Both the position numbers and the translations under genes were made by a program. The notes below the pieces were generated by a model, which searched no databases, was not told where the DNA came from, and worked only from the letters and a program-made list of their open reading frames with translations. Below, piece after piece: positions 1 to 64,000 of a stretch of 64,000 bases of DNA (position 1 is the stretch's first letter; the number at the start of each line of letters is the position of its first letter). This stretch comes from Microbacterium immunditiarum (GTDB lineage: Bacteria > Actinomycetota > Actinomycetes > Actinomycetales > Microbacteriaceae): NCBI RefSeq assembly GCF_013409785.1, contig NZ_JACCBV010000001.1, positions 3,842,868 to 3,906,867 of the forward strand. The letters are read 5' to 3'.

Positions 1-141
1 GGTATTCGAGACCGCGGCACCCTACTCATCGAGCACGCCTGGCCCCCGCCCGGCGTGAAGTACGTCGGCAACGGCAAGCCCCGTGGGCCCCGAGGAAGAG
101 AACTGTCACCCAAGTCCTGAGACACGAACTGTCACCGATGT
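1..141 (+). pseudogene. IS481-family transposase, 3' relic cut by window edge
   Basis: Reading frame 1 runs from the first base to a stop at 118-120 and encodes the last 39 residues of a transposase. It matches closely the C-terminus of the complete IS481-family transposase at 39959-41221 (shared motif pattern IEH-WPPPG-YVGNG-PRGP-REL-P-S). After the stop, bases 115-141 resemble one repeat unit of the terminal tail of that IS (TGTCACC...ATGTCCTGA type), then similarity stops without a recognisable terminal inverted repeat. Whether the 5' part is intact lies outside the window. The right end looks truncated, so this is probably an IS remnant bordering the sulfur cluster. Confidence 0.7.
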
Positions 142-288
142 GGATGACGTTCAGATCTTCTCAAATCCCCCTCATGTCCGGAGCCGGCAGCAACCGACAC
201 TGGAGGACGCCGGCGTGGGTGGTCACCGGCTCCGTTGCTCGGTCTCCTGCGAGCACAAGGGCGCGGCGAGCGGGCGGGCGTGGTCCGG

Positions 289-564
289 TCAGGCGAGCAT
301 CATGAAGAGCTTCTCGAGCTCCTCCGTCGTGAGGCCGTCTCTGGCTTCTGCGGCGGCGGGGTCGGTGACGCAGTCTTTCATCGCCGTGGAGACGATAGCG
401 AAGCCAGCGCGGTCGAGCGCTGACGAAACCGCTGAAAGCTGGGTGACCACGTCACGGCAGGATCTTCCCTCTTCCACCGCGGTGATCACCGCCTCCAGCT
501 GGCCGCGCGCCCGACGGAGGCGGTTGACGATTCGGCGCTGCGCGTCGGCATCGGTTGTGCTCAT
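289..564 (-). CDS. cstR-like: CsoR/RcnR-family repressor, CstR-like persulfide sensor
   Basis: A 91-residue all-helical DUF156-type protein with the family signature R-R-A-R-G-Q near residues 17-22, Cys36 and Cys65. Copper-sensing CsoR proteins use Cys, His and Cys at positions equivalent to 36, 61 and 65. Here position 61 is Ala, so the copper site is incomplete, while the two-cysteine pattern of CstR persulfide sensors is kept. Established knowledge: CstR represses sulfide-oxidation genes and releases DNA when its cysteines are bridged by sulfur. The gene is last in the trxA-DUF2892-cstR operon (37-nt gap) and is probably autoregulated through the operator at 1257. It likely controls the four operators in this region. 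A pure CsoR role is less likely, and no copper genes are nearby. Confidence 0.85.
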   Translation of the reverse strand: MSTTDADAQRRIVNRLRRARGQLEAVITAVEEGRSCRDVVTQLSAVSSALDRAGFAIVSTAMKDCVTDPAAAEARDGLTTEELEKLFMMLA

Positions 565-601
565 GTTCTCTCCTCTGATCAGCCTCGGACGGATACCGGG
601 C

Positions 602-880
602 TCACTCCACGCCTATGGGGGTGGGGGCCTCCGGATACCCGAAGGCCTCTTCAGGCACTGGCTCATTGCGGCGGCGCACAAGATCGGACGTGCACCGTCC
701 GCTGATGGCAGTGACGGCAATCACCGTGGCGGCAAGACCGGCGGGAACGGCGATCCACCATTGGTCGGCAAAGCTGATCGCGAATGCGGCGACGACAAGC
801 GCAACGACCCCGCGGAGGACCCGTTCCGCTCGCGTGCGGCTGGCCGAAGCGCAGGAATTCAGCGGATCCGCGCCTGTCAT
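602..880 (-). CDS. DUF2892-type small membrane protein
   Basis: A 92-residue protein with two closely spaced hydrophobic helices (about residues 23-38 and 46-61), followed by a conserved Gly-Arg-Cys and a charged tail. The layout (Arg-rich N-terminus, R-G-V-V-A-L helix, A-I-S-G-R-C end) fits the DUF2892 family, which is often fused to or beside rhodaneses, as in YgaP. The start overlaps the stop of the thioredoxin gene by 4 nt (ATGA), implying translational coupling. A role in membrane sulfur handling is inferred from family and context; the exact function is unknown. Confidence 0.7.
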   Translation of the reverse strand: MTGADPLNSCASASRTRAERVLRGVVALVVAAFAISFADQWWIAVPAGLAATVIAVTAISGRCTSDLVRRRNEPVPEEAFGYPEAPTPIGVE

Positions 881-1245
881 CGACCGCCTCCCTGCTCGGC
901 GATCTTCGTGCGGACGTCATCCATGTCCAAACCCTTCACCGCAGCGATGACCTGCTCGAGGGCGGGAGCGGGCAGCGCCCCGGGCTGGGAGAAGACGAGT
1001 ATCCCCTCACGGAATGCCATGAGCGTCGGTATCGAGGTGATCTGGAATCCAGCAGCCAGTTCGCGTTCTGCCTCCGTGTCCACCTTCCCGAAGATCACGT
1101 CCTCGTTCTGCTGGGACGCCGTCTCGTACACCGGAGCGAAACCCCGACAAGGGCCGCACCATGCCGCCCAAAAGTCGATGAGGACGATGTCGTTGCCTGC
1201 GATAGTCGGCGCCAGCGTTTCTTTGGTGATGTCGATGGTGGCCAT
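877..1245 (-). CDS. trxA-like: Thioredoxin
   Basis: A 122-residue thioredoxin-fold protein with the canonical active site WCGPC at residues 29-33, the preceding D-F-W-A-A strand and the cis-Pro motif T-S-I-P-T near residue 72. It would reduce disulfides or persulfides in the cytoplasm. It is the first gene of a three-gene operon with DUF2892 and the CstR-like repressor. A CsoR/CstR-type operator lies 12-27 nt upstream of its start, so the gene is probably induced by sulfide or polysulfide. In this setting it likely reduces persulfides produced by the rhodanese and dioxygenase encoded nearby. It has a tail of about 15 residues beyond a minimal thioredoxin. Confidence 0.93.
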   Translation of the reverse strand: MATIDITKETLAPTIAGNDIVLIDFWAAWCGPCRGFAPVYETASQQNEDVIFGKVDTEAERELAAGFQITSIPTLMAFREGILVFSQPGALPAPALEQVIAAVKGLDMDDVRTKIAEQGGGR

Positions 1246-1256
1246 GCTTACATCAT

Positions 1257-1285
1257 ATACCCCCGGGGGTTTCCTAGGGGTTATG
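1257..1285. promoter_or_regulatory. CsoR/CstR-type operator 1
   Basis: The sequence ATACCCCCGGGGGTTT starts at 1257 and contains a perfect 12-bp palindrome (1259-1270). A second GGGGTTAT half-site follows at about 1277-1284. It lies immediately upstream of the thioredoxin start and shares the ATACCC core with three more sites at 1716, 1752 and 5902. The stop codon of the hypothetical gene 1274-1630 lies inside it. Confidence 0.7.
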
Positions 1286-1630
1286 ATCCAGATTTCCCCA
1301 CCATGGCTCGGCGGCGAGCCGCGAGTGAAACTCCGCGAGCGCGTCTACACCGCCGCTGGCGTAGGCGAGCCAGTCGCTGCCCGCATCGCGCGCATGCAGC
1401 CCAGACAGTCGCTCGCGCCACGTGGCTGACAGCTGCGCAACTGCAGCGGGCGTCGCGCCCTGCAACTTCAGCTCGCGCAGTGCGACCCATCGACCCTCGG
1501 CGTACTTCACACCGGGGACGGGCACGCCCGATTTGGTGAAGCTGCACACGGAGGCGCCGCCCGCTGCGCGCTCGATCACACTCACCGCATCGGCGGTCAT
1601 CTCCTCCAGCACGGAGATCGCGTCGATCAT
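1274..1630 (-). CDS. Hypothetical protein of the sulfur regulon
   Basis: A 118-residue acidic, mostly helical cytoplasmic protein beginning M-I-D-A-I-S-V-L-E-E-M. I chose the ATG at 1630 because it has a GAGAG ribosome-binding site and because a longer reading to 1744 would run through operator 2. It has one cysteine (V-C-S-F-T-K-S-G), followed by a G-V-K-Y-A-E-G-R-W stretch and paired helices rich in Ala and Leu. I do not recognise the family. It is transcribed away from operator 2, so it is expected to be co-regulated with the persulfide genes. Its stop codon overlaps the thioredoxin control region. Confidence 0.6.
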   Translation of the reverse strand: MIDAISVLEEMTADAVSVIERAAGGASVCSFTKSGVPVPGVKYAEGRWVALRELKLQGATPAAVAQLSATWRERLSGLHARDAGSDWLAYASGGVDALAEFHSRLAAEPWWGNLDHNP

Positions 1631-1715
1631 CGCTCGCCCGCTCTCTCGACTCGGCGAGTAACTTCCACATCCACGAGTTCCACCCTCCGCCGCCACTGCG
1701 CGTTTGACAATCGAT

Positions 1716-1731
1716 ATACCCCCTAGGGTAT
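1716..1731. promoter_or_regulatory. CsoR/CstR-type operator 2
   Basis: ATACCCCCTAGGGTAT, with 6-bp perfect inverted half-sites around CCTA. It sits between the divergent genes 1274-1630 (minus) and 1799-1984 (plus). A TTGACA hexamer at 1704-1709 could serve as the -35 box of the plus-strand promoter, placing the operator in the spacer and -10 region. This is the cleanest copy of the motif. Confidence 0.8.
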
Positions 1732-1751
1732 CGTTTGGAGCCACCGAACGA

Positions 1752-1767
1752 ATACCCCCTGGCGTAT
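1752..1767. promoter_or_regulatory. CsoR/CstR-type operator 3
   Basis: ATACCCCCTGGCGTAT, one mismatch from a perfect ATACCC/GGGTAT inverted pair. It lies 31 nt upstream of the small Cys-rich gene at 1799 and 36 bp from operator 2, so the plus-strand promoter carries a double site. Confidence 0.7.
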
Positions 1768-1798
1768 TTCACGCCTCAAGGGTCAACGAGGAGCACAC

Positions 1799-1984
1799 AT
1801 GTGTAGAGCTGTCACCTGCCGAACCTGCAAGAAGACCACGTGGGCTGGATGCGGCCAGCACGTCGCAATGGTGAAGAAGACGGTGCCGACGGCCCAGTGG
1901 TGCAACGGGAAGCACACGCAAGCGGAGATCGATGAAGCTCGGGCTGAGCGCGGAGGCTTCTTCTCCCGCTTGTTCGGGCACTGA
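1799..1984 (+). CDS. Small Cys-rich (putative zinc-ribbon) protein, copy 1
   Basis: A 61-residue protein preceded by a GAGGAG ribosome-binding site. Cys2, Cys7, Cys10, Cys18, His21 and Cys35 form a C-x2-C-x7-C-x2-H pattern plus one distal Cys, suggesting a metal site or a sulfur-carrying site. The first 39 residues align without gaps to the protein at 5958-6089, sharing V-T-C, K-x-T-W-x-G-C-G-Q-H and C-x-G. Both genes follow a CsoR/CstR-type operator, and each precedes a rhodanese gene. The C-terminal part (E-I-D-E-A-R to F-F-S-R-L-F) is basic and helical. The function is unknown; a sulfane-sulfur carrier or redox partner is speculative. Confidence 0.8.
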   Translation: MCRAVTCRTCKKTTWAGCGQHVAMVKKTVPTAQWCNGKHTQAEIDEARAERGGFFSRLFGH

Positions 1985-2065
1985 CACTCCCCCGGCTCCG
2001 GGGACTCCTGAACCACTGAACGTTTCCGCATTTCACGAACGTCGCATCCTAGGAAGGGATTGATC

Positions 2066-3490
2066 ATGCTGCTTGAGCGCATCTATGACGAAGACCTCGC
2101 GCAGGCGAGCTACTTCATCGGCTGCCAGGCGAAGGGGGAGGCTGTCGTCGTCGACCCTCGTCGTGACCTCGACGCGTACCTAGCTCTCGCGTCAAAGCAC
2201 GGCATGAGGATCGTCGCCGTCACCGAGACGCACATCCATGCGGATTACCTCTCGGGCACTCGCGAGCTCGCCGCGAAGACCGGCGCACAGATGTACGTCT
2301 CCGATGAGGGTGGGCCCGATTGGACGTACTCCGCCCTCTTCGATGACGCCGTGCGCATGAAGCACGGCCAGAAGATCCCCCTCGGCAACATCGTGCTGGA
2401 GGCCGTGCACACGCCCGGGCACACGCCGGAGCACATGTCGTTCCTCATCACCGACGGGGCACAGTCCAGCGAGCCCGGCTTCATGCTGACCGGCGACTTC
2501 GTGTTCGTCGGCGACGTCGGTCGCCCCGACCTGCTCGACGAAGCGGCGGGTTACACCGACACACGCTTCCAGGGGGCGAAAGATCTGTTCGCAAGTCTGC
2601 GAGACCGATTCCTCACCCTGCCCGATTATGTGCAGGTCCTCCCTGCCCACGGCTCAGGCTCAGCGTGCGGCAAGGCTCTCGGCGCCATCGCCGCGTCAAC
2701 CGTCGGCTACGAGCGCAACTTCTCCTGGTGGGGCAACTACCTGAAAGAGAATGACGAACAGGGTTTCATCGATGAGCTGCTCAGCGGGCAACCGGATGCA
2801 CACGCGTACTTCGGTCGGATGAAGCAGCAGAACAAGGCCGGACCGGCAATCATCGGCGATGCACCCGAGCTTGTCGAGTACAGCCCGGACGACCTTGCGG
2901 AGGCGCTTCAGAAGGACAGCGTGATCTTCGTAGACACTCGCCACAACAGCCAGGTGCACGAGGGGACGATCGCTCGTTCCCTCAACATTCCGGGAGTCGC
3001 GAAGGCAGCCAGCTATGGAGCATGGGTCATCGACCCCGACAACGAGCCCAGGCCCCTCGTTCTCCTCGCGGAATCGCGAGCGATGGCGGAAGAGATCCGC
3101 GACCATCTCGTGCGCGTCGGCATCGACACCGCGCACGGATTCATCACAACCCTCGCGAACCTCGAGCTGGTCACTCCGCGGCTGATGCAGCCGGAGGAAC
3201 TCGACGCGCACGCCCAGGTCATGCTTCTCGACGTGCGCAACAAGACCGAGTACGCGGAAGGGCATCTCCCCGGCGCCGTGCACCTGTCCGGCGGACGGGT
3301 GATGTGGCATCTGGATCAACTGCCCGCGCCCGAGTCAGGCACGATCGTCACCTACTGTCAGAGCGGCGTCCGCAACAGCGTTGCCGCGAGCGCACTGCGC
3401 CGCGCCGGGTACGACATCGCCGAGCTCGATGGCAGCTACGCCGCGTGGGCTTCGCGGGCGGGCAACACTCCGGTGCGCTACGCCGCGTAA
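2066..3490 (+). CDS. cstB-like: Persulfide dioxygenase-rhodanese fusion (CstB-like)
   Basis: 474 residues in three parts. Residues 1-250 are a metallo-beta-lactamase-fold persulfide dioxygenase: T-H-I-H-A-D at 55-60, T-P-G-H at 117-120, D144 and P-A-H-G at 193-196 supply the iron ligands. Residues 260-370 are a rhodanese fold without an active cysteine (L-L-A-E-S-R in the loop). Residues 375-474 are an active rhodanese with C-Q-S-G-V-R at 431-436. A cysteine at 201 (S-A-C-G-K) lies at the place described for the extra redox cysteine of Staphylococcus CstB. The ATG at 2066 is chosen over a TTG at 2060 because GGAAGGG precedes it by 7 nt. The enzyme would oxidise persulfides to sulfite and thiosulfate; the exporter gene follows by 20 nt. 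Confidence 0.92.
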   Translation: MLLERIYDEDLAQASYFIGCQAKGEAVVVDPRRDLDAYLALASKHGMRIVAVTETHIHADYLSGTRELAAKTGAQMYVSDEGGPDWTYSALFDDAVRMKHGQKIPLGNIVLEAVHTPGHTPEHMSFLITDGAQSSEPGFMLTGDFVFVGDVGRPDLLDEAAGYTDTRFQGAKDLFASLRDRFLTLPDYVQVLPAHGSGSACGKALGAIAASTVGYERNFSWWGNYLKENDEQGFIDELLSGQPDAHAYFGRMKQQNKAGPAIIGDAPELVEYSPDDLAEALQKDSVIFVDTRHNSQVHEGTIARSLNIPGVAKAASYGAWVIDPDNEPRPLVLLAESRAMAEEIRDHLVRVGIDTAHGFITTLANLELVTPRLMQPEELDAHAQVMLLDVRNKTEYAEGHLPGAVHLSGGRVMWHLDQLPAPESGTIVTYCQSGVRNSVAASALRRAGYDIAELDGSYAAWASRAGNTPVRYAA

Positions 3491-3510
3491 ACGCCGACCG
3501 AGCAGCCCGC

Positions 3511-4302
3511 ATGGAACCCCAGCTGATCCTCGTCGCGCTCGTGCTTGCCGCGCTGGTCGGGGTGTCCCTCGGGCTGCTCGGCGGCGGCGGATCGATCCTC
3601 ACCGTTCCTGCCCTCACCTATGCACTCGGAATGCCACCGCGTGAAGCGATAGCCGCATCGCTGTTCGTCGTGGGTGTCACAAGCGCCGTCGGCATGATCG
3701 GGCATGCCCGCGCCGGACGGGTGCGCTGGAAAATGGGGGTGCTGTTCGGCATTGCCGGCATGGCGGGCGCCTTCGCCGGCGGTATCCTGGGCGGATTCAT
3801 CCCCGGCGCGGTGCTCATGATCCTCTTCGCGATCATGATGATCCTCACGGCGATCGCGATGATCCGGGGCAGAAAGAGTCAGGACCCGACCACCCCTGGG
3901 CTCGAACCCAAGCCCGCAGTCGCGCGAATCGCGCTCGACGGCTTCGGCGTCGGTGCCGCGACAGGCCTCGTCGGTGCGGGAGGAGGCTTCCTTGTCGTGC
4001 CCGCCCTCAATCTGCTCGGCGGGCTCCCGATGGCCATAGCGGTCGGAACCTCCCTGCTCGTCATCGCGATGAAGTCATTCGCAGGGTTCGGTGGCTACCT
4101 CTTCTCGGTGCAACTGGACTGGCCGATCGTGCTCGCGTTCACCGGAACGGCGATCGCCGGATCCTTCCTGGGCGTCGCGCTGGCCGGCCGGATACCCGAA
4201 CGCGCACTCCGCCAGGGGTTCGGGATCTTTGTGCTCCTCATGGGAGCATTCGTGCTGATCCAAGAGGTGCCCCCGATGCTCGCGTCCCTATCGCTCACGT
4301 GA
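3511..4302 (+). CDS. TauE/SafE-family sulfite exporter
   Basis: A 263-residue membrane protein with about eight hydrophobic helices and the duplicated family pattern: G-L-L-G-G-G-G-S-I at residues 22-30 and G-L-V-G-A-G-G-G-F-L-V-V-P-A in the second half. The family exports sulfite or sulfonate-derived anions. The gene starts 20 nt after the persulfide dioxygenase and is presumably co-transcribed. The role fits removal of the sulfite made by that enzyme. The ATG at 3511 begins directly at the first membrane helix. Confidence 0.9.
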   Translation: MEPQLILVALVLAALVGVSLGLLGGGGSILTVPALTYALGMPPREAIAASLFVVGVTSAVGMIGHARAGRVRWKMGVLFGIAGMAGAFAGGILGGFIPGAVLMILFAIMMILTAIAMIRGRKSQDPTTPGLEPKPAVARIALDGFGVGAATGLVGAGGGFLVVPALNLLGGLPMAIAVGTSLLVIAMKSFAGFGGYLFSVQLDWPIVLAFTGTAIAGSFLGVALAGRIPERALRQGFGIFVLLMGAFVLIQEVPPMLASLSLT

Positions 4303-4349
4303 GGCGACCGCGCGACTGTGACAACCTCTGACGCTAGAGTGGCCTGCTC

Positions 4350-5291
4350 ATGCTCTCCCTCATGATTCCCAGCCCCGACCCGTCGTGGGCGAGCTTCCAA
4401 CTCGGCCCGTTTACGATCCACTCCTATGCACTGTGCATCCTCGCCGGGATCGTTGCAGCTGTTCTCATCACAGATGCTCGCCTGCGCCGAAGAGGTGTCG
4501 CGGCGTGGGTGGTCCTGGATATCGCGCTCTGGGCGGTCCCACTTGGAATCGTGTTCGCACGCTTCTACCACGTGTTCACGCACGTTGGCGATTACTTCTA
4601 CGCAGGCGCGAACCTGTGGAACGCTTTCGCCATCTGGGATGGAGGCAATGCGATCTATGGGGCGCTCATAGGCGGTGCATTGGGGGCTTACATCGGATCG
4701 CGGCGAGCAGGACTACGATTCTGGGCGTTCGCGGATGCGTTGGCTCCGGCCCTTCTCGTCGCGCAGGCGATCGGACGCCTCGGGAACTGGTTCAATCAGG
4801 AGCTCTTCGGAGTCCCCACGACTCTTCCCTGGGGTTTGTCCATCTCGACCACGGCACCGATGTTCCCCGACGGGCTACCCGAGGGAACACTGTTTCATCC
4901 ACTGTTCCTCTACGAAATGATCTGGAACCTGTGCGGGGCGGCGGTGATCGTTCTCCTCGAACGCCGCTTCGGGTTGGGGTGGGGGCGCACCCTCGCGGTG
5001 TACCTGATCTGGTACGGACTCGGTCGTAGCGCCCTAGAGGCGATCCGGATCGATCCGACCAGCGACGCCCCACTCGGAATCCCAGCGAACATCTGGGCTT
5101 CGTTCGCGGTCGTCGCGGTGGGCGTACTCATCCTCGTCATCCAGTCCCTGCGGCATCACGAGCCTGAACCCTCGCCCTACCTCCCCGGGCGCGACCCGTC
5201 GCAAAGCCACGACAGCCCCGAGAGGACTGCTCCTGCACGGGCGCCCCGGACGCGCGCGGGGACTCCAGCTAACGCGCCAAAGCTGCCGTGA
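4350..5291 (+). CDS. lgt: Prolipoprotein diacylglyceryl transferase
   Basis: A 313-residue membrane protein. It has the Lgt signature G-R-L-G-N-W-F-N-Q-E at 142-151, with Arg143 and Asn146 at the same numbers as the essential residues of E. coli Lgt, and the early helix I-H-S-Y-A-L containing the conserved Tyr. The last 45 residues are Pro/Arg-rich and cytoplasmic. It transfers diacylglycerol to the lipobox cysteine of secreted lipoproteins. It lies 47 nt after the sulfite exporter in the same direction and shortly before a lipoprotein rhodanese, so it may be a cluster-specific extra copy. An alternative start at Met5 (4362) is possible. Confidence 0.93.
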   Translation: MLSLMIPSPDPSWASFQLGPFTIHSYALCILAGIVAAVLITDARLRRRGVAAWVVLDIALWAVPLGIVFARFYHVFTHVGDYFYAGANLWNAFAIWDGGNAIYGALIGGALGAYIGSRRAGLRFWAFADALAPALLVAQAIGRLGNWFNQELFGVPTTLPWGLSISTTAPMFPDGLPEGTLFHPLFLYEMIWNLCGAAVIVLLERRFGLGWGRTLAVYLIWYGLGRSALEAIRIDPTSDAPLGIPANIWASFAVVAVGVLILVIQSLRHHEPEPSPYLPGRDPSQSHDSPERTAPARAPRTRAGTPANAPKLP

Positions 5292-5331
5292 ACGATCACG
5301 AGGCTGAGTGAGGATCGAGCGGCGAGCGACG

Positions 5332-5892
5332 TCAATCACGCAGGATCGAGTGCTGCTCGCCACGCGCCGGCGGTGTGTACGTGCAGGTGTCGCCTGCGCA
5401 CAACTGAGGGCTGCGGCGGCTGAAGCGCTGGGCGGCCATGCACCCGACGCAGATGCCGAACGACGCCTCGAGGTAGATGAGGAACAGGCACGCCCCGCAG
5501 ATGACCTGGGCGATGATCGCGGGCAGTCCGAACCAGCCCAGACTGAGGCAACCGACCAACGACATTCCCAGCCCCAAGCGCCAGGCGAGCAGCTTCGAGC
5601 GCGCTTCAACCCATTCGGGCCGTTGGCGGCGCGTGATCAGGGTGCCGAGGATGAGGGTCGGAGTGAACGCCGTGCCGACGAACAGTCGGAGCATCATCTC
5701 GAGTGCGAACACGATGCCGAAGACGCGCATCGGCTGAAGATCTCCGGTGATCACGCCCCACAGCCACGCCGTGAAACCGCCGAGGAAGAGGATTCCCGCG
5801 GATGCCCGCACCGCGCGCTCGTTCACGACGGGAACCTCAATCCCCTCAACCCACTGGCCGACGACAAGTTGATCCTGATCCGAACTCTTCAT
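5332..5892 (-). CDS. DUF4395-family membrane protein
   Basis: A 186-residue protein with four predicted membrane helices (about 30-48, 56-75, 100-120 and 122-145) and the DUF4395 start V-N-E-R-A-V-R. It has an unusual cluster of cysteines: C114 and C132-x2-C in or near the membrane, C147-x2-C150 and two in the tail. The family often lies beside thioredoxin- or rhodanese-type genes in actinobacteria; its biochemical role is not established. It is divergent from the small Cys-rich gene at 5958 and shares an operator with it. A TATTAT -10 box at 5904-5899 (reading leftward) places the start point near the ATG, so the mRNA may be leaderless. Confidence 0.8.
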   Translation of the reverse strand: MKSSDQDQLVVGQWVEGIEVPVVNERAVRASAGILFLGGFTAWLWGVITGDLQPMRVFGIVFALEMMLRLFVGTAFTPTLILGTLITRRQRPEWVEARSKLLAWRLGLGMSLVGCLSLGWFGLPAIIAQVICGACLFLIYLEASFGICVGCMAAQRFSRRSPQLCAGDTCTYTPPARGEQHSILRD

Positions 5893-5901
5893 GATCGGAT
5901 A

Positions 5902-5917
5902 ATACCCCCCAGGGTAT
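5902..5917. promoter_or_regulatory. CsoR/CstR-type operator 4, divergent promoter
   Basis: ATACCCCCCAGGGTAT, with perfect 6-bp half-sites around CCCA. It lies between DUF4395 (minus) and the small Cys-rich gene (plus). It overlaps the leftward -10 box TATTAT (5904-5899) and abuts a rightward -10 box TATGAT (5922-5927). One repressor bound here could block both transcripts. Confidence 0.8.
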
Positions 5918-5957
5918 CTGATATGATCAGAACCTCACCAACAGAAAGGTCCGAGAC

Positions 5958-6089
5958 ATGTGCGCTCGAGTGACATGTGACCAGTGCGGCAAGGCGACGT
6001 GGGACGGCTGCGGCCAGCACATCGAAGAGGCGTTGTACGGCGTTCCGGCCGACGAGCGCTGCCCGGGACACCCCCATGCTGCGGCGTAG
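5958..6089 (+). CDS. Small Cys-rich (putative zinc-ribbon) protein, copy 2
   Basis: A 43-residue protein starting at ATG 5958 after AGAAAGG. It has Cys2, Cys7, Cys10, Cys18, His21 and Cys35 in exact register with the protein at 1799-1984, and shares G-K/K-K, T-W, G-C-G-Q-H and the G-V-P segment. It ends shortly after the last cysteine and lacks the basic tail of copy 1. Its last 14 nt overlap the start of the lipoprotein rhodanese gene in another frame. Position and operator suggest persulfide induction. Function unknown. Confidence 0.8.
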   Translation: MCARVTCDQCGKATWDGCGQHIEEALYGVPADERCPGHPHAAA

Positions 6090-6447
6090 CCTGCGCGGCG
6101 CGGCCCTCGTCGCGGCGATCGCGCTGCCTCTCACTGTCACCGGCTGCGCCTCGGCGCCCGCGTCGTCAATCGCGATCGGCGAAGACACGGTCGTCGTCGA
6201 TGTGCGAACGGCAGGCGAGTACGCGGGCGGTCACCTGGAAACTGCGATCAACATCGACCTGCGGTCCCCAGAGTTCGACTCCGCGATCTCCGAACTGGAC
6301 ACCGACGTCGACTACGTCGTCTACTGCCAGTCCGGCAACCGATCGGCGCAGGCGGTCGCGGCAATGCAGGCCGCGGGGCTCGACGTGCACGATGCGGGCG
6401 GCATCTCCGACGCCGCGCGGTCCACAGGCCTCCCCATCGTCCGCTGA
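6076..6447 (+). CDS. Single-domain rhodanese lipoprotein
   Basis: 123 residues. An N-terminal lipoprotein signal peptide (M-L-R-R-S-L-R-G, hydrophobic core, lipobox V-T-G-C with Cys24) is followed by one rhodanese domain: V-V-D-V-R-T at 39-44 and active-site loop C-Q-S-G-N-R at 84-89. The protein is expected to be membrane-anchored outside the cytoplasm and to move sulfane sulfur there. The ATG at 6076 lies inside the end of the Cys-rich gene, so translation is probably coupled. The upstream lgt would supply its lipidation. The domain is slightly short for a rhodanese but retains the loop and N-terminal strand. Confidence 0.9.
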   Translation: MLRRSLRGAALVAAIALPLTVTGCASAPASSIAIGEDTVVVDVRTAGEYAGGHLETAINIDLRSPEFDSAISELDTDVDYVVYCQSGNRSAQAVAAMQAAGLDVHDAGGISDAARSTGLPIVR

Positions 6448-6495
6448 GGACGGGGCAGCGAGTCCCGCTGACTCATGGGCCGCGTTGAGGTGAGC

Positions 6496-6753
6496 TCAGA
6501 TGCGGACGTATGCGGCGCCGGCCCACTGTCGTTCAGCAAGATGGACTATGGCTGACGGCACCACGCCCACTCCGTCGGCCAACTGGTCGCTGCGCACGTC
6601 GTGACGCTTCATGCTGTTGCTGCAGCCCACGACCTCGATGCGCCGCTCGAGCGCCGTGAGAACCTCGTCGTCGAGACCTGCACCCCTGGCCAGTCCGGTG
6701 ACGGCCGCGCCCTGAACGACGACGCGAACGCGGGCTTCAGCCAGTCCCTTCAC
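6496..6753 (-). pseudogene. DsrE-family protein, N-terminally truncated
   Basis: About 85 residues match the C-terminal two thirds of a DsrE/TusD-like protein: A-R-V-R-V-V-V-Q-G-A-A-V, a G-C-S-N-S-M cysteine motif and the ending V-P-S-A-I-V-H-L-A-E-R-Q-W-A-G-A-A-Y. The N-terminal beta-alpha unit, about 30 residues in intact members, is missing. The open frame upstream soon meets the hairpin and tRNA-end repeat at 6807-6861. The gene therefore seems cut at the island boundary. The start given is a GTG within the remaining part and is probably not native. Confidence 0.65.
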
Positions 6754-6806
6754 TGCGTAATGGGCGGAGAAGGAAGCCGCGACTCGATGTCAGCCCGCGA
6801 AAGAAG

Positions 6807-6831
6807 AAAACCCCTGCTCAGCAGGGGTTTT
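6807..6831. terminator. Rho-independent-type hairpin next to tRNA-end repeat 1
   Basis: AAAACCCCTGC/GCAGGGGTTTT stem with a 3-nt loop, A-rich and T-rich on both sides, so it can act in either direction. It lies directly downstream, in the tRNA sense, of the tRNA 3' end at 6834-6861. Confidence 0.85.
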
Positions 6832-6833
6832 CA

Positions 6834-6861
6834 TGGCGGTGACGGTGGGATTTGAACCCTT
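6834..6861 (-). repeat. tRNA 3'-end repeat 1 (putative att site)
   Basis: 28 bp identical to 41390-41417 and 58481-58508. On the minus strand the core reads TTCAAAT (T loop), CCCAC (T stem), CGTCACC (acceptor strand), G, CCA. G73 and this acceptor suggest tRNA-Ser. The 5' half of a tRNA is absent, so this is a fragment of the kind left by site-specific integration at a tRNA 3' end. Confidence 0.75.
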
Positions 6862-7237
6862 CTCTTCGCCCATCGCCCGTGTGGGCTTGAATCTCCTCGC
6901 CTTGACTCGCCGCGGTTCGACGAGACTCAGAGCGCAATCCGGAAGCGCTCAGCGTTGCTCGCATCTTCTCAAATGCCCCTCAAGCCGGGCGTCAGCAGTG
7001 CCGCGTGTGCGGCTGGCGCAGGATCGCCCGGTGCCCATGGGTTCGTCTCGTGGCGTGTTCGTATTCCGCGACGTACACCGCATTGACCGGCGATGTGCGC
7101 AACCCGAGCCTGCGGCTTTGTAGCCCTACCTCACCTCCGCAATCGGTGACGTCGTCGCGTTCACGCGGGGCTGCAGGAAGCTGAACCACGTCACCAGGAG
7201 TGCTACCAACGCGGATACGCCTCGTACGACGGCTATG
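6862..7237. other. 376 bp without a supported gene
   Basis: Short frames exist on both strands, but none has a convincing start, composition or family resemblance. The region lies just inside the putative island end, where an integrase gene would be expected, and none is seen. Unlike copies 2 and 3, this repeat copy lacks the conserved flank found to their right. Confidence 0.5.
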
Positions 7238-7600
7238 TCACACCCATGGCTCCACCGCAAGCTGCGTTGCGTCGACTGGAGCAATCAACACACCGCCTGA
7301 GTCTTCGCGGTAGACCTCGAGTTCGTTAAGCATTCCTTCGATCACATGGATTAGCACGTGGACCACGACACCATCTGCGTCGGCGTAGGTCGCTTCGACG
7401 GGAATGCGCCGAGCCACTGACACCGGAGTGGCATCGACAGGGTGCAGGCGCAGGCTTCCGTCCCGATCGATGGGCTCGACGAGCAGCATCCTCAGTTGCT
7501 GACTCAGAGCCTCGGCGCCATCGAAGTCGAGTGTGAGCAATCGCTGGAGTAGCTGCTTCTCCGAGGCTGAAGGCGGACGGAGACCTTCGTCATGGCACAT
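7238..7600 (-). CDS. DUF6984-like protein, probable immunity protein
   Basis: 120 residues from the ATG at 7600, which overlaps the 3' end of the RHS toxin gene by 11 nt. The pattern R-P-P-S-A-S-E-K-Q-L-L-Q-R-L-L, then Q-L near 35, a D-x-D-G-V-V-V-H-V-L-I-H-V strand and E-L-E-V-Y-R-E-D resembles the DUF6984 family of small proteins. The protein is acidic and cytoplasmic. A small acidic gene overlapping the end of a polymorphic toxin gene is the standard position of an immunity gene. Family assignment is from memory of the motif; the immunity role is inferred. Confidence 0.6.
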   Translation of the reverse strand: MCHDEGLRPPSASEKQLLQRLLTLDFDGAEALSQQLRMLLVEPIDRDGSLRLHPVDATPVSVARRIPVEATYADADGVVVHVLIHVIEGMLNELEVYREDSGGVLIAPVDATQLAVEPWV

Positions 7601-9212
7601 AGTAGGTCCCGACGTTGATCGTGCCATCCGGCAGCGTGTACGCCCGATATTCGATCGTGGTCCCCCTGATCTGGATGCGCCCCCAGAACGAGCCCGTCTC
7701 TGGCGTCGCCTGAGATGCGGCCGTCTTCACCCGCTGCAGGATAGTCGACTCGACCTCCTCAACGCTCAGCCCAGTGCCTTCCAGGTGTCGCGCTCCGTGA
7801 CCGAACGTGATCTTGGGAGCGTCGACGGCGATATCCGCCACCTCGTCCGCCGACGTTGCGGCGGCGCTTTCGTTCTTCCAGATTTCGGCTCTACTGTCGC
7901 TCATCGCGTGGCTGGCCAGCCCGGCACCGCCGGCTGCGACCGCAGCGCCGCCCGTGGCGATAAGACCGACCGACGCGGCGACCGCTGCGACACCAGCAGG
8001 GCACCCCACACCGGTCACGCAGACAGCGCCACCCCCGGCAGCCCCCGCGCCCCCCGCGAGGATGAATAGGGCGCCGGCGATCAATTCGACCACTAAGTCG
8101 GGATGTTGGAGCATCGCATTTCCCAAGGACGCGATCCCGTTTACAGCGCTTGCGAGGATCTGTTGCTCGGCGGCGTGAGTGGGTGATGGCGTCCACGGCG
8201 TGAGTACCTGCGGTGCATTCTGTTTGTGCACCTTCACGGGCGGCGCGATCACACCAGCGGTAGCTGGGAGTGGCTTGGCGTACCGGCCGTCGTCGACGCG
8301 GTGCCACATTCGCCCGGTCGGGTCGGCCCAGGTGAACGGGTTGTTCCCCGCATAGACGTACGCGTTGAACTGTGCCGGCACGCCCGGGTTCAGTTCGGGG
8401 TCGACGCTGATGAACACGCCCGCGGTGGGGTCGTAGAACCTCTCACCGAGCAGCACGAGTCCGGTCGGGTCGGCGGGGGCGCCGAGGAACCCGCGCCCGG
8501 CGACGGTGCCGTCCTGCCCGGCACGGGCAGCGCCGAACGGTTCTGCCCGCAGCCGGTCCACCGCGGCGGTGGGGTCGGTGGCGGGGACGGTTGCGATCGG
8601 GGTGCCGTGCGCGTCGGTGACCACGGATGCGACCCCGGAGAGGCCGACGCCGGTGCGGACCGCGACGGTGGTGCCCGCCAACGTGTACCACCGGGACGCG
8701 GTGACCGTGGTGTCAGTGGCGTGGACCTCCTGCCCGCCCGGGAGGAACACGGTCGCCCCGGTCTCGTCGATCCGGACCAGCCGGTTCCCGGACGCGTCGA
8801 ACACGTTCACCGTGTCCCCGCCTGAACCGGTGATGCCGACCAGTTCCCCTTCCGCGTCCCAAGTCCCTTCCGCATGCCAGATCGGGCCTGTGTCGCCGCC
8901 TGTGGTGCGGGATATCTGGTTCCCGGCGGCGTCCCACCCGAACCCGGTGGTGACCGAGACCCCGCCGGTGGTCTCGGTCATCTCGGTCAGCTGGTGCGGG
9001 CCCGCCCCGTCGGCGCCGTGGACATACTCGGTGGTGGTGACCGTGGAGCCGGCGTGGTCGGTGCGGCTGGTGCGGTTGCCGAGCTCGTCGTACGTGTACG
9101 CGGTCCAGTACGGGGCCACCCCGCCGACACCCAAGGTCCCCGGGGTGCCGTCACAGTCTTCGGTCGCGGACGTCCACGCTTCCTGCAGGCGGCGTAGCCC
9201 GTCATATGCGAT
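7590..9212 (-). pseudogene. RHS-repeat polymorphic toxin, 5'-truncated by IS3 insertion
   Basis: About 540 codons remain. YD-type repeats (Y-T-Y-D-E-L-G-N-R-T, F-G-W-D-A-A-G-N) lead into the RHS core end (G-E-R-F-Y-D-P-T-A-G-V-F-I-S-V-D-P, N-A-Y-V-Y-A-G-N-N-P, D-P-T-G). Next come a Gly/Ala-rich hydrophobic segment of about 80 residues and a C-terminal toxin of about 95 residues. The toxin pattern (F-G-H-G-A-R-H-L, S-V-E-E-V-E-S-T-I, then G-x-x-x-x-Y-R-A-Y and G-T-Y-Y-V-P) suggests a BECR-type RNase fold like DUF4258; this is inference. The 5' end, including any secretion signal and most repeats, is lost at the IS3 element at 9213. Confidence 0.85.
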
Positions 9213-9250
9213 GACTCGCCCCGGCATGTCCGGAGAGTTGTTTGCTGGTG

Positions 9251-10108
9251 TCAGCCGGCTCTCTCGACCGGTTCGATGCGAGCGTAGTCGAGCTGCTCGA
9301 CCTCGAGCGGTGTGAGGTCGTCGATCGAGCCGTGGGTGCGTTCGGTGTTGAACCACAGCACCCAGGACGCGGTCGCCGCCTCGACTTGATCGACGTCCCG
9401 CCATGGGCCCTCGTGGTGGATGAGCTCGGACTTGTAGAGCCCGATCTGCGACTCCGCGAGCGAGTTGTCGTACGCGTCGCCGACAGACCCGACCGACGCG
9501 TCGATGCCTTCATCGATGAGACGGTCGGTGAAGGCGATTGACGTGTAGACGCTGCCCGCGTCGGTGTGGTGCGTGAGCCCGGCGAACCCGGCGACGCCTT
9601 CGCGTCGGCGGGTCCACAGCGCCATGTCGAGGCAGTCGAGAACGAGCGGGGTAGTCATCGAGGTGGCGGCGCGCCAGCCGAGGATGCGGCGGGAGTGCGC
9701 GTCGAACACGAACGCGACGTACACCCATCCGGACCACGTCCAGACGTAGGTGAAGTCGGCGACCCAGAGCTGGTTCGTGCGGAGCCGGGCGAAGTGCCGA
9801 TCGACGAGGTCCGCGGGCCTGGTCTCACGCAGTTCGCGATCGACGGGTCGCTTGCGGCGTCCACGAGTAACGCCAGCGATGCCCAGGTCTCGCATGAGCC
9901 GCTCGACGGTGCAACGGGCGATGTCATGCCCATCGCGCCGCAACCTCAGCCAGAGCTTGCGGGCGCCGAGCACCTTCCGCTGCTTCTGCCACGTCGCGAG
10001 GATGATCGGCTTCCACCGCTCGTCCGACACCTCCCGCGCCGAGGGGCCACGGTCTCTCGCGTCGTAGTAGGTCGATGGGGCGATCTTCACGCCGTGCTGG
10101 GTGAGCAC
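9251..10108 (-). CDS. IS3-family transposase OrfB (integrase domain)
   Basis: 285 residues. An N-terminal HTH_21-like region (T-Y-Y-D-A-R-D-R-G) precedes an rve catalytic core with the DDE residues in V-A-D-F-T-Y, H-H-T-D-A-G-S-V-Y and S-L-A-E-S-Q-I-G-L-Y-K-S-E. The frame stays open upstream of the ATG and overlaps the orfA end. The active enzyme is presumably an OrfAB fusion made by -1 frameshifting, as in the family. The stop lies just inside the left inverted repeat. Confidence 0.95.
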   Translation of the reverse strand: MLTQHGVKIAPSTYYDARDRGPSAREVSDERWKPIILATWQKQRKVLGARKLWLRLRRDGHDIARCTVERLMRDLGIAGVTRGRRKRPVDRELRETRPADLVDRHFARLRTNQLWVADFTYVWTWSGWVYVAFVFDAHSRRILGWRAATSMTTPLVLDCLDMALWTRRREGVAGFAGLTHHTDAGSVYTSIAFTDRLIDEGIDASVGSVGDAYDNSLAESQIGLYKSELIHHEGPWRDVDQVEAATASWVLWFNTERTHGSIDDLTPLEVEQLDYARIEPVERAG

Positions 10109-10179
10109 GTCGCAGATCGACTCGACACCCCACCGCAGACCACCATCACGGCGGTCCTTGTGCTCCTCGATGAACGCGA

Positions 10180-10503
10180 CTATCGCTTCTGTGGCCGGTC
10201 GAGCTCGGCCGCGAAGAAGGCCGAAGCCGCCTTCAAGATCTCGTTCGCGCGACGCAGCTCGGCGTTCTCGCGCTTGAGCCGCTTGATCTCCTCCGCCGCT
10301 TCGGTCGTGACACCGGGCCGGTCGCCGGCGTCGATCTGGTTCCGGCGGATCCAGGTGCGGATCGTCTCCGGCGACCCGATGCCGAGCATCTGCGCGACCG
10401 CGATCATCGCGGCGTACTCGCTCGGATAGTCGGGCCGCACCTCGGCGACCATACGGACGGCGCGCTCACGAAGCTCGCGCGAATACTTGCTGGGACGTCC
10501 CAT
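10180..10503 (-). CDS. IS3-family OrfA (DNA-binding protein)
   Basis: 107 residues: a helix-turn-helix (G-R-P-S-K-Y-S-R-E-L-R-E-R-A-V to I-G-S-P-E-T-I-R-T-W-I-R) followed by a leucine-zipper-like coiled coil (E-E-I-K-R-L-K-R-E-N-A-E-L-R-R-A-N-E-I-L-K). The ATG lies 50 nt inside the right end of the element. It binds the IS ends and shares a transcript with orfB. Confidence 0.93.
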   Translation of the reverse strand: MGRPSKYSRELRERAVRMVAEVRPDYPSEYAAMIAVAQMLGIGSPETIRTWIRRNQIDAGDRPGVTTEAAEEIKRLKRENAELRRANEILKAASAFFAAELDRPQKR

Positions 10504-10556
10504 GAGACAGATCCTTCCAAGGAATCATGTCTCCGGACATGCCGGGGCGAGTCGAT

Positions 10557-10816
10557 CCATGCATGCTTCGATATGACCGGCACGGGTGCGAGCGCATCAA
10601 ACGCGTCATACGCTGAATGCCAGGTCGCTCGTTCGAGCTGCCAGCCGTCCCGAATCGAATCAGTTGCCATTGCGCGAGCACCTCGGCGGACGCCTCGAAG
10701 AGGCCGACTTCCTGTCGTCGTCACACCGGCGATGTCAGATGGAAGTTTCATGGCACAATCCTCAGCACGAAGCTGCCTAGCGGAGCGTTCGCGCCTTGCT
10801 CAACGAATGCCGGTGG
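10557..10816. other. Remnant region between IS3 and the polysaccharide lyase
   Basis: 260 bp. On the minus strand an open frame (10751 to 10557) joins in frame to the RHS remnant if the IS and one GAT copy are removed, giving ...H-A-W-I-A-Y-D-G-L-R-R. The upstream part does not look like RHS repeats, so this may be coincidence or a fused start left by an earlier deletion. I see no terminator for the lyase gene here. Confidence 0.35.
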
Positions 10817-13800
10817 TCAGTTGATGACGAGCTCGGGTCGGTAGAGGGTGTTTGGATTCTCCTTGGACGCGTAATTGACGTATCCCGCCGCACCCTGGTT
10901 GGTGGGGGACAGAAGTTGGATCGAGAGGAGCGAGTCGTTGGCGACCGCGATCCGTACCTGCTCGGTGACATCCAGCTCCACCGGTGTCCCGGCAGTGGGC
11001 ACCGTCCACGAACCGACCATCGTCACGCCGGCCGGTTGGCTCCTCCAAGTGAGTATCGATTCGCTCCAGTTGGGGTCGCTCACGGAGTACGCCTGGTTGG
11101 AGAGGCCGGCCGCACCAGTGCTTGTCGGAACGAGTCTGAGCGTGGCACTGGTGACACCTCCGGTGACGCCAGCGAGGTCGAACTTCACGAAAGCTCGGCG
11201 ACTGTAGCCTGTGCCATCGTTCTTGACATACAGTTGCTGGTCAGCGCCGTAATTGGTATCCGCGTATGTTCCGTCGCGGACGAACGCGTCAGCAGTCGCC
11301 CCTACGGATACATGCGGATTGCTCGGATTCACGACGAGCACCGGACGGTAGGCGGCCGTCGAGTTCTCCCTGCTCCCATAGCTCGCCGAGGCGTTCGAAC
11401 CTTGATTCGTAGGCGACGAAACAAGGACCGAGATCATGTTGTCCCCACCGACTCCCAGGGCTTCCTGGGCCTCAGCTGTGACATCAAACGTCACCGGAGC
11501 GCCGGGTTCTGGCACAGTCCAACTCGCGATCGCCGTTGCGCTCGCCGCGGGCTGGTTGTTCCAGGTGAGGGCGGTTTCGTTCCAGGTATTGTCGAGCACA
11601 AGGTTCGCCTGATTGGTGATTCCCGTCATTCCGACGGTCGTCGGAACCAATTGAACCTGAGCGCTGGTGATCGCCCCGGTGATCGACGAGAGATCGAACC
11701 GGACGAATGACCTGCGGCTGAAGCCGACCCCATCATTCTTTACGGTCATCGTCTTCGACGTTCCGAAGTTCGTTTCGGCGCTGGCACCGTCCTGAATGTG
11801 CGCATCAGCGGCCGCCCCCAATGTCACAGACGGGTGCTGCATTCTGTTCGGTACTGCGCCTTGTTCGTTGGAGATCACGCTTTCTCCTGCGGCGCTGGAC
11901 GCCACCACGGCGAAGTAGTAGGGCGTCCCGTTGGTCAGCCCGGTGACTGTGTGTCTGTTCGGGGAGCTCACGCTCTCGGCTGGGACGGTGGTTGTGTAGG
12001 TTCCGGGTAAAGTGCCGTACTTGACTTGGTATCCTGTCGCGTCATTCACATTCGCCCAGTTCAGCGTGACCGTGCCGTCGCCGAACGAGGGCGTGTCGAG
12101 GACGGGCGCATCAGGTACGGTGGGTGATCCCAGATCGAATGACGCTTTCAATGCCTTGCCGTGAGTTCCGCTGACGTTTACGGTCATCTGGATCGTGGGG
12201 CTGAACTGGGTGACGGCAATGCCGGGATCCAATGAGACGATGCCACCGGGTGCGCTCCGGTTCACTTCTACATGAACGACACCGGTATTCTGCTGCGTCG
12301 GGTCGGATATCGAGAGATCAAGAACACCGTTCGCTTCACGTGTCATGACGGAAGCCTTCCTGTCGACCGTCAGGTAGTCCTGGCCCGCGACCTGCACCGT
12401 CTTCGTCGCATCCTGCCAGAAGTTCACGCCGACGGCGTTCAACGTGTTCTCTCGGACCGCCTGCGCGGAAGTGGAGTTCTCCAGGATGTCAACCTCGGGA
12501 TTTGCGGCATATTGCTGCACTTCCGTGCTGCTCCTGCCGGGCAGGACGACATAGCCATAGTTCGCATTGGTTGGGTTTGTGCCGTGATCGATCCACATCG
12601 TGGCGAAGTTGCTCGTCGAGTATTCGCGATAGTTGTTGAACGTCAGTGTCGGGTGGTACTGGCTGTTGACGGAATCCCGTGACGAGTAAGTGACCGTACT
12701 GCCCGGATCAACTGGTGACGACGCGTGAATGCGGAAGGCCACGTCGCTCTGATGACTGGCGAGCGCATTTTCAAGGGCATCGGTGACGTCGATCTGAATC
12801 GGTGTGTTCACCTGTGAGCTGTTGACATTCCACTGCACGATCGGATCAAGCGCCGTGGATGGTGGCTTGTTGTCCCAAACCAGGGTGCTCTCAGACCAGG
12901 ACGTGTCGGAGACCAGCTCGATCGTGTGGGTGATCGTGTTGGACGTGGAACCGACGGTGTTCGGGTAGAGCGTGATCACTGCCGAGTCGAATGTCACATC
13001 GCTCGGCACCTTGCCGGACAGGTTGAACTTCAGATACGTCTCACGCGTATACCCGCCACCGTCGTTCTTCACGACGAGGGTCGGATCGATTCCATGGTTC
13101 GGGTCGTTCTCGCGGGCATAGACGTCGTCTGCCGGTTTGATCGTGTACACCGTTGGGAGCGCCAGATTAATGTCGGCCAGGCTCCCTCTGCGCGCCTCCC
13201 GCGTTGCCTGGATTGTGGTCGCCGTCGGGAGGTAGTAGCCCACACTGGAGCTGCTGCCGCTCGTGGATCCTGCGACGTGGAACCAATTGGCGCCCGCGAT
13301 CGTCTCTGTCGTGCCGAGCGTGGTCGGGAAAGCCGTGCCGTCGAACGTGATGGTGTTCGAGCCGTCCGCGTTGAGCTTGCGATTGTGGATGATCGTCTCG
13401 ACACGGCGGAGCGCGCCGTCCCATCCGTTCCCTGTCTGGCCCGAGTTCGTGATGCCACCGCCGAGATCGACGACTTCGTCATCGAACATGAACCAGGACT
13501 TCTTCGCCGTAAGGTTTGATGGCGTAGCGACCGTCTTGCCGTCCAGGCTCAGATCTCCCGAGGCCAGGTAATCCATACCTGTAACCCCGTAGACGCCGTC
13601 GAGATCGGTGCCGCCCACCCAACTGTTCGGGCTGACGTAGTTCTTCCAGCTGACCGTGTTCGTGCGCGCCTGAGTGTCGATCGTCGTGCCCGGCATTCGA
13701 TACGGGTTGACCGTCTCCCAGAAGCGGAATCCTTGCCAACGCGCATCCGCATCGTAGAGATAGGTCATGCCGTCGCCGGTATACCAGCCATGAACATTGT

Positions 13801-15259
13801 TGAGGTTGCCCGACTCGTAGTTGCCAGTCCGGTTCGACGACATGCTGAGCCCGTAGCCGTACCCCGGACGAAGGTGAACGGCGCGATCCATGGCTGGGAA
13901 CTGCTTGTACTTGATCAATTCACCGCGCGGCGAAACGGACGGGTCATCGATGATCTGCTTGAACTGGAAGTACGTGAAGAGGGGAGCTCCCGCCAAGATC
14001 TTGTTGTCCGCATCTTTGCTCAGCCAGTATTTGACCATGCCGTTGTAGTAGGCCTCAGGATCGGACGGATACCCGCTGCCCAATCCGGCTCCAGTCGATG
14101 GGGCGGAGAGCATGAGCATTCCCAGTGCATGGATGATGCCGGCAGCAGTCACAGGAGGCTGCGCATTCGGGTTGCCCAACACTCCGAACGAATTGTTGCG
14201 GGCGAACGTCATGTCCATGATGTTCGTGTCGTAGATGAATGGCTCGACCGAGTCCGTGATCCACCTGTAAGCATTGACCTTGTTGGGGTCCGTTATAGCC
14301 CACGTGGACCCGTCCAGTATGTAGAGCAGTACACCCACGTCGTACAGGAGGCGCACGCCATAACCACCGATGTATGAGAACCAGGTGTGTTGGATGAATG
14401 ACCCGTCCTCGTAGAAGCCGTCCCGTGCCGATGATCCGACCTGAGTCGCAGGGTCGACGTAGGCGAGTACCGGGCCGATGCTGTCACGCGCGGAGGCGAG
14501 CTTCGTTCCATCCTCGACAAGGATTCCTCGGAAGGCCACCACAAGAGCCTGATCGATCAGGTTGGTACCCGTCATGATCGGTGACCCCGCAAGCGTTCTT
14601 GCCTGCGGAGTTGGAGTGAAGCGCTCCACCGCGCCCATGTAGTTGGCAATCTGTGCAGGAGTCAGATCGTCGTACATGAGCGTGACGATCTTCGTCAGTA
14701 CCTGCGGCGTCCCGATCTGGTAGTCGTACCAGCCACCGCCCGGGATATCGTTGGCCGGATTCGTGCCGTAGTAGTTGTCAAAGAGCCAATCCAGCGCGGC
14801 GACCACGTCATTCAAGAGAGTCGTGTTCCCGAAGTACTGCGATCCTGGCGTGTAGTACACCGTGATCATCGGATAGAGCCGGCTGTATGACGCGGTCATG
14901 TTGCGCGACAGCGTCGCCCCATCTGAGGCCGAGAACGGTTGATCCAACCACAGATAGGTTCGATTCGCCGCGTCTCTGTTCATCGAATCCCACCACCCGG
15001 ATCCGTTGTTGCAGGGTGATGCACAGGACGAAACCGCACGGTCCATCGCAGTGATCTTGTTCAGCAGATCCGAATCGGTGATCGGTGTCGTGTATTCATC
15101 CGCGCCCAGCAATAGATTCTGCAGCTTCGCCCGCAACTCGTCGTACTCGTCCACTGCGCTGGCCGGAGCCGTGGCGGTCGCGGAGATGGCCCCCACAAGC
15201 AGCACGATGCAAATGCACCGGGCGATCACTGATCGAATGCGTCGTCTTACGCTCGACAT
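10817..15259 (-). CDS. Secreted PL8-family polysaccharide lyase with DNRLRE and FN3 modules
   Basis: 1,480 residues from the ATG at 15259 (a TTG at 15274 is possible). Signal peptide 1-35 (A-S-A cleavage); PL8 alpha/alpha domain about 40-400 with catalytic-type Asn233 (G-T-N), His291 and Tyr300 (H-x8-Y, spacing as in hyaluronate lyases); PL8 beta domains to about 1045, including D-H-G at 891-893 and Q-A-V-R at 933-936. A DNRLRE (CBM96-like) module at about 704-875 interrupts the PL8 beta domain. An FN3 domain follows at about 1047-1137, then two more DNRLRE modules (about 1142-1310 and 1313-1480). No sortase motif is present, so the enzyme is free or carbohydrate-bound. It cleaves a uronic-acid polysaccharide by beta-elimination; hyaluronan, chondroitin or xanthan cannot be told apart here. 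Confidence 0.92.
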   Translation of the reverse strand: MSSVRRRIRSVIARCICIVLLVGAISATATAPASAVDEYDELRAKLQNLLLGADEYTTPITDSDLLNKITAMDRAVSSCASPCNNGSGWWDSMNRDAANRTYLWLDQPFSASDGATLSRNMTASYSRLYPMITVYYTPGSQYFGNTTLLNDVVAALDWLFDNYYGTNPANDIPGGGWYDYQIGTPQVLTKIVTLMYDDLTPAQIANYMGAVERFTPTPQARTLAGSPIMTGTNLIDQALVVAFRGILVEDGTKLASARDSIGPVLAYVDPATQVGSSARDGFYEDGSFIQHTWFSYIGGYGVRLLYDVGVLLYILDGSTWAITDPNKVNAYRWITDSVEPFIYDTNIMDMTFARNNSFGVLGNPNAQPPVTAAGIIHALGMLMLSAPSTGAGLGSGYPSDPEAYYNGMVKYWLSKDADNKILAGAPLFTYFQFKQIIDDPSVSPRGELIKYKQFPAMDRAVHLRPGYGYGLSMSSNRTGNYESGNLNNVHGWYTGDGMTYLYDADARWQGFRFWETVNPYRMPGTTIDTQARTNTVSWKNYVSPNSWVGGTDLDGVYGVTGMDYLASGDLSLDGKTVATPSNLTAKKSWFMFDDEVVDLGGGITNSGQTGNGWDGALRRVETIIHNRKLNADGSNTITFDGTAFPTTLGTTETIAGANWFHVAGSTSGSSSSVGYYLPTATTIQATREARRGSLADINLALPTVYTIKPADDVYARENDPNHGIDPTLVVKNDGGGYTRETYLKFNLSGKVPSDVTFDSAVITLYPNTVGSTSNTITHTIELVSDTSWSESTLVWDNKPPSTALDPIVQWNVNSSQVNTPIQIDVTDALENALASHQSDVAFRIHASSPVDPGSTVTYSSRDSVNSQYHPTLTFNNYREYSTSNFATMWIDHGTNPTNANYGYVVLPGRSSTEVQQYAANPEVDILENSTSAQAVRENTLNAVGVNFWQDATKTVQVAGQDYLTVDRKASVMTREANGVLDLSISDPTQQNTGVVHVEVNRSAPGGIVSLDPGIAVTQFSPTIQMTVNVSGTHGKALKASFDLGSPTVPDAPVLDTPSFGDGTVTLNWANVNDATGYQVKYGTLPGTYTTTVPAESVSSPNRHTVTGLTNGTPYYFAVVASSAAGESVISNEQGAVPNRMQHPSVTLGAAADAHIQDGASAETNFGTSKTMTVKNDGVGFSRRSFVRFDLSSITGAITSAQVQLVPTTVGMTGITNQANLVLDNTWNETALTWNNQPAASATAIASWTVPEPGAPVTFDVTAEAQEALGVGGDNMISVLVSSPTNQGSNASASYGSRENSTAAYRPVLVVNPSNPHVSVGATADAFVRDGTYADTNYGADQQLYVKNDGTGYSRRAFVKFDLAGVTGGVTSATLRLVPTSTGAAGLSNQAYSVSDPNWSESILTWRSQPAGVTMVGSWTVPTAGTPVELDVTEQVRIAVANDSLLSIQLLSPTNQGAAGYVNYASKENPNTLYRPELVIN

Positions 15260-15529
15260 TGTTTCTACTACCAATCTCTCGTCATTGAGAAATCCGCCTG
15301 GCGTCCGTCCCCAGGGGTGCCCTCTAGTCAGCTCGGATTCAGGCTCAATCCGATCGTGTCCTCCACTCTCTTGGAGAATGGCCGCGGCGGCCTGACGGAC
15401 TGAAGTCCAAGCTCGTTCCGGCTACGGAGCGCACGGAAGGCAGGAAGGGTTCTGCGAAGTTGCCGCGATGTTCCGGAGGGGCGTCCTCGAGGATTATGCT
15501 GAGCGGCACTTCGACCGCCTGTCGATGAA
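15260..15529. other. Intergenic region upstream of the lyase, with inverted repeat
   Basis: 270 bp that must carry the lyase promoter. An inverted repeat TCGGATT-N7-AATCCGA (15333-15339/15347-15353) could be an operator or a weak terminator for the ABC operon. Its symmetry is unlike the LacI operators elsewhere. No gene is supported. Confidence 0.4.
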
Positions 15530-16549
15530 TCATGCGATCCTCGCCAACGCCTCGGGAAGCACTTCTTCGAGCAGCGTGCCCGTCGACGCGAACCGCTCCA
15601 CCTCGGACACGGCGTGTGCACCCAGTCGACGGAGTTCATTTCCGAACGCGCCCGCAATGTGCGGAGTGAGCACCACGCCAGGGGCAGCGAACAGAGCATG
15701 GTCACGCGGAAGGGGTTCGGGCTCGGTGACGTCGAGCACAGCCCGCAGCCGATTCGCGTGAAGCTCGGCTACAAGTGCATCAGTGTCTACGAGGCTTCCG
15801 CGGGCGGTGTTGAGCAGCGCAGCCCCGTCTTTCATGAGTGCGAGCTCGCGTGCTCCGATCATCCCGCGGGTCTCCGGCAGGGCCGGCGCATGCACCGACA
15901 CAACGTCCGCAGCCCGCAGCAGCTCGTCGAGCGACGTGAGACGCGCGCCGAGCGCGTCTGCGTCAGCGGCCGTGAGTGTCGGGTCGAACAGTATGACGTC
16001 GAGTTCGTGCGGCCGGAGCAGCGACAGAAGATGTCGACCGGTTCGCGAGGCACCGACGACGCCCACCACCGCCCCCTCGTTCCCGAGCGGCGCGAGCCGC
16101 TCCCACGAACGCGGATGCCCCCCGCGCAACATCTTCTCGGCTTCGAACGCGCGCTTCCCGAGGAGCAGGATCATCGCCAGCGCATACTCCGCCACCGGAA
16201 GGGCGTTCACTTCGGCGGCAGTGGAGACTCGAATCCCGCGCTCCCACACCGCCCGAGTAACCATAGCTTTCACGGATCCCGCGGCATGCACCACGGCAGC
16301 CAGTCGCGGCGCCCGAAGCAGGAACTCCTCATCGAGCCTCGGCGCACCCCACCCGGTCAGGAGAATGTCGGCGGCCTCGAGATGCTTCGCCAGAGCCACG
16401 TCCGCGGCCTCGCGCAGAACTCCCTCTGCGACGTCCGCGATTCGGTGAAGGCGGGCCCACGCAGCGTCGTCGAAGAGTTGGTGGGCGAGCCGCTCGTCTC
16501 GCATCGCGAGCACCACGCTCAAGCGGCGCGGGGCGGCGATATCCGTCAT
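15530..16549 (-). CDS. D-isomer 2-hydroxyacid dehydrogenase
   Basis: 339 residues from ATG 16549, which overlaps the permease stop (ATGA). The NAD-binding motif is G-V-V-G-A-S-R-T-G at about 180; the catalytic Arg is in N-T-A-R-G-S-L-V-D, the Glu in V-T-E-P-E-P-L and the His in L-T-P-H-I-A-G. It probably reduces a 2-keto acid such as glyoxylate or hydroxypyruvate, or oxidises the corresponding hydroxyacid; the substrate is not determined. Its place at the end of a sugar-importer operon, and a glycerate kinase elsewhere in this island, make glycerate/hydroxypyruvate chemistry plausible. Confidence 0.85.
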   Translation of the reverse strand: MTDIAAPRRLSVVLAMRDERLAHQLFDDAAWARLHRIADVAEGVLREAADVALAKHLEAADILLTGWGAPRLDEEFLLRAPRLAAVVHAAGSVKAMVTRAVWERGIRVSTAAEVNALPVAEYALAMILLLGKRAFEAEKMLRGGHPRSWERLAPLGNEGAVVGVVGASRTGRHLLSLLRPHELDVILFDPTLTAADADALGARLTSLDELLRAADVVSVHAPALPETRGMIGARELALMKDGAALLNTARGSLVDTDALVAELHANRLRAVLDVTEPEPLPRDHALFAAPGVVLTPHIAGAFGNELRRLGAHAVSEVERFASTGTLLEEVLPEALARIA

Positions 16550-17370
16550 TTCGTCGCCCCTGCGGTGAAGCCGTTGTACACGTACCGCTGGAGAAACAGA
16601 AACAGCACAAGGATCGGAACAATCGTGAGGATAACTCCAGCGCAGATGACCTCCCACTGCGAGCCATACTGCCCCTTGAACGCGAACAACGTTGTGGAGA
16701 TCGGGCGGAGATCCGCGTCGCTGAGGTAGAGGAACGGAAGGTAGAACTCGTTGTACATCGCGATGCCCTTGATGATCACGACCGTCGCGATCGCAGGCTT
16801 CAGGTTGGGCAGGACGATGCGGAAGAAGATCCGCACCTGACCGGCGCCGTCGATCATCGCCGCCTCATCGAGCGACTGGGGCAGCGCGCGGATGAATTGG
16901 CTAAAGATGTAGATCGAGACGATGCCGGTACCCATGAACAGCACGATCAGCGCCCATTGAGTGTTGTATAGCCCCATTCCCTTGATGAGCTGGAACGTTG
17001 AAACCTGTGTTGTCACTTCGGGAACGAGCGCTGCCAGCAGGAAGAGCCCGAGCACCAGCTTGCGCCCGCGAAACTCGAATCGGTCGAGCGCGTACGCCGC
17101 GAACGCTGACGTCAGTACGCCACCGGCGGTCGCGACGGCAAGAATGAACACCGTGTTCACGAAGGCGAGCGCCATACCGCCATCCACGAATGCCTTGACG
17201 AAGTTGTCGAAGTTCAGCCAATTTCGCGGCGGGGCCATCGGGCTGGTAGTGACGTACTCCTCGTAGTCCTTGAACGCACCGAAGACGATCAGGAGGAGCG
17301 GCAGCAGCGCGACGATTGACGCGAAGGCGAGCGACCCGTACTTGAATGTCGATGCGGTCACCTGCTTCAT
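16546..17370 (-). CDS. Sugar ABC transporter permease (MalG type)
   Basis: A 274-residue inner-membrane protein with six helices and the EAA loop D-E-A-A-M-I-D-G-A-G in the C-terminal half, typical of CUT1 permeases. The start overlaps the stop of the MalF-type permease by 4 nt. It forms the channel with that partner; the ATPase gene is not in this operon, as is usual in actinobacteria that share one MsiK-type ATPase. Confidence 0.93.
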   Translation of the reverse strand: MKQVTASTFKYGSLAFASIVALLPLLLIVFGAFKDYEEYVTTSPMAPPRNWLNFDNFVKAFVDGGMALAFVNTVFILAVATAGGVLTSAFAAYALDRFEFRGRKLVLGLFLLAALVPEVTTQVSTFQLIKGMGLYNTQWALIVLFMGTGIVSIYIFSQFIRALPQSLDEAAMIDGAGQVRIFFRIVLPNLKPAIATVVIIKGIAMYNEFYLPFLYLSDADLRPISTTLFAFKGQYGSQWEVICAGVILTIVPILVLFLFLQRYVYNGFTAGATK

Positions 17371-18332
17371 GCGAGATCCACCTTTCGCTCAGGCATGACC
17401 GCACGCTGGATCCATGTCATGATCAGCACGATCAGCAGCATGATCACGGCCATCGCGGAGGCCAGGCCCACCATGTTCCGTTGGAACGCCGTCCAGATGG
17501 TGCGGATCACGAACGTCTCCGACCCGTTGCCGCCCCCGGTCATGATGTACGGCACCTCGAACACCGCGAGCGCGCCCGAGATAGCGAGGATGAACTGTAA
17601 CCCGACGATCGGCCGGATCGAGGGAAGGATGATGTATCGCACCTCGTGCCACCGGTTCGCGCCGTCGAGTGCGGCCGCCTCGAACGTCTCGCGCGGGATC
17701 GACTGGATCGCGCCCAGGAACATCACGAAGTTCAGACCCATGTAGCGCCATACCGCGACGGAGGCGAGTGTGATGTTGATTATCGCGGGATCACCCGTCC
17801 ACTGGCGGATGAGAGAGTCGAACCCGAGAAGGCTGAGTACGGTGTCGAGGCCCCCATCGGGCTTGAGGAAGTTGAGGAAGATCATCCCGATTGCCACGCC
17901 ATTGATGAGGTATGGAAAGAAGAGGATGCCCTTCCAGAGGTTCTTGAATCGAACGCGGAACGACAGCAGCACAGCGAAGTAGAGGGCGATGGCCATCTGT
18001 GCGAGTGCCGCGACGAAGTAGTAGAGGGAGACCAGGAACACCCGCAGGTTGTCCGGTTCCGTGAAGGTCTCGGTGTAATTGTCGAGCCCGACGAAGTTCT
18101 TGGTCTTGTCCAGGCCGTCCCAGTCGGTGACGGAGTAGTAGAACATGTTCAGCACCGGCCAGTACGTGAAGACCAGCAAGAGCGCGAGGGGCAGGATCAG
18201 GAACAGGTAGGGCGCGGCTTTCCGGCGCCACCCGCGCCGCCGGCGCGGGGTGCCGCGCAGTTCGGGCTGCGCGGCACCCTCGGCCCCAACGGTCGGCGCC
18301 TCTGTGGGTCGTGCCGCTTTCGTCAGGCTCAT
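17367..18332 (-). CDS. Sugar ABC transporter permease (MalF type)
   Basis: 321 residues. A 45-residue cytoplasmic N-terminus rich in Arg and Ala precedes six membrane helices and the EAA loop F-E-A-A-A-L-D-G-A-N. It lies 27 nt after the binding-protein gene and overlaps the next permease. It is the partner of the MalG-type subunit in a CUT1 importer for an oligosaccharide. Confidence 0.93.
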   Translation of the reverse strand: MSLTKAARPTEAPTVGAEGAAQPELRGTPRRRRGWRRKAAPYLFLILPLALLLVFTYWPVLNMFYYSVTDWDGLDKTKNFVGLDNYTETFTEPDNLRVFLVSLYYFVAALAQMAIALYFAVLLSFRVRFKNLWKGILFFPYLINGVAIGMIFLNFLKPDGGLDTVLSLLGFDSLIRQWTGDPAIINITLASVAVWRYMGLNFVMFLGAIQSIPRETFEAAALDGANRWHEVRYIILPSIRPIVGLQFILAISGALAVFEVPYIMTGGGNGSETFVIRTIWTAFQRNMVGLASAMAVIMLLIVLIMTWIQRAVMPERKVDLA

Positions 18333-18359
18333 GGTTTGTCGATGTCGAGCCGGTCAGGC

Positions 18360-19682
18360 TCAGCCGAGCACGTCCTGGCGGCCGGCTTCCCAGGCCGCGT
18401 TGAGCTCGTCGAAGAGTTGCTCCTTCGACTTCGACCCGGTGCGGGCGGCGTCGATCAGCTCCTGCCGGTATCGTCCGTCGTTGAGCACGATGCCCGACGC
18501 GTTGCTGATGTCGGCCCAAAGAGTCTCCTTGCCGACCGGAAGCGGGTTGAGGGAGAACAGCTCAACCTGGGACACGAAGTCCTCGAGCACGGCGGGCACC
18601 GAACCGTCGATCCGGGGCGAGAGGCCGCCGAGGTCCTCCGAGTACGTGGACTCGCCGACCAGGAAGTCCAGCCACGCGCGTGCGGTGACCTTGTTGTCCG
18701 AGTGCAGGCTGACTGCCATCGTCACGTCCGGTCCCGTCGTGGCATAGAACTTGCCATCATGCTGGACCGGGAACGGCATGTATCCGATGTCATCGGCGTC
18801 GTAGCCCGCCTTCTCGATGTCACCGCCGGCGCGGAAGACCGCCCACGAGCCGACCGGCATTGTGGCGATAGTGCCCGCGCCGATGAGGATCTTCGTCTCG
18901 TCGTACGTCGCCGTTGTGGGGTCAGGCTCGATCAGGCCAGCAGCCGCAACGTCGTAGAGCAGCCCGTCGATCACCTCGTAGTCGTTTCCGGAGCCCCATG
19001 GGTCAGACCAGGTCGTCATGTCGTACGTGACGTCGGGGTTGTTCGACGGGATCCCGCGGTAGCCTTCCCACTGGGACAGCATCCACCCGTCCTTGTAGTT
19101 CGTGACGAGCGGGGTGACTTCCGGGTACTCCGCCTTGATCTTCTTGAGATCCCGGATGAATTCGTCGGGCGTGGTCGGGAACTCGGTGATGCCGGCACCT
19201 TCCCAGAGCTTCTTGTTGTAAAGCAGGCCCTGCGCGTTGCCGAGGTCGGGAAGACCGTAAACGACATCCTCGAACGACTTGTTCAGCCATCGGTACGTCT
19301 TGAGCATCTCCTCGCGATCGCCGAGCGGCTCGAAGAAGTCGGGGAGCTGGTCCGGCGTGACAGACGCGGGGATGCCGAGCACGTCGCCGTAGTCGTCGGT
19401 CGACATGCGCGTCTTGATCTCATTCGGGTAGTCGGTGAGGCGCTGGACCTCGACGTTCTCAACCTCTGGGTACTTCTCAAGGAAGGCTTCGACGTAGGGC
19501 TCGAAACGCGCCGGATCGAGGTGAGTGAGGTGCGTGATGGTACCAGACGGCTCGATCGCCTCCTTGGTTTCCTTAGGTGCGGCTTCGCCGCTGCACGCGC
19601 TCAGGACGACGGCGGATGCCGCGATCGCCGCAGCTGCCGTGATCACGCGCAGACGACGGACGTTTGTCCGGATGGGTGACAC
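18360..19682 (-). CDS. Extracellular sugar-binding lipoprotein (CUT1)
   Basis: 440 residues from a GTG at 19682 with AGGAGAAGG just upstream; longer readings to 19772 lack such a site. Signal peptide with lipobox L-S-A-C (Cys about 28), then an SBP_bac_1 type fold with the interior pattern L-L-Y-N-K-K-L-W-E-G-A-G typical of oligosaccharide-binding proteins. It is the first gene of the operon SBP-MalF-MalG-dehydrogenase, divergent from the LacI regulator at 19916. The substrate is unknown, perhaps the oligosaccharides released by the PL8 lyase or cleaved by the GH1 enzyme. Confidence 0.93.
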   Translation of the reverse strand: MSPIRTNVRRLRVITAAAAIAASAVVLSACSGEAAPKETKEAIEPSGTITHLTHLDPARFEPYVEAFLEKYPEVENVEVQRLTDYPNEIKTRMSTDDYGDVLGIPASVTPDQLPDFFEPLGDREEMLKTYRWLNKSFEDVVYGLPDLGNAQGLLYNKKLWEGAGITEFPTTPDEFIRDLKKIKAEYPEVTPLVTNYKDGWMLSQWEGYRGIPSNNPDVTYDMTTWSDPWGSGNDYEVIDGLLYDVAAAGLIEPDPTTATYDETKILIGAGTIATMPVGSWAVFRAGGDIEKAGYDADDIGYMPFPVQHDGKFYATTGPDVTMAVSLHSDNKVTARAWLDFLVGESTYSEDLGGLSPRIDGSVPAVLEDFVSQVELFSLNPLPVGKETLWADISNASGIVLNDGRYRQELIDAARTGSKSKEQLFDELNAAWEAGRQDVLG

Positions 19683-19879
19683 AACCTTCTCCTTTGACGG
19701 TCGGACTGCGATGACAATTCGGGTAAATGACTCTGTCGACCGCAGCTCTTGGTGGGGTTTGTTGGACGCCAAGGCATCCGATCGGCAAGTTACACCGTTT
19801 TACTTTCTGGAGTCAAGCCTGCATGCCCATATTTACGCTCCCACAACCCCCTGCTGTTCGCCCGGAGACACCTATCGGG

Positions 19880-19893
19880 GGGAAACGCTTGCA
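19880..19893. promoter_or_regulatory. Candidate LacI-type operator
   Basis: Minus-strand TGCAAGCGTTTCCC matches the TGnAAnCGnTTnCA LacI-family pattern except for the last base. It lies in the 233-bp region between the binding-protein gene and its divergent LacI regulator, 23 nt before the regulator's GTG. Confidence 0.5.
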
Positions 19894-19915
19894 CTTTGTC
19901 GGCTACGATTGCCGC

Positions 19916-20974
19916 GTGACCCCCGATAATGCGCCACCCCAGCCACTTGCTCCGCACCAGCGATCGAGCATTCGCGATGTTGCGGCGCGCGCCGGCGTCT
20001 CCGTGTCGACGGTCTCCCGCATCCTCAATGGCAACTACCCGCCGGCCCCCCGCACTCGCGAGAAGGTGATGCGTGCGGTAAAGGACCTCGACTACGACCC
20101 CAACCCCCACGCGCGAGCGCTGTCTGGTAGCAAGAGCGCGACGGTCGGTATCGTGGTGCGCCACCTCGACGACGGCTTCCTGCTGTCTGTCGTGCAGTCG
20201 ATTGCCGTCGCGGTCGCCGAGACGGGGAGGCTGTGCCTGATTGGGACAACCGGCAACGATCGCGAACTCGAGGTTCTCCGGCAGATGAATGCGCAGCACG
20301 TGCAAGCCATCGTGCTGGTTGGCGCTGTCCTGGAGTCGGATGAGTATCACCGAGCGATGGTGTCCTTCGTTTCAGGGCTGGCCTCCTCGGGCACACGGCT
20401 GGTGCTTTGCGCGCGCCCGGCGATCGGGCCCGACGCCGAGTGCCCAGTTGTCGAGTACGACAACGAGGGCGGCACGTACGCCGCGACAAGCCATCTCATT
20501 TCCCGCGGTCACCGGCGGATTCTCTTCCTCGGCGGCCCGGAGGGAAGTCTCACTCTGCGCCGCCGGAATGGCTACCGAAGGGCGCTCGCCGACCTCGGCG
20601 TTGAAGCGGATCCGACGCTCGAGGTCGGGCCAGCGTGGAACCGCGAGACTGGTCGCGCGATGATGACCAACGTCCTCGGCCCCGGCGGACCTGCGTTCAC
20701 GGCCGTGCTCACCCACACCGACCAGGTCGCCGCAGGCGTAATCCAGACACTGCGGGAGCGCGGGATGTCGGTGCCGGAGGACGTGTCGGTCGTCGGCTTT
20801 GCGGACTCGCCGCTCGCGGCGGACCTCAGGCTGACATCGGTGCACATCCCGGCGGTCGAGCTCGGACGCACCGCCGCGCGCCTCGCCTTGGGGACGGAGC
20901 CCGGAGACACTCACACGATGTTCGCGACGCACGTCGTGGTTCGTGACAGCGTCGCGCCCCCGCACGTGGCTTGA
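19916..20974 (+). CDS. LacI-family transcriptional regulator
   Basis: 352 residues from the GTG at 19916. N-terminal HTH (S-I-R-D-V-A-A-R-A-G-V-S-V-S-T-V-S-R-I-L-N) with the L-hinge, then a periplasmic-binding-protein-like sensor ending V-S-V-V-G-F-A-D-S. Upstream in-frame sequence to 19727 is open but holds the control region, so the shorter start is preferred. It is divergent from the ABC operon and upstream of the GH1 gene. It likely represses both until sugar is present. Confidence 0.93.
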   Translation: MTPDNAPPQPLAPHQRSSIRDVAARAGVSVSTVSRILNGNYPPAPRTREKVMRAVKDLDYDPNPHARALSGSKSATVGIVVRHLDDGFLLSVVQSIAVAVAETGRLCLIGTTGNDRELEVLRQMNAQHVQAIVLVGAVLESDEYHRAMVSFVSGLASSGTRLVLCARPAIGPDAECPVVEYDNEGGTYAATSHLISRGHRRILFLGGPEGSLTLRRRNGYRRALADLGVEADPTLEVGPAWNRETGRAMMTNVLGPGGPAFTAVLTHTDQVAAGVIQTLRERGMSVPEDVSVVGFADSPLAADLRLTSVHIPAVELGRTAARLALGTEPGDTHTMFATHVVVRDSVAPPHVA

Positions 20975-21022
20975 GCCGGTTCCGGTAGCCGCCACGTACC
21001 GCGACCCCCACCAACCAGACCA

Positions 21023-21041
21023 AGGCGCGTCTGACGCGCCT
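21023..21041. terminator. Hairpin after LacI regulator
   Basis: AGGCGCGT-CTG-ACGCGCCT, a perfect 8-bp stem with a 3-nt loop, 49 nt after the LacI stop. It has no long T tract, so it is a moderate-confidence terminator. Confidence 0.55.
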
Positions 21042-21079
21042 CAAGGGACGCCTGATGCGCGTCGGGGCGCGATCCCTTC

Positions 21080-21108
21080 TTGACTCGGCGACGGAAACCG
21101 CTTTAACA
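21080..21108 (+). promoter_or_regulatory. Putative promoter of GH1-SGNH pair
   Basis: TTGACT (21080-21085), a 17-bp spacer and TTAACA (21103-21108). The spacer contains GGAAACCGCTTT, close to a LacI-family half-site arrangement around CG, so the promoter is probably controlled by the adjacent LacI regulator. Confidence 0.4.
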
Positions 21109-21241
21109 TCTGAGCGGCGCCGCCAGTGCAGGCTGGCGCTGCGCGATGCGTCTACCGGCACGAGCCCGAACTGCATCGAAATCTTCGCCCCTCTCGTGAA
21201 GGCCCGCGCACGTCACGATACGAACAGGAGACACCACTTCC

Positions 21242-22705
21242 GTGAGCACACCCGATGCATTCCCACCCCGCGTCTTCCCCGAGGACTTCGAGTGGGGCGC
21301 GGCAACTGCCGCCTATCAGATCGAAGGCGCCGCCTTCGAGGATGGACGGACAGCCTCGATCTGGGACACCTTCGCCCGCAGGCCCGGCGCGGTGCTCGGA
21401 GGCGAGACCGGCGACGTCGCGTGCGATCATTATCATCGTTGGGTCGAGGACGTCGATCACCTCGCGGCGCTCGGCGTCGGCGCCTATCGACTGTCGATCT
21501 CGTGGCCGCGGGTCCAGCCAGGTGGCAGCGGTGCGCTGAATCCGGCCGGTGTGCAGTTCTATCTCGATCTGCTCAGGGCGCTTCAGTCGCGCGGCATCCG
21601 CCCTTACGTCACCCTCTACCACTGGGACTTGCCGCAAGAGTTGGAGGATGAGGGCGGATGGGCGAACCGCTCCACTGCCTACGCGTTCGCCGAGTACGCG
21701 CGACTCATGGCCGAGGTGCTCGGTCACCTCGTCGACACCTGGACGACCCTCAACGAACCCTGGTGCTCGGCGTTTCTCGGATACGCGGCCGGGGCACACG
21801 CACCCGGTCGCGCTGAACCGGACGCGGCCCTCGCTGCGGTCCATCACCTCAACCTCGCGCACGGTCTTGCGGTCAGCGCGATCCGTGAGGTTCTGCCGGC
21901 CGCCCGTGTCTCGGTCGCGCTGAACCTGCGGCCGATCCGATCCGCGACCGATTCCCCGGAGGATCGGGACGCGGCGCGCCGTATCGAGGCGTTGTCGAAC
22001 GGCGCGTTCATCGGCCCGCTGTTCGAAGGCGTTTATCCTGAGGATCTGTTGCGTGACACTGCCGACGTCACCGATTGGTCGTTCGTTCACCCTGGCGACC
22101 TCGCGATCACGAAGCAGCCGATCGACGTGCTGGGGATCAACTACTACAACCCCACGCTCGTGCGGCGCCGTACCGGCGCGGTCACGACTGAGCGCGCCGA
22201 CGGGCACACTCCTTCCGCGCATTCGCCATGGGTGGCCGCCGATGGGGTCGAATTCGTACCGCAAGACGGACCGCGGACTGCAATGGGCTGGACCATCGAC
22301 CCAAGCGGACTGAGCGAGCTCCTGCTGAACGTCCATCGGCGCGTACCCGGGATGCCCATTGTGGTGAGCGAGAACGGGGCGGCCTTCGACGACGTGCCGG
22401 TCGTCGAAGGCGGGGAGCAACGCGTCCACGACCCTGACCGGATTGCCTACCTTCACGGGCATCTCGCCGCAGTCGCCGAGGTCCGTGAAGCCGGAGTCGA
22501 CGTGCGCGGCTACTTCGCGTGGTCATTCATGGACAACTTCGAGTGGGCGTTCGGCACGTCTAAACGCTTCGGTCTGCTGTATGTCGACTATCCGACGGGC
22601 GAGCGTACGTTCAAGGACTCCGCCCACTGGTACGCCCGCGTGACTCGAACCGGAGCGATCGACCACGACGTCGAGGCCCCCACCGGTTCCGGAGTCGAAG
22701 CATGA
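21242..22705 (+). CDS. GH1 family beta-glycosidase
   Basis: 487 residues from a GTG with GGAG 11 nt before it. The full TIM-barrel GH1 pattern is present: [14 protein letters not shown] at the N-terminus, acid/base Glu in T-L-N-E-P-W and nucleophile Glu in V-S-E-N-G-A-A, with the usual W-S-F-M-D-N-F-E-W substrate-binding stretch. No signal peptide, so it hydrolyses imported beta-glucosides or similar disaccharides in the cytoplasm. The next gene overlaps by 4 nt (ATGA). Confidence 0.95.
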
Positions 22706-23760
22706 ATGCGTTCCCGAGCGTGGATGAGTCCACCGGCGGCGAGTACTCCGTCGACCCGATCAAGCATCCTTGGGCCTGGCGAGGCGCTGTCCACTGGCAG
22801 GCAGACGGGGGGCGTTTCGTGGCCTGGCGCATCCCGTCGACGCAATTCCATAGCTTCGATACCCCGCGCCTGATCGAACTGGCGCGGATGGCCGCTGGCG
22901 TGCGCTTCAAGGTTGAAACGGATGCCGACTGGATCGAAGCGGAGATCCTGGCCGGCGAAGGATCCACCAGCCCCGTCGACGTCATCGTCGACGGGATCCT
23001 CCACTCACGGATCCCGATCTCCCGGCCGACACGCGTCCGTGTATCGCTTCCCGCGGGTGTTCATCGGGTGGAGCTGTGGCTACCCCAGTTCGGCGAAATC
23101 GCTGTCGGACCGGTCCGGCTCGCCGGAGCAGCCCGCGTTGTGCCTGTGCAGGACGGGCTGCGTTGGGCGGCCTACGGGAGCTCGATCACGCAGTGCCGGG
23201 AGGCGCATGGGCCGAGCGACACCTGGCCCGCGTGGATCGATCGCTTCCTTGGCTGGAGTCACACCAACCTCGGCTTCGCAGGGCAGTGCCACCTTGATCC
23301 GCCAGCCCGACGGACGCTCGCCACGGCGGACGTCGAGCTGTTGCTCGCGTGCATCGGCATCAACATCTATGAAGCGTCGACATTCGGGCCGCGGGGCCTC
23401 GCGGCGCAACTCGGTGGGTTTCTCGTAGACCTCGCGACCGTGCAGCCGGATTTGCCGATCGTCCTCGTGTCTCCCATCCCGAGCCCAAGTCGAGAGAATC
23501 GTGCGAATTCCGTCGGCCTCACACTCGCCGAAGTCCGGAAGATCGTCGAGGATGTCGGGCGCACGCTCGCCTCGGGCCGCAGCCGGTTCTCCTGGATCTC
23601 GGGACCGGAGTTGCTGGGGCATGACGAGGCCGCCGACCTCCTGCCCGACGGTCTGCACCCAGCGCAGGAAGGCATGTTGGTTATCGCAGAGCGCCTCTCC
23701 TCGCGCCTCGGCTCAGTCACGTTGCACCATCGGCCACGGCTTCACGATGTGATCGAGTAA
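22702..23760 (+). CDS. SGNH-fold carbohydrate esterase, copy 1
   Basis: 352 residues. An N-terminal beta-sandwich-like half (about 1-150) precedes an SGNH hydrolase with Ser in Y-G-S-S-I-T-Q-C, Gly in G-F-A-G-Q-C-H-L, Asn in I-G-I-N-I-Y and Asp/His in L-P-D-G-L-H-P. No secretion signal; it probably removes acetyl or other acyl groups from imported oligosaccharides. It is coupled to the GH1 gene by a 4-nt overlap. It is clearly paralogous to the protein at 43294-44664 in the next island, sharing E-L-W-L-P-Q-F and the motifs above. Confidence 0.88.
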
Positions 23761-23766
23761 ACGGGT

Positions 23767-23797
23767 GACCGGCGGAAGACTTCGTCCTCCGCCGGTC
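23767..23797. terminator. Bidirectional terminator between convergent genes
   Basis: GACCGGCGGA (23767-23776) pairs with TCCGCCGGTC (23788-23797) around an 11-nt loop. It lies between the convergent SGNH esterase and gluconokinase genes. Confidence 0.8.
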
Positions 23798-24338
23798 AGC
23801 CGTTGCGGCCACTCCCCGACGCCCGATGTTCGAGGACGCGCTTAACGATCTCGGCTGGTGATGCCGTGATGTCGACTAGGAGGCCGTCTTCCTCATGCTG
23901 GAGCGGCTCGAGGGTCGCCAGCTGCGAGTCGAGCAGACCCGTCGGCATGAAGTGCCCACGTCGGTCTGCCAATCTTGCAGCGAGAAGCGCGCGTGAGCCA
24001 TCGAGCTGCACGAAGCTCGCGTCTGGGACGAACACACGTATGCGGTCCCTGTATCGTCGCGCGAGAGCGGAGCAGGCGACAACGCCAGCGGACAGTTGCG
24101 CAAGTGCGCTCCCCACCGCGTCTAGCCAGGGTTCGCGATCGCTGTCCGTCAGCGGAACGCCGGCGCGCATTTTGTCGATATTCGAGGCCGGGTGGAGATC
24201 GTCGGCATCCACGAAGGGCACCGTCAGCTGATCTGCGAGCACACGGCCGACGGTTGACTTCCCCGAGCCGGAGACGCCCATCATGACGATGCGGGGGCCG
24301 CCCGAACGCCGCTCGCTCCGCGAAGTCGTCGCCCTCAC
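23796..24338 (-). CDS. gntK: Gluconokinase
   Basis: 180 residues with P-loop G-V-S-G-S-G-K-S-T, the D-A-D-D-L-H-P substrate motif, N-I-D-K-M and D-R-x-P-W-L. It phosphorylates gluconate to 6-phosphogluconate in the cytoplasm. The GTG start overlaps the ManD stop (GTGA), making it the last gene of the hexuronate operon. A typical 2-keto-3-deoxygluconate kinase is absent from the operon, so either this kinase serves a parallel gluconate branch or that kinase lies elsewhere. Confidence 0.9.
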
Positions 24339-25573
24339 CAGTCGTGCACCGTTCCGTCGGCAAGGCGGTTGTAGGGCAGATAGGCCTGCACGTACGGGTA
24401 CCTCCCCGCTCCGTCCGTGTCAAGCTCGACGCCGAGACCCGGCTCATCCCCGGGATGCAGCATTCCTTGCCTCCACGTGAAGCTCTGTCGGAAGACCGAG
24501 TCCGTCTTCGAACCGTGCTTCATATATTCCTGGATTCCGAAGTTGTGAATCGCCAAGCCGAGATGCATCGCAGCGGCCATGCCGACCGGGGAGACGTCAG
24601 TCGGTCCGTGCATGCCCGACTTGATCTGGTACTGGGATGCGTAATCAAGCACCTTCCTCAAGTGGGTGATGCCGCCGGTGTGCGTGACGGCGCTTCGCAC
24701 ATAGTCGACCAGTTGCTCACGGATGATCTGCTGGTAGTCCCACACGGTATTGAAGACCTCCCCGATCGCGAGAGGTGTCGTAGTGTGCTGCCGAACCAGC
24801 CGGAGTGCTTCGGGGTTCTCGGATGGCGTCACATCCTCAAGCCAGAACAGGTCGTAGGGTTCGAGAGACTTGCCGAGCTGCGCCGCCTGGATCGGCGTCA
24901 TCCGGTGATGGCCGTCATGGAGCAGCGGCAGCTCGGGCCCGAATTCGTTACGCACGGCCTCGAAGACGGTCGGCACGTGCCGTAGGTAGGAGCGTGTGTC
25001 CCAGTCTTCCTCATTGGGCAGCCCCCCACGCTGCGCAGGCTCGTGGTCGTAGCGAACGCCCGCATTCCCCTCGTAGGTCGAGTTGGATGCGATGCCATAG
25101 ATCGACTTCAACCCTGGCACAGCCGTCTGGATGCGGATCGCACGGTACCCCTGTTCGAGATGGGAGCGGACGCTGTCGAAGAGCTCATCGGTGTCGCGGC
25201 CGCTCGCATGTCCGTACGCGAGCAACCCCATTCGACTCGCCCCCCCGAGCAGTTGGTACACCGGCAGACCGGCCGCCTTCCCCTTCAGATCCCACAACGC
25301 CATGTCCACGGCGGCGATCGCCGCCATCGTGATAGGCCCGCGTCGCCAGTACGCACTGCGGTAGAGGAATTGCCACGTGTCTTCGATGCGATGTGCATCT
25401 ATACCGAGCAGCAGAGGAACGACATGGTCTGTCAGGTAGGCGACCACAGCTAGTTCGCGGCCGTTCAGTGTGGCGTCCCCAAGGCCAGTGAGGCCATCGT
25501 CTGTGGAGAGCTTGAGGGTCACGAAGTTCCGGTCTGGGCTCGTGACGATGACCTCGGCGCGGTCGATCCGCAT
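24335..25573 (-). CDS. manD: Enolase-superfamily mannonate dehydratase (ManD type)
   Basis: 412 residues from the ATG at 25573, preceded by AAGGGAA. Metal-binding acidic residues lie in [16 protein letters not shown] and I-G-E-V-F-N, and the ending [10 protein letters not shown] is typical of the ManD/RspA group. It dehydrates D-mannonate (or D-gluconate in some members) to 2-keto-3-deoxygluconate. Position after UxaC and UxuB homologues supports mannonate as substrate. An alternative start at 25600 adds nine residues and has no better ribosome site. Confidence 0.9.
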
Positions 25574-25610
25574 GGCGGTTCCCTTCTCGTGGATGTACAA
25601 CCAGCGCGGC

Positions 25611-27002
25611 TCAGCTGGAGGGTTCGGAGCGGGCGGCCGAAGAGAGATGCGCCGCGAGCGATTGATCCGCGGTGAGTCGCTCAGCCACCGCGGCGAGGCG
25701 GGCCAGATCGCCGTCGACGGTGTCTTCGGCCGACCGCAGGATCTGCGCCGCCGGGTCGGGGAGGTCCGGACGCAGCCGAGCGAGCTTCAGCCAGGCGGCT
25801 ATAGCCTCGGCCGACGCTTCGGCGCTACGACCGGAAGCGAGTTCCGCCTCGAGGACGGGCAGAACGCGGAGGCGAACCTTGAGTGTGGAGTCAGCTGCGA
25901 TCTGCTCGAGGCGATGCCGGATCCTGGGGTTCGCGAATCGCTCGACGAGCTGCGTTTGGTAGGAATCCGGATCGGCGCCTGGTAGGAGCGAACGTGCGGC
26001 CTCGTTCCAGAAGCGTTCGACGAGGTCGCGGATCACCGGATTCCCGATCGCCTCGGCTACCGTCTCGTGTCCGAGCGGGATCCCTGCGGCAGCAAGGATC
26101 GTATGGGCCCCGTTCAGCATGACCAGTTTCCGACGCTCGAACGGCTCGACGTCCTCGACGAATCGCGCGCCGGCACGTTCCCACTCCGGCCGACCGAGCG
26201 GGAAGTCCCCTGCGAGGATCCATTCGTGGTACGGCTCCGTGACTACCGGACTGCGGTCGTCGAGTCCCGTCAGGCGGTGCGCTGTCTCGAGGACCTCGCG
26301 ACTGGCCGCTGGCGTGATCCGGTCGACGACAGTGGACACGAACGCGACTGTGTCTGCTATCCAGGCGACAAGCTGAGGGTCCGCGCGATCGGCCAGGGCG
26401 AGCAGGCCGGATCGTACGAGCGAGCCGTTGCTTGGAAGGTTGTCGCACGGCACGATCGAGATCGGCCCCACGTCGGCCCGCCGTCTCGCCTGGAGACCGA
26501 GGAGCAAGCGGCCAGGCACGGTCTCCATAGGAGGCGGCGGGGCGTGCCGGGTCCAGCTCCGCAGAGCCGCGATGTCTGCATCGACTGCCGGATCGTTGAG
26601 GGGGCGGCCGTCGGGTGCGATCCGATAGCCGGACTCCGTCACGGTGGCGGTCACAATTGACACAGCGGGGTCCGCGAGGTACGAGACGAAAGCATCGAGG
26701 TCGGCGCCATGGTGTACGGCGGCGATGCTTCCGACTATGCGGGCTCGGTCTGTGTCGGGTGCGCGCTCAACGACTGTATAGAGCCCCCCCTGGTCCGCCA
26801 GGTCGGCCACGCGTCCCTGAGAGCGCACCGAGAAGGCGGCGATACCCCACTCGCTTGACGCGTCAGTGACGTCGGTGTACCAGGCCTGGTGCGCCCGGTG
26901 AAACGCACCGAGGCCGACGTGGACGACGCGCACGGGCGGCGCCGTGCGCAACCGACCGGCGCCGACATCCCCGGCTCGCGACAAGCGTGCTGGCGTACTC
27001 AC
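25611..27002 (-). CDS. uxuB-like: Mannitol dehydrogenase-family fructuronate reductase (UxuB-like)
   Basis: 463 residues from the GTG at 27002, which overlaps the UxaC stop (GTGA). N-terminal [16 protein letters not shown] motif, Rossmann domain and the catalytic Lys region [11 protein letters not shown] in the C-terminal helical domain. It interconverts D-fructuronate and D-mannonate with NAD(H). The operon order UxaC-UxuB-ManD matches the glucuronate pathway. A longer upstream reading is only the shadow of uxaC. Confidence 0.9.
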
Positions 27003-28405
27003 AGCTTGAACACTCTTCTCGGTTGATCGCCGACGCTGTCGCGGATGACGCGCTCGGCCTCTGTCATGGTCACGCGGCCCTCCATCACCAGACGGGCGAG
27101 GAAGCTGGCATCCACCCGACGTGCGGTGTCGTGACGGACGGGGATCGAGAGGAACGAACGAGTGTCGTCGATGAATCCTGAGCCTCGCGAGAATCCGGCC
27201 GTCTCCGTCACTGCCGCCCGGAACCGCATCATGGCGTCTGGCGCATCGAGGAACCACCAGGGCGCGCCCAGGTAGACGCTCGGGTAGAAGCCGGCAAGCG
27301 GGGCCAGCTCCCGGGATGCGGTGGCTTCATCCATGCCGAAGAGGACCAAATGGAATCCTGGCGCCGTCCCATAGCGCTCGAGGAGGGGCCGAAGCCCACG
27401 GACGAAGTCGACGGGAACCGGAATGTCATGGCCGGTGTCCGGGCCGAATCGCCGGAATGTGTCGGTGTGGTGATTGCGGAGAGCGCCGGCATGCAACGTC
27501 ATCACGAGCCCGTCTTCGACGCTCATGCGCGCGCTCTCGAGGAGCATATGAGCCGCGAATCGTGCCGCCTCTCGGGCATCGATGCGGCCAGCGCGCGCAT
27601 CGTCGTACAGCGCAGCAGCCTCACGCTCGGTGAGATGCGTCACCTCGGCCGACAGGGTGCCATGGTCCGCGGAGACGGCGCCGTGCCGGAGGAAGTGCTC
27701 TCGGCGCGAGGCGAGGGCGTCCAGATATGCGCGGTACCCGTCACCGGCGACGCCCGCCGTCAGGCGCTCGACGCGTTCGCGCCAGCCTGGCACAGTCGGG
27801 TCGAGGTATGCGTCCGGTCGAAACGTGGGAATGACCCTTCCGGATAGCGCCGCAGTCCCAGCGATCTCACGGTGCACGGCGAGGTCGTCGAGCGGGTCAT
27901 CGGTCGTTGCCAGGACCTCGATGCGGAACCTTTCGAACAGGGCGCGCGGCCGGTACTCAGGCCGCCAGAGTCGATCAGCGATCGCCTCGAAGAGCTGGTC
28001 AGCCACCGCGGCGGACGGCTCAGCGTCCACGCGCAGAATCTCTGAGAACGTAGTGCGCAGCCAACCGCCTGAGGCCGTGCCGCTGAAGTCACTCCAGTGA
28101 TCGCAGAAGTGCCGCCAGACCTCCCGGGGATCCGCCGCCGCCACATCCCCCTCGCGGACGGCGACACCAAGGTCCTGAAGTCCGATCCCGGCGGCGTGCA
28201 GCAACCGCGTGACGTAGTGATCGTTCGTGATGAACAGCTCGGCCGCGTTCGCGAAGGGACGGTTGTCGAGCAGGATCGCCGGGTCGACATGGCCATGAGG
28301 GGAGACGATCGGCGCGTCGGCAACGGAGTCGTAAAGAGCTCTCGCACGCGAGCGAACGGCTGGCTCCACCGGAAACAGTCGGTCCGGATCAATATCGATC
28401 GCCAC
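26999..28405 (-). CDS. uxaC: Glucuronate isomerase
   Basis: 468 residues, full length for the family, with the N-terminal H-G-H motif (I-V-S-P-H-G-H-V-D-P) near residue 37 and the conserved C-terminal E-x-G-R region before L-x-x-D-S-V. It isomerises glucuronate to fructuronate (and galacturonate to tagaturonate). It is the first gene of the four-gene hexuronate operon. Its GTG start coincides with the expected transcription start, so translation may be leaderless. Confidence 0.93.
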   Translation of the reverse strand: MAIDIDPDRLFPVEPAVRSRARALYDSVADAPIVSPHGHVDPAILLDNRPFANAAELFITNDHYVTRLLHAAGIGLQDLGVAVREGDVAAADPREVWRHFCDHWSDFSGTASGGWLRTTFSEILRVDAEPSAAVADQLFEAIADRLWRPEYRPRALFERFRIEVLATTDDPLDDLAVHREIAGTAALSGRVIPTFRPDAYLDPTVPGWRERVERLTAGVAGDGYRAYLDALASRREHFLRHGAVSADHGTLSAEVTHLTEREAAALYDDARAGRIDAREAARFAAHMLLESARMSVEDGLVMTLHAGALRNHHTDTFRRFGPDTGHDIPVPVDFVRGLRPLLERYGTAPGFHLVLFGMDEATASRELAPLAGFYPSVYLGAPWWFLDAPDAMMRFRAAVTETAGFSRGSGFIDDTRSFLSIPVRHDTARRVDASFLARLVMEGRVTMTEAERVIRDSVGDQPRRVFKL

Positions 28406-28411
28406 GTCTGA

Positions 28412-28450
28412 ACGTTACGGTTGGACAGCCGGTTTGTCAATCGATTGCCA
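28412..28450 (-). promoter_or_regulatory. Hexuronate operon promoter and LacI-type operator
   Basis: Reading leftward: operator TGGCAATCGATTGACA (28450-28435), a near-perfect 16-bp palindrome whose right half is also the -35 box TTGACA (28440-28435). After a 17-bp spacer comes TAACGT (28417-28412) as -10. The start point would fall at about 28405, on the uxaC GTG. The LacI gene just upstream is the obvious regulator. Confidence 0.65.
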
Positions 28451-28483
28451 TGATGCTTTCGTGCCTCTTGGGGGCGCCCGCTG

Positions 28484-29485
28484 TCAGGCGGCCGGTCCGA
28501 TCGAGTCGCGCTGAATGAATGTTGCCGATGCGGGCCGCTCCTCGGCGGCAGCGGCGTCGAGTGCCATCCGGATGGCGCGGGCGCCAAGCATGTCGAGGGG
28601 CGTGCGCACTGTCGCGAGCGCCGGGGCGATCAGGTCGGCCCCGAAGATGTCGTCGAAGCCGACGATGCTCAGCTGCTCAGGGACGGCCACACCGAGCGCC
28701 TGCAGACGCCGTATGACGCCGATCGCCATCAGATCGTTGAAGGCGATGACGGCCGTGGCTTCTCCGGGGATGGCTCGGGCCGCTTGATGGCCTCCCGCGA
28801 GGGTCGGGGGGAACGGTCCCAGGACTTCAACGACGAGGCCAAGCTGCTGCGAAGCGGTGGTGATGACTCGGCGGCGTTCTCGGCTCATCCAGGATCGTGA
28901 TGGCCCCGAGAGGTAGACAAGTGATTGGTGGCCAAGGGCCTTCAGTGCGGAGAGAGCCTCTTCGACCCCCCTTTGAAGGTCGGGTACGGCTGCGGCAACG
29001 TCCGGTACCCGCCGGTTGATGAGCACGACACGCTTGCGCTTGGCCAACTCGGCGATCTGTCGATTCGTCAACCGCGATGCAACTAGGACGAGCGCGTCGA
29101 CGGACGGGATCAGCCTCGCGGCCGCCTCCGCCTCGTGAGCGCCTGACTCCTCGGACTCCGCGAAGATCACCGTGTAGCCGTGCAGTCGCGCTTCGCGCTG
29201 AGCACCTCGCACGATATCGAAGTACACCGGGTTGCCGAGATCGGAGACGATGAGGGCGATCGTCGACGAGCGCCCCGTCTGGAGAGCCTGTGCCATGGGG
29301 TTGAGCTGATAGCCGAGTTCCTCGGCTACTTTGCGGATCCGTGCCTCGGTTGTCGCGTTGAGGCGGCCCGGGACTCGAAGGGCGCGGGACACCGTGGACG
29401 GTGAGACCCCTGCGGCTTCTGCCACGTGATAGATCGTTGGCGTGGAATGCGTCCGTTCGGGGTTGGGCGGCGAACTCGTCGGCAT
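28484..29485 (-). CDS. LacI-family regulator of the hexuronate operon
   Basis: 333 residues: HTH (T-I-Y-H-V-A-E-A-A-G-V-S-P-S-T-V-S-R-A-L-R), hinge and sugar-binding domain with I-V-G-F-D-D-I-F near the end. It stands 78 bp upstream of uxaC on the same strand, with a strong palindromic operator between them. Probably de-repressed by a hexuronate intermediate; the effector is not known. Confidence 0.93.
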   Translation of the reverse strand: MPTSSPPNPERTHSTPTIYHVAEAAGVSPSTVSRALRVPGRLNATTEARIRKVAEELGYQLNPMAQALQTGRSSTIALIVSDLGNPVYFDIVRGAQREARLHGYTVIFAESEESGAHEAEAAARLIPSVDALVLVASRLTNRQIAELAKRKRVVLINRRVPDVAAAVPDLQRGVEEALSALKALGHQSLVYLSGPSRSWMSRERRRVITTASQQLGLVVEVLGPFPPTLAGGHQAARAIPGEATAVIAFNDLMAIGVIRRLQALGVAVPEQLSIVGFDDIFGADLIAPALATVRTPLDMLGARAIRMALDAAAAEERPASATFIQRDSIGPAA

Positions 29486-29634
29486 TCGTTCCTGTCTCCG
29501 GTCGGCGGCCCCGGCGTCGGGCAGCAGTCGTAAGCTACACCACCTCCCGCCAGCTCCCCGCCGATGTGGAGTTCAGGGTGGGTCCTCTGGATCAGGTCAT
29601 CGGCGGTTGGGCCGGCGTGCCGCACCACAGAAGA

Positions 29635-30726
29635 CTAGAACGCGCGCGCGAGCGTGGCGCCGGCCGCACGAAGCCATCGCTCTGGATTCGCGAGCGAAGT
29701 GTTGGCGTCGCCTGCGATCGCGGTCAGGGACAGCGCCGCCGCGTAGGCTGACAGGTCTGCTTCGGGGGAAATCTGTCCTGCGACGAGCGCGGCGGAGACT
29801 GTGCACTCTGCGGCGAGGCGTGTGACGAAGGACGGCACCTTGCCGCCGGCGGATTGGCCGTCGAATGCGCCTTCGCCGGTGACGACGAGGTCCGCGCCGA
29901 TGATTGCGTCGTGCAGCCCGATCAGTTCAGCTACTTCGGCTGCGCCGGGGGTCAGTTGAGCGCCCCAGGCGTGCATCGCGAACCCCGTACCGCCCGCGGC
30001 CCCCGATCCGGGTGTGGTCGGGTCGCGGCGTACCGCGTCTGCGAAGCGGGCGAGCGCGGCATCCGTTCCGGGGAGGTCTTGGGCGTCGAAGCCTTTCTGC
30101 GGTCCGAACACGTGAGCGGCGCCGTTCGGCCCGGTCAGCGGGTTGACGACGTCGCAGAGCACGACGACACCGTCCGGCGGCACCGACCGTAGGCCGGAGA
30201 GGTCCACGTCGGACACCGCGAGCAGTCCGCGCGCACCACGCGCGACCGGTTCGCCAGTGGCGTCAAGGATGCGAGCACCGAGTGCGGTCAGCACCCCGAT
30301 TCCACAATCGGTTGAGGCGCTTGAGCCGATGCCGAGGACGATCCTTGACACTCCGTGGTCGAGCGCGGCGGCGATCGCCTGCCCGAATCCGAGTGTGTCA
30401 GCGTCCCACGGGAGTCTCTCGTCGCCGAGGAGTTCGATGCCGCTCGTCGAGGCCAGTTCGACGACTCCGGTGCGGTCCGGCAGCAGAACCCACGCGGTAT
30501 CCACCGGGTCGCCGCGCGGACCGGGGACTGTGACCGGCATCCGCCGCGCGCCGGCGACCGCAGCTTCGAAGGCCGCTAGTGTTCCCTCACCGCCGTCCGC
30601 CATAGGGCGCAGCACAGCGGTCACATCGCCCCTGACCGAAATCCAGCCGGCGGCCAGCGCGGTAGCGGCAGACGCTGCCGTGACGGAGCCCTTGAAGCTG
30701 TCGGGCGCGAAGACGACCCGTGTCAC
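29635..30726 (-). CDS. Glycerate kinase (GarK/GlxK family)
   Basis: 363 residues with the family motifs A-P-D-S-F-K-G-S at the N-terminus, P-M-A-D-G-G-E-G-T, G-I-G-S-S-A-S-T-D-C-G-I-G and the C-terminal T-G-E-G-A-F-D. It phosphorylates D-glycerate, usually to 2-phosphoglycerate. The GTG start overlaps the LacI stop (GTGA). It is the last gene of the Idh-DUF993-isomerase-LacI-kinase operon, suggesting that this pathway, or the hydroxyacid dehydrogenase at 15530, generates glycerate. Confidence 0.93.
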   Translation of the reverse strand: MTRVVFAPDSFKGSVTAASAATALAAGWISVRGDVTAVLRPMADGGEGTLAAFEAAVAGARRMPVTVPGPRGDPVDTAWVLLPDRTGVVELASTSGIELLGDERLPWDADTLGFGQAIAAALDHGVSRIVLGIGSSASTDCGIGVLTALGARILDATGEPVARGARGLLAVSDVDLSGLRSVPPDGVVVLCDVVNPLTGPNGAAHVFGPQKGFDAQDLPGTDAALARFADAVRRDPTTPGSGAAGGTGFAMHAWGAQLTPGAAEVAELIGLHDAIIGADLVVTGEGAFDGQSAGGKVPSFVTRLAAECTVSAALVAGQISPEADLSAYAAALSLTAIAGDANTSLANPERWLRAAGATLARAF

Positions 30727-31757
30727 GAGCGTCGAGGCGTGCTGTCGCGAACCAGTACTTCAAGCCTCAGCGAACCGGCGTCCAGCAGCCATTCGTCATC
30801 GGTCGAAGCCTGGAATGCCTCATGCCCGACCTGGGCAAGGGGCACGTGCACTGTTGTCAGTGCAGGTGTCACGTCGAGGCATGCCGGAATGTCGTCGAAT
30901 CCGGCCAGGGCGATGTCCGTCCCTGGCTCACGACCAGCCGCACGCAACGCCGACAGCGCCCCGATCGCGACGATGTCACTGACCGCGAATACGACGGTCC
31001 CCGCGTCGACGCCGTCGGCGAGGGCCCGTGCCATGAGGTCATTACCGGAGTCTCGAGTGAACACACCGCGGTAGACGCGCGGTGCGGTGCCGCCGCCAGC
31101 TGTGAACCCCGCTGTTATCCCGGCGAGTCGTTCATCGCTAGTGAGGACGCCGTCCGCGGCCGCCAGCACGAGGGCTCGCCGGTAGCCACGCTCAGCGAGC
31201 GCGAGGCCGAGAGCCTCACCGCCGCCTCGGTTGTCGACAGAGACGTTCCGGACGGTGTCGGAGCCTGCCCCCAACGCGACCACGTGACCTCCCGCTTCGG
31301 CGATCAGCCTGAGCTCGTTGGCGAGTTCAGGCTCGAATTCGTGAGAAGAGCGCGACGCGGCAAGGATGAGCCCCCGCGGCCTCTGACCGCGCAGCGCCCG
31401 GACGAGCCGGACTTCGCGTGCGTCGTCACGCTCTGTGATCGCGACGGTGACGATGAGGCCGGCAGCGTTCGCGGCGCGAGCGACTCCTGATGCGATCTCG
31501 CCGAAGTACGGGTCCGCGATGTCCGCCACCAGTAGCGCGATGATCGCGGACGTGCCCCGAGCGGTCGCTTGCGCCGAGAGGTTGGCAGTGTAGCCGAGGC
31601 GCTCGGCGGCCGCTTCAACCAGGCCTCGATACGACTCCGCGACCCTTCGTGTCGACCCGTTCAGCACGCGCGAGGCAGTCGCCATTGACACGCCGGCCTC
31701 GAGCGCAACGTCTTGGAGCGTAACCGAGCCGCCAGCGTGGCGTGCGTGGACTGTCAC
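30723..31757 (-). CDS. LacI-family regulator inside the Idh operon
   Basis: 344 residues from the GTG at 31757, 10 nt after the isomerase stop. N-terminal HTH (V-T-L-Q-D-V-A-L-E-A-G-V-S-M-A-T-A-S-R-V-L-N) and sensor domain ending A-G-F-D-D-I-P. It is embedded in the operon, probably autoregulated through the two palindromes at 35104-35150. Longer frames upstream are shadows of the isomerase gene. Confidence 0.9.
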   Translation of the reverse strand: MTVHARHAGGSVTLQDVALEAGVSMATASRVLNGSTRRVAESYRGLVEAAAERLGYTANLSAQATARGTSAIIALLVADIADPYFGEIASGVARAANAAGLIVTVAITERDDAREVRLVRALRGQRPRGLILAASRSSHEFEPELANELRLIAEAGGHVVALGAGSDTVRNVSVDNRGGGEALGLALAERGYRRALVLAAADGVLTSDERLAGITAGFTAGGGTAPRVYRGVFTRDSGNDLMARALADGVDAGTVVFAVSDIVAIGALSALRAAGREPGTDIALAGFDDIPACLDVTPALTTVHVPLAQVGHEAFQASTDDEWLLDAGSLRLEVLVRDSTPRRS

Positions 31758-31767
31758 GTTCGTGAGT

Positions 31768-32637
31768 CTAGGTGGCGAGGTATGAGGCGACCGTTCGGCC
31801 GAACGTGTCCGCGGTGCGGGCCACCGCGTCCTCCGGCTCGGTAGCCCAGATGTCCTCGTTGAAGATCTCCACTTCGATGTCGCGGTCATAGCCGGTCGCG
31901 ATGACCGCATGAGTCAGAGCGCGCAGGTCGATGACGCCGTCGCCCGGGTAGTGCCGGCTGAGCAGCACGTCCGCGGCGAGCGGGGTCTTCCAGTCACACA
32001 CCTGGTACGTGGCGAGCCGCCCTTCGCGCCCTGCCCGCTCGACGTGAGCGAGGACGTCCGGGTCCCACCAGATGTGGAACGCGTCGACGGTCACGCCGAC
32101 CGTGGTGGGGTCGAAGTCCTCCGCGATATCAAGCGCTTGTCCGAGCGTGGAGACGACGCAGCGGTCGGACGCGTACATCGGATGCAATGGCTCGATCGCG
32201 AGCGTGACGCCGGCGGCGGCGGCATCCGAGGCCAGTTCGCCGATCGCGTCGCGCACACGCTCGCGCGCGCCGGTGAGGTCGCGGGACCCGGCCGGCAGCC
32301 CACCGGCGACGAGCACGAGCACGGCGGTCGAGCCGGCCGCACCGGCGGCTGCCAGGGCTGCAGTCTCTTCGATCGCCACCCGATTGTCGTCGATGGACGC
32401 CCGACGATCCGGGCCTTCGGGCATGGTGAAGAACCCCCCGCGGCAGTGGGTTGTGAAGCGCAGACCCGAATCGGTGAGCATCCTCGCCGCGGTCGCGAGA
32501 CCGACCTTTTGTACCGGCTCACGCCACAGCCCGATCGCTCCCACCCCAGCGTCCGCGGTGACCTGGAGTGCTGTCGCGAGGTCGGCGTGTTTGATGGTGG
32601 CCTGGTTGATGGACAGACGCGGATGCGGGGCGGTCAT
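31768..32637 (-). CDS. Sugar phosphate isomerase/epimerase-type TIM barrel
   Basis: 289 residues from ATG 32637 overlapping the DUF993 stop (ATGA). AP_endonuc_2 fold with metal-ligand stretches L-A-I-E-P-L-H-P-M, D-A-F-H-I-W-W, H-Y-P-G-D-G and I-E-V-E-I-F-N. Relatives act as ketose epimerases, xylose isomerase-like enzymes or 3-keto-glycoside-cleaving enzymes. Pairing with a Gfo/Idh oxidoreductase makes an oxidise-then-cleave or oxidise-then-isomerise route likely; the substrate is unknown. Confidence 0.85.
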   Translation of the reverse strand: MTAPHPRLSINQATIKHADLATALQVTADAGVGAIGLWREPVQKVGLATAARMLTDSGLRFTTHCRGGFFTMPEGPDRRASIDDNRVAIEETAALAAAGAAGSTAVLVLVAGGLPAGSRDLTGARERVRDAIGELASDAAAAGVTLAIEPLHPMYASDRCVVSTLGQALDIAEDFDPTTVGVTVDAFHIWWDPDVLAHVERAGREGRLATYQVCDWKTPLAADVLLSRHYPGDGVIDLRALTHAVIATGYDRDIEVEIFNEDIWATEPEDAVARTADTFGRTVASYLAT

Positions 32638-33851
32638 GCGCGCACTCCCGGAACTTCGATTTCGTTGTGGCGGAGCAAGCCATGCCACCGAGTGGCGGCG
32701 AGCTCGGGCTGCTCGAGCGCATGCGAGGCGTTCGCGAGCTCGACGATGCGCGACAGATGGGGCAGGCTGCGTGCGGAGTGCAGACCACCGACCATCTGGA
32801 ATGCCGGCTGGTGCCCGTTCAGCCAGGACAAGAACGCAATACCGGTCTTGTAGTAGAACGTCGGCGCGGCGAACACCTGACGACTGAGCTCCTCGGTAGG
32901 CCCGAGGACCTCCAGGTATTGTGCGGGGTCGCCGGCGTCGAGGGCCTGGATCGCCGCGGAGGCGACCGTGGTGATCGCGGCGAAAGCACCCAGCAGGGCA
33001 TCAGAATGTTGCCGCGGAGACGCGGGATCTCGCGACGGCTGCGCGGCGTCCGGCACGTCGGCACCGCCGATCAGGCCGACGTAGTTGTAGTCATCGCCGG
33101 TAAGCATACGGACCCCATCTGGGAGCCGCTCGCGCAGCGACACCTCGGCTGCCGCATCAAGAAGGCTCATCTTGACACCGGCGACCTTGCCCGGGTTCTC
33201 CGCGATGATCCGCAACAGCACATCGGATGCCTCACGCCAGTCGCTGGACCCGAAGTAGCCCTCGAGCACCGGGTCGAACGCCGTGCCAAGCCAGTGCAGA
33301 ATCACGGGCGCCGACGCCGATTGCAGGACGGCGGCGTATACACGCAGGTAGTCGGCACGAGACGAGGCGGCACGGGCCAAGTGCCGCGAGGCCATTAGAA
33401 CAGGGCCGGCGCCTTGATCCTCCGTGAAGTGCAGCTGCTCCTTGTACGCGTCGATGATCTCCGGAAGCGAGATCCTCTCGGCGTCGACGTGGTCGGTGTT
33501 GACGCCGACGACGACCGAACCCCCCTCTTCCTGCGCGACCTGCGAAGACCGTGCGATGAGATCGCGCGTCGCGGTCGCGTCAAGGCCCATATTCCGCTGC
33601 GCGGTATCCATCGCGTCGGCGACACCGAGACCCCACGAGTACACGTGGCGACGGAACGCGAGCGTGGCATCCCAGTCGATCTCGGCGGGCTGCCCCGGGG
33701 TGTTGTCGGCCCATGCCCTGGGTACGACGTGTGCGGCGGCGTACGCCACGCGACCTCGGAGCGGACCTTCCGGCTTGGCGTAGCCGGGATCGTCGTTGAG
33801 CGCCACGCTCGAGGTGGCGCCTTTCGACGAGAGCAGAGTGAGCGTCGGCAT
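32634..33851 (-). CDS. DUF993 family protein (DHDPS-like aldolase fold)
   Basis: 405 residues. Sequence features such as P-V-I-L-H-W-L-G, K-V-A-G-V-K-M-S-L-L-D with a candidate Schiff-base lysine, and M-L-T-G-D-D-Y-N-Y fit DUF993, a group distantly related to dihydrodipicolinate synthase/N-acetylneuraminate lyase. No member has a function that I can name with certainty. It lies 4 nt after the Gfo/Idh gene and overlaps the isomerase, so all three probably act in one pathway, perhaps as the carbon-carbon lyase step. Confidence 0.8.
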   Translation of the reverse strand: MPTLTLLSSKGATSSVALNDDPGYAKPEGPLRGRVAYAAAHVVPRAWADNTPGQPAEIDWDATLAFRRHVYSWGLGVADAMDTAQRNMGLDATATRDLIARSSQVAQEEGGSVVVGVNTDHVDAERISLPEIIDAYKEQLHFTEDQGAGPVLMASRHLARAASSRADYLRVYAAVLQSASAPVILHWLGTAFDPVLEGYFGSSDWREASDVLLRIIAENPGKVAGVKMSLLDAAAEVSLRERLPDGVRMLTGDDYNYVGLIGGADVPDAAQPSRDPASPRQHSDALLGAFAAITTVASAAIQALDAGDPAQYLEVLGPTEELSRQVFAAPTFYYKTGIAFLSWLNGHQPAFQMVGGLHSARSLPHLSRIVELANASHALEQPELAATRWHGLLRHNEIEVPGVRA

Positions 33852-33855
33852 CCGG

Positions 33856-35058
33856 TCAGCCCAGCGTCAGCGTCGGCAGGTCGACCTTGCGGCCCTCGCG
33901 GCTGGACTGCAGGCCGGCTTCGGCCAGCAGAACACCGCGCGCGCCCGAGAGGAGGTCGAAGGCGTAATCGGTACCCTGCACGTACGAGGCGAGGAATTCC
34001 TCCCACTGCTGACGGAATCCGTTCAGGAACAAGTCGTTCGTAGGCACCGCGGCCCAGTCGCCGTGGTAATCGTGCTCGTCGGCAAGGTCGGGGTTCCACA
34101 CCGGCTTCGGGGTCGCGTTGCGGTGCTGGATCTTCGCGCCGAACAGCCCGACCACCGCCGAGCCATGAGTGCCGTCCACATGGAACTCGACGAGCTCGTC
34201 ACGGTTCACACGGGTCGTCCAAGACGAGTTGATCTGCGCCACGACGCCGCCATCGAGCTCGAACACCGCGTACGCGGCATCCTCCGCGGTCGCGGTGTAG
34301 CGCCCGCCGTTCTCGTCCCAGCGGTCCCGGATGTGCACCGCCGCGTGGGTGTAGACCGACTTCACCTCGCCGAACAGGTTCTCCAGCACATAGTTCCAGT
34401 GCGGGAACATGTCGACGATGATCCCGCCGCCGTCCTCGGTGCGGTAGTTCCAGCTCGGCCGCTGCGCTTTCTGCCAGTCTCCCTCGAACACCCAGTACCC
34501 GAACTCCCCCCGCACCGACAGGATGCGGCCGAAGAAGCCCGAATCGATCAGTCGCTTCAGCTTCTGCAGGCCGGGCAGGTAGAGCTTGTCGTGTACGACG
34601 CCCGCCTTCACGCCTCTGTCCTGTGCGAGCCGAGCCAGCTCAAGGGCCTCTTCGACCGATTCGGCCGTCGGCTTCTCTGTGTAGATCGCCTTGCCCGCAG
34701 CGATCGCCTTGCGCAGAGCCGCCGCGCGCGCCTTCGTGACGAGGAAGTCGGCGTAGATATCCCACCGCGGGTCGGCCAGTGCCGCGTCAAGGTCGGTCGT
34801 GTAGTCGTCGATGCCGTGCCGGGCGGCGAGCTCAGCGAGCTTGGCCTCGCGGCGGCCGACGAGCAGCGGCTTGACGGTCACCCGCGTGCCGCCCGGCAGC
34901 TCGATACCGCCCTGGTCGCGGATCGCGAGAATCGAGCGGACCAGGTGCTGGCGGTACCCCATGCGGCCGGAGACCCCATTCATGATGATGCCGACCTCGC
35001 GCGCCGCAGCCGTCGGCGAAAGAACTTCAGGCACGGGGATGGCGGTTGTCTCTGACAC
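33856..35058 (-). CDS. Gfo/Idh/MocA-family NAD(P)-dependent sugar oxidoreductase
   Basis: 400 residues from the GTG at 35058, preceded by a purine-rich site. Rossmann domain with G-V-S-G-R-M-G-Y-R at the nucleotide-binding turn and the E-K-P-T-A-E catalytic-lysine motif. The following alpha/beta domain has D-E-H-D-Y-H-G-D near the end. It is the first gene of a five-gene operon. The family oxidises hydroxyls of sugars or inositols; the context (DUF993, isomerase, LacI, glycerate kinase) points to catabolism of an unusual sugar. Confidence 0.88.
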   Translation of the reverse strand: MSETTAIPVPEVLSPTAAAREVGIIMNGVSGRMGYRQHLVRSILAIRDQGGIELPGGTRVTVKPLLVGRREAKLAELAARHGIDDYTTDLDAALADPRWDIYADFLVTKARAAALRKAIAAGKAIYTEKPTAESVEEALELARLAQDRGVKAGVVHDKLYLPGLQKLKRLIDSGFFGRILSVRGEFGYWVFEGDWQKAQRPSWNYRTEDGGGIIVDMFPHWNYVLENLFGEVKSVYTHAAVHIRDRWDENGGRYTATAEDAAYAVFELDGGVVAQINSSWTTRVNRDELVEFHVDGTHGSAVVGLFGAKIQHRNATPKPVWNPDLADEHDYHGDWAAVPTNDLFLNGFRQQWEEFLASYVQGTDYAFDLLSGARGVLLAEAGLQSSREGRKVDLPTLTLG

Positions 35059-35103
35059 GGAGGAGTCCGTTCTCTCGTCGCTACCGGATAGGCATAGGAA
35101 GGC

Positions 35104-35150
35104 GGCAAGCGCTTTCCCAGGTCGAGTGTATGAGCAGGATAGCGCTTTCC
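35104..35150 (-). promoter_or_regulatory. Paired LacI operators and promoter of the Idh operon
   Basis: Two near-palindromes, GGCAAGCGCTTTCC (35104-35117) and GGATAGCGCTTTCC (35137-35150), lie 33 bp apart, three helical turns. Reading leftward, TTGCGG and TACACT spaced by 18 bp can serve as -35 and -10, with the second operator in the spacer. The in-operon LacI regulator is the likely ligand. Confidence 0.65.
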
Positions 35151-35289
35151 GCAAAGCGGTTCAGAGGCTTCGACGGGCGCCGCGCCAGCGCCAGCCATGC
35201 GACGAGCGGAACATGCGCGACAGATCGCTGTCGCTCCCCCGATCCCCGCCCCGTCGATCGCGACGCCGCCTCCCCCGAACGAGGACCGC

Positions 35290-37215
35290 TCAGAACCGAT
35301 CGGCGACCGGGCGATCGGAGTCACCGACTGCCCACCGGACGAGGCCGCGAATGAGTTGCTGATGGCCCTGCGAAAGATATGACCGAGAATCGTGTCCCAG
35401 TACATCGACGGCCACTCTCGAGTTGCGGTGCTGACGGGTCCACGCAGTCGGTGTCGGCAAGCCCTCGAAGGTGTGGGTTGCATGCACATCGGATTCGCCA
35501 ATGAATTGCAGGCGCGTGTAACGCTCGTCGACGACCGTGAACGTCGATCCGTCGTCGAGGACGCTCACAACCGTCTCGCCGATCGGCGGATGGGTTGAGA
35601 TGCCGGGAAGCCAGACCGCACCGATGGCGGCCGCCCACTCAGGGTATTCACGAAGCGAACCGACGCTGCTGTGCATCGCGAGCAGGCCCACCCCGCGCTC
35701 GAGCGCGCTTCTGAGCGCCTCCGGGTCGATGTCTCGGTGGGCCGCGCTTGAGCCGTTTCGCCACGAGTCACCCAGATTCGCCACGATCAGCTGCACTCCT
35801 TGCAGGTCCCGGACCGCCTCGTCGACATCTTCGCGCACCTCGACTGCGTATCCATCCGCTCGGAGCAGGTCCGAGAGGGCCTGTGACGTTTTCGCGAACG
35901 GGTGCCATGGGTCGCTGTACCGCCCGCTGTCCCCTCCGCTGAGAACGAGCGCGCGCCGCCGACTGGAACCAACCGGCCCGACATCAGCCGAGGAGCGCGA
36001 CATCGGCCGCTCACTCGCCGGATCTCGGGCACCCCCCATGCAATAGACGCTAACCGCCTGCCAGGCTCCGTCGGAGGGGGTGACGGTGAACAGGTGGGGC
36101 TGGGGGAATCCGGATGCGGCGAACCCCGCGTTCACGGCATCCTTCACGGTCTCGATCCTCGTCTTCGGGACGAGTGCGATCGCGGCGCCGCCAAAGCCGC
36201 CGCCGGTCATGCGGGCGCCGAGCGCTCCGGCGGCGACGGACGCCTCGACCGCGGTGTCGAGCTCGGGGACCGAGATCTCGAAGTCATCGCGCATCGACGC
36301 GTGGCTGGCGAGCAGCAGCGGCCCGATCGCGCGCGGGCCCTCCGTGCGCAGGGTCTCGACCGTGTCGAGCACCCGCTGGTCCTCGGTGACCACGTGACGG
36401 ACGCGGCGAAAGGTCACCTCGTCCATGAGCTCCGCCGCCCGCGGGAGGTCGCCGACGGTGACGTCGCGCAGGGCGGACACTCCGAGGAGGGCGGCACCAC
36501 GCTCGCACGCGTCGCGGCGCTCGCGGTAGCCGCCGGTGGAGTGCGAGTGTTTCACGCCTGTGTCGATCACGAGCAGCGCGAGTCCGGCGCCCTCGAATCC
36601 GAGGTCTACGATCTCGGTCTCGAGCGACCGGCAGTCGATGAACGTGGCGGCGTCGGCGCGGCCGAGCATCGCGGCGAGCTGGTCCATGATCCCGGTGGGT
36701 GCGCCGACCGCCTCGTTCTCGGCGGTACGGCCCGCCTGCGCGAGCGCCACGCCATCGAGGCCGAGACCCCACAGGCCGTCCAGCGCGACGGCGACCGCGC
36801 CCTCGATCGCCGCCGACGACGACAGGCCCGCGCCGACGGGCACGTCGGACGCGATCGCGAGGTCGATGCCGACGCCCACCCCGGTGACCCGTCGCAGCGC
36901 CCACGCGACCCCGAGCTGGTACCGCGCCCACTCGGGCACGGCATCGCGGCCGGCGGGGAACAGCGTGTCGAGCTCCTCCAGGCCCACCTCGACCACCCCG
37001 GGCGCGAAGGTCGAGGCGACGTGGATCCGCCCGTCGGTCCGCAGCCCTGCGGCCGCGTAGGTGCGGCGGTCGATCGCGAAAGGCAGCACGAACCCGTCGT
37101 TGTAGTCGGTGTGCTCGCCGATCAGGTTCACGCGCCCGGGCGCCGACCACACCCCGTCGGGCTCGCGTCCGGTGATCCCGACGAACAGGGCCCGGGACGC
37201 CGCATCCGCCTTCAC
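35290..37215 (-). CDS. galK: Galactokinase-ThuA fusion protein
   Basis: 641 residues. 1-388 is a complete GHMP galactokinase: G-R-V-N-L-I-G-E-H-T-D-Y-N at 27-39, G-A-G-L-S-S-S-A-A at 128-136, base Asp178 in M-D-Q, and G-A-R-M-T-G-G-G-F-G-G at 333-343. Residues 389-420 are a linker. Residues 421-630 form a ThuA-like (glutamine-amidotransferase-fold) domain with A-L-V-L-S-G-G and L-L-A-M-H-S-S-V. The GTG start overlaps galT. Galactokinases normally end where the linker begins; a TAG lies one frame away at 36052-36050, so a one-base change could have joined two genes. ThuA domains occur in sugar-catabolic loci but their reaction is unclear. Confidence 0.85.
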   Translation of the reverse strand: MKADAASRALFVGITGREPDGVWSAPGRVNLIGEHTDYNDGFVLPFAIDRRTYAAAGLRTDGRIHVASTFAPGVVEVGLEELDTLFPAGRDAVPEWARYQLGVAWALRRVTGVGVGIDLAIASDVPVGAGLSSSAAIEGAVAVALDGLWGLGLDGVALAQAGRTAENEAVGAPTGIMDQLAAMLGRADAATFIDCRSLETEIVDLGFEGAGLALLVIDTGVKHSHSTGGYRERRDACERGAALLGVSALRDVTVGDLPRAAELMDEVTFRRVRHVVTEDQRVLDTVETLRTEGPRAIGPLLLASHASMRDDFEISVPELDTAVEASVAAGALGARMTGGGFGGAAIALVPKTRIETVKDAVNAGFAASGFPQPHLFTVTPSDGAWQAVSVYCMGGARDPASERPMSRSSADVGPVGSSRRRALVLSGGDSGRYSDPWHPFAKTSQALSDLLRADGYAVEVREDVDEAVRDLQGVQLIVANLGDSWRNGSSAAHRDIDPEALRSALERGVGLLAMHSSVGSLREYPEWAAAIGAVWLPGISTHPPIGETVVSVLDDGSTFTVVDERYTRLQFIGESDVHATHTFEGLPTPTAWTRQHRNSRVAVDVLGHDSRSYLSQGHQQLIRGLVRWAVGDSDRPVADRF

Positions 37216-38390
37216 AGGGTCACCCCCGCGATCGCGTCACGGAGTCGCGCGGCGGACTGCTCTGGCTCGATCTCGGCGGTCCACGCGCCCATCGCGGCCT
37301 CGGATCCGGCGAGGAACTTCAGTTTGTCGGCCGCGCGGCGCGGGCTCGTGAGCTCGAGGCGGAGCCGCGCGGTGTCGCGCCCGACGTGCACGGGTGCCTG
37401 GTGCCACGCCGCGATGTACGGCGTCGGGGTGTCGTAGAGCGCGTCGACGCCGCGCAGAAGCCGCAGGTAGAGGGATGCGAGCTCGTCGCGCTCCTCGGGC
37501 GTGAGAGCCGCGAAGTCGGGCGCATGCCGATGCGGCATCAGGTGCACCTCGAGCGGCCAGCGGGCGGCGAACGGCACGAACGCGGTCCAGTGCTCGCCGC
37601 GCAGCACGACCCGCTCCGACGCCTGCTCGAACGCGAGGATCTGCTCGAACAGATCCGGACCGGTGCGCGCGATCGAGTCCAGCAGCCGGGTCGTGCGCGG
37701 CGTGACGTACGGGTACGCGTAGATCTGCCCGTGCGGATGCGGCAGCGTCACCCCGATCGCCTCGCCCCGGTTCTCGAACGGGAACACCTGCTGCACCCCC
37801 GTCAGCGCCGACAGCGCCTCCGTCCGATCCGCCCACGCCTCGATCACCGTGCGCGCCCGGGTCACCGTCTGCGTGCCGAACGACCCCTCGTGCTCGGGAC
37901 TGAAGCACACCACCTCGCACCGCCCCACCGACGTGCGGCTGCGGCTCAGACCCAGCGCCCCGAGATCGTCGAGCCCGGTCGGCGCGTCGACGGCCGCCGG
38001 CGCCGCGCCGATCGCCTCCGTCAGCGCGGGGCCGAACGCCGGCGACCGGTTCTCGAACACCGCCACGTCGTATCGCGATGGGATCTCGGACAGGTTCGAC
38101 GGCGTCTGCGGCGCCAGCGGGTCGGCGTCGGCGCTCGGCAGCATGACCCGGTTCTGCCGTGCCGCGGCGACCGTAATCCAGTCCCCCGTCAAGACGTCCA
38201 GGCGCATCGTCGCCGTCTCGGGCCGCGGCGCGAGCACACGCGCGTCGAGCGCCCGCCCGGGTCCCAGGGTCGTGCCGGGGTCGTCGTAGTAGATCAGCTC
38301 TCGGCCGTCGGCCAGGTGCGTCGTGCGGCGCACGACGCCCGCGCCGAGGGCCGCGGACGCAGAGGCGCCCGAGGCACCCGAATCACGCAT
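37212..38390 (-). CDS. galT: Galactose-1-phosphate uridylyltransferase
   Basis: 392 residues from the ATG at 38390. The catalytic H-P-H-G-Q motif sits in V-T-L-P-H-P-H-G-Q-I-Y, with the zinc/structural region R-S-P-A-F-G and the C-terminal W-H-Q-A-P-V-H. It transfers UMP from UDP-glucose to galactose-1-phosphate in the Leloir pathway. The stop overlaps the galK start (GTGA). Directly upstream are operator palindromes and the divergent LacI gene, so galT-galK-ThuA is probably galactose-inducible. galE is not seen in the window. Confidence 0.93.
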   Translation of the reverse strand: MRDSGASGASASAALGAGVVRRTTHLADGRELIYYDDPGTTLGPGRALDARVLAPRPETATMRLDVLTGDWITVAAARQNRVMLPSADADPLAPQTPSNLSEIPSRYDVAVFENRSPAFGPALTEAIGAAPAAVDAPTGLDDLGALGLSRSRTSVGRCEVVCFSPEHEGSFGTQTVTRARTVIEAWADRTEALSALTGVQQVFPFENRGEAIGVTLPHPHGQIYAYPYVTPRTTRLLDSIARTGPDLFEQILAFEQASERVVLRGEHWTAFVPFAARWPLEVHLMPHRHAPDFAALTPEERDELASLYLRLLRGVDALYDTPTPYIAAWHQAPVHVGRDTARLRLELTSPRRAADKLKFLAGSEAAMGAWTAEIEPEQSAARLRDAIAGVTL

Positions 38391-38434
38391 GTTCACGTCA
38401 ACACGGTATAGGGCCGCCCATGGTAACGTCAACA
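38390..38434. promoter_or_regulatory. Paired GalR-like operators between galT and LacI
   Basis: TGTTCACGTCAACA (38390-38403) and TGGTAACGTCAACA (38421-38434) share the palindrome TGTTnACGTnAACA and are 31 bp apart. The first touches the galT ATG and the second lies 37 nt before the LacI GTG, so binding would affect both directions. Confidence 0.7.
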
Positions 38435-38470
38435 TGCCGGCATGGGCGGCCGAAGGCGACAGGAGCGCAC

Positions 38471-39475
38471 GTGAGAGATCCAGACATCGCACCCGCCCGC
38501 CGGGTGTCGATGGCCGACGTCGCCGCCCTTGCGGGCGTGTCCGGCCAGACCGTCTCGCGCGTCGTCAACGACAGCCCGCGCGTCGACCCCGCCACCCGCG
38601 CGAAGGTCCACGAGGCGATGGGGCGACTCGGCTACCGCCCGCACCGCGCGGCGCGCGCCCTGCGCACCGGCCGCACGCAGACGATCGGCCTCATCGCGTC
38701 GACGCTCGCGACGGTCGGCAACTCGCTCATGCTGCAAGCGGTGGCGGATGCCGCGGCCACCCGCTCCTACGCGCTCGTGGTCGTCACGCTCGGCACCCGC
38801 GGCGACATCGCATCCGCCTTCGACCGTCTTCGCGATCAGGGCGTCGACGGCGTCGTCGTGCTCAACGAGGCCACCGACCTCGCGCGCGCCGCGAGCACGC
38901 CCGACGACCTCCGGCTCGTGGTCGTCGACTCACCGCCCGACGACCGCTTCACGATCGTCGAGACCGCTCACGCCGGCGGGGCACGTGCCGCGACCGAGCA
39001 CCTCCTCGAACTGGGTCACCAGGTCGTCCATCACATCGGAGGACCTGCCGAGTCCTTTGCCGCGGCAGAGCGCGAGCGCGGCTGGCGCTCTACCCTCGAG
39101 GCCGCGGGCATCGCCCGGCCGCCCGTCCTGCGCGGCGACTGGAGCGCCGCGTCGGGACACACCGCCGCGGGCCGCCTCGACCCCGCCGCGACCGCCGTGT
39201 TCGCGGCCAACGACCAGATGGCCCTCGGCGCACTGCGGGCGCTGGCCGAAGCCGGCCGCCGGGTGCCGGGCGACGTGAGCGTGGTGGGCTTCGATGACGT
39301 CGCGGACGCGGCCGACTACCTGCCGCCGCTCACGACCGTCCGCCAGGACTTCGATCGACTCGGCGAATCCGCCGTGGCCGCGCTCATCGCGGACATTGAA
39401 GACGGCGCCGACCGCCAACTCGAATCCGTCCCCACCGCGCTGATTCTTCGCTCGAGCACAGGCCGCGCGCGATAG
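38471..39475 (+). CDS. LacI-family (GalR-like) regulator
   Basis: 334 residues from the GTG at 38471 with AGGAG 5-6 nt upstream. HTH V-S-M-A-D-V-A-A-L-A-G-V-S-G-Q-T-V-S-R-V, hinge, and effector domain with V-V-G-F-D-D-V-A. It is divergent from galT and probably represses it and itself through the palindromes between them. The very high GC of this gene and of galK-galT matches core actinobacterial genes more than the neighbouring DNA does. Confidence 0.92.
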   Translation: MRDPDIAPARRVSMADVAALAGVSGQTVSRVVNDSPRVDPATRAKVHEAMGRLGYRPHRAARALRTGRTQTIGLIASTLATVGNSLMLQAVADAAATRSYALVVVTLGTRGDIASAFDRLRDQGVDGVVVLNEATDLARAASTPDDLRLVVVDSPPDDRFTIVETAHAGGARAATEHLLELGHQVVHHIGGPAESFAAAERERGWRSTLEAAGIARPPVLRGDWSAASGHTAAGRLDPAATAVFAANDQMALGALRALAEAGRRVPGDVSVVGFDDVADAADYLPPLTTVRQDFDRLGESAVAALIADIEDGADRQLESVPTALILRSSTGRAR

Positions 39476-39582
39476 GCAAAGCAACCAGGCACGAATTCCC
39501 CCGGATTCATACGGACGTCAGGGGTCGCGTCGCTCTGCACGAGCCTCTCCGGCTGGGGCGAGAACCAGCCGTCATCCGGTAG

Positions 39583-39618
39583 GCACGATGCCCACGCGAA
39601 CACGTGTGGGCATCGTGC
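39583..39618. terminator. Strong hairpin after the GalR-like gene
   Basis: A perfect 13-bp stem, GCACGATGCCCAC (39583-39595) with its complement (39606-39618), around a 10-nt loop. It is a likely transcription terminator for the LacI gene, lying 107 nt after its stop. Confidence 0.65.
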
Positions 39619-39649
39619 GAGCACGAACGATCTCAACGTCCCGTCCTCA

Positions 39650-39865
39650 CGCGAACAAGGTCAGCGCGCGCCGGTACTTGTCGCTGTCGGCGCGTGTGGT
39701 GTCGGTGACGAGCAAGGCGTTCGGGCCGAGTTTCGACTGTACTCGCCGCGGCAGGGGATGGTAACGATCTTGGTCAGCCCGCGCGCCAGACGGCGACGAG
39801 CGCCTCGAGCTTGTCGTCGGTCCCGGCGTGTAACCCGCGAACGGGTCCAACGCGGCGATCTGCCG
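39650..39865 (-). pseudogene. Possible ISL3-type transposase remnant
   Basis: The minus strand encodes A-A-L-D-P-F-A-G-Y, then in a second frame D-D-K-L-E-A-L-V-A-V-W, then back in the first frame R-V-Q and Y-R-R-A-L-T-L. This order resembles the middle of ISL3-family transposases with frameshifts. It is cut on the right by the IS481 element at 39866. The similarity is recalled from family motifs and is weak. Confidence 0.35.
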
Positions 39866-41276
39866 TGTCTCAGGACTTCGGTGACGTTCGGGTATCAAGA
39901 CATCGGTGACAGTTCCGGCGATGTTGGTGGTGACACTTCTCGGGCCTATCTGTGAGAGATGAGCCGTGTCGAGCCTGTCGATCCCCGTGTCCGTCTCGCG
40001 ATCGCGCAGTGGCCGCCGGACGCGCCGCGCGGCGCGGTGACCACGTTCTGCGCCGAGCACGAGATCTCGAGGAAGACGTTCTACGCGATCCGACAGCGCG
40101 CGATCATCGAGGGGCAGGCTGCTGCGCTCGAGCCGCGCTCGCGTCGCCCGAAGTCCAGCCCCACAACGATCGCCGACGACGTCAAGGTCCAGGCGCTCAG
40201 GGTGCGTCGCGCGCTGGAGGAGTCGGGGTTGGATCACGGTCCGATCAGCGTGCACGACAAGATGGTCGGACTGGGCATGACACCCGTGCCGTCCATCGCG
40301 TCGCTCGCGCGGATCTTCCGCGACGCCGGCGCGGCGAAACACGAACCGAGGAAGAAGCCTCGGGCCGCGTACCGCAGGTTTGTCTACCCGGCACCGAACG
40401 CGTGCTGGCAGCTGGACGCGACCGAGTACGTCCTCGCAGGTGGCCGCAAGTGCGTGATTTTCCAGCTCATCGACGACCACTCCCGCTACGCGGTGGCTTC
40501 GCACGCCGCCGTCGGTGAGACCTCGAGGGATGCGATCCGGGTCGTGAAGAGGGCGATCAAGCGTCACGGCGTCCCGCAACGCCTGCTGTCAGACAACGGC
40601 ATCGCGCTGAATCCGTCCCGGCGCGGGATCATCGGCCAGCTTGTCGAATACGTCACGCTCCTCGGTGTCGAGCCGATCACCGGGAAGCCCTACAAGCCGA
40701 CCACGCAAGGCAAGAACGAGCGGTTCCACCAGACGCTGTTCCGCTACCTCGACAAGCAGCCCATCGCCCGCAACCTCCGCGAGCTGCAGGCGCAGATCGA
40801 CCGGTTCGACCACATCTACAACACCGAGCGCGGTCATCAAGCCCTTCCCGGCCGGATCACCCCGCAGATGGCGTGGGACGCGACTCCGAAAGCCACCCCG
40901 CCCCGGCCTGGCCCCGTGAAGCGGAAGCCGAACGAGCCGCTTCCGCCGGCGCCATCACCGAACGGCCGCGTCCTCGACGGGATCCGGGTCGCGACCGTGC
41001 ATCCGAACGGGTCGATCAAGGTCCGCGGTGTCATCTTCAACATCAGCTACCCGCTGCGCGGGCAGAACGTGTTCGTCCTCTACGAGGCCGCCGGGATCAT
41101 GGTCTTCGACCAGCAAGGCACCCTGATCGTCGAGCACCTCTGGCCACCACCCGGCATCCGCTACGTCGGCAACGGGAGGCCCCGCGGACCCAAGCCGAGA
41201 GAACTGCCACCGATGTCCTGACACACGAAATGTCACCCATGTCCTGACACAGAACTGTCACCCATGTCCTGAGACA
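39866..41276 (+). mobile_element. IS481-family insertion sequence
   Basis: 1,411 bp. The outer ends both begin TGTCTCAGGAC (left 39866, right end complementary at 41276) and continue with imperfect repeats. At the right end a unit like TGTCACCCATGTCCTGA is present about three times, and related units occur at the left end, presumably transposase-binding sites. No target duplication is visible in the flanks (left ...CTGCCG, right TCACAG...), suggesting later rearrangement. Confidence 0.85.
39959..41221 (+). CDS. IS481-family transposase
   Basis: 420 residues: N-terminal helix-turn-helix region (E-I-S-R-K-T-F-Y-A-I-R) and an rve core with the DDE triad in Q-L-D-A-T-E-Y, L-S-D-N-G-I-A-L-N and N-E-R-F-H-Q-T-L-F-R-Y-L. 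The C-terminal extension has a beta-rich tail ending P-P-M-S. It has full family length, with no frameshift. Its C-terminus matches the relic at position 1. Confidence 0.95.
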   Translation: MSRVEPVDPRVRLAIAQWPPDAPRGAVTTFCAEHEISRKTFYAIRQRAIIEGQAAALEPRSRRPKSSPTTIADDVKVQALRVRRALEESGLDHGPISVHDKMVGLGMTPVPSIASLARIFRDAGAAKHEPRKKPRAAYRRFVYPAPNACWQLDATEYVLAGGRKCVIFQLIDDHSRYAVASHAAVGETSRDAIRVVKRAIKRHGVPQRLLSDNGIALNPSRRGIIGQLVEYVTLLGVEPITGKPYKPTTQGKNERFHQTLFRYLDKQPIARNLRELQAQIDRFDHIYNTERGHQALPGRITPQMAWDATPKATPPRPGPVKRKPNEPLPPAPSPNGRVLDGIRVATVHPNGSIKVRGVIFNISYPLRGQNVFVLYEAAGIMVFDQQGTLIVEHLWPPPGIRYVGNGRPRGPKPRELPPMS

Positions 41277-41343
41277 TCACAGGCCCTCGCGGCGACAGCA
41301 TCTTGTCAGAATCTTGTCAAGCCGCCTCCGGGCGCCCACGCGA

Positions 41344-41383
41344 AAGCCCCGCGATCCCAATGTTTCCAAGGTTCGCGGGGCTT
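41344..41383. terminator. Hairpin next to tRNA-end repeat 2
   Basis: AAGCCCCGCGA (41344-41354) pairs perfectly with TCGCGGGGCTT (41373-41383). It lies just downstream of the tRNA end on the minus strand. The loop shares sequence with the hairpin at 58435 (GATCCCA-TGTTT-CAAGG), so the two junctions are homologous on both sides. Confidence 0.75.
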
Positions 41384-41389
41384 CGACGC

Positions 41390-41417
41390 TGGCGGTGACG
41401 GTGGGATTTGAACCCTT
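41390..41417 (-). repeat. tRNA 3'-end repeat 2 (putative att site)
   Basis: Identical over 28 bp to the copies at 6834 and 58481. The T loop, 3' T stem, acceptor strand and CCA are present; the tRNA 5' half is absent. It marks the border between the 34.5-kb and 17-kb islands. Confidence 0.75.
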
Positions 41418-41545
41418 GTTCAGTGGCATTTCGTCGATGTTGCGGATGCGGTTTGGGTTGAGTTTCCGCGGATATCGAGATTTCGCTGCTGTCCTTCGCG
41501 ACGTTCGTTTTACGACGGTTTTACTCACGGCTTTCCCACGCGACC
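41418..41545. repeat. Element-end flank shared with att copy 3
   Basis: About 125 bp align without gaps to 58509-58636, with identical blocks including a 21-bp run around CGCGGAAACTCAACCC and the GTGAGTAAAAC block. The minus-strand frame is open in both (K-x-V-S-K-T-V and P-R-K-L-N-P-N), but I recognise no protein. It probably represents the conserved end or attP arm of related integrative elements. Confidence 0.6.
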
Positions 41546-41551
41546 CGGCAG

Positions 41552-42454
41552 TCAGTGTGCGCAGCGGAAGCCGATGTGGGTGGTGGCGGAGTCCTCGGTC
41601 TGAGCCGAACGGGCGGCGGGGCGGTAGCGGAAACAGTACTCCGGAGCGCACAAGTGCGAACCCCCTTTGAGCACCCGTCGCCTTGCCGACGCTCCATGGC
41701 CGCCGGTTGCTTCCGTTCGGGTTTGCGGGCTGCACCCGCACGTGCACGCCGCGGCCGGGACTTGGTGACGCTCGGTCCACGGGTCGGCCGTCCATTCCCA
41801 CGTGTTCCCGGTCATCTCATGCAGCCCATACCCGTTCGGCGGGAACGACCCCACCGGGGCTGTGCCGACCCAGCCGCGTGCCCCGGTGTTCAGGTAGGGG
41901 AACCGCCCTTGCCAGGTGTTCGCAAAGGGCTCCGCCCGCTGGTTCGCCTCCTCGCCCCATGCGAAGGTCGCCCCCTCCAGTCCCCCGCGGGCAGCGTACT
42001 CCCACTCGGCTTCGGTGGGCAGCCGCTTGCCCACCCACGCCGCAAACGCGCACGCGTCCTCGAACGCGATCTGCACCACCGGGTGATCCCCTAACTCGTC
42101 GATGCTGCTGTCCGGTCCGTGCGGGTGCCGCCACGATGCGCCGGGTACCCAGTGCCACCACTGCCGCCAGTTCCGCAGATCGACCGGGCCCGACGTCGGG
42201 GTGAATACCAGCGACCCCGGTTGCACATCCGTTATGTCTCCGTCCGGGAAGTCGGCCGGATCTAGCTCCCGTTCAGCCACAGTGACATATCCGGTGTCAG
42301 CCACGAATCGCGCGAACTCGCGATTCGTGACCGCGTACCGATCCATCGTGAACGCATCGACCTGCACCTGAACAACGGGGCCCTCCTCTGGGTAGAACCG
42401 ATCCGACCCCATGAGGAACGCGCCTCCGGGAAGCTCGATCATGCCGTCCGTCAC
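41552..42454 (-). CDS. Formylglycine-generating enzyme (sulfatase activator)
   Basis: 300 residues from the GTG at 42454. FGE-sulfatase fold with P-G-G-x-F-x-M-G-S at the N-terminus, [16 protein letters not shown]-x-W-E-W and the copper-binding cysteine pair in S-H-L-C-A-P-E-Y-C (Cys269 and Cys274), followed by R-Y-R-P-A-A-R and G-F-R-C. Both active-site cysteines are present, so it should convert the sulfatase CxAxR cysteine to formylglycine. No signal peptide. The sulfatase at 48971 is the evident client. It is coupled to two DUF202 genes. Confidence 0.93.
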
Positions 42455-42783
42455 TGGCCGACCTCGGCGCTCACGACAAACACGATTCCCCCGATACTGA
42501 GTGCGAGAACGGCTACGGCCAAGAGCGCGAACACGCCACCGCCGCCCAGCCGCCCCCCGAAAACAAGAGAGGCATGCGCGCGACGGTACCGAAGCGCGGC
42601 GCCGGCATACGCTCCCCCAGCCAGCGCGAGCCCGCCCAACGCGAACACGGGCGCGAGCGCCCCGAGCACGTCGACCGTGAACCGCAGCGCCAGCGCGCTG
42701 GCCACCGTCAGTGCCAGCGCGGTGCGCCGCCACGCCAGTAAAGTCCGCTCCGACTGCAACCCCGGATCGAACGGGGCATTCAT
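42451..42783 (-). CDS. DUF202-family membrane protein, copy 2
   Basis: 110 residues with three membrane helices and the family start [15 protein letters not shown]. It overlaps the previous DUF202 gene (ATGA) and the FGE gene (GTGA), so all three are translationally linked. The biochemical role is unknown; linkage to FGE may reflect a shared transcript only. Confidence 0.8.
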
Positions 42784-43151
42784 ACGACCGACCCGACTAC
42801 GATCAGCGCGGTCCCTGCCAGCACGCCGACCGTGATGACTACCCCCAGTGCCGGGCCGGGAAGGGCACGATTCTCCCGCAACGCCCGCTCCGTGCGCGCC
42901 CACCCGATCCACGCCTGGATCGCCGCGAGCATCCCGAGACTGATGAACACGATCGCCGACGCCACCCGGAACCCGGCATCGATCGGCACCCGCAACGCCA
43001 CCAACGCCACGCCACCCGCCACTAACGCCACCGACGAGCGGATCCACGCCAGAAACGTCCGCTCATTGGCCAAACTGAATCGCGGATCCGGCTCAGCTCC
43101 TCGACCGAACACCCACTCGGGAAAACGCCGATCAGACAAGTTGACCCCCAA
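42780..43151 (-). CDS. DUF202-family membrane protein (YidH type), copy 1
   Basis: 123 residues: [21 protein letters not shown] near the N-terminus and three hydrophobic helices, typical of YidH. The start codon is uncertain (TTG at 43151 or another TTG 12 nt downstream). The pair of DUF202 proteins with different lengths is commonly found side by side in bacteria. First gene of the DUF202-DUF202-FGE operon. Confidence 0.8.
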
Positions 43152-43293
43152 TCACTCTCGCGCCCCCTCGCATGATCGAGTTGGCCCGTGCCGACCGAGG
43201 GTGAGACCGTCGGACTCTGTGTGTGCGTCTGGCCATCACGATCGGCGGATGGGAGGCTCCCATTGTCAATGACATCAACTCTGAATGGCAGCT

Positions 43294-44664
43294 TCAGGTG
43301 CGGTGCTGCTGATCGGGAGTCAGTCGCAACATGCTGACCTCAAACGGTCGAAGTGTCACCGGCACGGCACCGCCGACGATGGCCACATTGCGGGTCGGCT
43401 CCTCGTGGAAGGTCGCCTCGTGCACGGACGCAACAGGGAATCGGACATGCAGGGCGCCTGCGATCGGTGTGCCGGCGGGCTCGCGCAGGAGGACGACGAT
43501 GTCGCCTGAGCCGTCGGCTGCGAGTCTGACGCTCGAGACCAGAATCCCCACGGTCGGTTCGACGACCAGCTCGAGACTCTCACCGTCCGTGACGTGGCGG
43601 AAGGGGAAGTGGATCGCCGCACCTTCGGCGGCCGCTGGGGCGGCGTCCGCCTCGGTCACAAGGCTGCGGATACGACTGACCTCGGCCGAGATCCGTTCGG
43701 CCATCACCTGGTATCCCTGAGCGCTCGGGTGAATCCCGTCTGGGAGCAGGTCGGCATCCTCCGCGCCGAAAACCGTCAGCCCGTCGACGTAGTGGAGGTT
43801 CTCTGCGCCGAACCGCTGCGCGAGCGACACCGCACGCCCAACCTCGCCGCGCATCTCCGCGAGAGTCATGCCCGCCGCCCCAGCGACGGTCTCGCGGCTG
43901 GGAGAGTGGATCGGAGACATCACGAGGATCGGTGTCGTCGGATGACCATCCCGAACCGTCGCGAGGAAGCCCTGGATCGCGGGGGCGAACGAGCGGCGGG
44001 TGAATGATCCGTCGCCGTAGATGTTGATGCCGATGCACAGGACGATGAAGTCGGCGGAGCGATCGCGAATGACGCGGGCGACCATCGGATCGAGGTGGCA
44101 CTGCCCCGCGAACCCGAGGCAGGTGAGCTCGTATCCGAGCCTCTGGGCGACGGCCGCGGGCCAGGTGCGTGTGGGAGAGGTGGCCTGCCGGCACTGGGTG
44201 ATCGAACTGCCATACGTCAGCAACTGCGGCAGGTCGCCGGCCGGCGTGACTCCGATGGTCGCACCCGGCGACAGTTCCAGGTGCGCGAGGCGGAACACGT
44301 CGAACTGGGGAAGCCACAGCTCTATCGATTTCTCGCCGTACGGCAACTCGCCGAAGGCGAAGCGACCGTCTTCGGCGACACGGGTCGTCTCGATGAAAAC
44401 GCCGTCCACCACCAGATCGATCCCCGCCAGATCCGGTGAAAGGTCGCGGTCCGCAACCCGGCCGGCGATCAACCGGCTGTCGCTATCGAATTCGATGCGG
44501 ACGCCTGCGCTCATCGCAGCCGGAACCAGCAGCGCGTCCGGGAACAGGTCGAGCGAGTCGACCGGCAGCCTCCAGGCCTGAGACCACTCGTCGGTGTGCT
44601 CGACGCCCAACGCTCCCGACCACGTGAGTGCCGGGTCGTGCGGGTGGACGATCGTCGACGTCAT
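43294..44664 (-). CDS. SGNH-fold carbohydrate esterase, copy 2, with C-terminal extension
   Basis: 456 residues from ATG 44664 (ATGA overlap with the GH78 gene). Beta-rich N-terminal domain, then SGNH catalytic motifs [27 protein letters not shown] and L-P-D-G-I-H-P. About 100 extra C-terminal residues form another beta-rich part absent from the paralogue at 22702. No signal peptide, so deacylation of imported rhamnosyl oligosaccharides is likely. Last gene of the long island-C operon. Confidence 0.88.
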   Translation of the reverse strand: MTSTIVHPHDPALTWSGALGVEHTDEWSQAWRLPVDSLDLFPDALLVPAAMSAGVRIEFDSDSRLIAGRVADRDLSPDLAGIDLVVDGVFIETTRVAEDGRFAFGELPYGEKSIELWLPQFDVFRLAHLELSPGATIGVTPAGDLPQLLTYGSSITQCRQATSPTRTWPAAVAQRLGYELTCLGFAGQCHLDPMVARVIRDRSADFIVLCIGINIYGDGSFTRRSFAPAIQGFLATVRDGHPTTPILVMSPIHSPSRETVAGAAGMTLAEMRGEVGRAVSLAQRFGAENLHYVDGLTVFGAEDADLLPDGIHPSAQGYQVMAERISAEVSRIRSLVTEADAAPAAAEGAAIHFPFRHVTDGESLELVVEPTVGILVSSVRLAADGSGDIVVLLREPAGTPIAGALHVRFPVASVHEATFHEEPTRNVAIVGGAVPVTLRPFEVSMLRLTPDQQHRT

Positions 44665-47222
44665 TCGGCGTCTCCGCACTCGCGGTGGGGGATGAGCCAC
44701 TCGTGCCGTCCAGACCCTACCACGAATGCGTCCATTCCGGGCAGGGCCACCTCCGCTCTCGTGTTCGGCGGGATGACCGCGTGCACGCGCAGCGCGCCGC
44801 CCGCGGTGATGTCCCACCCCGATTCCGCGGACCCATAGGGCGTCTCGTGCCGCACCGACGCATGGGTGAGCCCCTCGATCGGCGTCGGAGCGATCCGGAT
44901 TCGCGAGAAACCGGGACCGACAGCCGAAAGACCTGCGACGACGCGATGCATCCAATCCGCGACAGCACCGAACGCGTAGTGATTGAAAGACGTCATGGAA
45001 CCGGGATTGATGCTCCCGTCCGGGAGCATGGAATCCCACCGTTCCCAGATGGTGGTCGCCCCCATTGTGACCGCATACAGCCAACTCGGCGCCTCCGTCT
45101 GCAACAGCAGCCGCCCCGCGACGTCAGCATGCCCCGTCGAACTCAGCGCCTCCGTGATGATCGGCGTACCGACGAAGCCGGTGCCGATGACGCCGCCATC
45201 TCGGTGCACGACCGCTGCCAGCCGCTCACCGAGGGCCTTCGCCGTGGCCGCATCGACGAGCTCGTAGACGATGGCGAGAGCGTAAGCGGTCTGCGCGTCG
45301 GACATGATCCGGCCGCCCGGCGTGACGTACTCCTGCTCCCAAGCGCGCCGCGCGCGATCCGAGTACTCGCCGTAGTGTGTCGCGTCATCGTTGTATCCGA
45401 GCACATCGGCTGCCCGCGCGAGGAGTTTCGCCGATCGCACGAGGTACGCGCTCGCGACGAGGTCCCGATCCGTGCGTGCAGCACCCGGGCGGTCCGGCGG
45501 CGCCGTCGGATCGAGCCAGTCGCCGTACTGGAAGTCGCCCTCCCACAGCATCCGCTGCCCCGCGCGTTCGATCAGCACGTCGACCCAGGCCCTCATCGAC
45601 GGATAGTGCTCGACGAGCGCGGCGCGATCACCGAGTCGCTCATACAGCGCCATCGGCACAACGGTCGTCGCATCGCCCCATGCCGCTGCAGGCTGCGGGT
45701 CGCCTGGCAGCACATTCGGCACCACGAACGGGCAGATGCCTCCGGAGCGTCGCTGTTCCAGCGCGACATCTCGCAGCCACGAGACGAGGAACGCAGTGCA
45801 ATCGAACAGGGACGTCGCCGTCGGCGCGAAGACCTGGATATCGCCGGTCCAGCCGAGACGCTCGTCGCGCTGCGGACAGTCGGTGGGGAGCGAGAGGAAG
45901 TTCCCCCGCATCCCCCAGACGACGTTCTCATGGAACCGGTTCAGGAGGTCGTGCGAAGAATCGAACCACCCCGTGCGCCGCATGTCGCTGCCGATCACGA
46001 CAGCGGTGATCGCCGAGGCATCGACCTCGCCCGACCACCCGCTTACCTCGACGTATCGGAAACCGTGGAACGTGAACTGCGGTTCGAAAGTGTCGTGCCC
46101 GCCTGAGCAGATCAAGGTGTCAGTCGCCTTGGCGAAGCGCAGAGGGCGCACCCCCAGCTCACCGTCTTCGAGCACCTCTGCATGGCGAAGGGTAATCGCA
46201 TGGCCCTCAGCCTCGCGGACCCGCACACGCAGCCAGCCGACGAGGTTCTGCCCGAAGTCGAGGATCGTCCTGCCCGCAGGACTTGTGATCACGTCGACGA
46301 CCGAGAGTTCCTCCGTCCGGCGCACCGGCTCGGCAGGGTCCGCCTGCGGCACCAAGGAAGTCTCCGAGACTGCCGCGGCAGGCCACGTCGAGTCGTCGAA
46401 CCCCACCTCGTCCCAGCCCGGCAGCGACCGCCGCGCGTCGATCGTCTCGCCCTGGTAGATCGAGCTGGCCGTGACTTCGCCGACCGCGGCCGCGCGCCAC
46501 TTCCCGTCGGTCGCGATCACCTGAGCGGTACCGTCGTACAACTCCACGTGCAGCTGAGCCGCGACCGAGGGCTGGTCCCCGTAGACACGCCTGCCGTTTC
46601 CATGGAACCCGTATTCCTCCGTCCACCAACCGCCGGCGAAACGGATGCCGATCGCGTTCGCTCCCTCGTGCAGCAGCGCCGTGACGTCGGTCGCCTCGTG
46701 CACGATCCGCTCGCGATTGTCTCTCCATCCGGGTTTGAGAACGGCGTCGTCGACGTCACGACCGTTGATGCTCACCTGGTAAACGCCGCACGCCGTCGCG
46801 TAGAGCACGGCCGACCGGACGGCGCCGAGAAGCAGGAACTCGAGCCGCGCCCTTCCCGGACATGCCTCGACCGGCGGTGCGGTGAGGGCGATCTGCGATG
46901 CGCACCATTCCCCGTCCGCGAGGAAGGACGTATGAATCGTGACCGGATCGGACCATCCGGTCGTCGCCCCGTCCTCCGAGGTGACCCGAAGCTGCAGCTC
47001 ACGTCGCTCGTGGGGCTTCAGCGGCGCGAACGGCCAGTCGACGAAGAGCGACTCGCCGGTGTCCATCCGGACCGCCTCGCCTCCGTCGAGCCGGGCCTCG
47101 GCGAACGCCTGGAGCCAGGGCGCTTCCGATTCGACGATCCAGCTCAGACGCGGCCGCGGCACGTCCGCCAGCGGCTGATCGTTCCGTCGCTCCAGCCTCA
47201 CCTCGCAGACTCGCGGGGTCAT
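44661..47222 (-). CDS. GH78 alpha-L-rhamnosidase
   Basis: 853 residues from the ATG at 47222, preceded by a GGAGGGGAG stretch; starts at 47246/47243 are possible. N-terminal beta-sandwich modules, then the (alpha/alpha)6 catalytic domain with D-C-P-Q-R-D-E-R-L-G-W-T-G-D and the conserved N-P-G-S-M-T-S-F-N-H-Y-A-F-G, followed by the C-terminal beta domain. It removes alpha-linked rhamnose by inversion. No secretion signal, so it acts on imported oligosaccharides. Confidence 0.93.
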   Translation of the reverse strand: MTPRVCEVRLERRNDQPLADVPRPRLSWIVESEAPWLQAFAEARLDGGEAVRMDTGESLFVDWPFAPLKPHERRELQLRVTSEDGATTGWSDPVTIHTSFLADGEWCASQIALTAPPVEACPGRARLEFLLLGAVRSAVLYATACGVYQVSINGRDVDDAVLKPGWRDNRERIVHEATDVTALLHEGANAIGIRFAGGWWTEEYGFHGNGRRVYGDQPSVAAQLHVELYDGTAQVIATDGKWRAAAVGEVTASSIYQGETIDARRSLPGWDEVGFDDSTWPAAAVSETSLVPQADPAEPVRRTEELSVVDVITSPAGRTILDFGQNLVGWLRVRVREAEGHAITLRHAEVLEDGELGVRPLRFAKATDTLICSGGHDTFEPQFTFHGFRYVEVSGWSGEVDASAITAVVIGSDMRRTGWFDSSHDLLNRFHENVVWGMRGNFLSLPTDCPQRDERLGWTGDIQVFAPTATSLFDCTAFLVSWLRDVALEQRRSGGICPFVVPNVLPGDPQPAAAWGDATTVVPMALYERLGDRAALVEHYPSMRAWVDVLIERAGQRMLWEGDFQYGDWLDPTAPPDRPGAARTDRDLVASAYLVRSAKLLARAADVLGYNDDATHYGEYSDRARRAWEQEYVTPGGRIMSDAQTAYALAIVYELVDAATAKALGERLAAVVHRDGGVIGTGFVGTPIITEALSSTGHADVAGRLLLQTEAPSWLYAVTMGATTIWERWDSMLPDGSINPGSMTSFNHYAFGAVADWMHRVVAGLSAVGPGFSRIRIAPTPIEGLTHASVRHETPYGSAESGWDITAGGALRVHAVIPPNTRAEVALPGMDAFVVGSGRHEWLIPHRECGDAE

Positions 47223-47242
47223 CAGCGTCGTCTCCCCTCCCA

Positions 47243-48934
47243 TCACATCGCCAGTGCGAGCGACGCAGACCCGGAGTCGACGGAGAGGTCCGACCCCGCG
47301 CTGCTCGCCTGCAGCGTCAGCCCGGCCGGACCGGGCTTCGTCGCCGTGACGTGCGTGATGATCGACACCGTCGATTCGGCCAGCGGACCCACGGTGTTGA
47401 CGACCGTGGCGACAGAGCGGAACTCGATCTCCGCCGTGCCGCTCGTCTTGACGAGCGAGGCGGCCACCGTACCTGCTTCGGCTCCCTTTACACCGTGGAG
47501 CACAGCCGAAAGCTGGTATACGATGCCGGCGGCGAGCGTCTGGCTGACCGAGACGACGTCCGTCGGCTCGCCCGTGACGACGACCTGCTGTGCGTTCATC
47601 GCGAGCTTCGGGCCGGAGTAGTTCGCAGACTCACTAGCTGTTCCGGAGTACACCACCATCGGTCCCACCGCCGCCGGCGGCGAGCGGAACTCGTCGACGA
47701 TCACGTTGTCGACCGATCGGTCCGTGGTGAGCTCGACGGGGACATCCATCTTGATGTATCGATTGCCCGAGACCGTCGATTGGCGCAGGTCGGTCCCCAG
47801 GATGCCGACGATCCTGTCCTCGCGGTTGCCGGGGAAGCCCTCGATGATGTTGCCCGTCACGGTCGCCTGGATCACCGTGTCGGCCTCGAATGCCGCCCAG
47901 CTCCCGGTGTCGACATGTGGGAACGAGTACAGCAGGTTGCCCGTGATCTGGATCTCGTGCATCCGTTTGATGTAGATGCAGCGGCTGGCGGCGTTGATGT
48001 GGGTGCTGGAGATCATCACCTGTGGATCCGTCGCCCCCGACGCCACCTCCTTGTTCAGATGGATGCCGTAATCGGCGACGGGGATCGCGCAGTCGATGAC
48101 GACGATCCCCTCGCCCGCACCCACGCACTGGATCCCGCGGATCACGTTCTTGATGCGCGTGCCGACCACGCGGAGGTAGTTGAGCTCGATGTCACCGGTC
48201 ACACCGACGTACACGCCGAAGTCCATGATGAAGAACTGCGCATAGGCTCGCGCCGGTTGCGAGCTGTCCTGGCGCCCGACGATGTGGCAGTTCTCGATCC
48301 GCGGATGGTTGACATCCATGATCCGGATGCCGCCCGACCAGCCGGTCGTCCGCGGGTTGACACCGGCGATGTGGACGTTGTCGACGCTCACCAGCATCTC
48401 GTTGCGCGCGAACTCCACGACCTTCTGGCTGTAGGCGATGTCGACCGCGATGCCGTTCTCCTGCCGGGTCGTGTAGAACCCGACATCACTGAGCTGGGTG
48501 CGGTAGTACAGCGCGGTGTCGATGGTGACCGGAGTGGTGTGCTGGGTCACCCTGAGCCCGGCTGCGGATGCCGCACTGAAGATGATCCGCGATGCGCCTG
48601 GACCGTCGCCGAGGATGATCAGGTGCCGATCCTTCACCTCGTCGAGCGCACCGGCGATGAGGTAGTCGCCGGCGGGCACGTAGAGCGTGTAGCCCGATGC
48701 GAGTGCCTGGTTGAACGCATCGGTGCAGTCTGTGGCGCCGTCCGGCACGGCACCGAACATGTCCGGCGTCACGTGCACGCCCGAGCAGGCGCCCGGCGTG
48801 CACTTCGGGTCGGCGCCTTGCCCTCGGCCGTTGGCGTGCGCCGCCGACGGCGCCGCAATCGCCCCCGCGCCGGCGAGTGCGCCGGCAGCGATCCCGGCGA
48901 GTACACCGCGTCTCGTGCTCATCTTCGGTTTCAC
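47243..48934 (-). CDS. Secreted beta-helix (pectate-lyase-like) protein
   Basis: 563 residues from a GTG with AGGAGGAA 5 nt upstream. Twin-arginine-like signal (S-T-R-R-G-V-L-A-G, then an Ala-rich core to A-H-A at about 34). The start of the mature part (F-G-A-V-P-D-G-A-T-D-C-T-D-A-F-N-Q-A) is typical of the pectate lyase superfamily 3/GH28-type right-handed beta-helix, followed by many I-x-N/G-N turns (I-T-G-N-L-L, V-T-G-N-I-I, V-S-G-N-R-Y). The C-terminal 130 residues form a beta domain. It is the only exported enzyme candidate of island C and may make the first cut in the polysaccharide. Lyase versus hydrolase activity cannot be decided. Confidence 0.8.
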   Translation of the reverse strand: MKPKMSTRRGVLAGIAAGALAGAGAIAAPSAAHANGRGQGADPKCTPGACSGVHVTPDMFGAVPDGATDCTDAFNQALASGYTLYVPAGDYLIAGALDEVKDRHLIILGDGPGASRIIFSAASAAGLRVTQHTTPVTIDTALYYRTQLSDVGFYTTRQENGIAVDIAYSQKVVEFARNEMLVSVDNVHIAGVNPRTTGWSGGIRIMDVNHPRIENCHIVGRQDSSQPARAYAQFFIMDFGVYVGVTGDIELNYLRVVGTRIKNVIRGIQCVGAGEGIVVIDCAIPVADYGIHLNKEVASGATDPQVMISSTHINAASRCIYIKRMHEIQITGNLLYSFPHVDTGSWAAFEADTVIQATVTGNIIEGFPGNREDRIVGILGTDLRQSTVSGNRYIKMDVPVELTTDRSVDNVIVDEFRSPPAAVGPMVVYSGTASESANYSGPKLAMNAQQVVVTGEPTDVVSVSQTLAAGIVYQLSAVLHGVKGAEAGTVAASLVKTSGTAEIEFRSVATVVNTVGPLAESTVSIITHVTATKPGPAGLTLQASSAGSDLSVDSGSASLALAM

Positions 48935-48970
48935 GTCGATTCCTCCTTCATCGTTGAAGACACCTGTAGA

Positions 48971-51190
48971 TCAGTCCGGCTCGACAGCGGTCAGGGCCGC
49001 CGCCGGAGTCGGCCGCTCCGGCAGTTCCAGCTCGACTCGGTCGATGCGCCCCGTGAACGGGAACGGCGGGCTGTAGCCGTCGCCGACCGGCAGCCCGCGA
49101 TCGCGGCCGATCAGCAACCAGCGACCCAACAGCGTCATCGGCCGCAACGGGGTGTCGAGTGCGGTGCGGGCCGCGAGCTCCCCATCGATCGTGAGAGAGA
49201 ACGTGCTGCCGCGCTGCGACGTGTCCGCCTTGTAGGCCAGCTGGATGGTGTGCGGCCCGGGAGCGAGCGGCAGGTCGCTCGCCAGTCTGTGCTGCTTCGC
49301 AGTGACTGTCAGGATCGCGGACACCGCCCGCTCGTCGATGACGCAGACGAAGCCGCCGTTCCAATCGCCCTGGGCGACGACGACGCCGCGATCCCCATCG
49401 GCCACCAGCACGTGGGCCGTGAGGACGAACCCTCCCGCCGAGGCAGGCGTGCGAATGGGCCCCGCCCCCGGCCGGTAGACCCAGCGAGTGCGATCCGCGT
49501 ACGGCGGCGGCTTCACCCCCGCGGCCCGCCCCTTCAGGTCGTCCATCAGCGGGAGGACCTGGTTCTTGCCGGCCTCGTACCACCAGGTCTCGATGAGAGA
49601 TAACAGCCGCTCCGGCTCCTTCTCGGCCAGGTCGCGCGACTCCGAGAAGTCCGAACGGAGGTCGTACAGCGACCACCGGTCGGCCTCGAACGACCGGCTG
49701 CCCCCGAACAGCTCTCGCTGCGCCGGGAAGTCGGCGACGTGATCGGTGGTCGCCTTCCACCCCGCATGGTAGATCGCCCGCGAGCCCATCATCTCGAAAT
49801 ACTGGGTCTGTCTCGGCGCCGCGCTCTCGCCGTCGTTGAGGGTGCGTCTCAGACTCGCGCCGTCGATCGGCTGCTGATCGACGCCGTCCACGGAGCCGGG
49901 CGCGTGCACGCCTGCGACATCGAGAACAGTCGGCATCAGATCGATCGCGTGGCAGAACTGATCTCGGACCTGCCCCCGCTGCTGGGGCTCGACCCCTGCC
50001 GGCCAGTGGACGATCAGGGGTACACGGACTCCGCCCAACCACGTGTAGTGCTTCCAATAGCGGAACGGCGTGCTCCCTGCCCATGCCCAGCCCCACGCGT
50101 AGTGGTTGAACGTCCGGGGTCCTCCGATCTCGTCGATCCGTTCCACCATCGGTGCGGTGTCGTTCGTGATGAAGGACTGCTCGGTGGTGAGCGTGCCGTG
50201 AGGGCCCCCGTCCGCGCTGGCGCCGTTGTCCGAGAGCACCATGACGATGGTGTCGTCCAAGACGCCGAGCTCCGCGAGCGCATCGAGCACCCGCCCGATC
50301 TGGGCGTCCGTGTGCGTCAGGAAGCCTGCGTAGACCTCCATCATCCGGGCGAACAGCCTCCGGTCCTCGTCGGAGTAGTCCTGCCAGCTCTTCACCCACG
50401 GCGGCCGCTCGGTGAGCTCTGTTCCGGCGGGCACGACTCCCAGCTCGAGCTGACGCGCGAAGATCCGGTCGCGCATCGCATCCCACCCGTCATCGAATCT
50501 GTGACGGTAGCGCTCGGTCCATTCCGCCGGCGCCTGGTGCGGGGAATGCACCGCGCCGGGCGCGAAGTACAGGAAGAACGGATTGTCCGGTGCGGCGGCC
50601 TGCTGACCCTGGACCATGCGGATCGCCTCGTCGGCGAGGTCCTCGGTCAGGTGATACCCCTCATCCGGCGTGCTCGGAGGCTCGACGTAGCTGTTGTCCC
50701 TCACGAGCTCCGGGGCCCACTGGTTCGTCGCGGCGCCCAGGAAGCCGTAGAACCGCTGGAAGCCCATGGCCAGCGGCCACCGGTCGAACGGGCCGGCAGG
50801 CCCCTGCTCATGGTTCGGGGCGAGATGCCACTTGCCCACCGCCAGCGTGTTGTAACCGCCGTCTCTCAGCAGTCGGGGAAGCGCCGCCGCCGAGTCCGGG
50901 ATCCTGCTGCTGTAGCCGGCGTGATCCATCGGAAGGTCCAGGAATCCCATGCCGACGGCGTGATGATTCCGCCCCGTCAGCACCGAGGCCCGGCTGGCCG
51001 TGCAGACAGCAGTGACGTGGAAGTGGTTGTACCGCAATCCCCGATCCGCGAGCCGGTCGAGCGCGGGCGTCTCGATCTCGGACCCGAAGCATCCGAAGTC
51101 GCCGAAGCCGACGTCGTCGAGGACGATCATGACGACATTCGGCCGCCGTGCCGCGTGGGATGGGTCGGCGCCCTGGTCTCTCACTGCCAC
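48971..51190 (-). CDS. Type I (formylglycine) sulfatase
   Basis: 739 residues from a GTG at 51190, overlapping the previous gene by 10 nt. Metal-binding D-D at 25-26, formylglycine site C-T-A-S-R at 63-67 with the following S-V-L-T-G-R, G-K-W-H-L, and L-S-D-N-G-A further on. The last 200 residues form a beta-sandwich domain with a G-R-I-D-R-V-E-L end, as in long actinobacterial arylsulfatases. No signal peptide, so it desulfates imported oligosaccharides in the cytoplasm, where the FGE encoded at 41552 can activate it. Confidence 0.93.
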   Translation of the reverse strand: MAVRDQGADPSHAARRPNVVMIVLDDVGFGDFGCFGSEIETPALDRLADRGLRYNHFHVTAVCTASRASVLTGRNHHAVGMGFLDLPMDHAGYSSRIPDSAAALPRLLRDGGYNTLAVGKWHLAPNHEQGPAGPFDRWPLAMGFQRFYGFLGAATNQWAPELVRDNSYVEPPSTPDEGYHLTEDLADEAIRMVQGQQAAAPDNPFFLYFAPGAVHSPHQAPAEWTERYRHRFDDGWDAMRDRIFARQLELGVVPAGTELTERPPWVKSWQDYSDEDRRLFARMMEVYAGFLTHTDAQIGRVLDALAELGVLDDTIVMVLSDNGASADGGPHGTLTTEQSFITNDTAPMVERIDEIGGPRTFNHYAWGWAWAGSTPFRYWKHYTWLGGVRVPLIVHWPAGVEPQQRGQVRDQFCHAIDLMPTVLDVAGVHAPGSVDGVDQQPIDGASLRRTLNDGESAAPRQTQYFEMMGSRAIYHAGWKATTDHVADFPAQRELFGGSRSFEADRWSLYDLRSDFSESRDLAEKEPERLLSLIETWWYEAGKNQVLPLMDDLKGRAAGVKPPPYADRTRWVYRPGAGPIRTPASAGGFVLTAHVLVADGDRGVVVAQGDWNGGFVCVIDERAVSAILTVTAKQHRLASDLPLAPGPHTIQLAYKADTSQRGSTFSLTIDGELAARTALDTPLRPMTLLGRWLLIGRDRGLPVGDGYSPPFPFTGRIDRVELELPERPTPAAALTAVEPD

Positions 51191-53163
51191 GGGAAGCGCG
51201 TCCGTCCCAGATGCGGCTGCCCGGCGAGTGTGGCCCAGTTCGCCTCACCGTTGATCCGGCGGTCATTGCTTGCCGCGAGGATGTGGCACTCGATCGGCGG
51301 TGCTTCCGTACCGCGCACGAGCTTGACGAGCACCTCGTTCCATCCCGCGTTCAGCATCACCGCGGCAGCGGTCTCCTCCCTGCCTCGATAGCTTGGACGC
51401 ACCTCCTGGTAATCGGCGAACGACTGCGCCGCGACGCCGTTCACCCAGAACTTCACCGGGCAGTTGACGTTCGCCGAGAGCCAGATCTCCTGCTCCGCGG
51501 GCGCCTCAATGAACCCCTGAAGGTAGAGAATGCCGGGCTCGTCGAAGACATCGGCGAGAGGCAGAGCGTTCTCATGCGCGGCGATGGTTCGCCAGTCGCC
51601 AGCGCGCCCGCCTTCCGTGAGGACGTCGCCCACCCGTGTCTCGGGCTCATGCGGCAGTGCGAGCTCCTCGGCCGCCGACTCCCCGTCCGACAGGGGGAAT
51701 GGCCCGCTCACTCGGTACGATCCGGCGCCCACCAGCACGATGGGTATCGACGGCTGAGGTGGCCGCTCATGGGGCGTCACGGTGAGGTAAAGGATGTTGC
51801 TGTTGTGAAGATCGGCCGGCGCAGGCCCGGTCACGTGCCACGAGATATCTGCGCTTCCGTGCGCGGGCAGTTCGACGCGCTGGGCTTCGGGAAGGCCCCA
51901 CCCGCTCGGACCGTCGATGACGCAGGTCACCGTGATCGCCTGCGGTCGGATGTTCTCGAGACGAGTGATCAGCGACTTGGTCTCTCCCGAGGCGATCGCC
52001 GGTAGATCGATGTACTCGACGGCGACATCGACGTCGAGGCCGGGGAAGAACACCTCCGTCGGACTCGAGTCACGCAGCGCGATGATCGCGTCGTCGGCGT
52101 AGAGGTCCTCCTTCGAGACCCGGACGATCCCGTCCTCCCCCATCACGCCGTGCGCGCGGAGGACCATCCGGGCGGCCCGCTGCACACGGTCGGTCAATTC
52201 CGTCATGTTCGTCGGGATCGGGTTCCGCACGTCGGAGACGTTCATGATTCCGCGGAGCGATTCCGTCGTGGAGATCGTCTCCCCGAGCGGCTCGAGCCAC
52301 TTCGCTGGGAGTCCGGACCGACCTGAGATGAGACCGAGATAGCTTCCGGTCGACGCTCCCGACGAGTCGGTGTCGTACCCGCAGTTCACCGTCTTGCACA
52401 GCGCGTCGCCGAAGTCCTCGCCGTAGAGCAGGCCGATGATCTGGAATCCCATGTTCAGCGGCGAGTACTGCGCGTTGTAGTGCGGCGTCGCCTGCATGAC
52501 CCGCTCGCGAGCCTGCTTCCAGTCCAGCCCCTCTGCGTGTGCGGAGCGAGCCGCGTTGATGGCGCGGGCGGTGAGGCTGGATTCCGGGATGTACGACATC
52601 CCGATGTCGATGAGTTCCTGCACATCCTCGATGACGAACGTCGCCGACTCCAGCGCGACGTTGAAGAGCTCGCCGTAGACCGACTCTCCACCGGCGTGGT
52701 CGCAGATCGCATCCATGTACGCGTAACGCGCGGCGATCCGCGGCGCCCCGGGAGCAAGGCAGGCCCAGATCTCCGATCTGATCGGGCAACCCATACAGTC
52801 CTTGAACCAGTTGCTGTAGCTCCCGCTCAACGGCGGCTCCAGGCCGAGCTTCATGTTCATCTTGCTGAGCCCGTACTCGTCGGGGTTGTACCCGATGTGA
52901 TCGAGCCAATAGCGGACGAGGTGTCGTGATGTCAGGCCCGGGCCGACCTCCTCGATCGCCTTGAGCCAGATCAGCTGCATCTCGAGGTCGTCATTCGGGA
53001 TGCCGCCCTCCTCGACCTGCGTGTACCACCACACGTCGAGCGGCTCCGGCTTGCCGAATGCCTCCTCGAGCGGCGCGCCGAGCGTGCCGCCGGCGTTCTT
53101 GCCCAGCCAGCATCCATCGACCTTGTCTCGATAGCGCTCGCCGTTGACATTGATTTCCAGCAA
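51181..53163 (-). CDS. ADP-ribosylglycohydrolase-like protein with C-terminal beta domain
   Basis: 660 residues, TTG start with AAAGGG 8 nt before it. The N-terminal 330 residues follow the ADP-ribosylglycohydrolase helical fold, with N-D-D-L-E-M-Q near residue 57 and C-G-Y-D-T-D-S-S-G-A-S at about 265 as the metal-binding aspartate sets. The remaining half is beta-rich, with W-x-V-N-G and G-W-N-E-V-L-V-K patterns of carbohydrate-binding or jelly-roll domains. Such proteins recur in polysaccharide operons, but their substrate there is not established. A glycosidase-like role is speculation. It lies 6 nt after the permease gene. Confidence 0.8.
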   Translation of the reverse strand: MLEINVNGERYRDKVDGCWLGKNAGGTLGAPLEEAFGKPEPLDVWWYTQVEEGGIPNDDLEMQLIWLKAIEEVGPGLTSRHLVRYWLDHIGYNPDEYGLSKMNMKLGLEPPLSGSYSNWFKDCMGCPIRSEIWACLAPGAPRIAARYAYMDAICDHAGGESVYGELFNVALESATFVIEDVQELIDIGMSYIPESSLTARAINAARSAHAEGLDWKQARERVMQATPHYNAQYSPLNMGFQIIGLLYGEDFGDALCKTVNCGYDTDSSGASTGSYLGLISGRSGLPAKWLEPLGETISTTESLRGIMNVSDVRNPIPTNMTELTDRVQRAARMVLRAHGVMGEDGIVRVSKEDLYADDAIIALRDSSPTEVFFPGLDVDVAVEYIDLPAIASGETKSLITRLENIRPQAITVTCVIDGPSGWGLPEAQRVELPAHGSADISWHVTGPAPADLHNSNILYLTVTPHERPPQPSIPIVLVGAGSYRVSGPFPLSDGESAAEELALPHEPETRVGDVLTEGGRAGDWRTIAAHENALPLADVFDEPGILYLQGFIEAPAEQEIWLSANVNCPVKFWVNGVAAQSFADYQEVRPSYRGREETAAAVMLNAGWNEVLVKLVRGTEAPPIECHILAASNDRRINGEANWATLAGQPHLGRTRFPWQ

Positions 53164-53169
53164 AACGAA

Positions 53170-54096
53170 TTACCCTTTCACACCGGTGATGACGACGCCT
53201 TGGATGAACCAACGCTGCGCGAGGAAGAACAGGATGAGGCACGGCGCCATTGCGATCGTCGCCGCGGCCATCATCAGGGGATAGTTCTGGGACTGCTCGC
53301 CCACGAAGTTCACGATCCCGAGGCTGATCGGGAACATGTCCTGCGACGTCAGATAGATCAGCGGCCCGAAGAACTCGTTCCAGTTCCCCATGAACGAGAA
53401 CAGGCTGATGATGATCAGGGCCGGCTTCGCCTGCGGCAGGACGATGGTGAAGAAGATGCGGAACGTCCCTGCCCCATCGATCTTCGCCGCGTCGTCGATC
53501 TCCGGCGAGATGCTCAGGAAGAACTGGCGCATCAGGAACGTGGCGAACGGAGTGGCGAAGAAGCCGGGAACGATCAGCGGCAGATAGGTGTCGAGCCACC
53601 CGAGTTCGCGGAACAGGATGAACTGCGGGATGAGCGTCGCCCAGCCGGGCACCATCATGGTCGAGAGCATGATGAAGAACAGCGTGTCTCGCCCGCGGAA
53701 CCGGAACCGCGCGAAGGCGTAGCCGGCGATCGAACTTCCCACCACCGTCCCGAGCACCCCGAAGAAGGTCAGGACGACGGTGTTCAGCAGGTACCTGCCG
53801 AACGGCGCTGCCTCGAACAGGTCGACGTAATTGCCCCACATCCAGGGGTCGGGCAGCCATTCGATGGGATAGGAGAAGACCTGTCCCGCGGTCTTGAGGC
53901 TGGTCGACAGCATCCAGAAGAACGGGATGAGGAACGCCACCGACCCGAGAATGAGGATCGCATAGCTGATGCCCGCGTTGGTCGTCCGCATGAGCCGTCG
54001 ACGCGGCGGTCGAGAGCGCTTCTCGGGCACGGTCGCGGTGCGGTCTTCGCGTGCGGACGCGGTCTGCTCTTCGCGCACGATCACGGTGTGAGTCAT
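53170..54096 (-). CDS. Sugar ABC transporter permease (MalG type), island C
   Basis: 308 residues from the ATG overlapping the MalF-type stop (ATGA). A basic cytoplasmic N-terminus of about 40 residues, six membrane helices and the EAA loop D-D-A-A-K-I-D-G-A-G-T-F. CUT1 importer subunit; the ATPase is not encoded nearby. Confidence 0.93.
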   Translation of the reverse strand: MTHTVIVREEQTASAREDRTATVPEKRSRPPRRRLMRTTNAGISYAILILGSVAFLIPFFWMLSTSLKTAGQVFSYPIEWLPDPWMWGNYVDLFEAAPFGRYLLNTVVLTFFGVLGTVVGSSIAGYAFARFRFRGRDTLFFIMLSTMMVPGWATLIPQFILFRELGWLDTYLPLIVPGFFATPFATFLMRQFFLSISPEIDDAAKIDGAGTFRIFFTIVLPQAKPALIIISLFSFMGNWNEFFGPLIYLTSQDMFPISLGIVNFVGEQSQNYPLMMAAATIAMAPCLILFFLAQRWFIQGVVITGVKG

Positions 54097-54998
54097 CGGC
54101 TGTCCTTCGCTCCGGCGTAGAAGACCCAGGTCTTGGAGGTCATGAACACGACCACGGTGATGACGACGACGATCAGGAAGAGGAACACCGAGAGCGCCGA
54201 CGCGTACCCGAGACGAAGGTCGCGGAACGCGGAGTTGTAGATGTGCAGGGCGAAGAAGTAGCTGCCGTAGTTCGGCCCGCCCTTCGTCAGCACGTAGGCC
54301 TGCACGAACACCTGGAACGAGTTGATGGTGCCCATGACGAGCTGGAACAGGATCACCGGAGACATCATCGGGATCGTCACCGACCGGAGGGTGTCCCACC
54401 ACGAGGCCCCGTCGAGTTTCGCGACCTCATACAACTCGGTCGGAATTCCCTGCAACCCGCCCAAGTAGATGATGATCGAGCCGCCCACGCCCCACAGAGT
54501 GATCATGACCAGCGACGGGATCACCCAGAACTGATCCTGGAGCCAGCCGATCGGTGGGACCCCGAAGAGGCCGAGGAACCAGTTCAGCACGCCGTACTCC
54601 CGGTGGAACACGAAGCCCCAGAGCACGGCGACGGCGACGCCCGAGAGCACCGACGGGAGGTAGTAGATCGTGCGGAACACCGTCACGCCGCGCAGCTTCT
54701 GATTCATCAGCAGCGCCAAGCTGAAGCCGATCAGCAGGCTGACGGGAACGTAGATCACCGTGAACAGGCCGGTCACCTTCAAGGACTGCCAGAACAGCGG
54801 ATCGTCCGTGAACATCTCCGCATAGTTGGCGAAGCCCACCCATTGAGGTGCCCCGGTTCCGTTCCACTCGGTGAAGCTGAGCGCAAAGGCCGCCAGGATC
54901 GGGATCGCCGTGAACGCGAGGAACCCGACCATCCACGACTGAACCCATAGCCAACCCGTGGCCGCCTCACGGCGTGCAAGCGTGAGTCGCGACGCCAT
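54093..54998 (-). CDS. Sugar ABC transporter permease (MalF type), island C
   Basis: 301 residues from ATG 54998, which shares one base with the binding-protein stop (TGATG). Six helices and the EAA-type loop Y-E-V-A-K-L-D-G-A-S-W-W. Partner of the following MalG-type permease. Confidence 0.93.
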   Translation of the reverse strand: MASRLTLARREAATGWLWVQSWMVGFLAFTAIPILAAFALSFTEWNGTGAPQWVGFANYAEMFTDDPLFWQSLKVTGLFTVIYVPVSLLIGFSLALLMNQKLRGVTVFRTIYYLPSVLSGVAVAVLWGFVFHREYGVLNWFLGLFGVPPIGWLQDQFWVIPSLVMITLWGVGGSIIIYLGGLQGIPTELYEVAKLDGASWWDTLRSVTIPMMSPVILFQLVMGTINSFQVFVQAYVLTKGGPNYGSYFFALHIYNSAFRDLRLGYASALSVFLFLIVVVITVVVFMTSKTWVFYAGAKDSR

Positions 54999-56323
54999 CA
55001 CTTGATCTTTTCGGCCGCCGCGTTGACGTCCTCCTCCAGCGCCGCGAGAGCCACAGCGGGGTCCTCTCCGCTCGTCATGGACTGCACACGGTTGGTCCAC
55101 GCCGTGTTGAACGCATCCCAGTACACCGGGTACGACCACTTCACGGCGTCCTCGAGCATCTGGTCGGGGAAGACGCTGATGTTCTGCGGAGGCAGACCCG
55201 CGTTGCCGGCGACTTCCCTCCAGCGCTCTGTGGACGACTGACGGCCGGGAATGCCGCTGACCTGTTCAGACATCAGGAAGTTCAGCTCATCCTCACTGGT
55301 GAGGTGGCGCATCAGCTCGAATGCCTGTTCCGGACTCTCCGAGTCCTTCGACAGCGCCCATGCACCACCCGCCGTGGCAACCGCACGTTCACCGCTGCTC
55401 CCCTTCGGGAGCTTGATGACATCCCACTCGAATTCGTCTCCGATCGCGTTGCGATGGATCGATGCCTCCCAAGATCCACCGACATGCATCGCGACGAGGC
55501 CCGAGTTGAACGGGTGCATGCCCTGCGGCAGCGCTCCCGGCTGCGGCGTAACCCCCTTCTCGGCCTGCTCAAGCAGGAATCGGAAGGTCTCGACGTTCTC
55601 AGGCGAATTGATGACGGAGCGCGATCCGTCTTCGGTGAAGGTCTCGCCGCCGTTCGCCTTGAGAATGCCCATCATCAGCCACGGCGTGAAGGGCACGAAC
55701 GCACCCCACCGGGTCTGCCGCGAGCCATCGGTCTGCGGGAATTCTGCCGCGATGTCGAAGAACTCTTCCCACGTCCAGTCCTCGGTCGGAAGCTCTATGC
55801 CGGCATCCGCGAACATCGTCTTGTTGACGTAGACGGCGAAGTTGGAGAAGTCGTAAGGGAGCGCGTAGAGCTCCCCCTCGTAAGACATCTGTGCGACCTC
55901 AGCAGGCCAGAAGTCCTCCACATCGGCGTCGGAGACATAGTCCTCCAACGACTGCTGCCACTTGTTCGCGGCGTTGGCGGGGATTTCCTGAGTGCGGGCG
56001 AAGAAGACGTCAGGCAGCTGGTTGCCCACCGCCGCCGTCTTGAGCTTGGTGTAGTAGTCCGCGCCTGCGATGTTCAGCAATTCGACCGTGATCTGCGGGT
56101 TCGCCTCCGAGAACCGGTCGATCGATTCCTGAATCAGAGTCGCCTGCTCGGCCGCTCCGTTGAACCAGATCTGCAGGTTCGCCGCGCCATCGCCGGCGTG
56201 TGCCTCCTCCGGTTCACTGCCGGGACTGCACGCTGCCAGCCCGCAGATCGTGGCGAGAGCGACGGTCACACCGACGCCCCGCAGAAAAGTGCGCTTCGTT
56301 GCCGAACGCGTGCTCAGAGACAT
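54998..56323 (-). CDS. Sugar-binding lipoprotein of ABC transporter, island C
   Basis: 441 residues from the ATG at 56323, which has GGAGAGG 8 nt upstream; an ATG at 56350 lacks this. Signal peptide with lipobox L-A-A-C (Cys about 32), then an SBP_bac_1 fold (A-N-L-Q-I-W-F-N-G at the mature start, G-G-A-W-A-L-S-K-D-S later). It delivers oligosaccharides to the two permeases. It follows the LacI gene by 82 nt on the same strand. Confidence 0.93.
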   Translation of the reverse strand: MSLSTRSATKRTFLRGVGVTVALATICGLAACSPGSEPEEAHAGDGAANLQIWFNGAAEQATLIQESIDRFSEANPQITVELLNIAGADYYTKLKTAAVGNQLPDVFFARTQEIPANAANKWQQSLEDYVSDADVEDFWPAEVAQMSYEGELYALPYDFSNFAVYVNKTMFADAGIELPTEDWTWEEFFDIAAEFPQTDGSRQTRWGAFVPFTPWLMMGILKANGGETFTEDGSRSVINSPENVETFRFLLEQAEKGVTPQPGALPQGMHPFNSGLVAMHVGGSWEASIHRNAIGDEFEWDVIKLPKGSSGERAVATAGGAWALSKDSESPEQAFELMRHLTSEDELNFLMSEQVSGIPGRQSSTERWREVAGNAGLPPQNISVFPDQMLEDAVKWSYPVYWDAFNTAWTNRVQSMTSGEDPAVALAALEEDVNAAAEKIK

Positions 56324-56405
56324 GATTGAGGTCCTCTCCGTCGAGTTCATAGGGTTCGTTCAATGGGTGGATAGACGCACCAGGGGTACGCCGTGTGCCG
56401 TGAAG

Positions 56406-57404
56406 TCAGATCGGCGCCGTGGAGTCGCGGACGACGAGCTCGCACGAGAGCAGACGTTCGACCGCTTCCGAATCCCGGCGGCCGGTCACCCGGTCGAGCA
56501 GGAGTCTTGCCGCATATCGCCCGAGTTCCTGCTTCGGCTGCGCGACGGTCGTCAGCGGCGGCACCGAATGACGTGCGACCTCCGAATCGTCGAATCCGAC
56601 GACCGAGAGGTCGTCGGGAACACGAAGCTGACGCCGATATGCCGCATGCAGCACCCCGAGCGCGATGAGGTCGTTGGCGGCGAACACCGCCGTCGGCGGA
56701 TCCGCCATCTCGAGAAGTCGCGCACCCGCGAGGACGCCGCCTTCCCGGTTGGGCTCGCCTTCGCACACCAACGCAGACTCGACGGGCAGGCCGATGCTCT
56801 CCACCGCGTCGAGATATGCCTGGCGACGAGATTCCGCCTGGCGGTGTGCACCGACGTACGCAATGCGCCGATGCCCCAGATCGTGCAGATGTGACATCGC
56901 CGACCTACCGCCGGAATACGTGTCCGATGCGACGAGATCCGCTTCCATCGGCTCACGAGCCGCGCCGACCCGAACGACAGGAAGCCCTTCGTGGGCGGCG
57001 TGGCGCAGGTACTCATCGACGGCGGGGGACTCCTGCGGCGACATGATGAGCCCGTCGAGCTGGTGGCCACGCAAAGCCGCGAGCGTCTGAAGTGTGCGTT
57101 GCTCGTCTCGGCCTGTCGATGCGGTCACAACGCAGTAGCCTTCGAGGATCGCCTCCTCCTGCAGACCCTGCACAAGCTCCGCCGTGAAGGGGTTGGCGAG
57201 GTCGGACGTGACGAATCCGATCAGTCCCGACCGCTTGGTCGTGAGGCTGCGCGCCGCTGTGTTCGGGACGAATCCGAGCTCGTCGATCGCACGCCGGATC
57301 TTCTCCGAACTGACGGGACCGACGTAGCCGCGCGCATTGACGAATCGAGACACGGTGCCGATGGACAGGCCCGCCCGCGCGGCAACGTCGTACATGGTCA
57401 CCAT
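56406..57404 (-). CDS. LacI-family regulator of island C
   Basis: 332 residues from the ATG at 57404 with AGGAGGTG 6-7 nt upstream. HTH M-Y-D-V-A-A-R-A-G-L-S-I-G-T-V-S-R-F-V-N and effector domain with V-V-G-F-D-D-S-E. It heads the nine-gene minus-strand series down to 43294 and is divergent from the esterase at 57544. Twin operators lie between them. Confidence 0.93.
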   Translation of the reverse strand: MVTMYDVAARAGLSIGTVSRFVNARGYVGPVSSEKIRRAIDELGFVPNTAARSLTTKRSGLIGFVTSDLANPFTAELVQGLQEEAILEGYCVVTASTGRDEQRTLQTLAALRGHQLDGLIMSPQESPAVDEYLRHAAHEGLPVVRVGAAREPMEADLVASDTYSGGRSAMSHLHDLGHRRIAYVGAHRQAESRRQAYLDAVESIGLPVESALVCEGEPNREGGVLAGARLLEMADPPTAVFAANDLIALGVLHAAYRRQLRVPDDLSVVGFDDSEVARHSVPPLTTVAQPKQELGRYAARLLLDRVTGRRDSEAVERLLSCELVVRDSTAPI

Positions 57405-57440
57405 CGCTCTCACCTCCTGCTGATCCGCGCGGACCCAGTC

Positions 57441-57475
57441 TGTTACCGGTTACAGATTTTGTGTCACCGGTTACA
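57441..57475. promoter_or_regulatory. Paired LacI operators, divergent control region
   Basis: TGTTACCGGTTACA (57441-57454) and TGTCACCGGTTACA (57462-57475), 21 bp apart (two helical turns), each a near-perfect palindrome around CCGG. They lie 36 bp before the LacI start and 68 bp before the esterase start, so the LacI protein probably controls both directions. Confidence 0.75.
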
Positions 57476-57543
57476 CTAAGCCAGGTCAGGAAAAGGTGTC
57501 AACAGCATGGGTGCACATCGGCACTCGAGAGAGGCATCAAACG

Positions 57544-58287
57544 ATGCGAGTAACAACCGTCGGGGTGGGCCCAGCCGAAGCGCGGCTCACCGCGTACATC
57601 CAGGACGTATCCAGCGTCGTCCGGAACTCCACTGCGCGCCCAGCCGTGCTGATCTTGCCCGGTGGCGGCTACCAGACCACATCCGATCGCGAGGCCGAGC
57701 CCATCGCGCTCGCCTTCCTCTCGGAGGGGTACAACGCGTTCCTGCTCCGCTATCGCGCCGACGTCGAGTCGACGTTCGGGCAGGCGCTGACCGACGCAGA
57801 GGCCGCAATGAGGTACCTCCAGGAGAACGCCGAATCGCTGGCCATCGATGCGTCAAGGATCATCACCTGCGGGTTCTCGGCAGGTGGTCACTTGGCCTCC
57901 GCGCTCGGCACGATCTCTAACGACAAGCCGGCCGCGCAGATTCTGCTCTACCCCGTCATACTTTCAGCCTTCGGAGAGCGGATGCGGACGGTGATTCCGT
58001 CCACGAACGACGCCGTGACGGCGGACACACCTCCGACGTTCCTGGCGGCCACCCGGTCCGACCATGTGGTGCCGATCTCGCACACGCTTGCATTCGCGAA
58101 TGCACTCGACGACGCTGGCGTGCCATTCGAACTCCACGTCTACGGCACAGGCCCCCATGGATTGTCGCTGGGCAAGACATGCACTGCGGCCGGCTCCAGA
58201 ACGTTCGTCGACGTGCCGTGGCAGGCTTGGTTCGGCCAGGCAACGACATTCCTCAAGCATCACATCGGCGAATTCGATGTCGCATGA
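57544..58287 (+). CDS. Alpha/beta-hydrolase esterase (BD-FAE/acetyl esterase-like)
   Basis: 247 residues from the ATG at 57544 with GAGAGAGG 9 nt upstream; a GTG at 57496 is less likely. Oxyanion region L-P-G-G-G-Y, nucleophile Ser in G-F-S-A-G-G-H-L-A, Asp in R-S-D-H-V-V-P and His in G-P-H-G-L-S. The fold and motif set match small carbohydrate esterases such as acetylxylan or feruloyl esterases. No signal peptide. It is controlled from the same region as the island C operon, so it probably removes acyl groups from the imported glycan. Confidence 0.85.
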   Translation: MRVTTVGVGPAEARLTAYIQDVSSVVRNSTARPAVLILPGGGYQTTSDREAEPIALAFLSEGYNAFLLRYRADVESTFGQALTDAEAAMRYLQENAESLAIDASRIITCGFSAGGHLASALGTISNDKPAAQILLYPVILSAFGERMRTVIPSTNDAVTADTPPTFLAATRSDHVVPISHTLAFANALDDAGVPFELHVYGTGPHGLSLGKTCTAAGSRTFVDVPWQAWFGQATTFLKHHIGEFDVA

Positions 58288-58434
58288 CGGATGAGGACGG
58301 AGCGAGGGGGTGGCCGCCTCAATCTAGACGCGGATAGGTGTCGTTGCGCGAGACCGCCGGGCATGTCCGAAACCCGCCAGGATTCGCATGCCGTGAGAAG
58401 CATTTTTCCCACTTCCTACCCATGGACATATGCC

Positions 58435-58477
58435 GATGCCTCGCGATCCCAGTGTTTTCAAGGGATCGCGAGGCATC
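58435..58477. terminator. Hairpin next to tRNA-end repeat 3
   Basis: A perfect 16-bp stem (58435-58450 with 58462-58477, GATGCCTCGCGATCCC and complement) and an 11-nt loop. It lies immediately downstream of the tRNA end on the minus strand and is homologous to the hairpin at 41344. Confidence 0.8.
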
Positions 58478-58480
58478 GAA

Positions 58481-58508
58481 TGGCGGTGACGGTGGGATTT
58501 GAACCCTT
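58481..58508 (-). repeat. tRNA 3'-end repeat 3 (putative att site)
   Basis: Third identical 28-bp copy. On the minus strand it ends ...CGTCACC-G-CCA. The tRNA 5' half is again absent, so an intact gene, if present, lies to the right of the window. Confidence 0.75.
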
Positions 58509-58636
58509 GTTCAGTGGCATTTCCTTGGTGTCCCGAATGCCGTTTGGGTTGAGTTTCCGCGGATCGCGACCTTTCGTCGATGTCCTCGACGATGCTCGAT
58601 TTGCCACAGTTTTACTCACGCCCTTCCCGCGCCGCC
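58509..58636. repeat. Element-end flank, second copy
   Basis: Gap-free alignment partner of 41418-41545. The open frame on the minus strand is conserved at blocks (V-S-K-T-V, P-R-K-L-N-P-N, M-P-L-N-K-G-S-N), but part of this simply spells the tRNA end. It suggests that the element starting here and the island C element have the same kind of end. Confidence 0.6.
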
Positions 58637-58960
58637 GGGCACTCGAGAAGATCGACGATGCCCGCAAGTCGCCCGGGCTTCTCGCGCTCCTGTGCGTAGG
58701 GGTGGTTCAGGATCACCGCGATCCATTGACTCGTCGACCGAGGTCATCGGCAGTTCGGACAGTAGCGTCGTCCCCGTCGAGCAAGACCCGTTGGCGAAGT
58801 CGTATCGGCCGTCGGCGTAGATCTCGACCTTGCGCACTTCGTCGCTGCCGACGATCTCGCTAAGGAGCAAGATTGGCTCGTCCGGGAATTCGTGGTGCCA
58901 CCGAACCCGCAGGTACACATACACCAGTTCGCTCCCAACCTCGGATGCGGCCAGTGACAT
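58616..58960 (-). CDS. DUF6881-like protein, C-terminus probably replaced
   Basis: 114 residues. The first 75 fit the DUF6881 pattern: V-Y-L-R-V-R-W-H-H-E-F-P-D-E-P-I-L-L-L-S-E-I, E-V-R-K-V-E-I-Y-A-D-G-R, then G-T-T-L-L-S-E-L-P. The remaining Arg-rich tail runs into the repeat flank and is unlike the family's acidic E-F-x-P-E-E-I ending, so the gene is probably truncated at the island border. Members of this family are often found in toxin-immunity neighbourhoods; function here is unproven. Confidence 0.55.
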   Translation of the reverse strand: MSLAASEVGSELVYVYLRVRWHHEFPDEPILLLSEIVGSDEVRKVEIYADGRYDFANGSCSTGTTLLSELPMTSVDESMDRGDPEPPLRTGAREARATCGHRRSSRVPGGAGRA

Positions 58961-59332
58961 CCAGCGGAGACCGGCCCGGAATCACAAACACACCATCTCG
59001 TCCTTTGACGACGTCGAGTTCAGAGACCTCGATCTCAACGTAGTTAGTGAGATGTTGATGTGCGTACAATGCTGCGTCATGGTCCCTCTGACCTTGCGCG
59101 CCGCGGGTTCTCCACATCCTCGATGCCGGGCTCAAGAGGAAGGCCTACCGCCGTCCGTTGGTCGGATCCTGGCGTTCGAAGTTCCTGGACAATCGCCTTG
59201 ATCGTTGCCTCAGCGAGGCCCGTCCGGATGAAGTATTCCGATTGCGAGACGCTCTCATAACCGGCTGTCGACGACGGTTCAAGAACCGGCCAAAACGACG
59301 GGCGAAAACTAGGCCACCTGGTTGTCGTTTGC

Positions 59333-61323
<1,991 letters not shown>

Positions 61324-61614
61324 CCACCCAATCTGGTCTGGGTGGCCTAGTTTTCAAGCGTCGTTTTGGCCGGGTTCTTGAGCGTCGCCGACACCGGCGG
61401 CAAGCGCCACAGCAAGCCGATCAGACTCGGCTTGACTCAACTCCAGGACTAGATTCCCTTGCTCCGTACTGATATGCATCATCAGTTTCTCGAGGAACTT
61501 CTGGTAACTCATCGTGTAGCCAGTCATCGAGTACTCACTGCGCTGGATGATCGCCACACCGAGGTCATGGGTCGTACCAGCCCTGCGCTCCCCAGCAGCG
61601 AGCCTGAACGTCGA

Positions 61615-62049
61615 TCATGCCCTGGAAAGGCCGTCGAGAATCAAGCGCAAACCATCCAGGCGGTCGGCGATACCACGATCCCTCGCGAAGCTCTCTGCGT
61701 GATCGACCGCTGCGCCAAGAAGGCTCACGAGCACTGATCGATCCCCCGGGATCGGTCCTGATGGCACTGCGGCTTGCACCATCAGGTGATTGTCTTTCGT
61801 CCGGTATCGACCAGCGCGCACACCGTGGAATTCGTTGGGCACCATCCTCCCTTCGACGTGGAAGACGACGTTGACCCGCAGCGGGCTCGCGGCGCCGGCG
61901 CGGAGGGCGACGACCTCCTTTCCGAGTGCGGCGATTGCGCGCTTCCACGCCACATTCGTGGCGTCGGAGTCACCGAGGACTGCTCCGATAGAGAGAACCT
62001 CCACAGCTGACCCGCTCACTGTAGCCTCCCCCCAGGGCTCGAAGTCCAT
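61615..62049 (-). CDS. Hypothetical protein
   Basis: 144 residues starting M-D-F-E-P-W-G-E. Predicted mixed alpha/beta: S-A-V-E-V-L-S-I-G-A-V-L, L-R-V-N-V-V-F-H-V-E-G-R-M-V-P strands, then helices ending R-L-D-G-L-R-L-I-L-D-G-L. No signal peptide or membrane segment. It lies 57 nt upstream of the split hypothetical gene on the same strand. I do not recognise the family. The size and neighbourhood (IS, DUF6881-like gene, truncated genes) are like those of immunity-gene clusters, but nothing proves it. Confidence 0.6.
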   Translation of the reverse strand: MDFEPWGEATVSGSAVEVLSIGAVLGDSDATNVAWKRAIAALGKEVVALRAGAASPLRVNVVFHVEGRMVPNEFHGVRAGRYRTKDNHLMVQAAVPSGPIPGDRSVLVSLLGAAVDHAESFARDRGIADRLDGLRLILDGLSRA

Positions 62050-62165
62050 TGACCCAGGGTCCCGCTCAACAATCCATCGCTCAAGGTTGAGCAGCCGAAA
62101 GTGGTCGAGACGACTGTTGCCGCATAGCCCTCAACGTCGACCAGGCAATCACTAGCATTAGCCGA

Positions 62166-62387
62166 GTGTCAGGCAATCAACGGGTCGTCTTTTGGGACTT
62201 CGATGGCACGCTCGCCGGTCGCGAGGATCTGTGGTCGGGCGCGCTCCTGGACGCGTGGAAGTTCATTGACCCTGCCTGCACTGCAACGACCCAGCAGTTG
62301 CGTCCGTACCTGCGAGACCAGTTCCCCTGTGCCTTATCCGCCAGTGAAAGCCACCGTCGCGATCTCGGATCCCGCGTCCGCGCATGA
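62166..62387 (+). pseudogene. HAD-family hydrolase, 3'-truncated
   Basis: GTG start; the first 55 residues carry HAD motif I (V-F-W-D-F-D-G-T-L) and the beginning of the cap (G-A-L-L-D-A-W-K-F). Similarity ends near 62330, and the frame then runs antisense through the end of the convergent lipoprotein gene. Motifs II-IV are missing, so this is a non-functional fragment. Confidence 0.7.
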
Positions 62388-62891
62388 CTGGAAGACTGCG
62401 GACCACTGCTGGTCCCACCCGTCCGATCCGATCTCCCCTCGGCCCATGGCCGCCAGTGGCACCGGCGGGACGACCGCCTGGAGGGCGGCCACAGTCGCGC
62501 TCACTGCCCCCTCGCCGCGAGTAGGTACCCGATCGAGCACAATTGTTGCGAGGCGGTACCAGCCACCCTGCTCCTGGGCACTCATCCGCCCCTCGCGGAC
62601 CGCGACATCGGCATTGAATCTGATCGACAAAACATCGCCCATCGCCGTGCACGTCTCGGCGTCCGTTACGGCATTGGGCGTCGACTCCGGTACCGGTACA
62701 GGTTCCGCCGCCGTGCTGTGCTCATGCATCGGAGGTGCGGAGCCGACGCCGGCGCCGGATGATGCGCACCCGGCCAAGGCCAGCATGCCTGTCAAACCAA
62801 TTGACCCGATCAACTGGCGCAGGTCCCGGAGTGTCCGCCGGTCTTCAAAGTTCGCCCGACGGGGGGCTGGTTGTGTTTCTGGTTGGATCAT
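62334..62891 (-). CDS. Putative lipoprotein
   Basis: 185 residues from the ATG at 62891 with GAGAGG 7 nt upstream. A 30-residue charged N-terminus precedes a hydrophobic core and lipobox L-A-G-C. The mature part is Ala/Ser/Pro-rich at first (H-E-H-S-T-A-A-E-P-V-P-V-P), then helical with two cysteines (T-C-T-A-M-G, Q-S-C-A-D-A). Function unknown; likely cell-surface. Its 3' end overlaps the HAD fragment. Confidence 0.75.
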   Translation of the reverse strand: MIQPETQPAPRRANFEDRRTLRDLRQLIGSIGLTGMLALAGCASSGAGVGSAPPMHEHSTAAEPVPVPESTPNAVTDAETCTAMGDVLSIRFNADVAVREGRMSAQEQGGWYRLATIVLDRVPTRGEGAVSATVAALQAVVPPVPLAAMGRGEIGSDGWDQQWSAVFQSCADAGSEIATVAFTGG

Positions 62892-63095
62892 TTTCGTCCT
62901 CTCGGCGAGCGCTCTCCAACGGTGGCATTGTGTATGAGCACCCGAGGCCGAGAGACGCAGACCGCGACCGCCCATTTCTCCGCGGGCTTCTCCCGCCCAG
63001 TCGGACGGCTTTACCGCTCCCGATTTGAGGCAAGGAGGACTCCTATCCCAATACCCTCGGACAGATTTCGGTTCCTTTCAGCCTGGCCTCGAGGC

Positions 63096-63674
63096 TCACC
63101 CCGTCAGCGTCACGCCGAGATTGCTGGCGGCGTCCTTGAGTTCGTCCATCGTCATCACCTCAGGTGCGCTCATGTTCGCCGACCACTGCTCTGGGCATTC
63201 GAAGCCGGTCACGGGAGGCTCTCCGACGGAGGGATCCAACGTGACCTGCCAGCAGACAACCAGCAGATGTGCTTCTTGTTGGATCCCAACCTGGGCCTGA
63301 CCACTACCCACGGTCATCGCTGTGATGACCGGGGGCCCGGCTGACTCATCGATCCGAATCAGCCACGTGTTGTTCCATACGTCCCACTTCCAGGCCGACA
63401 GCTGCTCGTCAGTGGCCCCCAGAGCGCGCCAGTCCCCGCAGAGGCCGTTCTGCTTCGCCAGCGAGTCAAGATCCTCACCCGTGGTGATCTGCAGTTTCGT
63501 GAAGCAGTCGACCGCGTCCGAGATTGCCGTCGCCGTGTTGCGGATAGACGCGTCCCTGGCGTCCGAGACGATGTGTTCCATCCCGCACCCGGACAACGCG
63601 AACACCGCCGCGACGACGATCGCCGCGGTGAGGCCACTCTTATGGAGTCGTTGCAAGTGCTGCCTCGAGAGCAT
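63096..63674 (-). CDS. Putative lipoprotein
   Basis: 192 residues with a signal peptide ending in lipobox L-S-G-C (Cys30). The mature domain contains four further cysteines (D-C-F-T-K, L-C-G-D-W, V-C-W-Q-V, E-C-P-E-Q) that could form two disulfides. Family not recognised. Its start overlaps the end of the upstream SGNH-like gene by 35 nt, which suggests coupling. Confidence 0.75.
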   Translation of the reverse strand: MLSRQHLQRLHKSGLTAAIVVAAVFALSGCGMEHIVSDARDASIRNTATAISDAVDCFTKLQITTGEDLDSLAKQNGLCGDWRALGATDEQLSAWKWDVWNNTWLIRIDESAGPPVITAMTVGSGQAQVGIQQEAHLLVVCWQVTLDPSVGEPPVTGFECPEQWSANMSAPEVMTMDELKDAASNLGVTLTG

Positions 63675-64000
63675 CTGAGTAGAGCTGGGTGCCTATGCCG
63701 TTGGGATGCACGGACGTTTGCGATGCGTAAGCACCGTTCACAACGTACCCCAGGCCTGGCACGAGTGGATCTTCGCTCGGTGACACAGCGAACTCCAGGC
63801 CGTTGATGCCGGACACGCCTGATCCGGTACACAGGTTGTGACCTGTGAACGTCGTTTGCGGATCCACAAAGATGACATGGGGCGCGCTCACGGTGTCTGC
63901 CGCTGTCGCCGCGGCGGACATCGCATTACGTACACCGACGGACACGCCATTGAGCCAGTCCATGTTGTTTTCGGCAATGTAGATGCAGGCGGAGCCGGAT
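63640..64000 (-). CDS. SGNH/GDSL-like hydrolase, C-terminal part (continues outside window)
   Basis: About 119 codons are visible and the frame is open at the window edge. The end has S-V-H-P-N-G-I-G-T-Q-L-Y-S-D-A-L, the H-P-N-x-x-G block that carries the catalytic His in secreted SGNH lipases/esterases. Before it lie V-I-F-V-D-P and H-N-L-C-T-G-S-G-V-S-G-I-N-G strands with disulfide-type cysteines. The nucleophile block lies off-window. Confidence 0.7.
   Translation of the reverse strand, partial: SGSACIYIAENNMDWLNGVSVGVRNAMSAAATAADTVSAPHVIFVDPQTTFTGHNLCTGSGVSGINGLEFAVSPSEDPLVPGLGYVVNGAYASQTSVHPNGIGTQLYSDALEAALATTP

Follow-up and report, generated by a model that had tools for sequence, protein, structure and literature searches.

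The stretch analysed here (the window) comprises 64,000 nucleotides of the Microbacterium immunditiarum genome (contig C1, positions 3,842,868 to 3,906,867). It carries three copies of the 28-bp sequence AAGGGTTCAAATCCCACCGTCACCGCCA, identical at 6834-6861, 41390-41417 and 58481-58508 and all on the minus strand, exactly as an earlier note on this DNA had claimed. The copies (c2 to c4), their flanking arms and the islands that they delimit are as follows, in window coordinates.

1..6833, unstranded: window part of island I1, which measures 8.1 kb in all and reaches C1:3841595; genes for a metal-sensitive-type repressor, thioredoxin, DUF4395 and DsrE-like proteins, MBL-rhodanese (2066-3490), TauE (3511-4302), Lgt (4350-5291) and rhodanese (6076-6447).
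6806..6832, minus strand: hairpin after c2, of the AAAACCCC...GGGGTTTT class seen also after intact tRNA-Ser in relatives.
6834..6861, minus strand: core copy c2, made of the T loop, 3' T stem, acceptor strand and CCA of tRNA-Ser(CGA), without the 5' half.
6862..41389, unstranded: island I2, about 34.5-34.6 kb; IS3 pair (9251-10503), PL8 lyase (10817-15205), GH1, LacI, mandelate-racemase/hexuronate genes (23796-28405), galactose genes (35290-38390) and IS481-like transposase (39959-41221).
6901..6919, minus strand: weak match to the att-arm motif, 42-60 bp before c2 (score 4.7).
41341..41384, minus strand: hairpin arm after c3, the attL-side arm of I2; 35/42 identical to the arm after c4.
41390..41417, minus strand: core copy c3, same sequence as c2.
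41416..41553, minus strand: island-side arm before c3, the attR arm of I3; abuts the core and is 108/138 identical to the arm before c4.
41418..58480, unstranded: island I3, 17.1 kb; FGE-like gene (41552-42454), rhamnosidase (44661-47222), sulfatase (48971-51130), ABC/SBP genes, LacI and esterase-like gene (57544-58287).
41457..41475, minus strand: weak match to the att-arm motif, 42-60 bp before c3 (score 6.6).
58434..58478, minus strand: hairpin arm after c4, the attL-side arm of I3.
58481..58508, minus strand: core copy c4, same sequence as c2.
58507..58644, minus strand: island-side arm before c4, the attR arm of ICE-like I4.
58509..64000, unstranded: distal end of ICE-like island I4, which runs on across the contig end to C1:98263; IS21 pair (59333-61323).
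58548..58566, minus strand: match to the att-arm motif, 42-60 bp before c4 (score 8.5).

With up to three mismatches allowed, the 26-bp core of these copies was matched three times in the window and not once in any of 100 dinucleotide shuffles. The same tolerance gave six matches in the genome, a single contig of 3,906,867 bp; each was perfect across the 26 bp, and all lay on one strand within a 229-kb arc, while a reversed-pattern control gave none; no seventh copy was found in the 406 kb around the array even at up to seven mismatches. The copy at C1:164082 (c6) is the 3' end of an intact 91-nt tRNA-Ser with anticodon CGA on the minus strand, the most upstream of the six and about 170 kb to the right of c4, and the other five are fragments. 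That this tRNA lies to the right of the window through circular closure is inferred from the single contig and from a reading frame spanning its ends. The earlier note had proposed a tRNA-Ser, had named rightward extension beforehand as a test, and had set a genome-wide scatter of the 28 bp against its own reading: extension led to an intact minus-strand tRNA-Ser with the identical 3' end, the core is confined to the array, and ARAGORN and Rfam detect no tRNA at the window copies, which indeed lack the 5' half. Both programs were equally negative for any other tRNA or RNA family within the window. It is scarcely conceivable that the copies belong to a dispersed repeat or arose as a tRNA-like motif by chance, with no link to integration: the shuffles speak against it, as does a whole-genome search that places all six on one strand and in one arc with their parent tRNA. 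A longer element common to all copies was also rejected: the six share 26 bp only, and the 138 bp (108 identical) shared by c3 and c4 lie on the island side.

Gene content changes at each copy, with sulfur genes in I1, PL8/hexuronate/galactose genes in I2 and sulfatase/rhamnosidase genes in I3. Profile searches of I1, I2 and I3 for the integrase, relaxase and coupling-protein families PF00589, PF08751 and PF12696 gave no match. A hidden tyrosine integrase in the window was rejected on the PF00589 result and on a best match to either array integrase of E 0.04, and the rve gene beside c3 is IS481-like (197 bits against an NCBIfam cut-off of 224). The cores of the three islands are exact and arms are shared, although c2 and c3 show the arm motif only weakly. 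With the core kept, the arms perhaps kept as well, and no integrase, relaxase or coupling protein found in them, I1 to I3 resemble, as judged from sequence, cis-mobilizable elements (CIMEs).

The DNA to the right of 58508 had been described as a gene graveyard; it is instead the distal end of I4, an ICE-like island of 104 kb in which a relaxase, a coupling protein and an integrase are present. Loss of integrases, as previously proposed, would fit the three window islands, where no tyrosine integrase was found, but not the array as a whole, in which intact tyrosine integrases lie 0.2 kb after c5 (438 aa) and 1.8 kb after the tRNA copy c6 (408 aa) and a broken one lies beside c1, 1.3 kb to the left of the window. 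These three are among the eight PF00589 matches of the genome. The two intact integrases are 56% identical to each other, and over 164 aa one piece of the broken gene matches the c5 integrase with 86.6% identity. Both PF12696 coupling-protein matches of the genome and two of its three TrwC relaxase matches fall in I4 and I5, where the integrase adjoins attL and relaxase and coupling protein are present; I4 further has VirB4-like NCBIfam matches under the curated cut-off and an SCO6880-family match over it. With a tyrosine integrase, a MobF relaxase and a coupling protein, the two tRNA-proximal islands look like conjugative elements (ICEs).

The hairpin after c2 (6834) has a 13-bp perfect stem and that after c4 (58481) a 17-bp perfect stem, while at c3 (41390) there is a 25-nt imperfect (76%) inverted repeat that overlaps the core in part. 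Hairpins vary among copies and fall into classes, two of which accompany integrase genes in other genomes. Matches to the array integrases were found at 5 of 7 class A sites (two from this genome), 5 of 39 class B sites, 0 of 36 class C sites and two of the unsorted rest, the sorting by regular expression being rough and many loci short. Because the hairpins differ and two classes go with integrases, at least some of them are att arms of elements and not the terminator of the tRNA itself; the terminator-like hairpin noted earlier at each copy is present, but its reading as that of the tRNA fails for at least these. On the other side of the core, a motif 45-60 bp before it is common to 26 fragments (21 from other genomes, intact tRNAs left out), with an information of 5.92 against a maximum of 3.01 in 1000 shifted controls. 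A matrix built from 17 of the 21 right arms of relatives (those passing a first-pass score) and scanned over 406 kb of the genome placed its two best sites in the arms after c5 (18.0) and c6 (14.8), the best site elsewhere scoring 13.3. The c1 site (11.4) was outranked by several unrelated places and those of c2 to c4 were weak; the arm before c1 contains IS-like repeats.

Islands I1 to I5 have a G+C content of 0.655-0.666, about 4-5.5 points lower than that of the flanks (0.704 and 0.710). An age order of the islands by codon usage was discarded, as it gave no clean trend with the right flank itself as the reference set. When about 80 kb were compared with five relatives (designated, like the other genomes, by G numbers), the conserved left chromosome resumed at C1:3776248 against G008 and at C1:3750057 against G056, and G011, G045 and G049 gave scattered matches only. 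Together with the low G+C, this accords with islands of foreign composition that relatives lack. The gene to the right of the tRNA was matched in 16 of 40 fetched related stretches, some of them short; a conserved gene directly downstream of the tRNA was sought in the same 40 and rejected, no group occurring in most of them and the best groups in 4 to 6.

At least two exact core copies occur in 55 of 247 genus genomes, this one included and some not in tandem, and exactly one in 176 of 247, the intact tRNA being confirmed in the fetched loci only. All 13 tandem arrays read in related genomes begin upstream with the intact tRNA and continue with fragments. A PF00589 integrase is missing in or beside the array in 10 of 20 examined multi-copy genomes, and in such arrays the fragments have common arms as judged by eye (G281, G265). 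As to cargo, the same tRNA in G117 is followed by an ICE-like island that contains relatives of the I1 sulfur genes, whereas the closest relative of the I1 MBL-rhodanese (80%, G110) lies away from the tRNA-Ser copy of its genome. A hexuronate-region gene was found inside the array in G281 and G215; it was rejected as hotspot-only cargo, being present in 120 of 247 genomes and mostly elsewhere among those listed.

We conclude that the copies are very probably scars of att sites, left when elements integrated one after another (accretion) by site-specific recombination at the 3' end of tRNA-Ser(CGA). This reading, already favoured by the earlier note, is supported by the polarity of the array, the foreign composition of the islands, the conserved att arms and the arrays of related genomes. 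A tyrosine integrase would join an incoming circle, through its 26-bp core, to the 3' end of the tRNA gene; an intact tRNA would be re-formed upstream and a 3' fragment would remain at the far end of the insert, the element itself supplying the hairpin after each core. Repeats of this reaction would yield, in tRNA sense, tRNA-I5 (65.8 kb)-c5-I4 (103.8 kb)-c4-I3 (17.1 kb)-c3-I2-c2-I1 (8.1 kb)-c1-decayed remnant. To the left of c1, the search of the 406 kb surrounding the array showed neither a further core nor a far end, which leaves the outermost remnant without a visible boundary on that side. I1 to I3 could move again only by recombination with an ICE or together with one.

A variant of this scheme, to which we give a minor but real weight, takes c2 as the original chromosomal end of the array, in which case I1 and c1 need another explanation, as a separate older insertion or as captured chromosomal DNA to the left of c2. 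It is prompted by the hairpin after c2, whose AAAACCCC/GGGGTTTT class follows many intact tRNAs and, in our reading, also stands after the distal copy of two-copy arrays in 7 of 17 cases. Against the variant, hairpins of this class are found as well where an intact tRNA precedes islands (G176, G195); I1 has a low G+C content, and the G117 island mentioned above contains genes related to those of I1. That single island also holds relatives of the I4 transfer operon and, together with the similar low G+C of all islands and a review that reports the transfer of whole CIME-ICE tandems (PMC5704250), would fit arrival of all or most of the array as one composite element built in another host, in place of a stepwise gain of islands in this lineage. 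We regard such an arrival as unlikely: arms of different classes after the cores and the 56% identity of the intact integrases suggest different elements, and the 246 other genomes have at most four exact copies each.

Accretion is already known from Dehalococcoides, Streptomyces and Streptococcus, and the array is a large new example; a literature search, with subscription papers mostly outside its reach, found no published report of it. Tycheposons are likewise cargo elements targeted to tRNA genes. Integron cassette arrays consist of short cassettes with attC sites and were rejected as a model, the repeats here being a tRNA 3' end and the units 8-104 kb long. Ccr proteins, which bear on the comparison with Dehalococcoides, are serine recombinases. 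The work on the Dehalococcoides ssrA islands describes a number of tandem islands delimited by a single RNA gene and its short direct repeats (20 bp, all within 100 kb), an integrase, DsiB, compared with Ccr proteins, and 15 islands without integration module, suggested to be cis-mobilizable, with catabolic cargo (PMC3146451). Tandem islands at one RNA gene, direct repeats, integrase-free units and catabolic cargo recur here; the tRNA-Ser, the 26-bp core, the tyrosine integrases, the 229-kb extent and the ICE-like backbones within the array differ. In Streptomyces, one to three AICEs (or defective AICEs), for which traB is the signature gene, are stacked at a tRNA-Arg, with identical direct repeats, a remnant element and a discussion of possible cis-mobilization (PMC9513070). 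The present array likewise combines what look like actinobacterial conjugative elements at one tRNA with identical repeats and a remnant but, unlike the traB elements described there, has a MobF relaxase, a TraG-type coupling protein and a VirB4-like protein. In ICE/CIME tandems, elements without integration and transfer genes keep attL and attR beside ICEs or IMEs; hosts and integrases are other ones, and tandem transfer is reported there and only inferred here (PMC5704250).

A broader reading, which we offer as speculative and rather doubtful, is that integrase-free cargo throughout Microbacterium uses tRNA-Ser(CGA) as a common docking site. Such cargo would circulate for the most part with the help, in trans or in cis, of a few ICE integrases recognising a common att architecture, the core being flanked on both sides by the same near-palindrome with one copy inside the terminator hairpin. 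This reading is suggested by the integrase-free arrays (10 of 20), by their common arms as judged by eye, and by the motif about 57 bp before the core that recurs over many genomes. In M. immunditiarum itself, islands stacked at a single tRNA would have brought together the polysaccharide, hexuronate and sulfur genes of this actinobacterium. The array, which has ICE-like elements towards one end and cargo without integrases towards the opposite one, offers a setting in which cis-mobilization may be tested, and the 55 of 247 genus genomes with at least two exact copies (some not in tandem) mark tRNA-Ser(CGA) as a place to seek cargo in other species.

The 28-bp sequence that an earlier note had reported as three identical minus-strand copies is present in the window as claimed, and this exceeds chance expectation (0 matches in each of 100 shuffled sequences). 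A pattern search (≤3 mismatches) of the whole genome, a single 3,906,867-bp contig whose final 64 kb form the window, returned six matches, all on the minus strand and each exact over 26 bp, and no seventh core was found from C1:3700001 to 200000 at ≤7 mismatches (C1 denotes the contig). The six copies have in common the unit GGGTTCAAATCCCACCGTCACCGCCA, which takes in a portion of the T arm together with the acceptor strand and CCA. The same note had predicted an intact tRNA-Ser with this 3' end, which ARAGORN located at c6 (C1:164082-164172, anticodon CGA), the sole tRNA that it called among the six copies.

Cores (genome pattern search) and array integrases (PF00589 profile); "before" and "after" are read in the tRNA sense
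C1:3841569, minus strand, core c1
C1:3849701 (window 6834), minus strand, core c2
C1:3884257 (window 41390), minus strand, core c3
C1:3901348 (window 58481), minus strand, core c4
C1:98264, minus strand, core c5
C1:164082, minus strand, core c6
C1:96768-98084, integrase of 438 aa, 0.2 kb after c5
C1:161091-162317, integrase of 408 aa, 1.8 kb after c6
Left of c1, broken integrase

Provided that the contig is circular, the array reads in the tRNA sense as tRNA (c6), c5, c4, c3, c2, c1, with spacings of 65.8, 103.8, 17.1, 34.6 and 8.1 kb that delimit islands I5 to I1 over a total of 229 kb. We infer circularity from the single contig, a completeness of 100 and a reading frame spanning both ends, which runs for 1377 codons with a low coding score per codon. 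The G+C content of the five islands is 0.655-0.666, that of the flanks 0.704 and 0.710, and that of a stretch chosen arbitrarily to the left of c1 0.677. On the codon index the islands score 0.50-0.58; the right flank, itself the index reference, scores 0.70.

Among the genes sampled, I4 carries a TrwC relaxase, a TraG/TraD-type coupling protein, a VirB4-like protein, an SCO6880-family protein and an integrase, together with IS21 pairs, IS110, a RamC-like lanthipeptide enzyme, a P450, a rhamnosidase, GH92, an M23 peptidase and SSB, while those sampled in I5 encode an integrase, a TrwC relaxase, a coupling protein, a zeta-toxin-domain protein, a subtilase and a ThiF protein. Both of the genome's PF12696 matches and two of its three PF08751 matches lie in I4 and I5. 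The PF00589 profile gave eight matches genome-wide, none of them in the window. The c6 and c5 integrases are 56% identical, and the C-terminal piece of the broken c1 integrase is 86.6% identical to the c5 enzyme over 164 aa. Directly upstream of both array integrases lies a gene of a ~200-aa family without Pfam match (C1:95838-96440 and C1:160508-161098; proteins 43% identical to each other), also found directly upstream of related integrases in four relatives (G048, G023, G232, G117), and possibly an integrase partner or directionality factor. The RamC/LanC-like lanthipeptide synthetase gene of I4 lies outside the window (C1:9700-12333). Two IS21 pairs within I4 (window 59333-61323 and C1:60988-62978) encode identical proteins in the same orientation about 66 kb apart, and recombination between them could remove most of the island.

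I1 (9 of 12 called genes scanned) encodes a metal-sensitive-type repressor, thioredoxin, a metallo-beta-lactamase (MBL)-rhodanese, TauE, Lgt, DUF4395, rhodanese and DsrE-like proteins. I2 (25/26 scanned) encodes a PL8 lyase with CBM96, GH1, a mandelate-racemase-type enzyme, mannitol dehydrogenase, UxaC, glycerate kinase, a galactokinase with ThuA domain, GalT, ABC genes, four LacI-type regulators, and IS3 and IS481-like transposases. I3 (12/13 scanned) encodes an FGE-like protein, a GDSL lipase, a rhamnosidase, a pectate-lyase-like protein, a sulfatase, an ADP-ribosylglycohydrolase, an ABC transporter, a LacI regulator and an esterase-like protein. In I2, galactokinase and a C-terminal ThuA domain are fused in one 641-aa protein (window 35290-37215), and three tandem 26-bp repeats (about AGAACTGTCACCCATGTCCTGACACA) overlap and then follow the IS481-like gene (gene and repeats together, window 39959-41276), ending about 110 bp from c3; to the right of c1 stands a transposase fragment related to it (82% over 192 aa).

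Up to the core, the arms that precede c3 and c4 agree at 108/138 positions, so that the integrase-free island I3 has the same kind of end as I4. For the arms that follow the core, identities are 113/158 for c1 and c5, 36/42 for c5 and c6, and 35/42 for c3 and c4. In 26 fragments, 21 from other genomes, a recurrent motif, read as close to AACCGCRTRATTNCGCGG, lies 45-60 bp ahead of the core (information 5.92 against ≤3.01 in controls, and 6.05 against 3.53 for the relatives by themselves). Right arms from 17 of these 21, selected by first-pass score, gave a matrix that was scanned over both strands of 406 kb of the M. immunditiarum genome. Its top eight overlapping positions form two sites, within ~45 bp after c5 (18.0) and c6 (14.8), the best score elsewhere being 13.3; the c1 site (11.4) ranks below several unrelated places. 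The same near-palindrome thus stands on both sides of the core beside intact integrases, the copy after the core being part of a hairpin. Before the window cores the motif is weaker (c4 8.5, c3 6.6, c2 4.7), and it is missing before c5 (-4.7) and c1 (-7.6). Of 213 distinct arms after the core, ten (L029, L044, L073, L148, L157, L161, L164, L169, L187, L199) have a TGTGATGTCT- or TGTCCTGAG-type end that begins 0-2 nt past the tRNA CCA, three of them with an rve transposase nearby; a DDE element that targets the tRNA-Ser 3' end, present whole or as solo ends, could account for this.

Named matches listed in a collection scan were mostly from Actinomycetota. Exact core copies number none in 16, one in 176 and two or more in 55 of 247 genus genomes (M. 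immunditiarum included), not always in tandem in the 55; six is the highest number, four the next, and in G010 the copies are spaced 2067 bp. The tRNA stands first in 13/13 arrays read, as well as in G117. Twenty multi-copy genomes were chosen for a PF00589 search, namely 19 of the 54 relatives with two or more exact copies, plus G021, where one mismatch separates the second copy from an exact one. An integrase directly follows the tRNA copy in four (G157, G261, G257, G021), is partial or broken there in two (G017, G124), lies elsewhere within the array in four (G232, G255, G032, G099) and was not found by this profile in ten (G281, G265, G195, G215, G120, G177, G176, G205, G236, G050). At the same tRNA-Ser, G117 carries an 87.8-kb ICE-like island that has an integrase and a TrwC relaxase. 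This island also holds relatives of the transfer operon of I4 (g128-g139, identity 51-87%) and six clustered relatives of I1 genes in a different order (Lgt 71%, MBL-rhodanese 69%, others 39-62%). Because such an island holds relatives of I1 genes, it is plausible that I1 is former ICE cargo; against this, the closest MBL-rhodanese (80%, G110) does not lie close to that genome's tRNA-Ser copy, and the gene occurs in 9/99 genomes, M. immunditiarum included.

Right of the tRNA lies a lactate/malate-dehydrogenase-type gene; of 40 stretches taken around the tRNA in relatives, 16 contain a match to it. On the left, conserved chromosome starts again at C1:3776248 (against G008) or C1:3750057 (against G056), three other relatives giving scattered matches only. 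The original chromosomal boundary may be c2 rather than c1: by eye, 7 of 17 two-copy arrays (G215, G157, G205, G255, G236, G021, G032) show the hairpin class of c2 behind their distal copy as well, the others having no such hairpin there (G120, G177, G176, G232, G124, G012, G017, G050, G010, G117).

In the simplest account of the array, at least five elements integrated serially at the 3' end of a single tRNA, ICE-like elements lying closest to it and integrase-free cargo farther off; the islands' order of arrival and present-day mobility are inferred. Accretion has been described in tandems of ICEs and CIMEs (PMC5704250), in the ssrA islands of Dehalococcoides (PMC3146451) and in AICEs of Streptomyces (PMC9513070), and serial integration fits that model.
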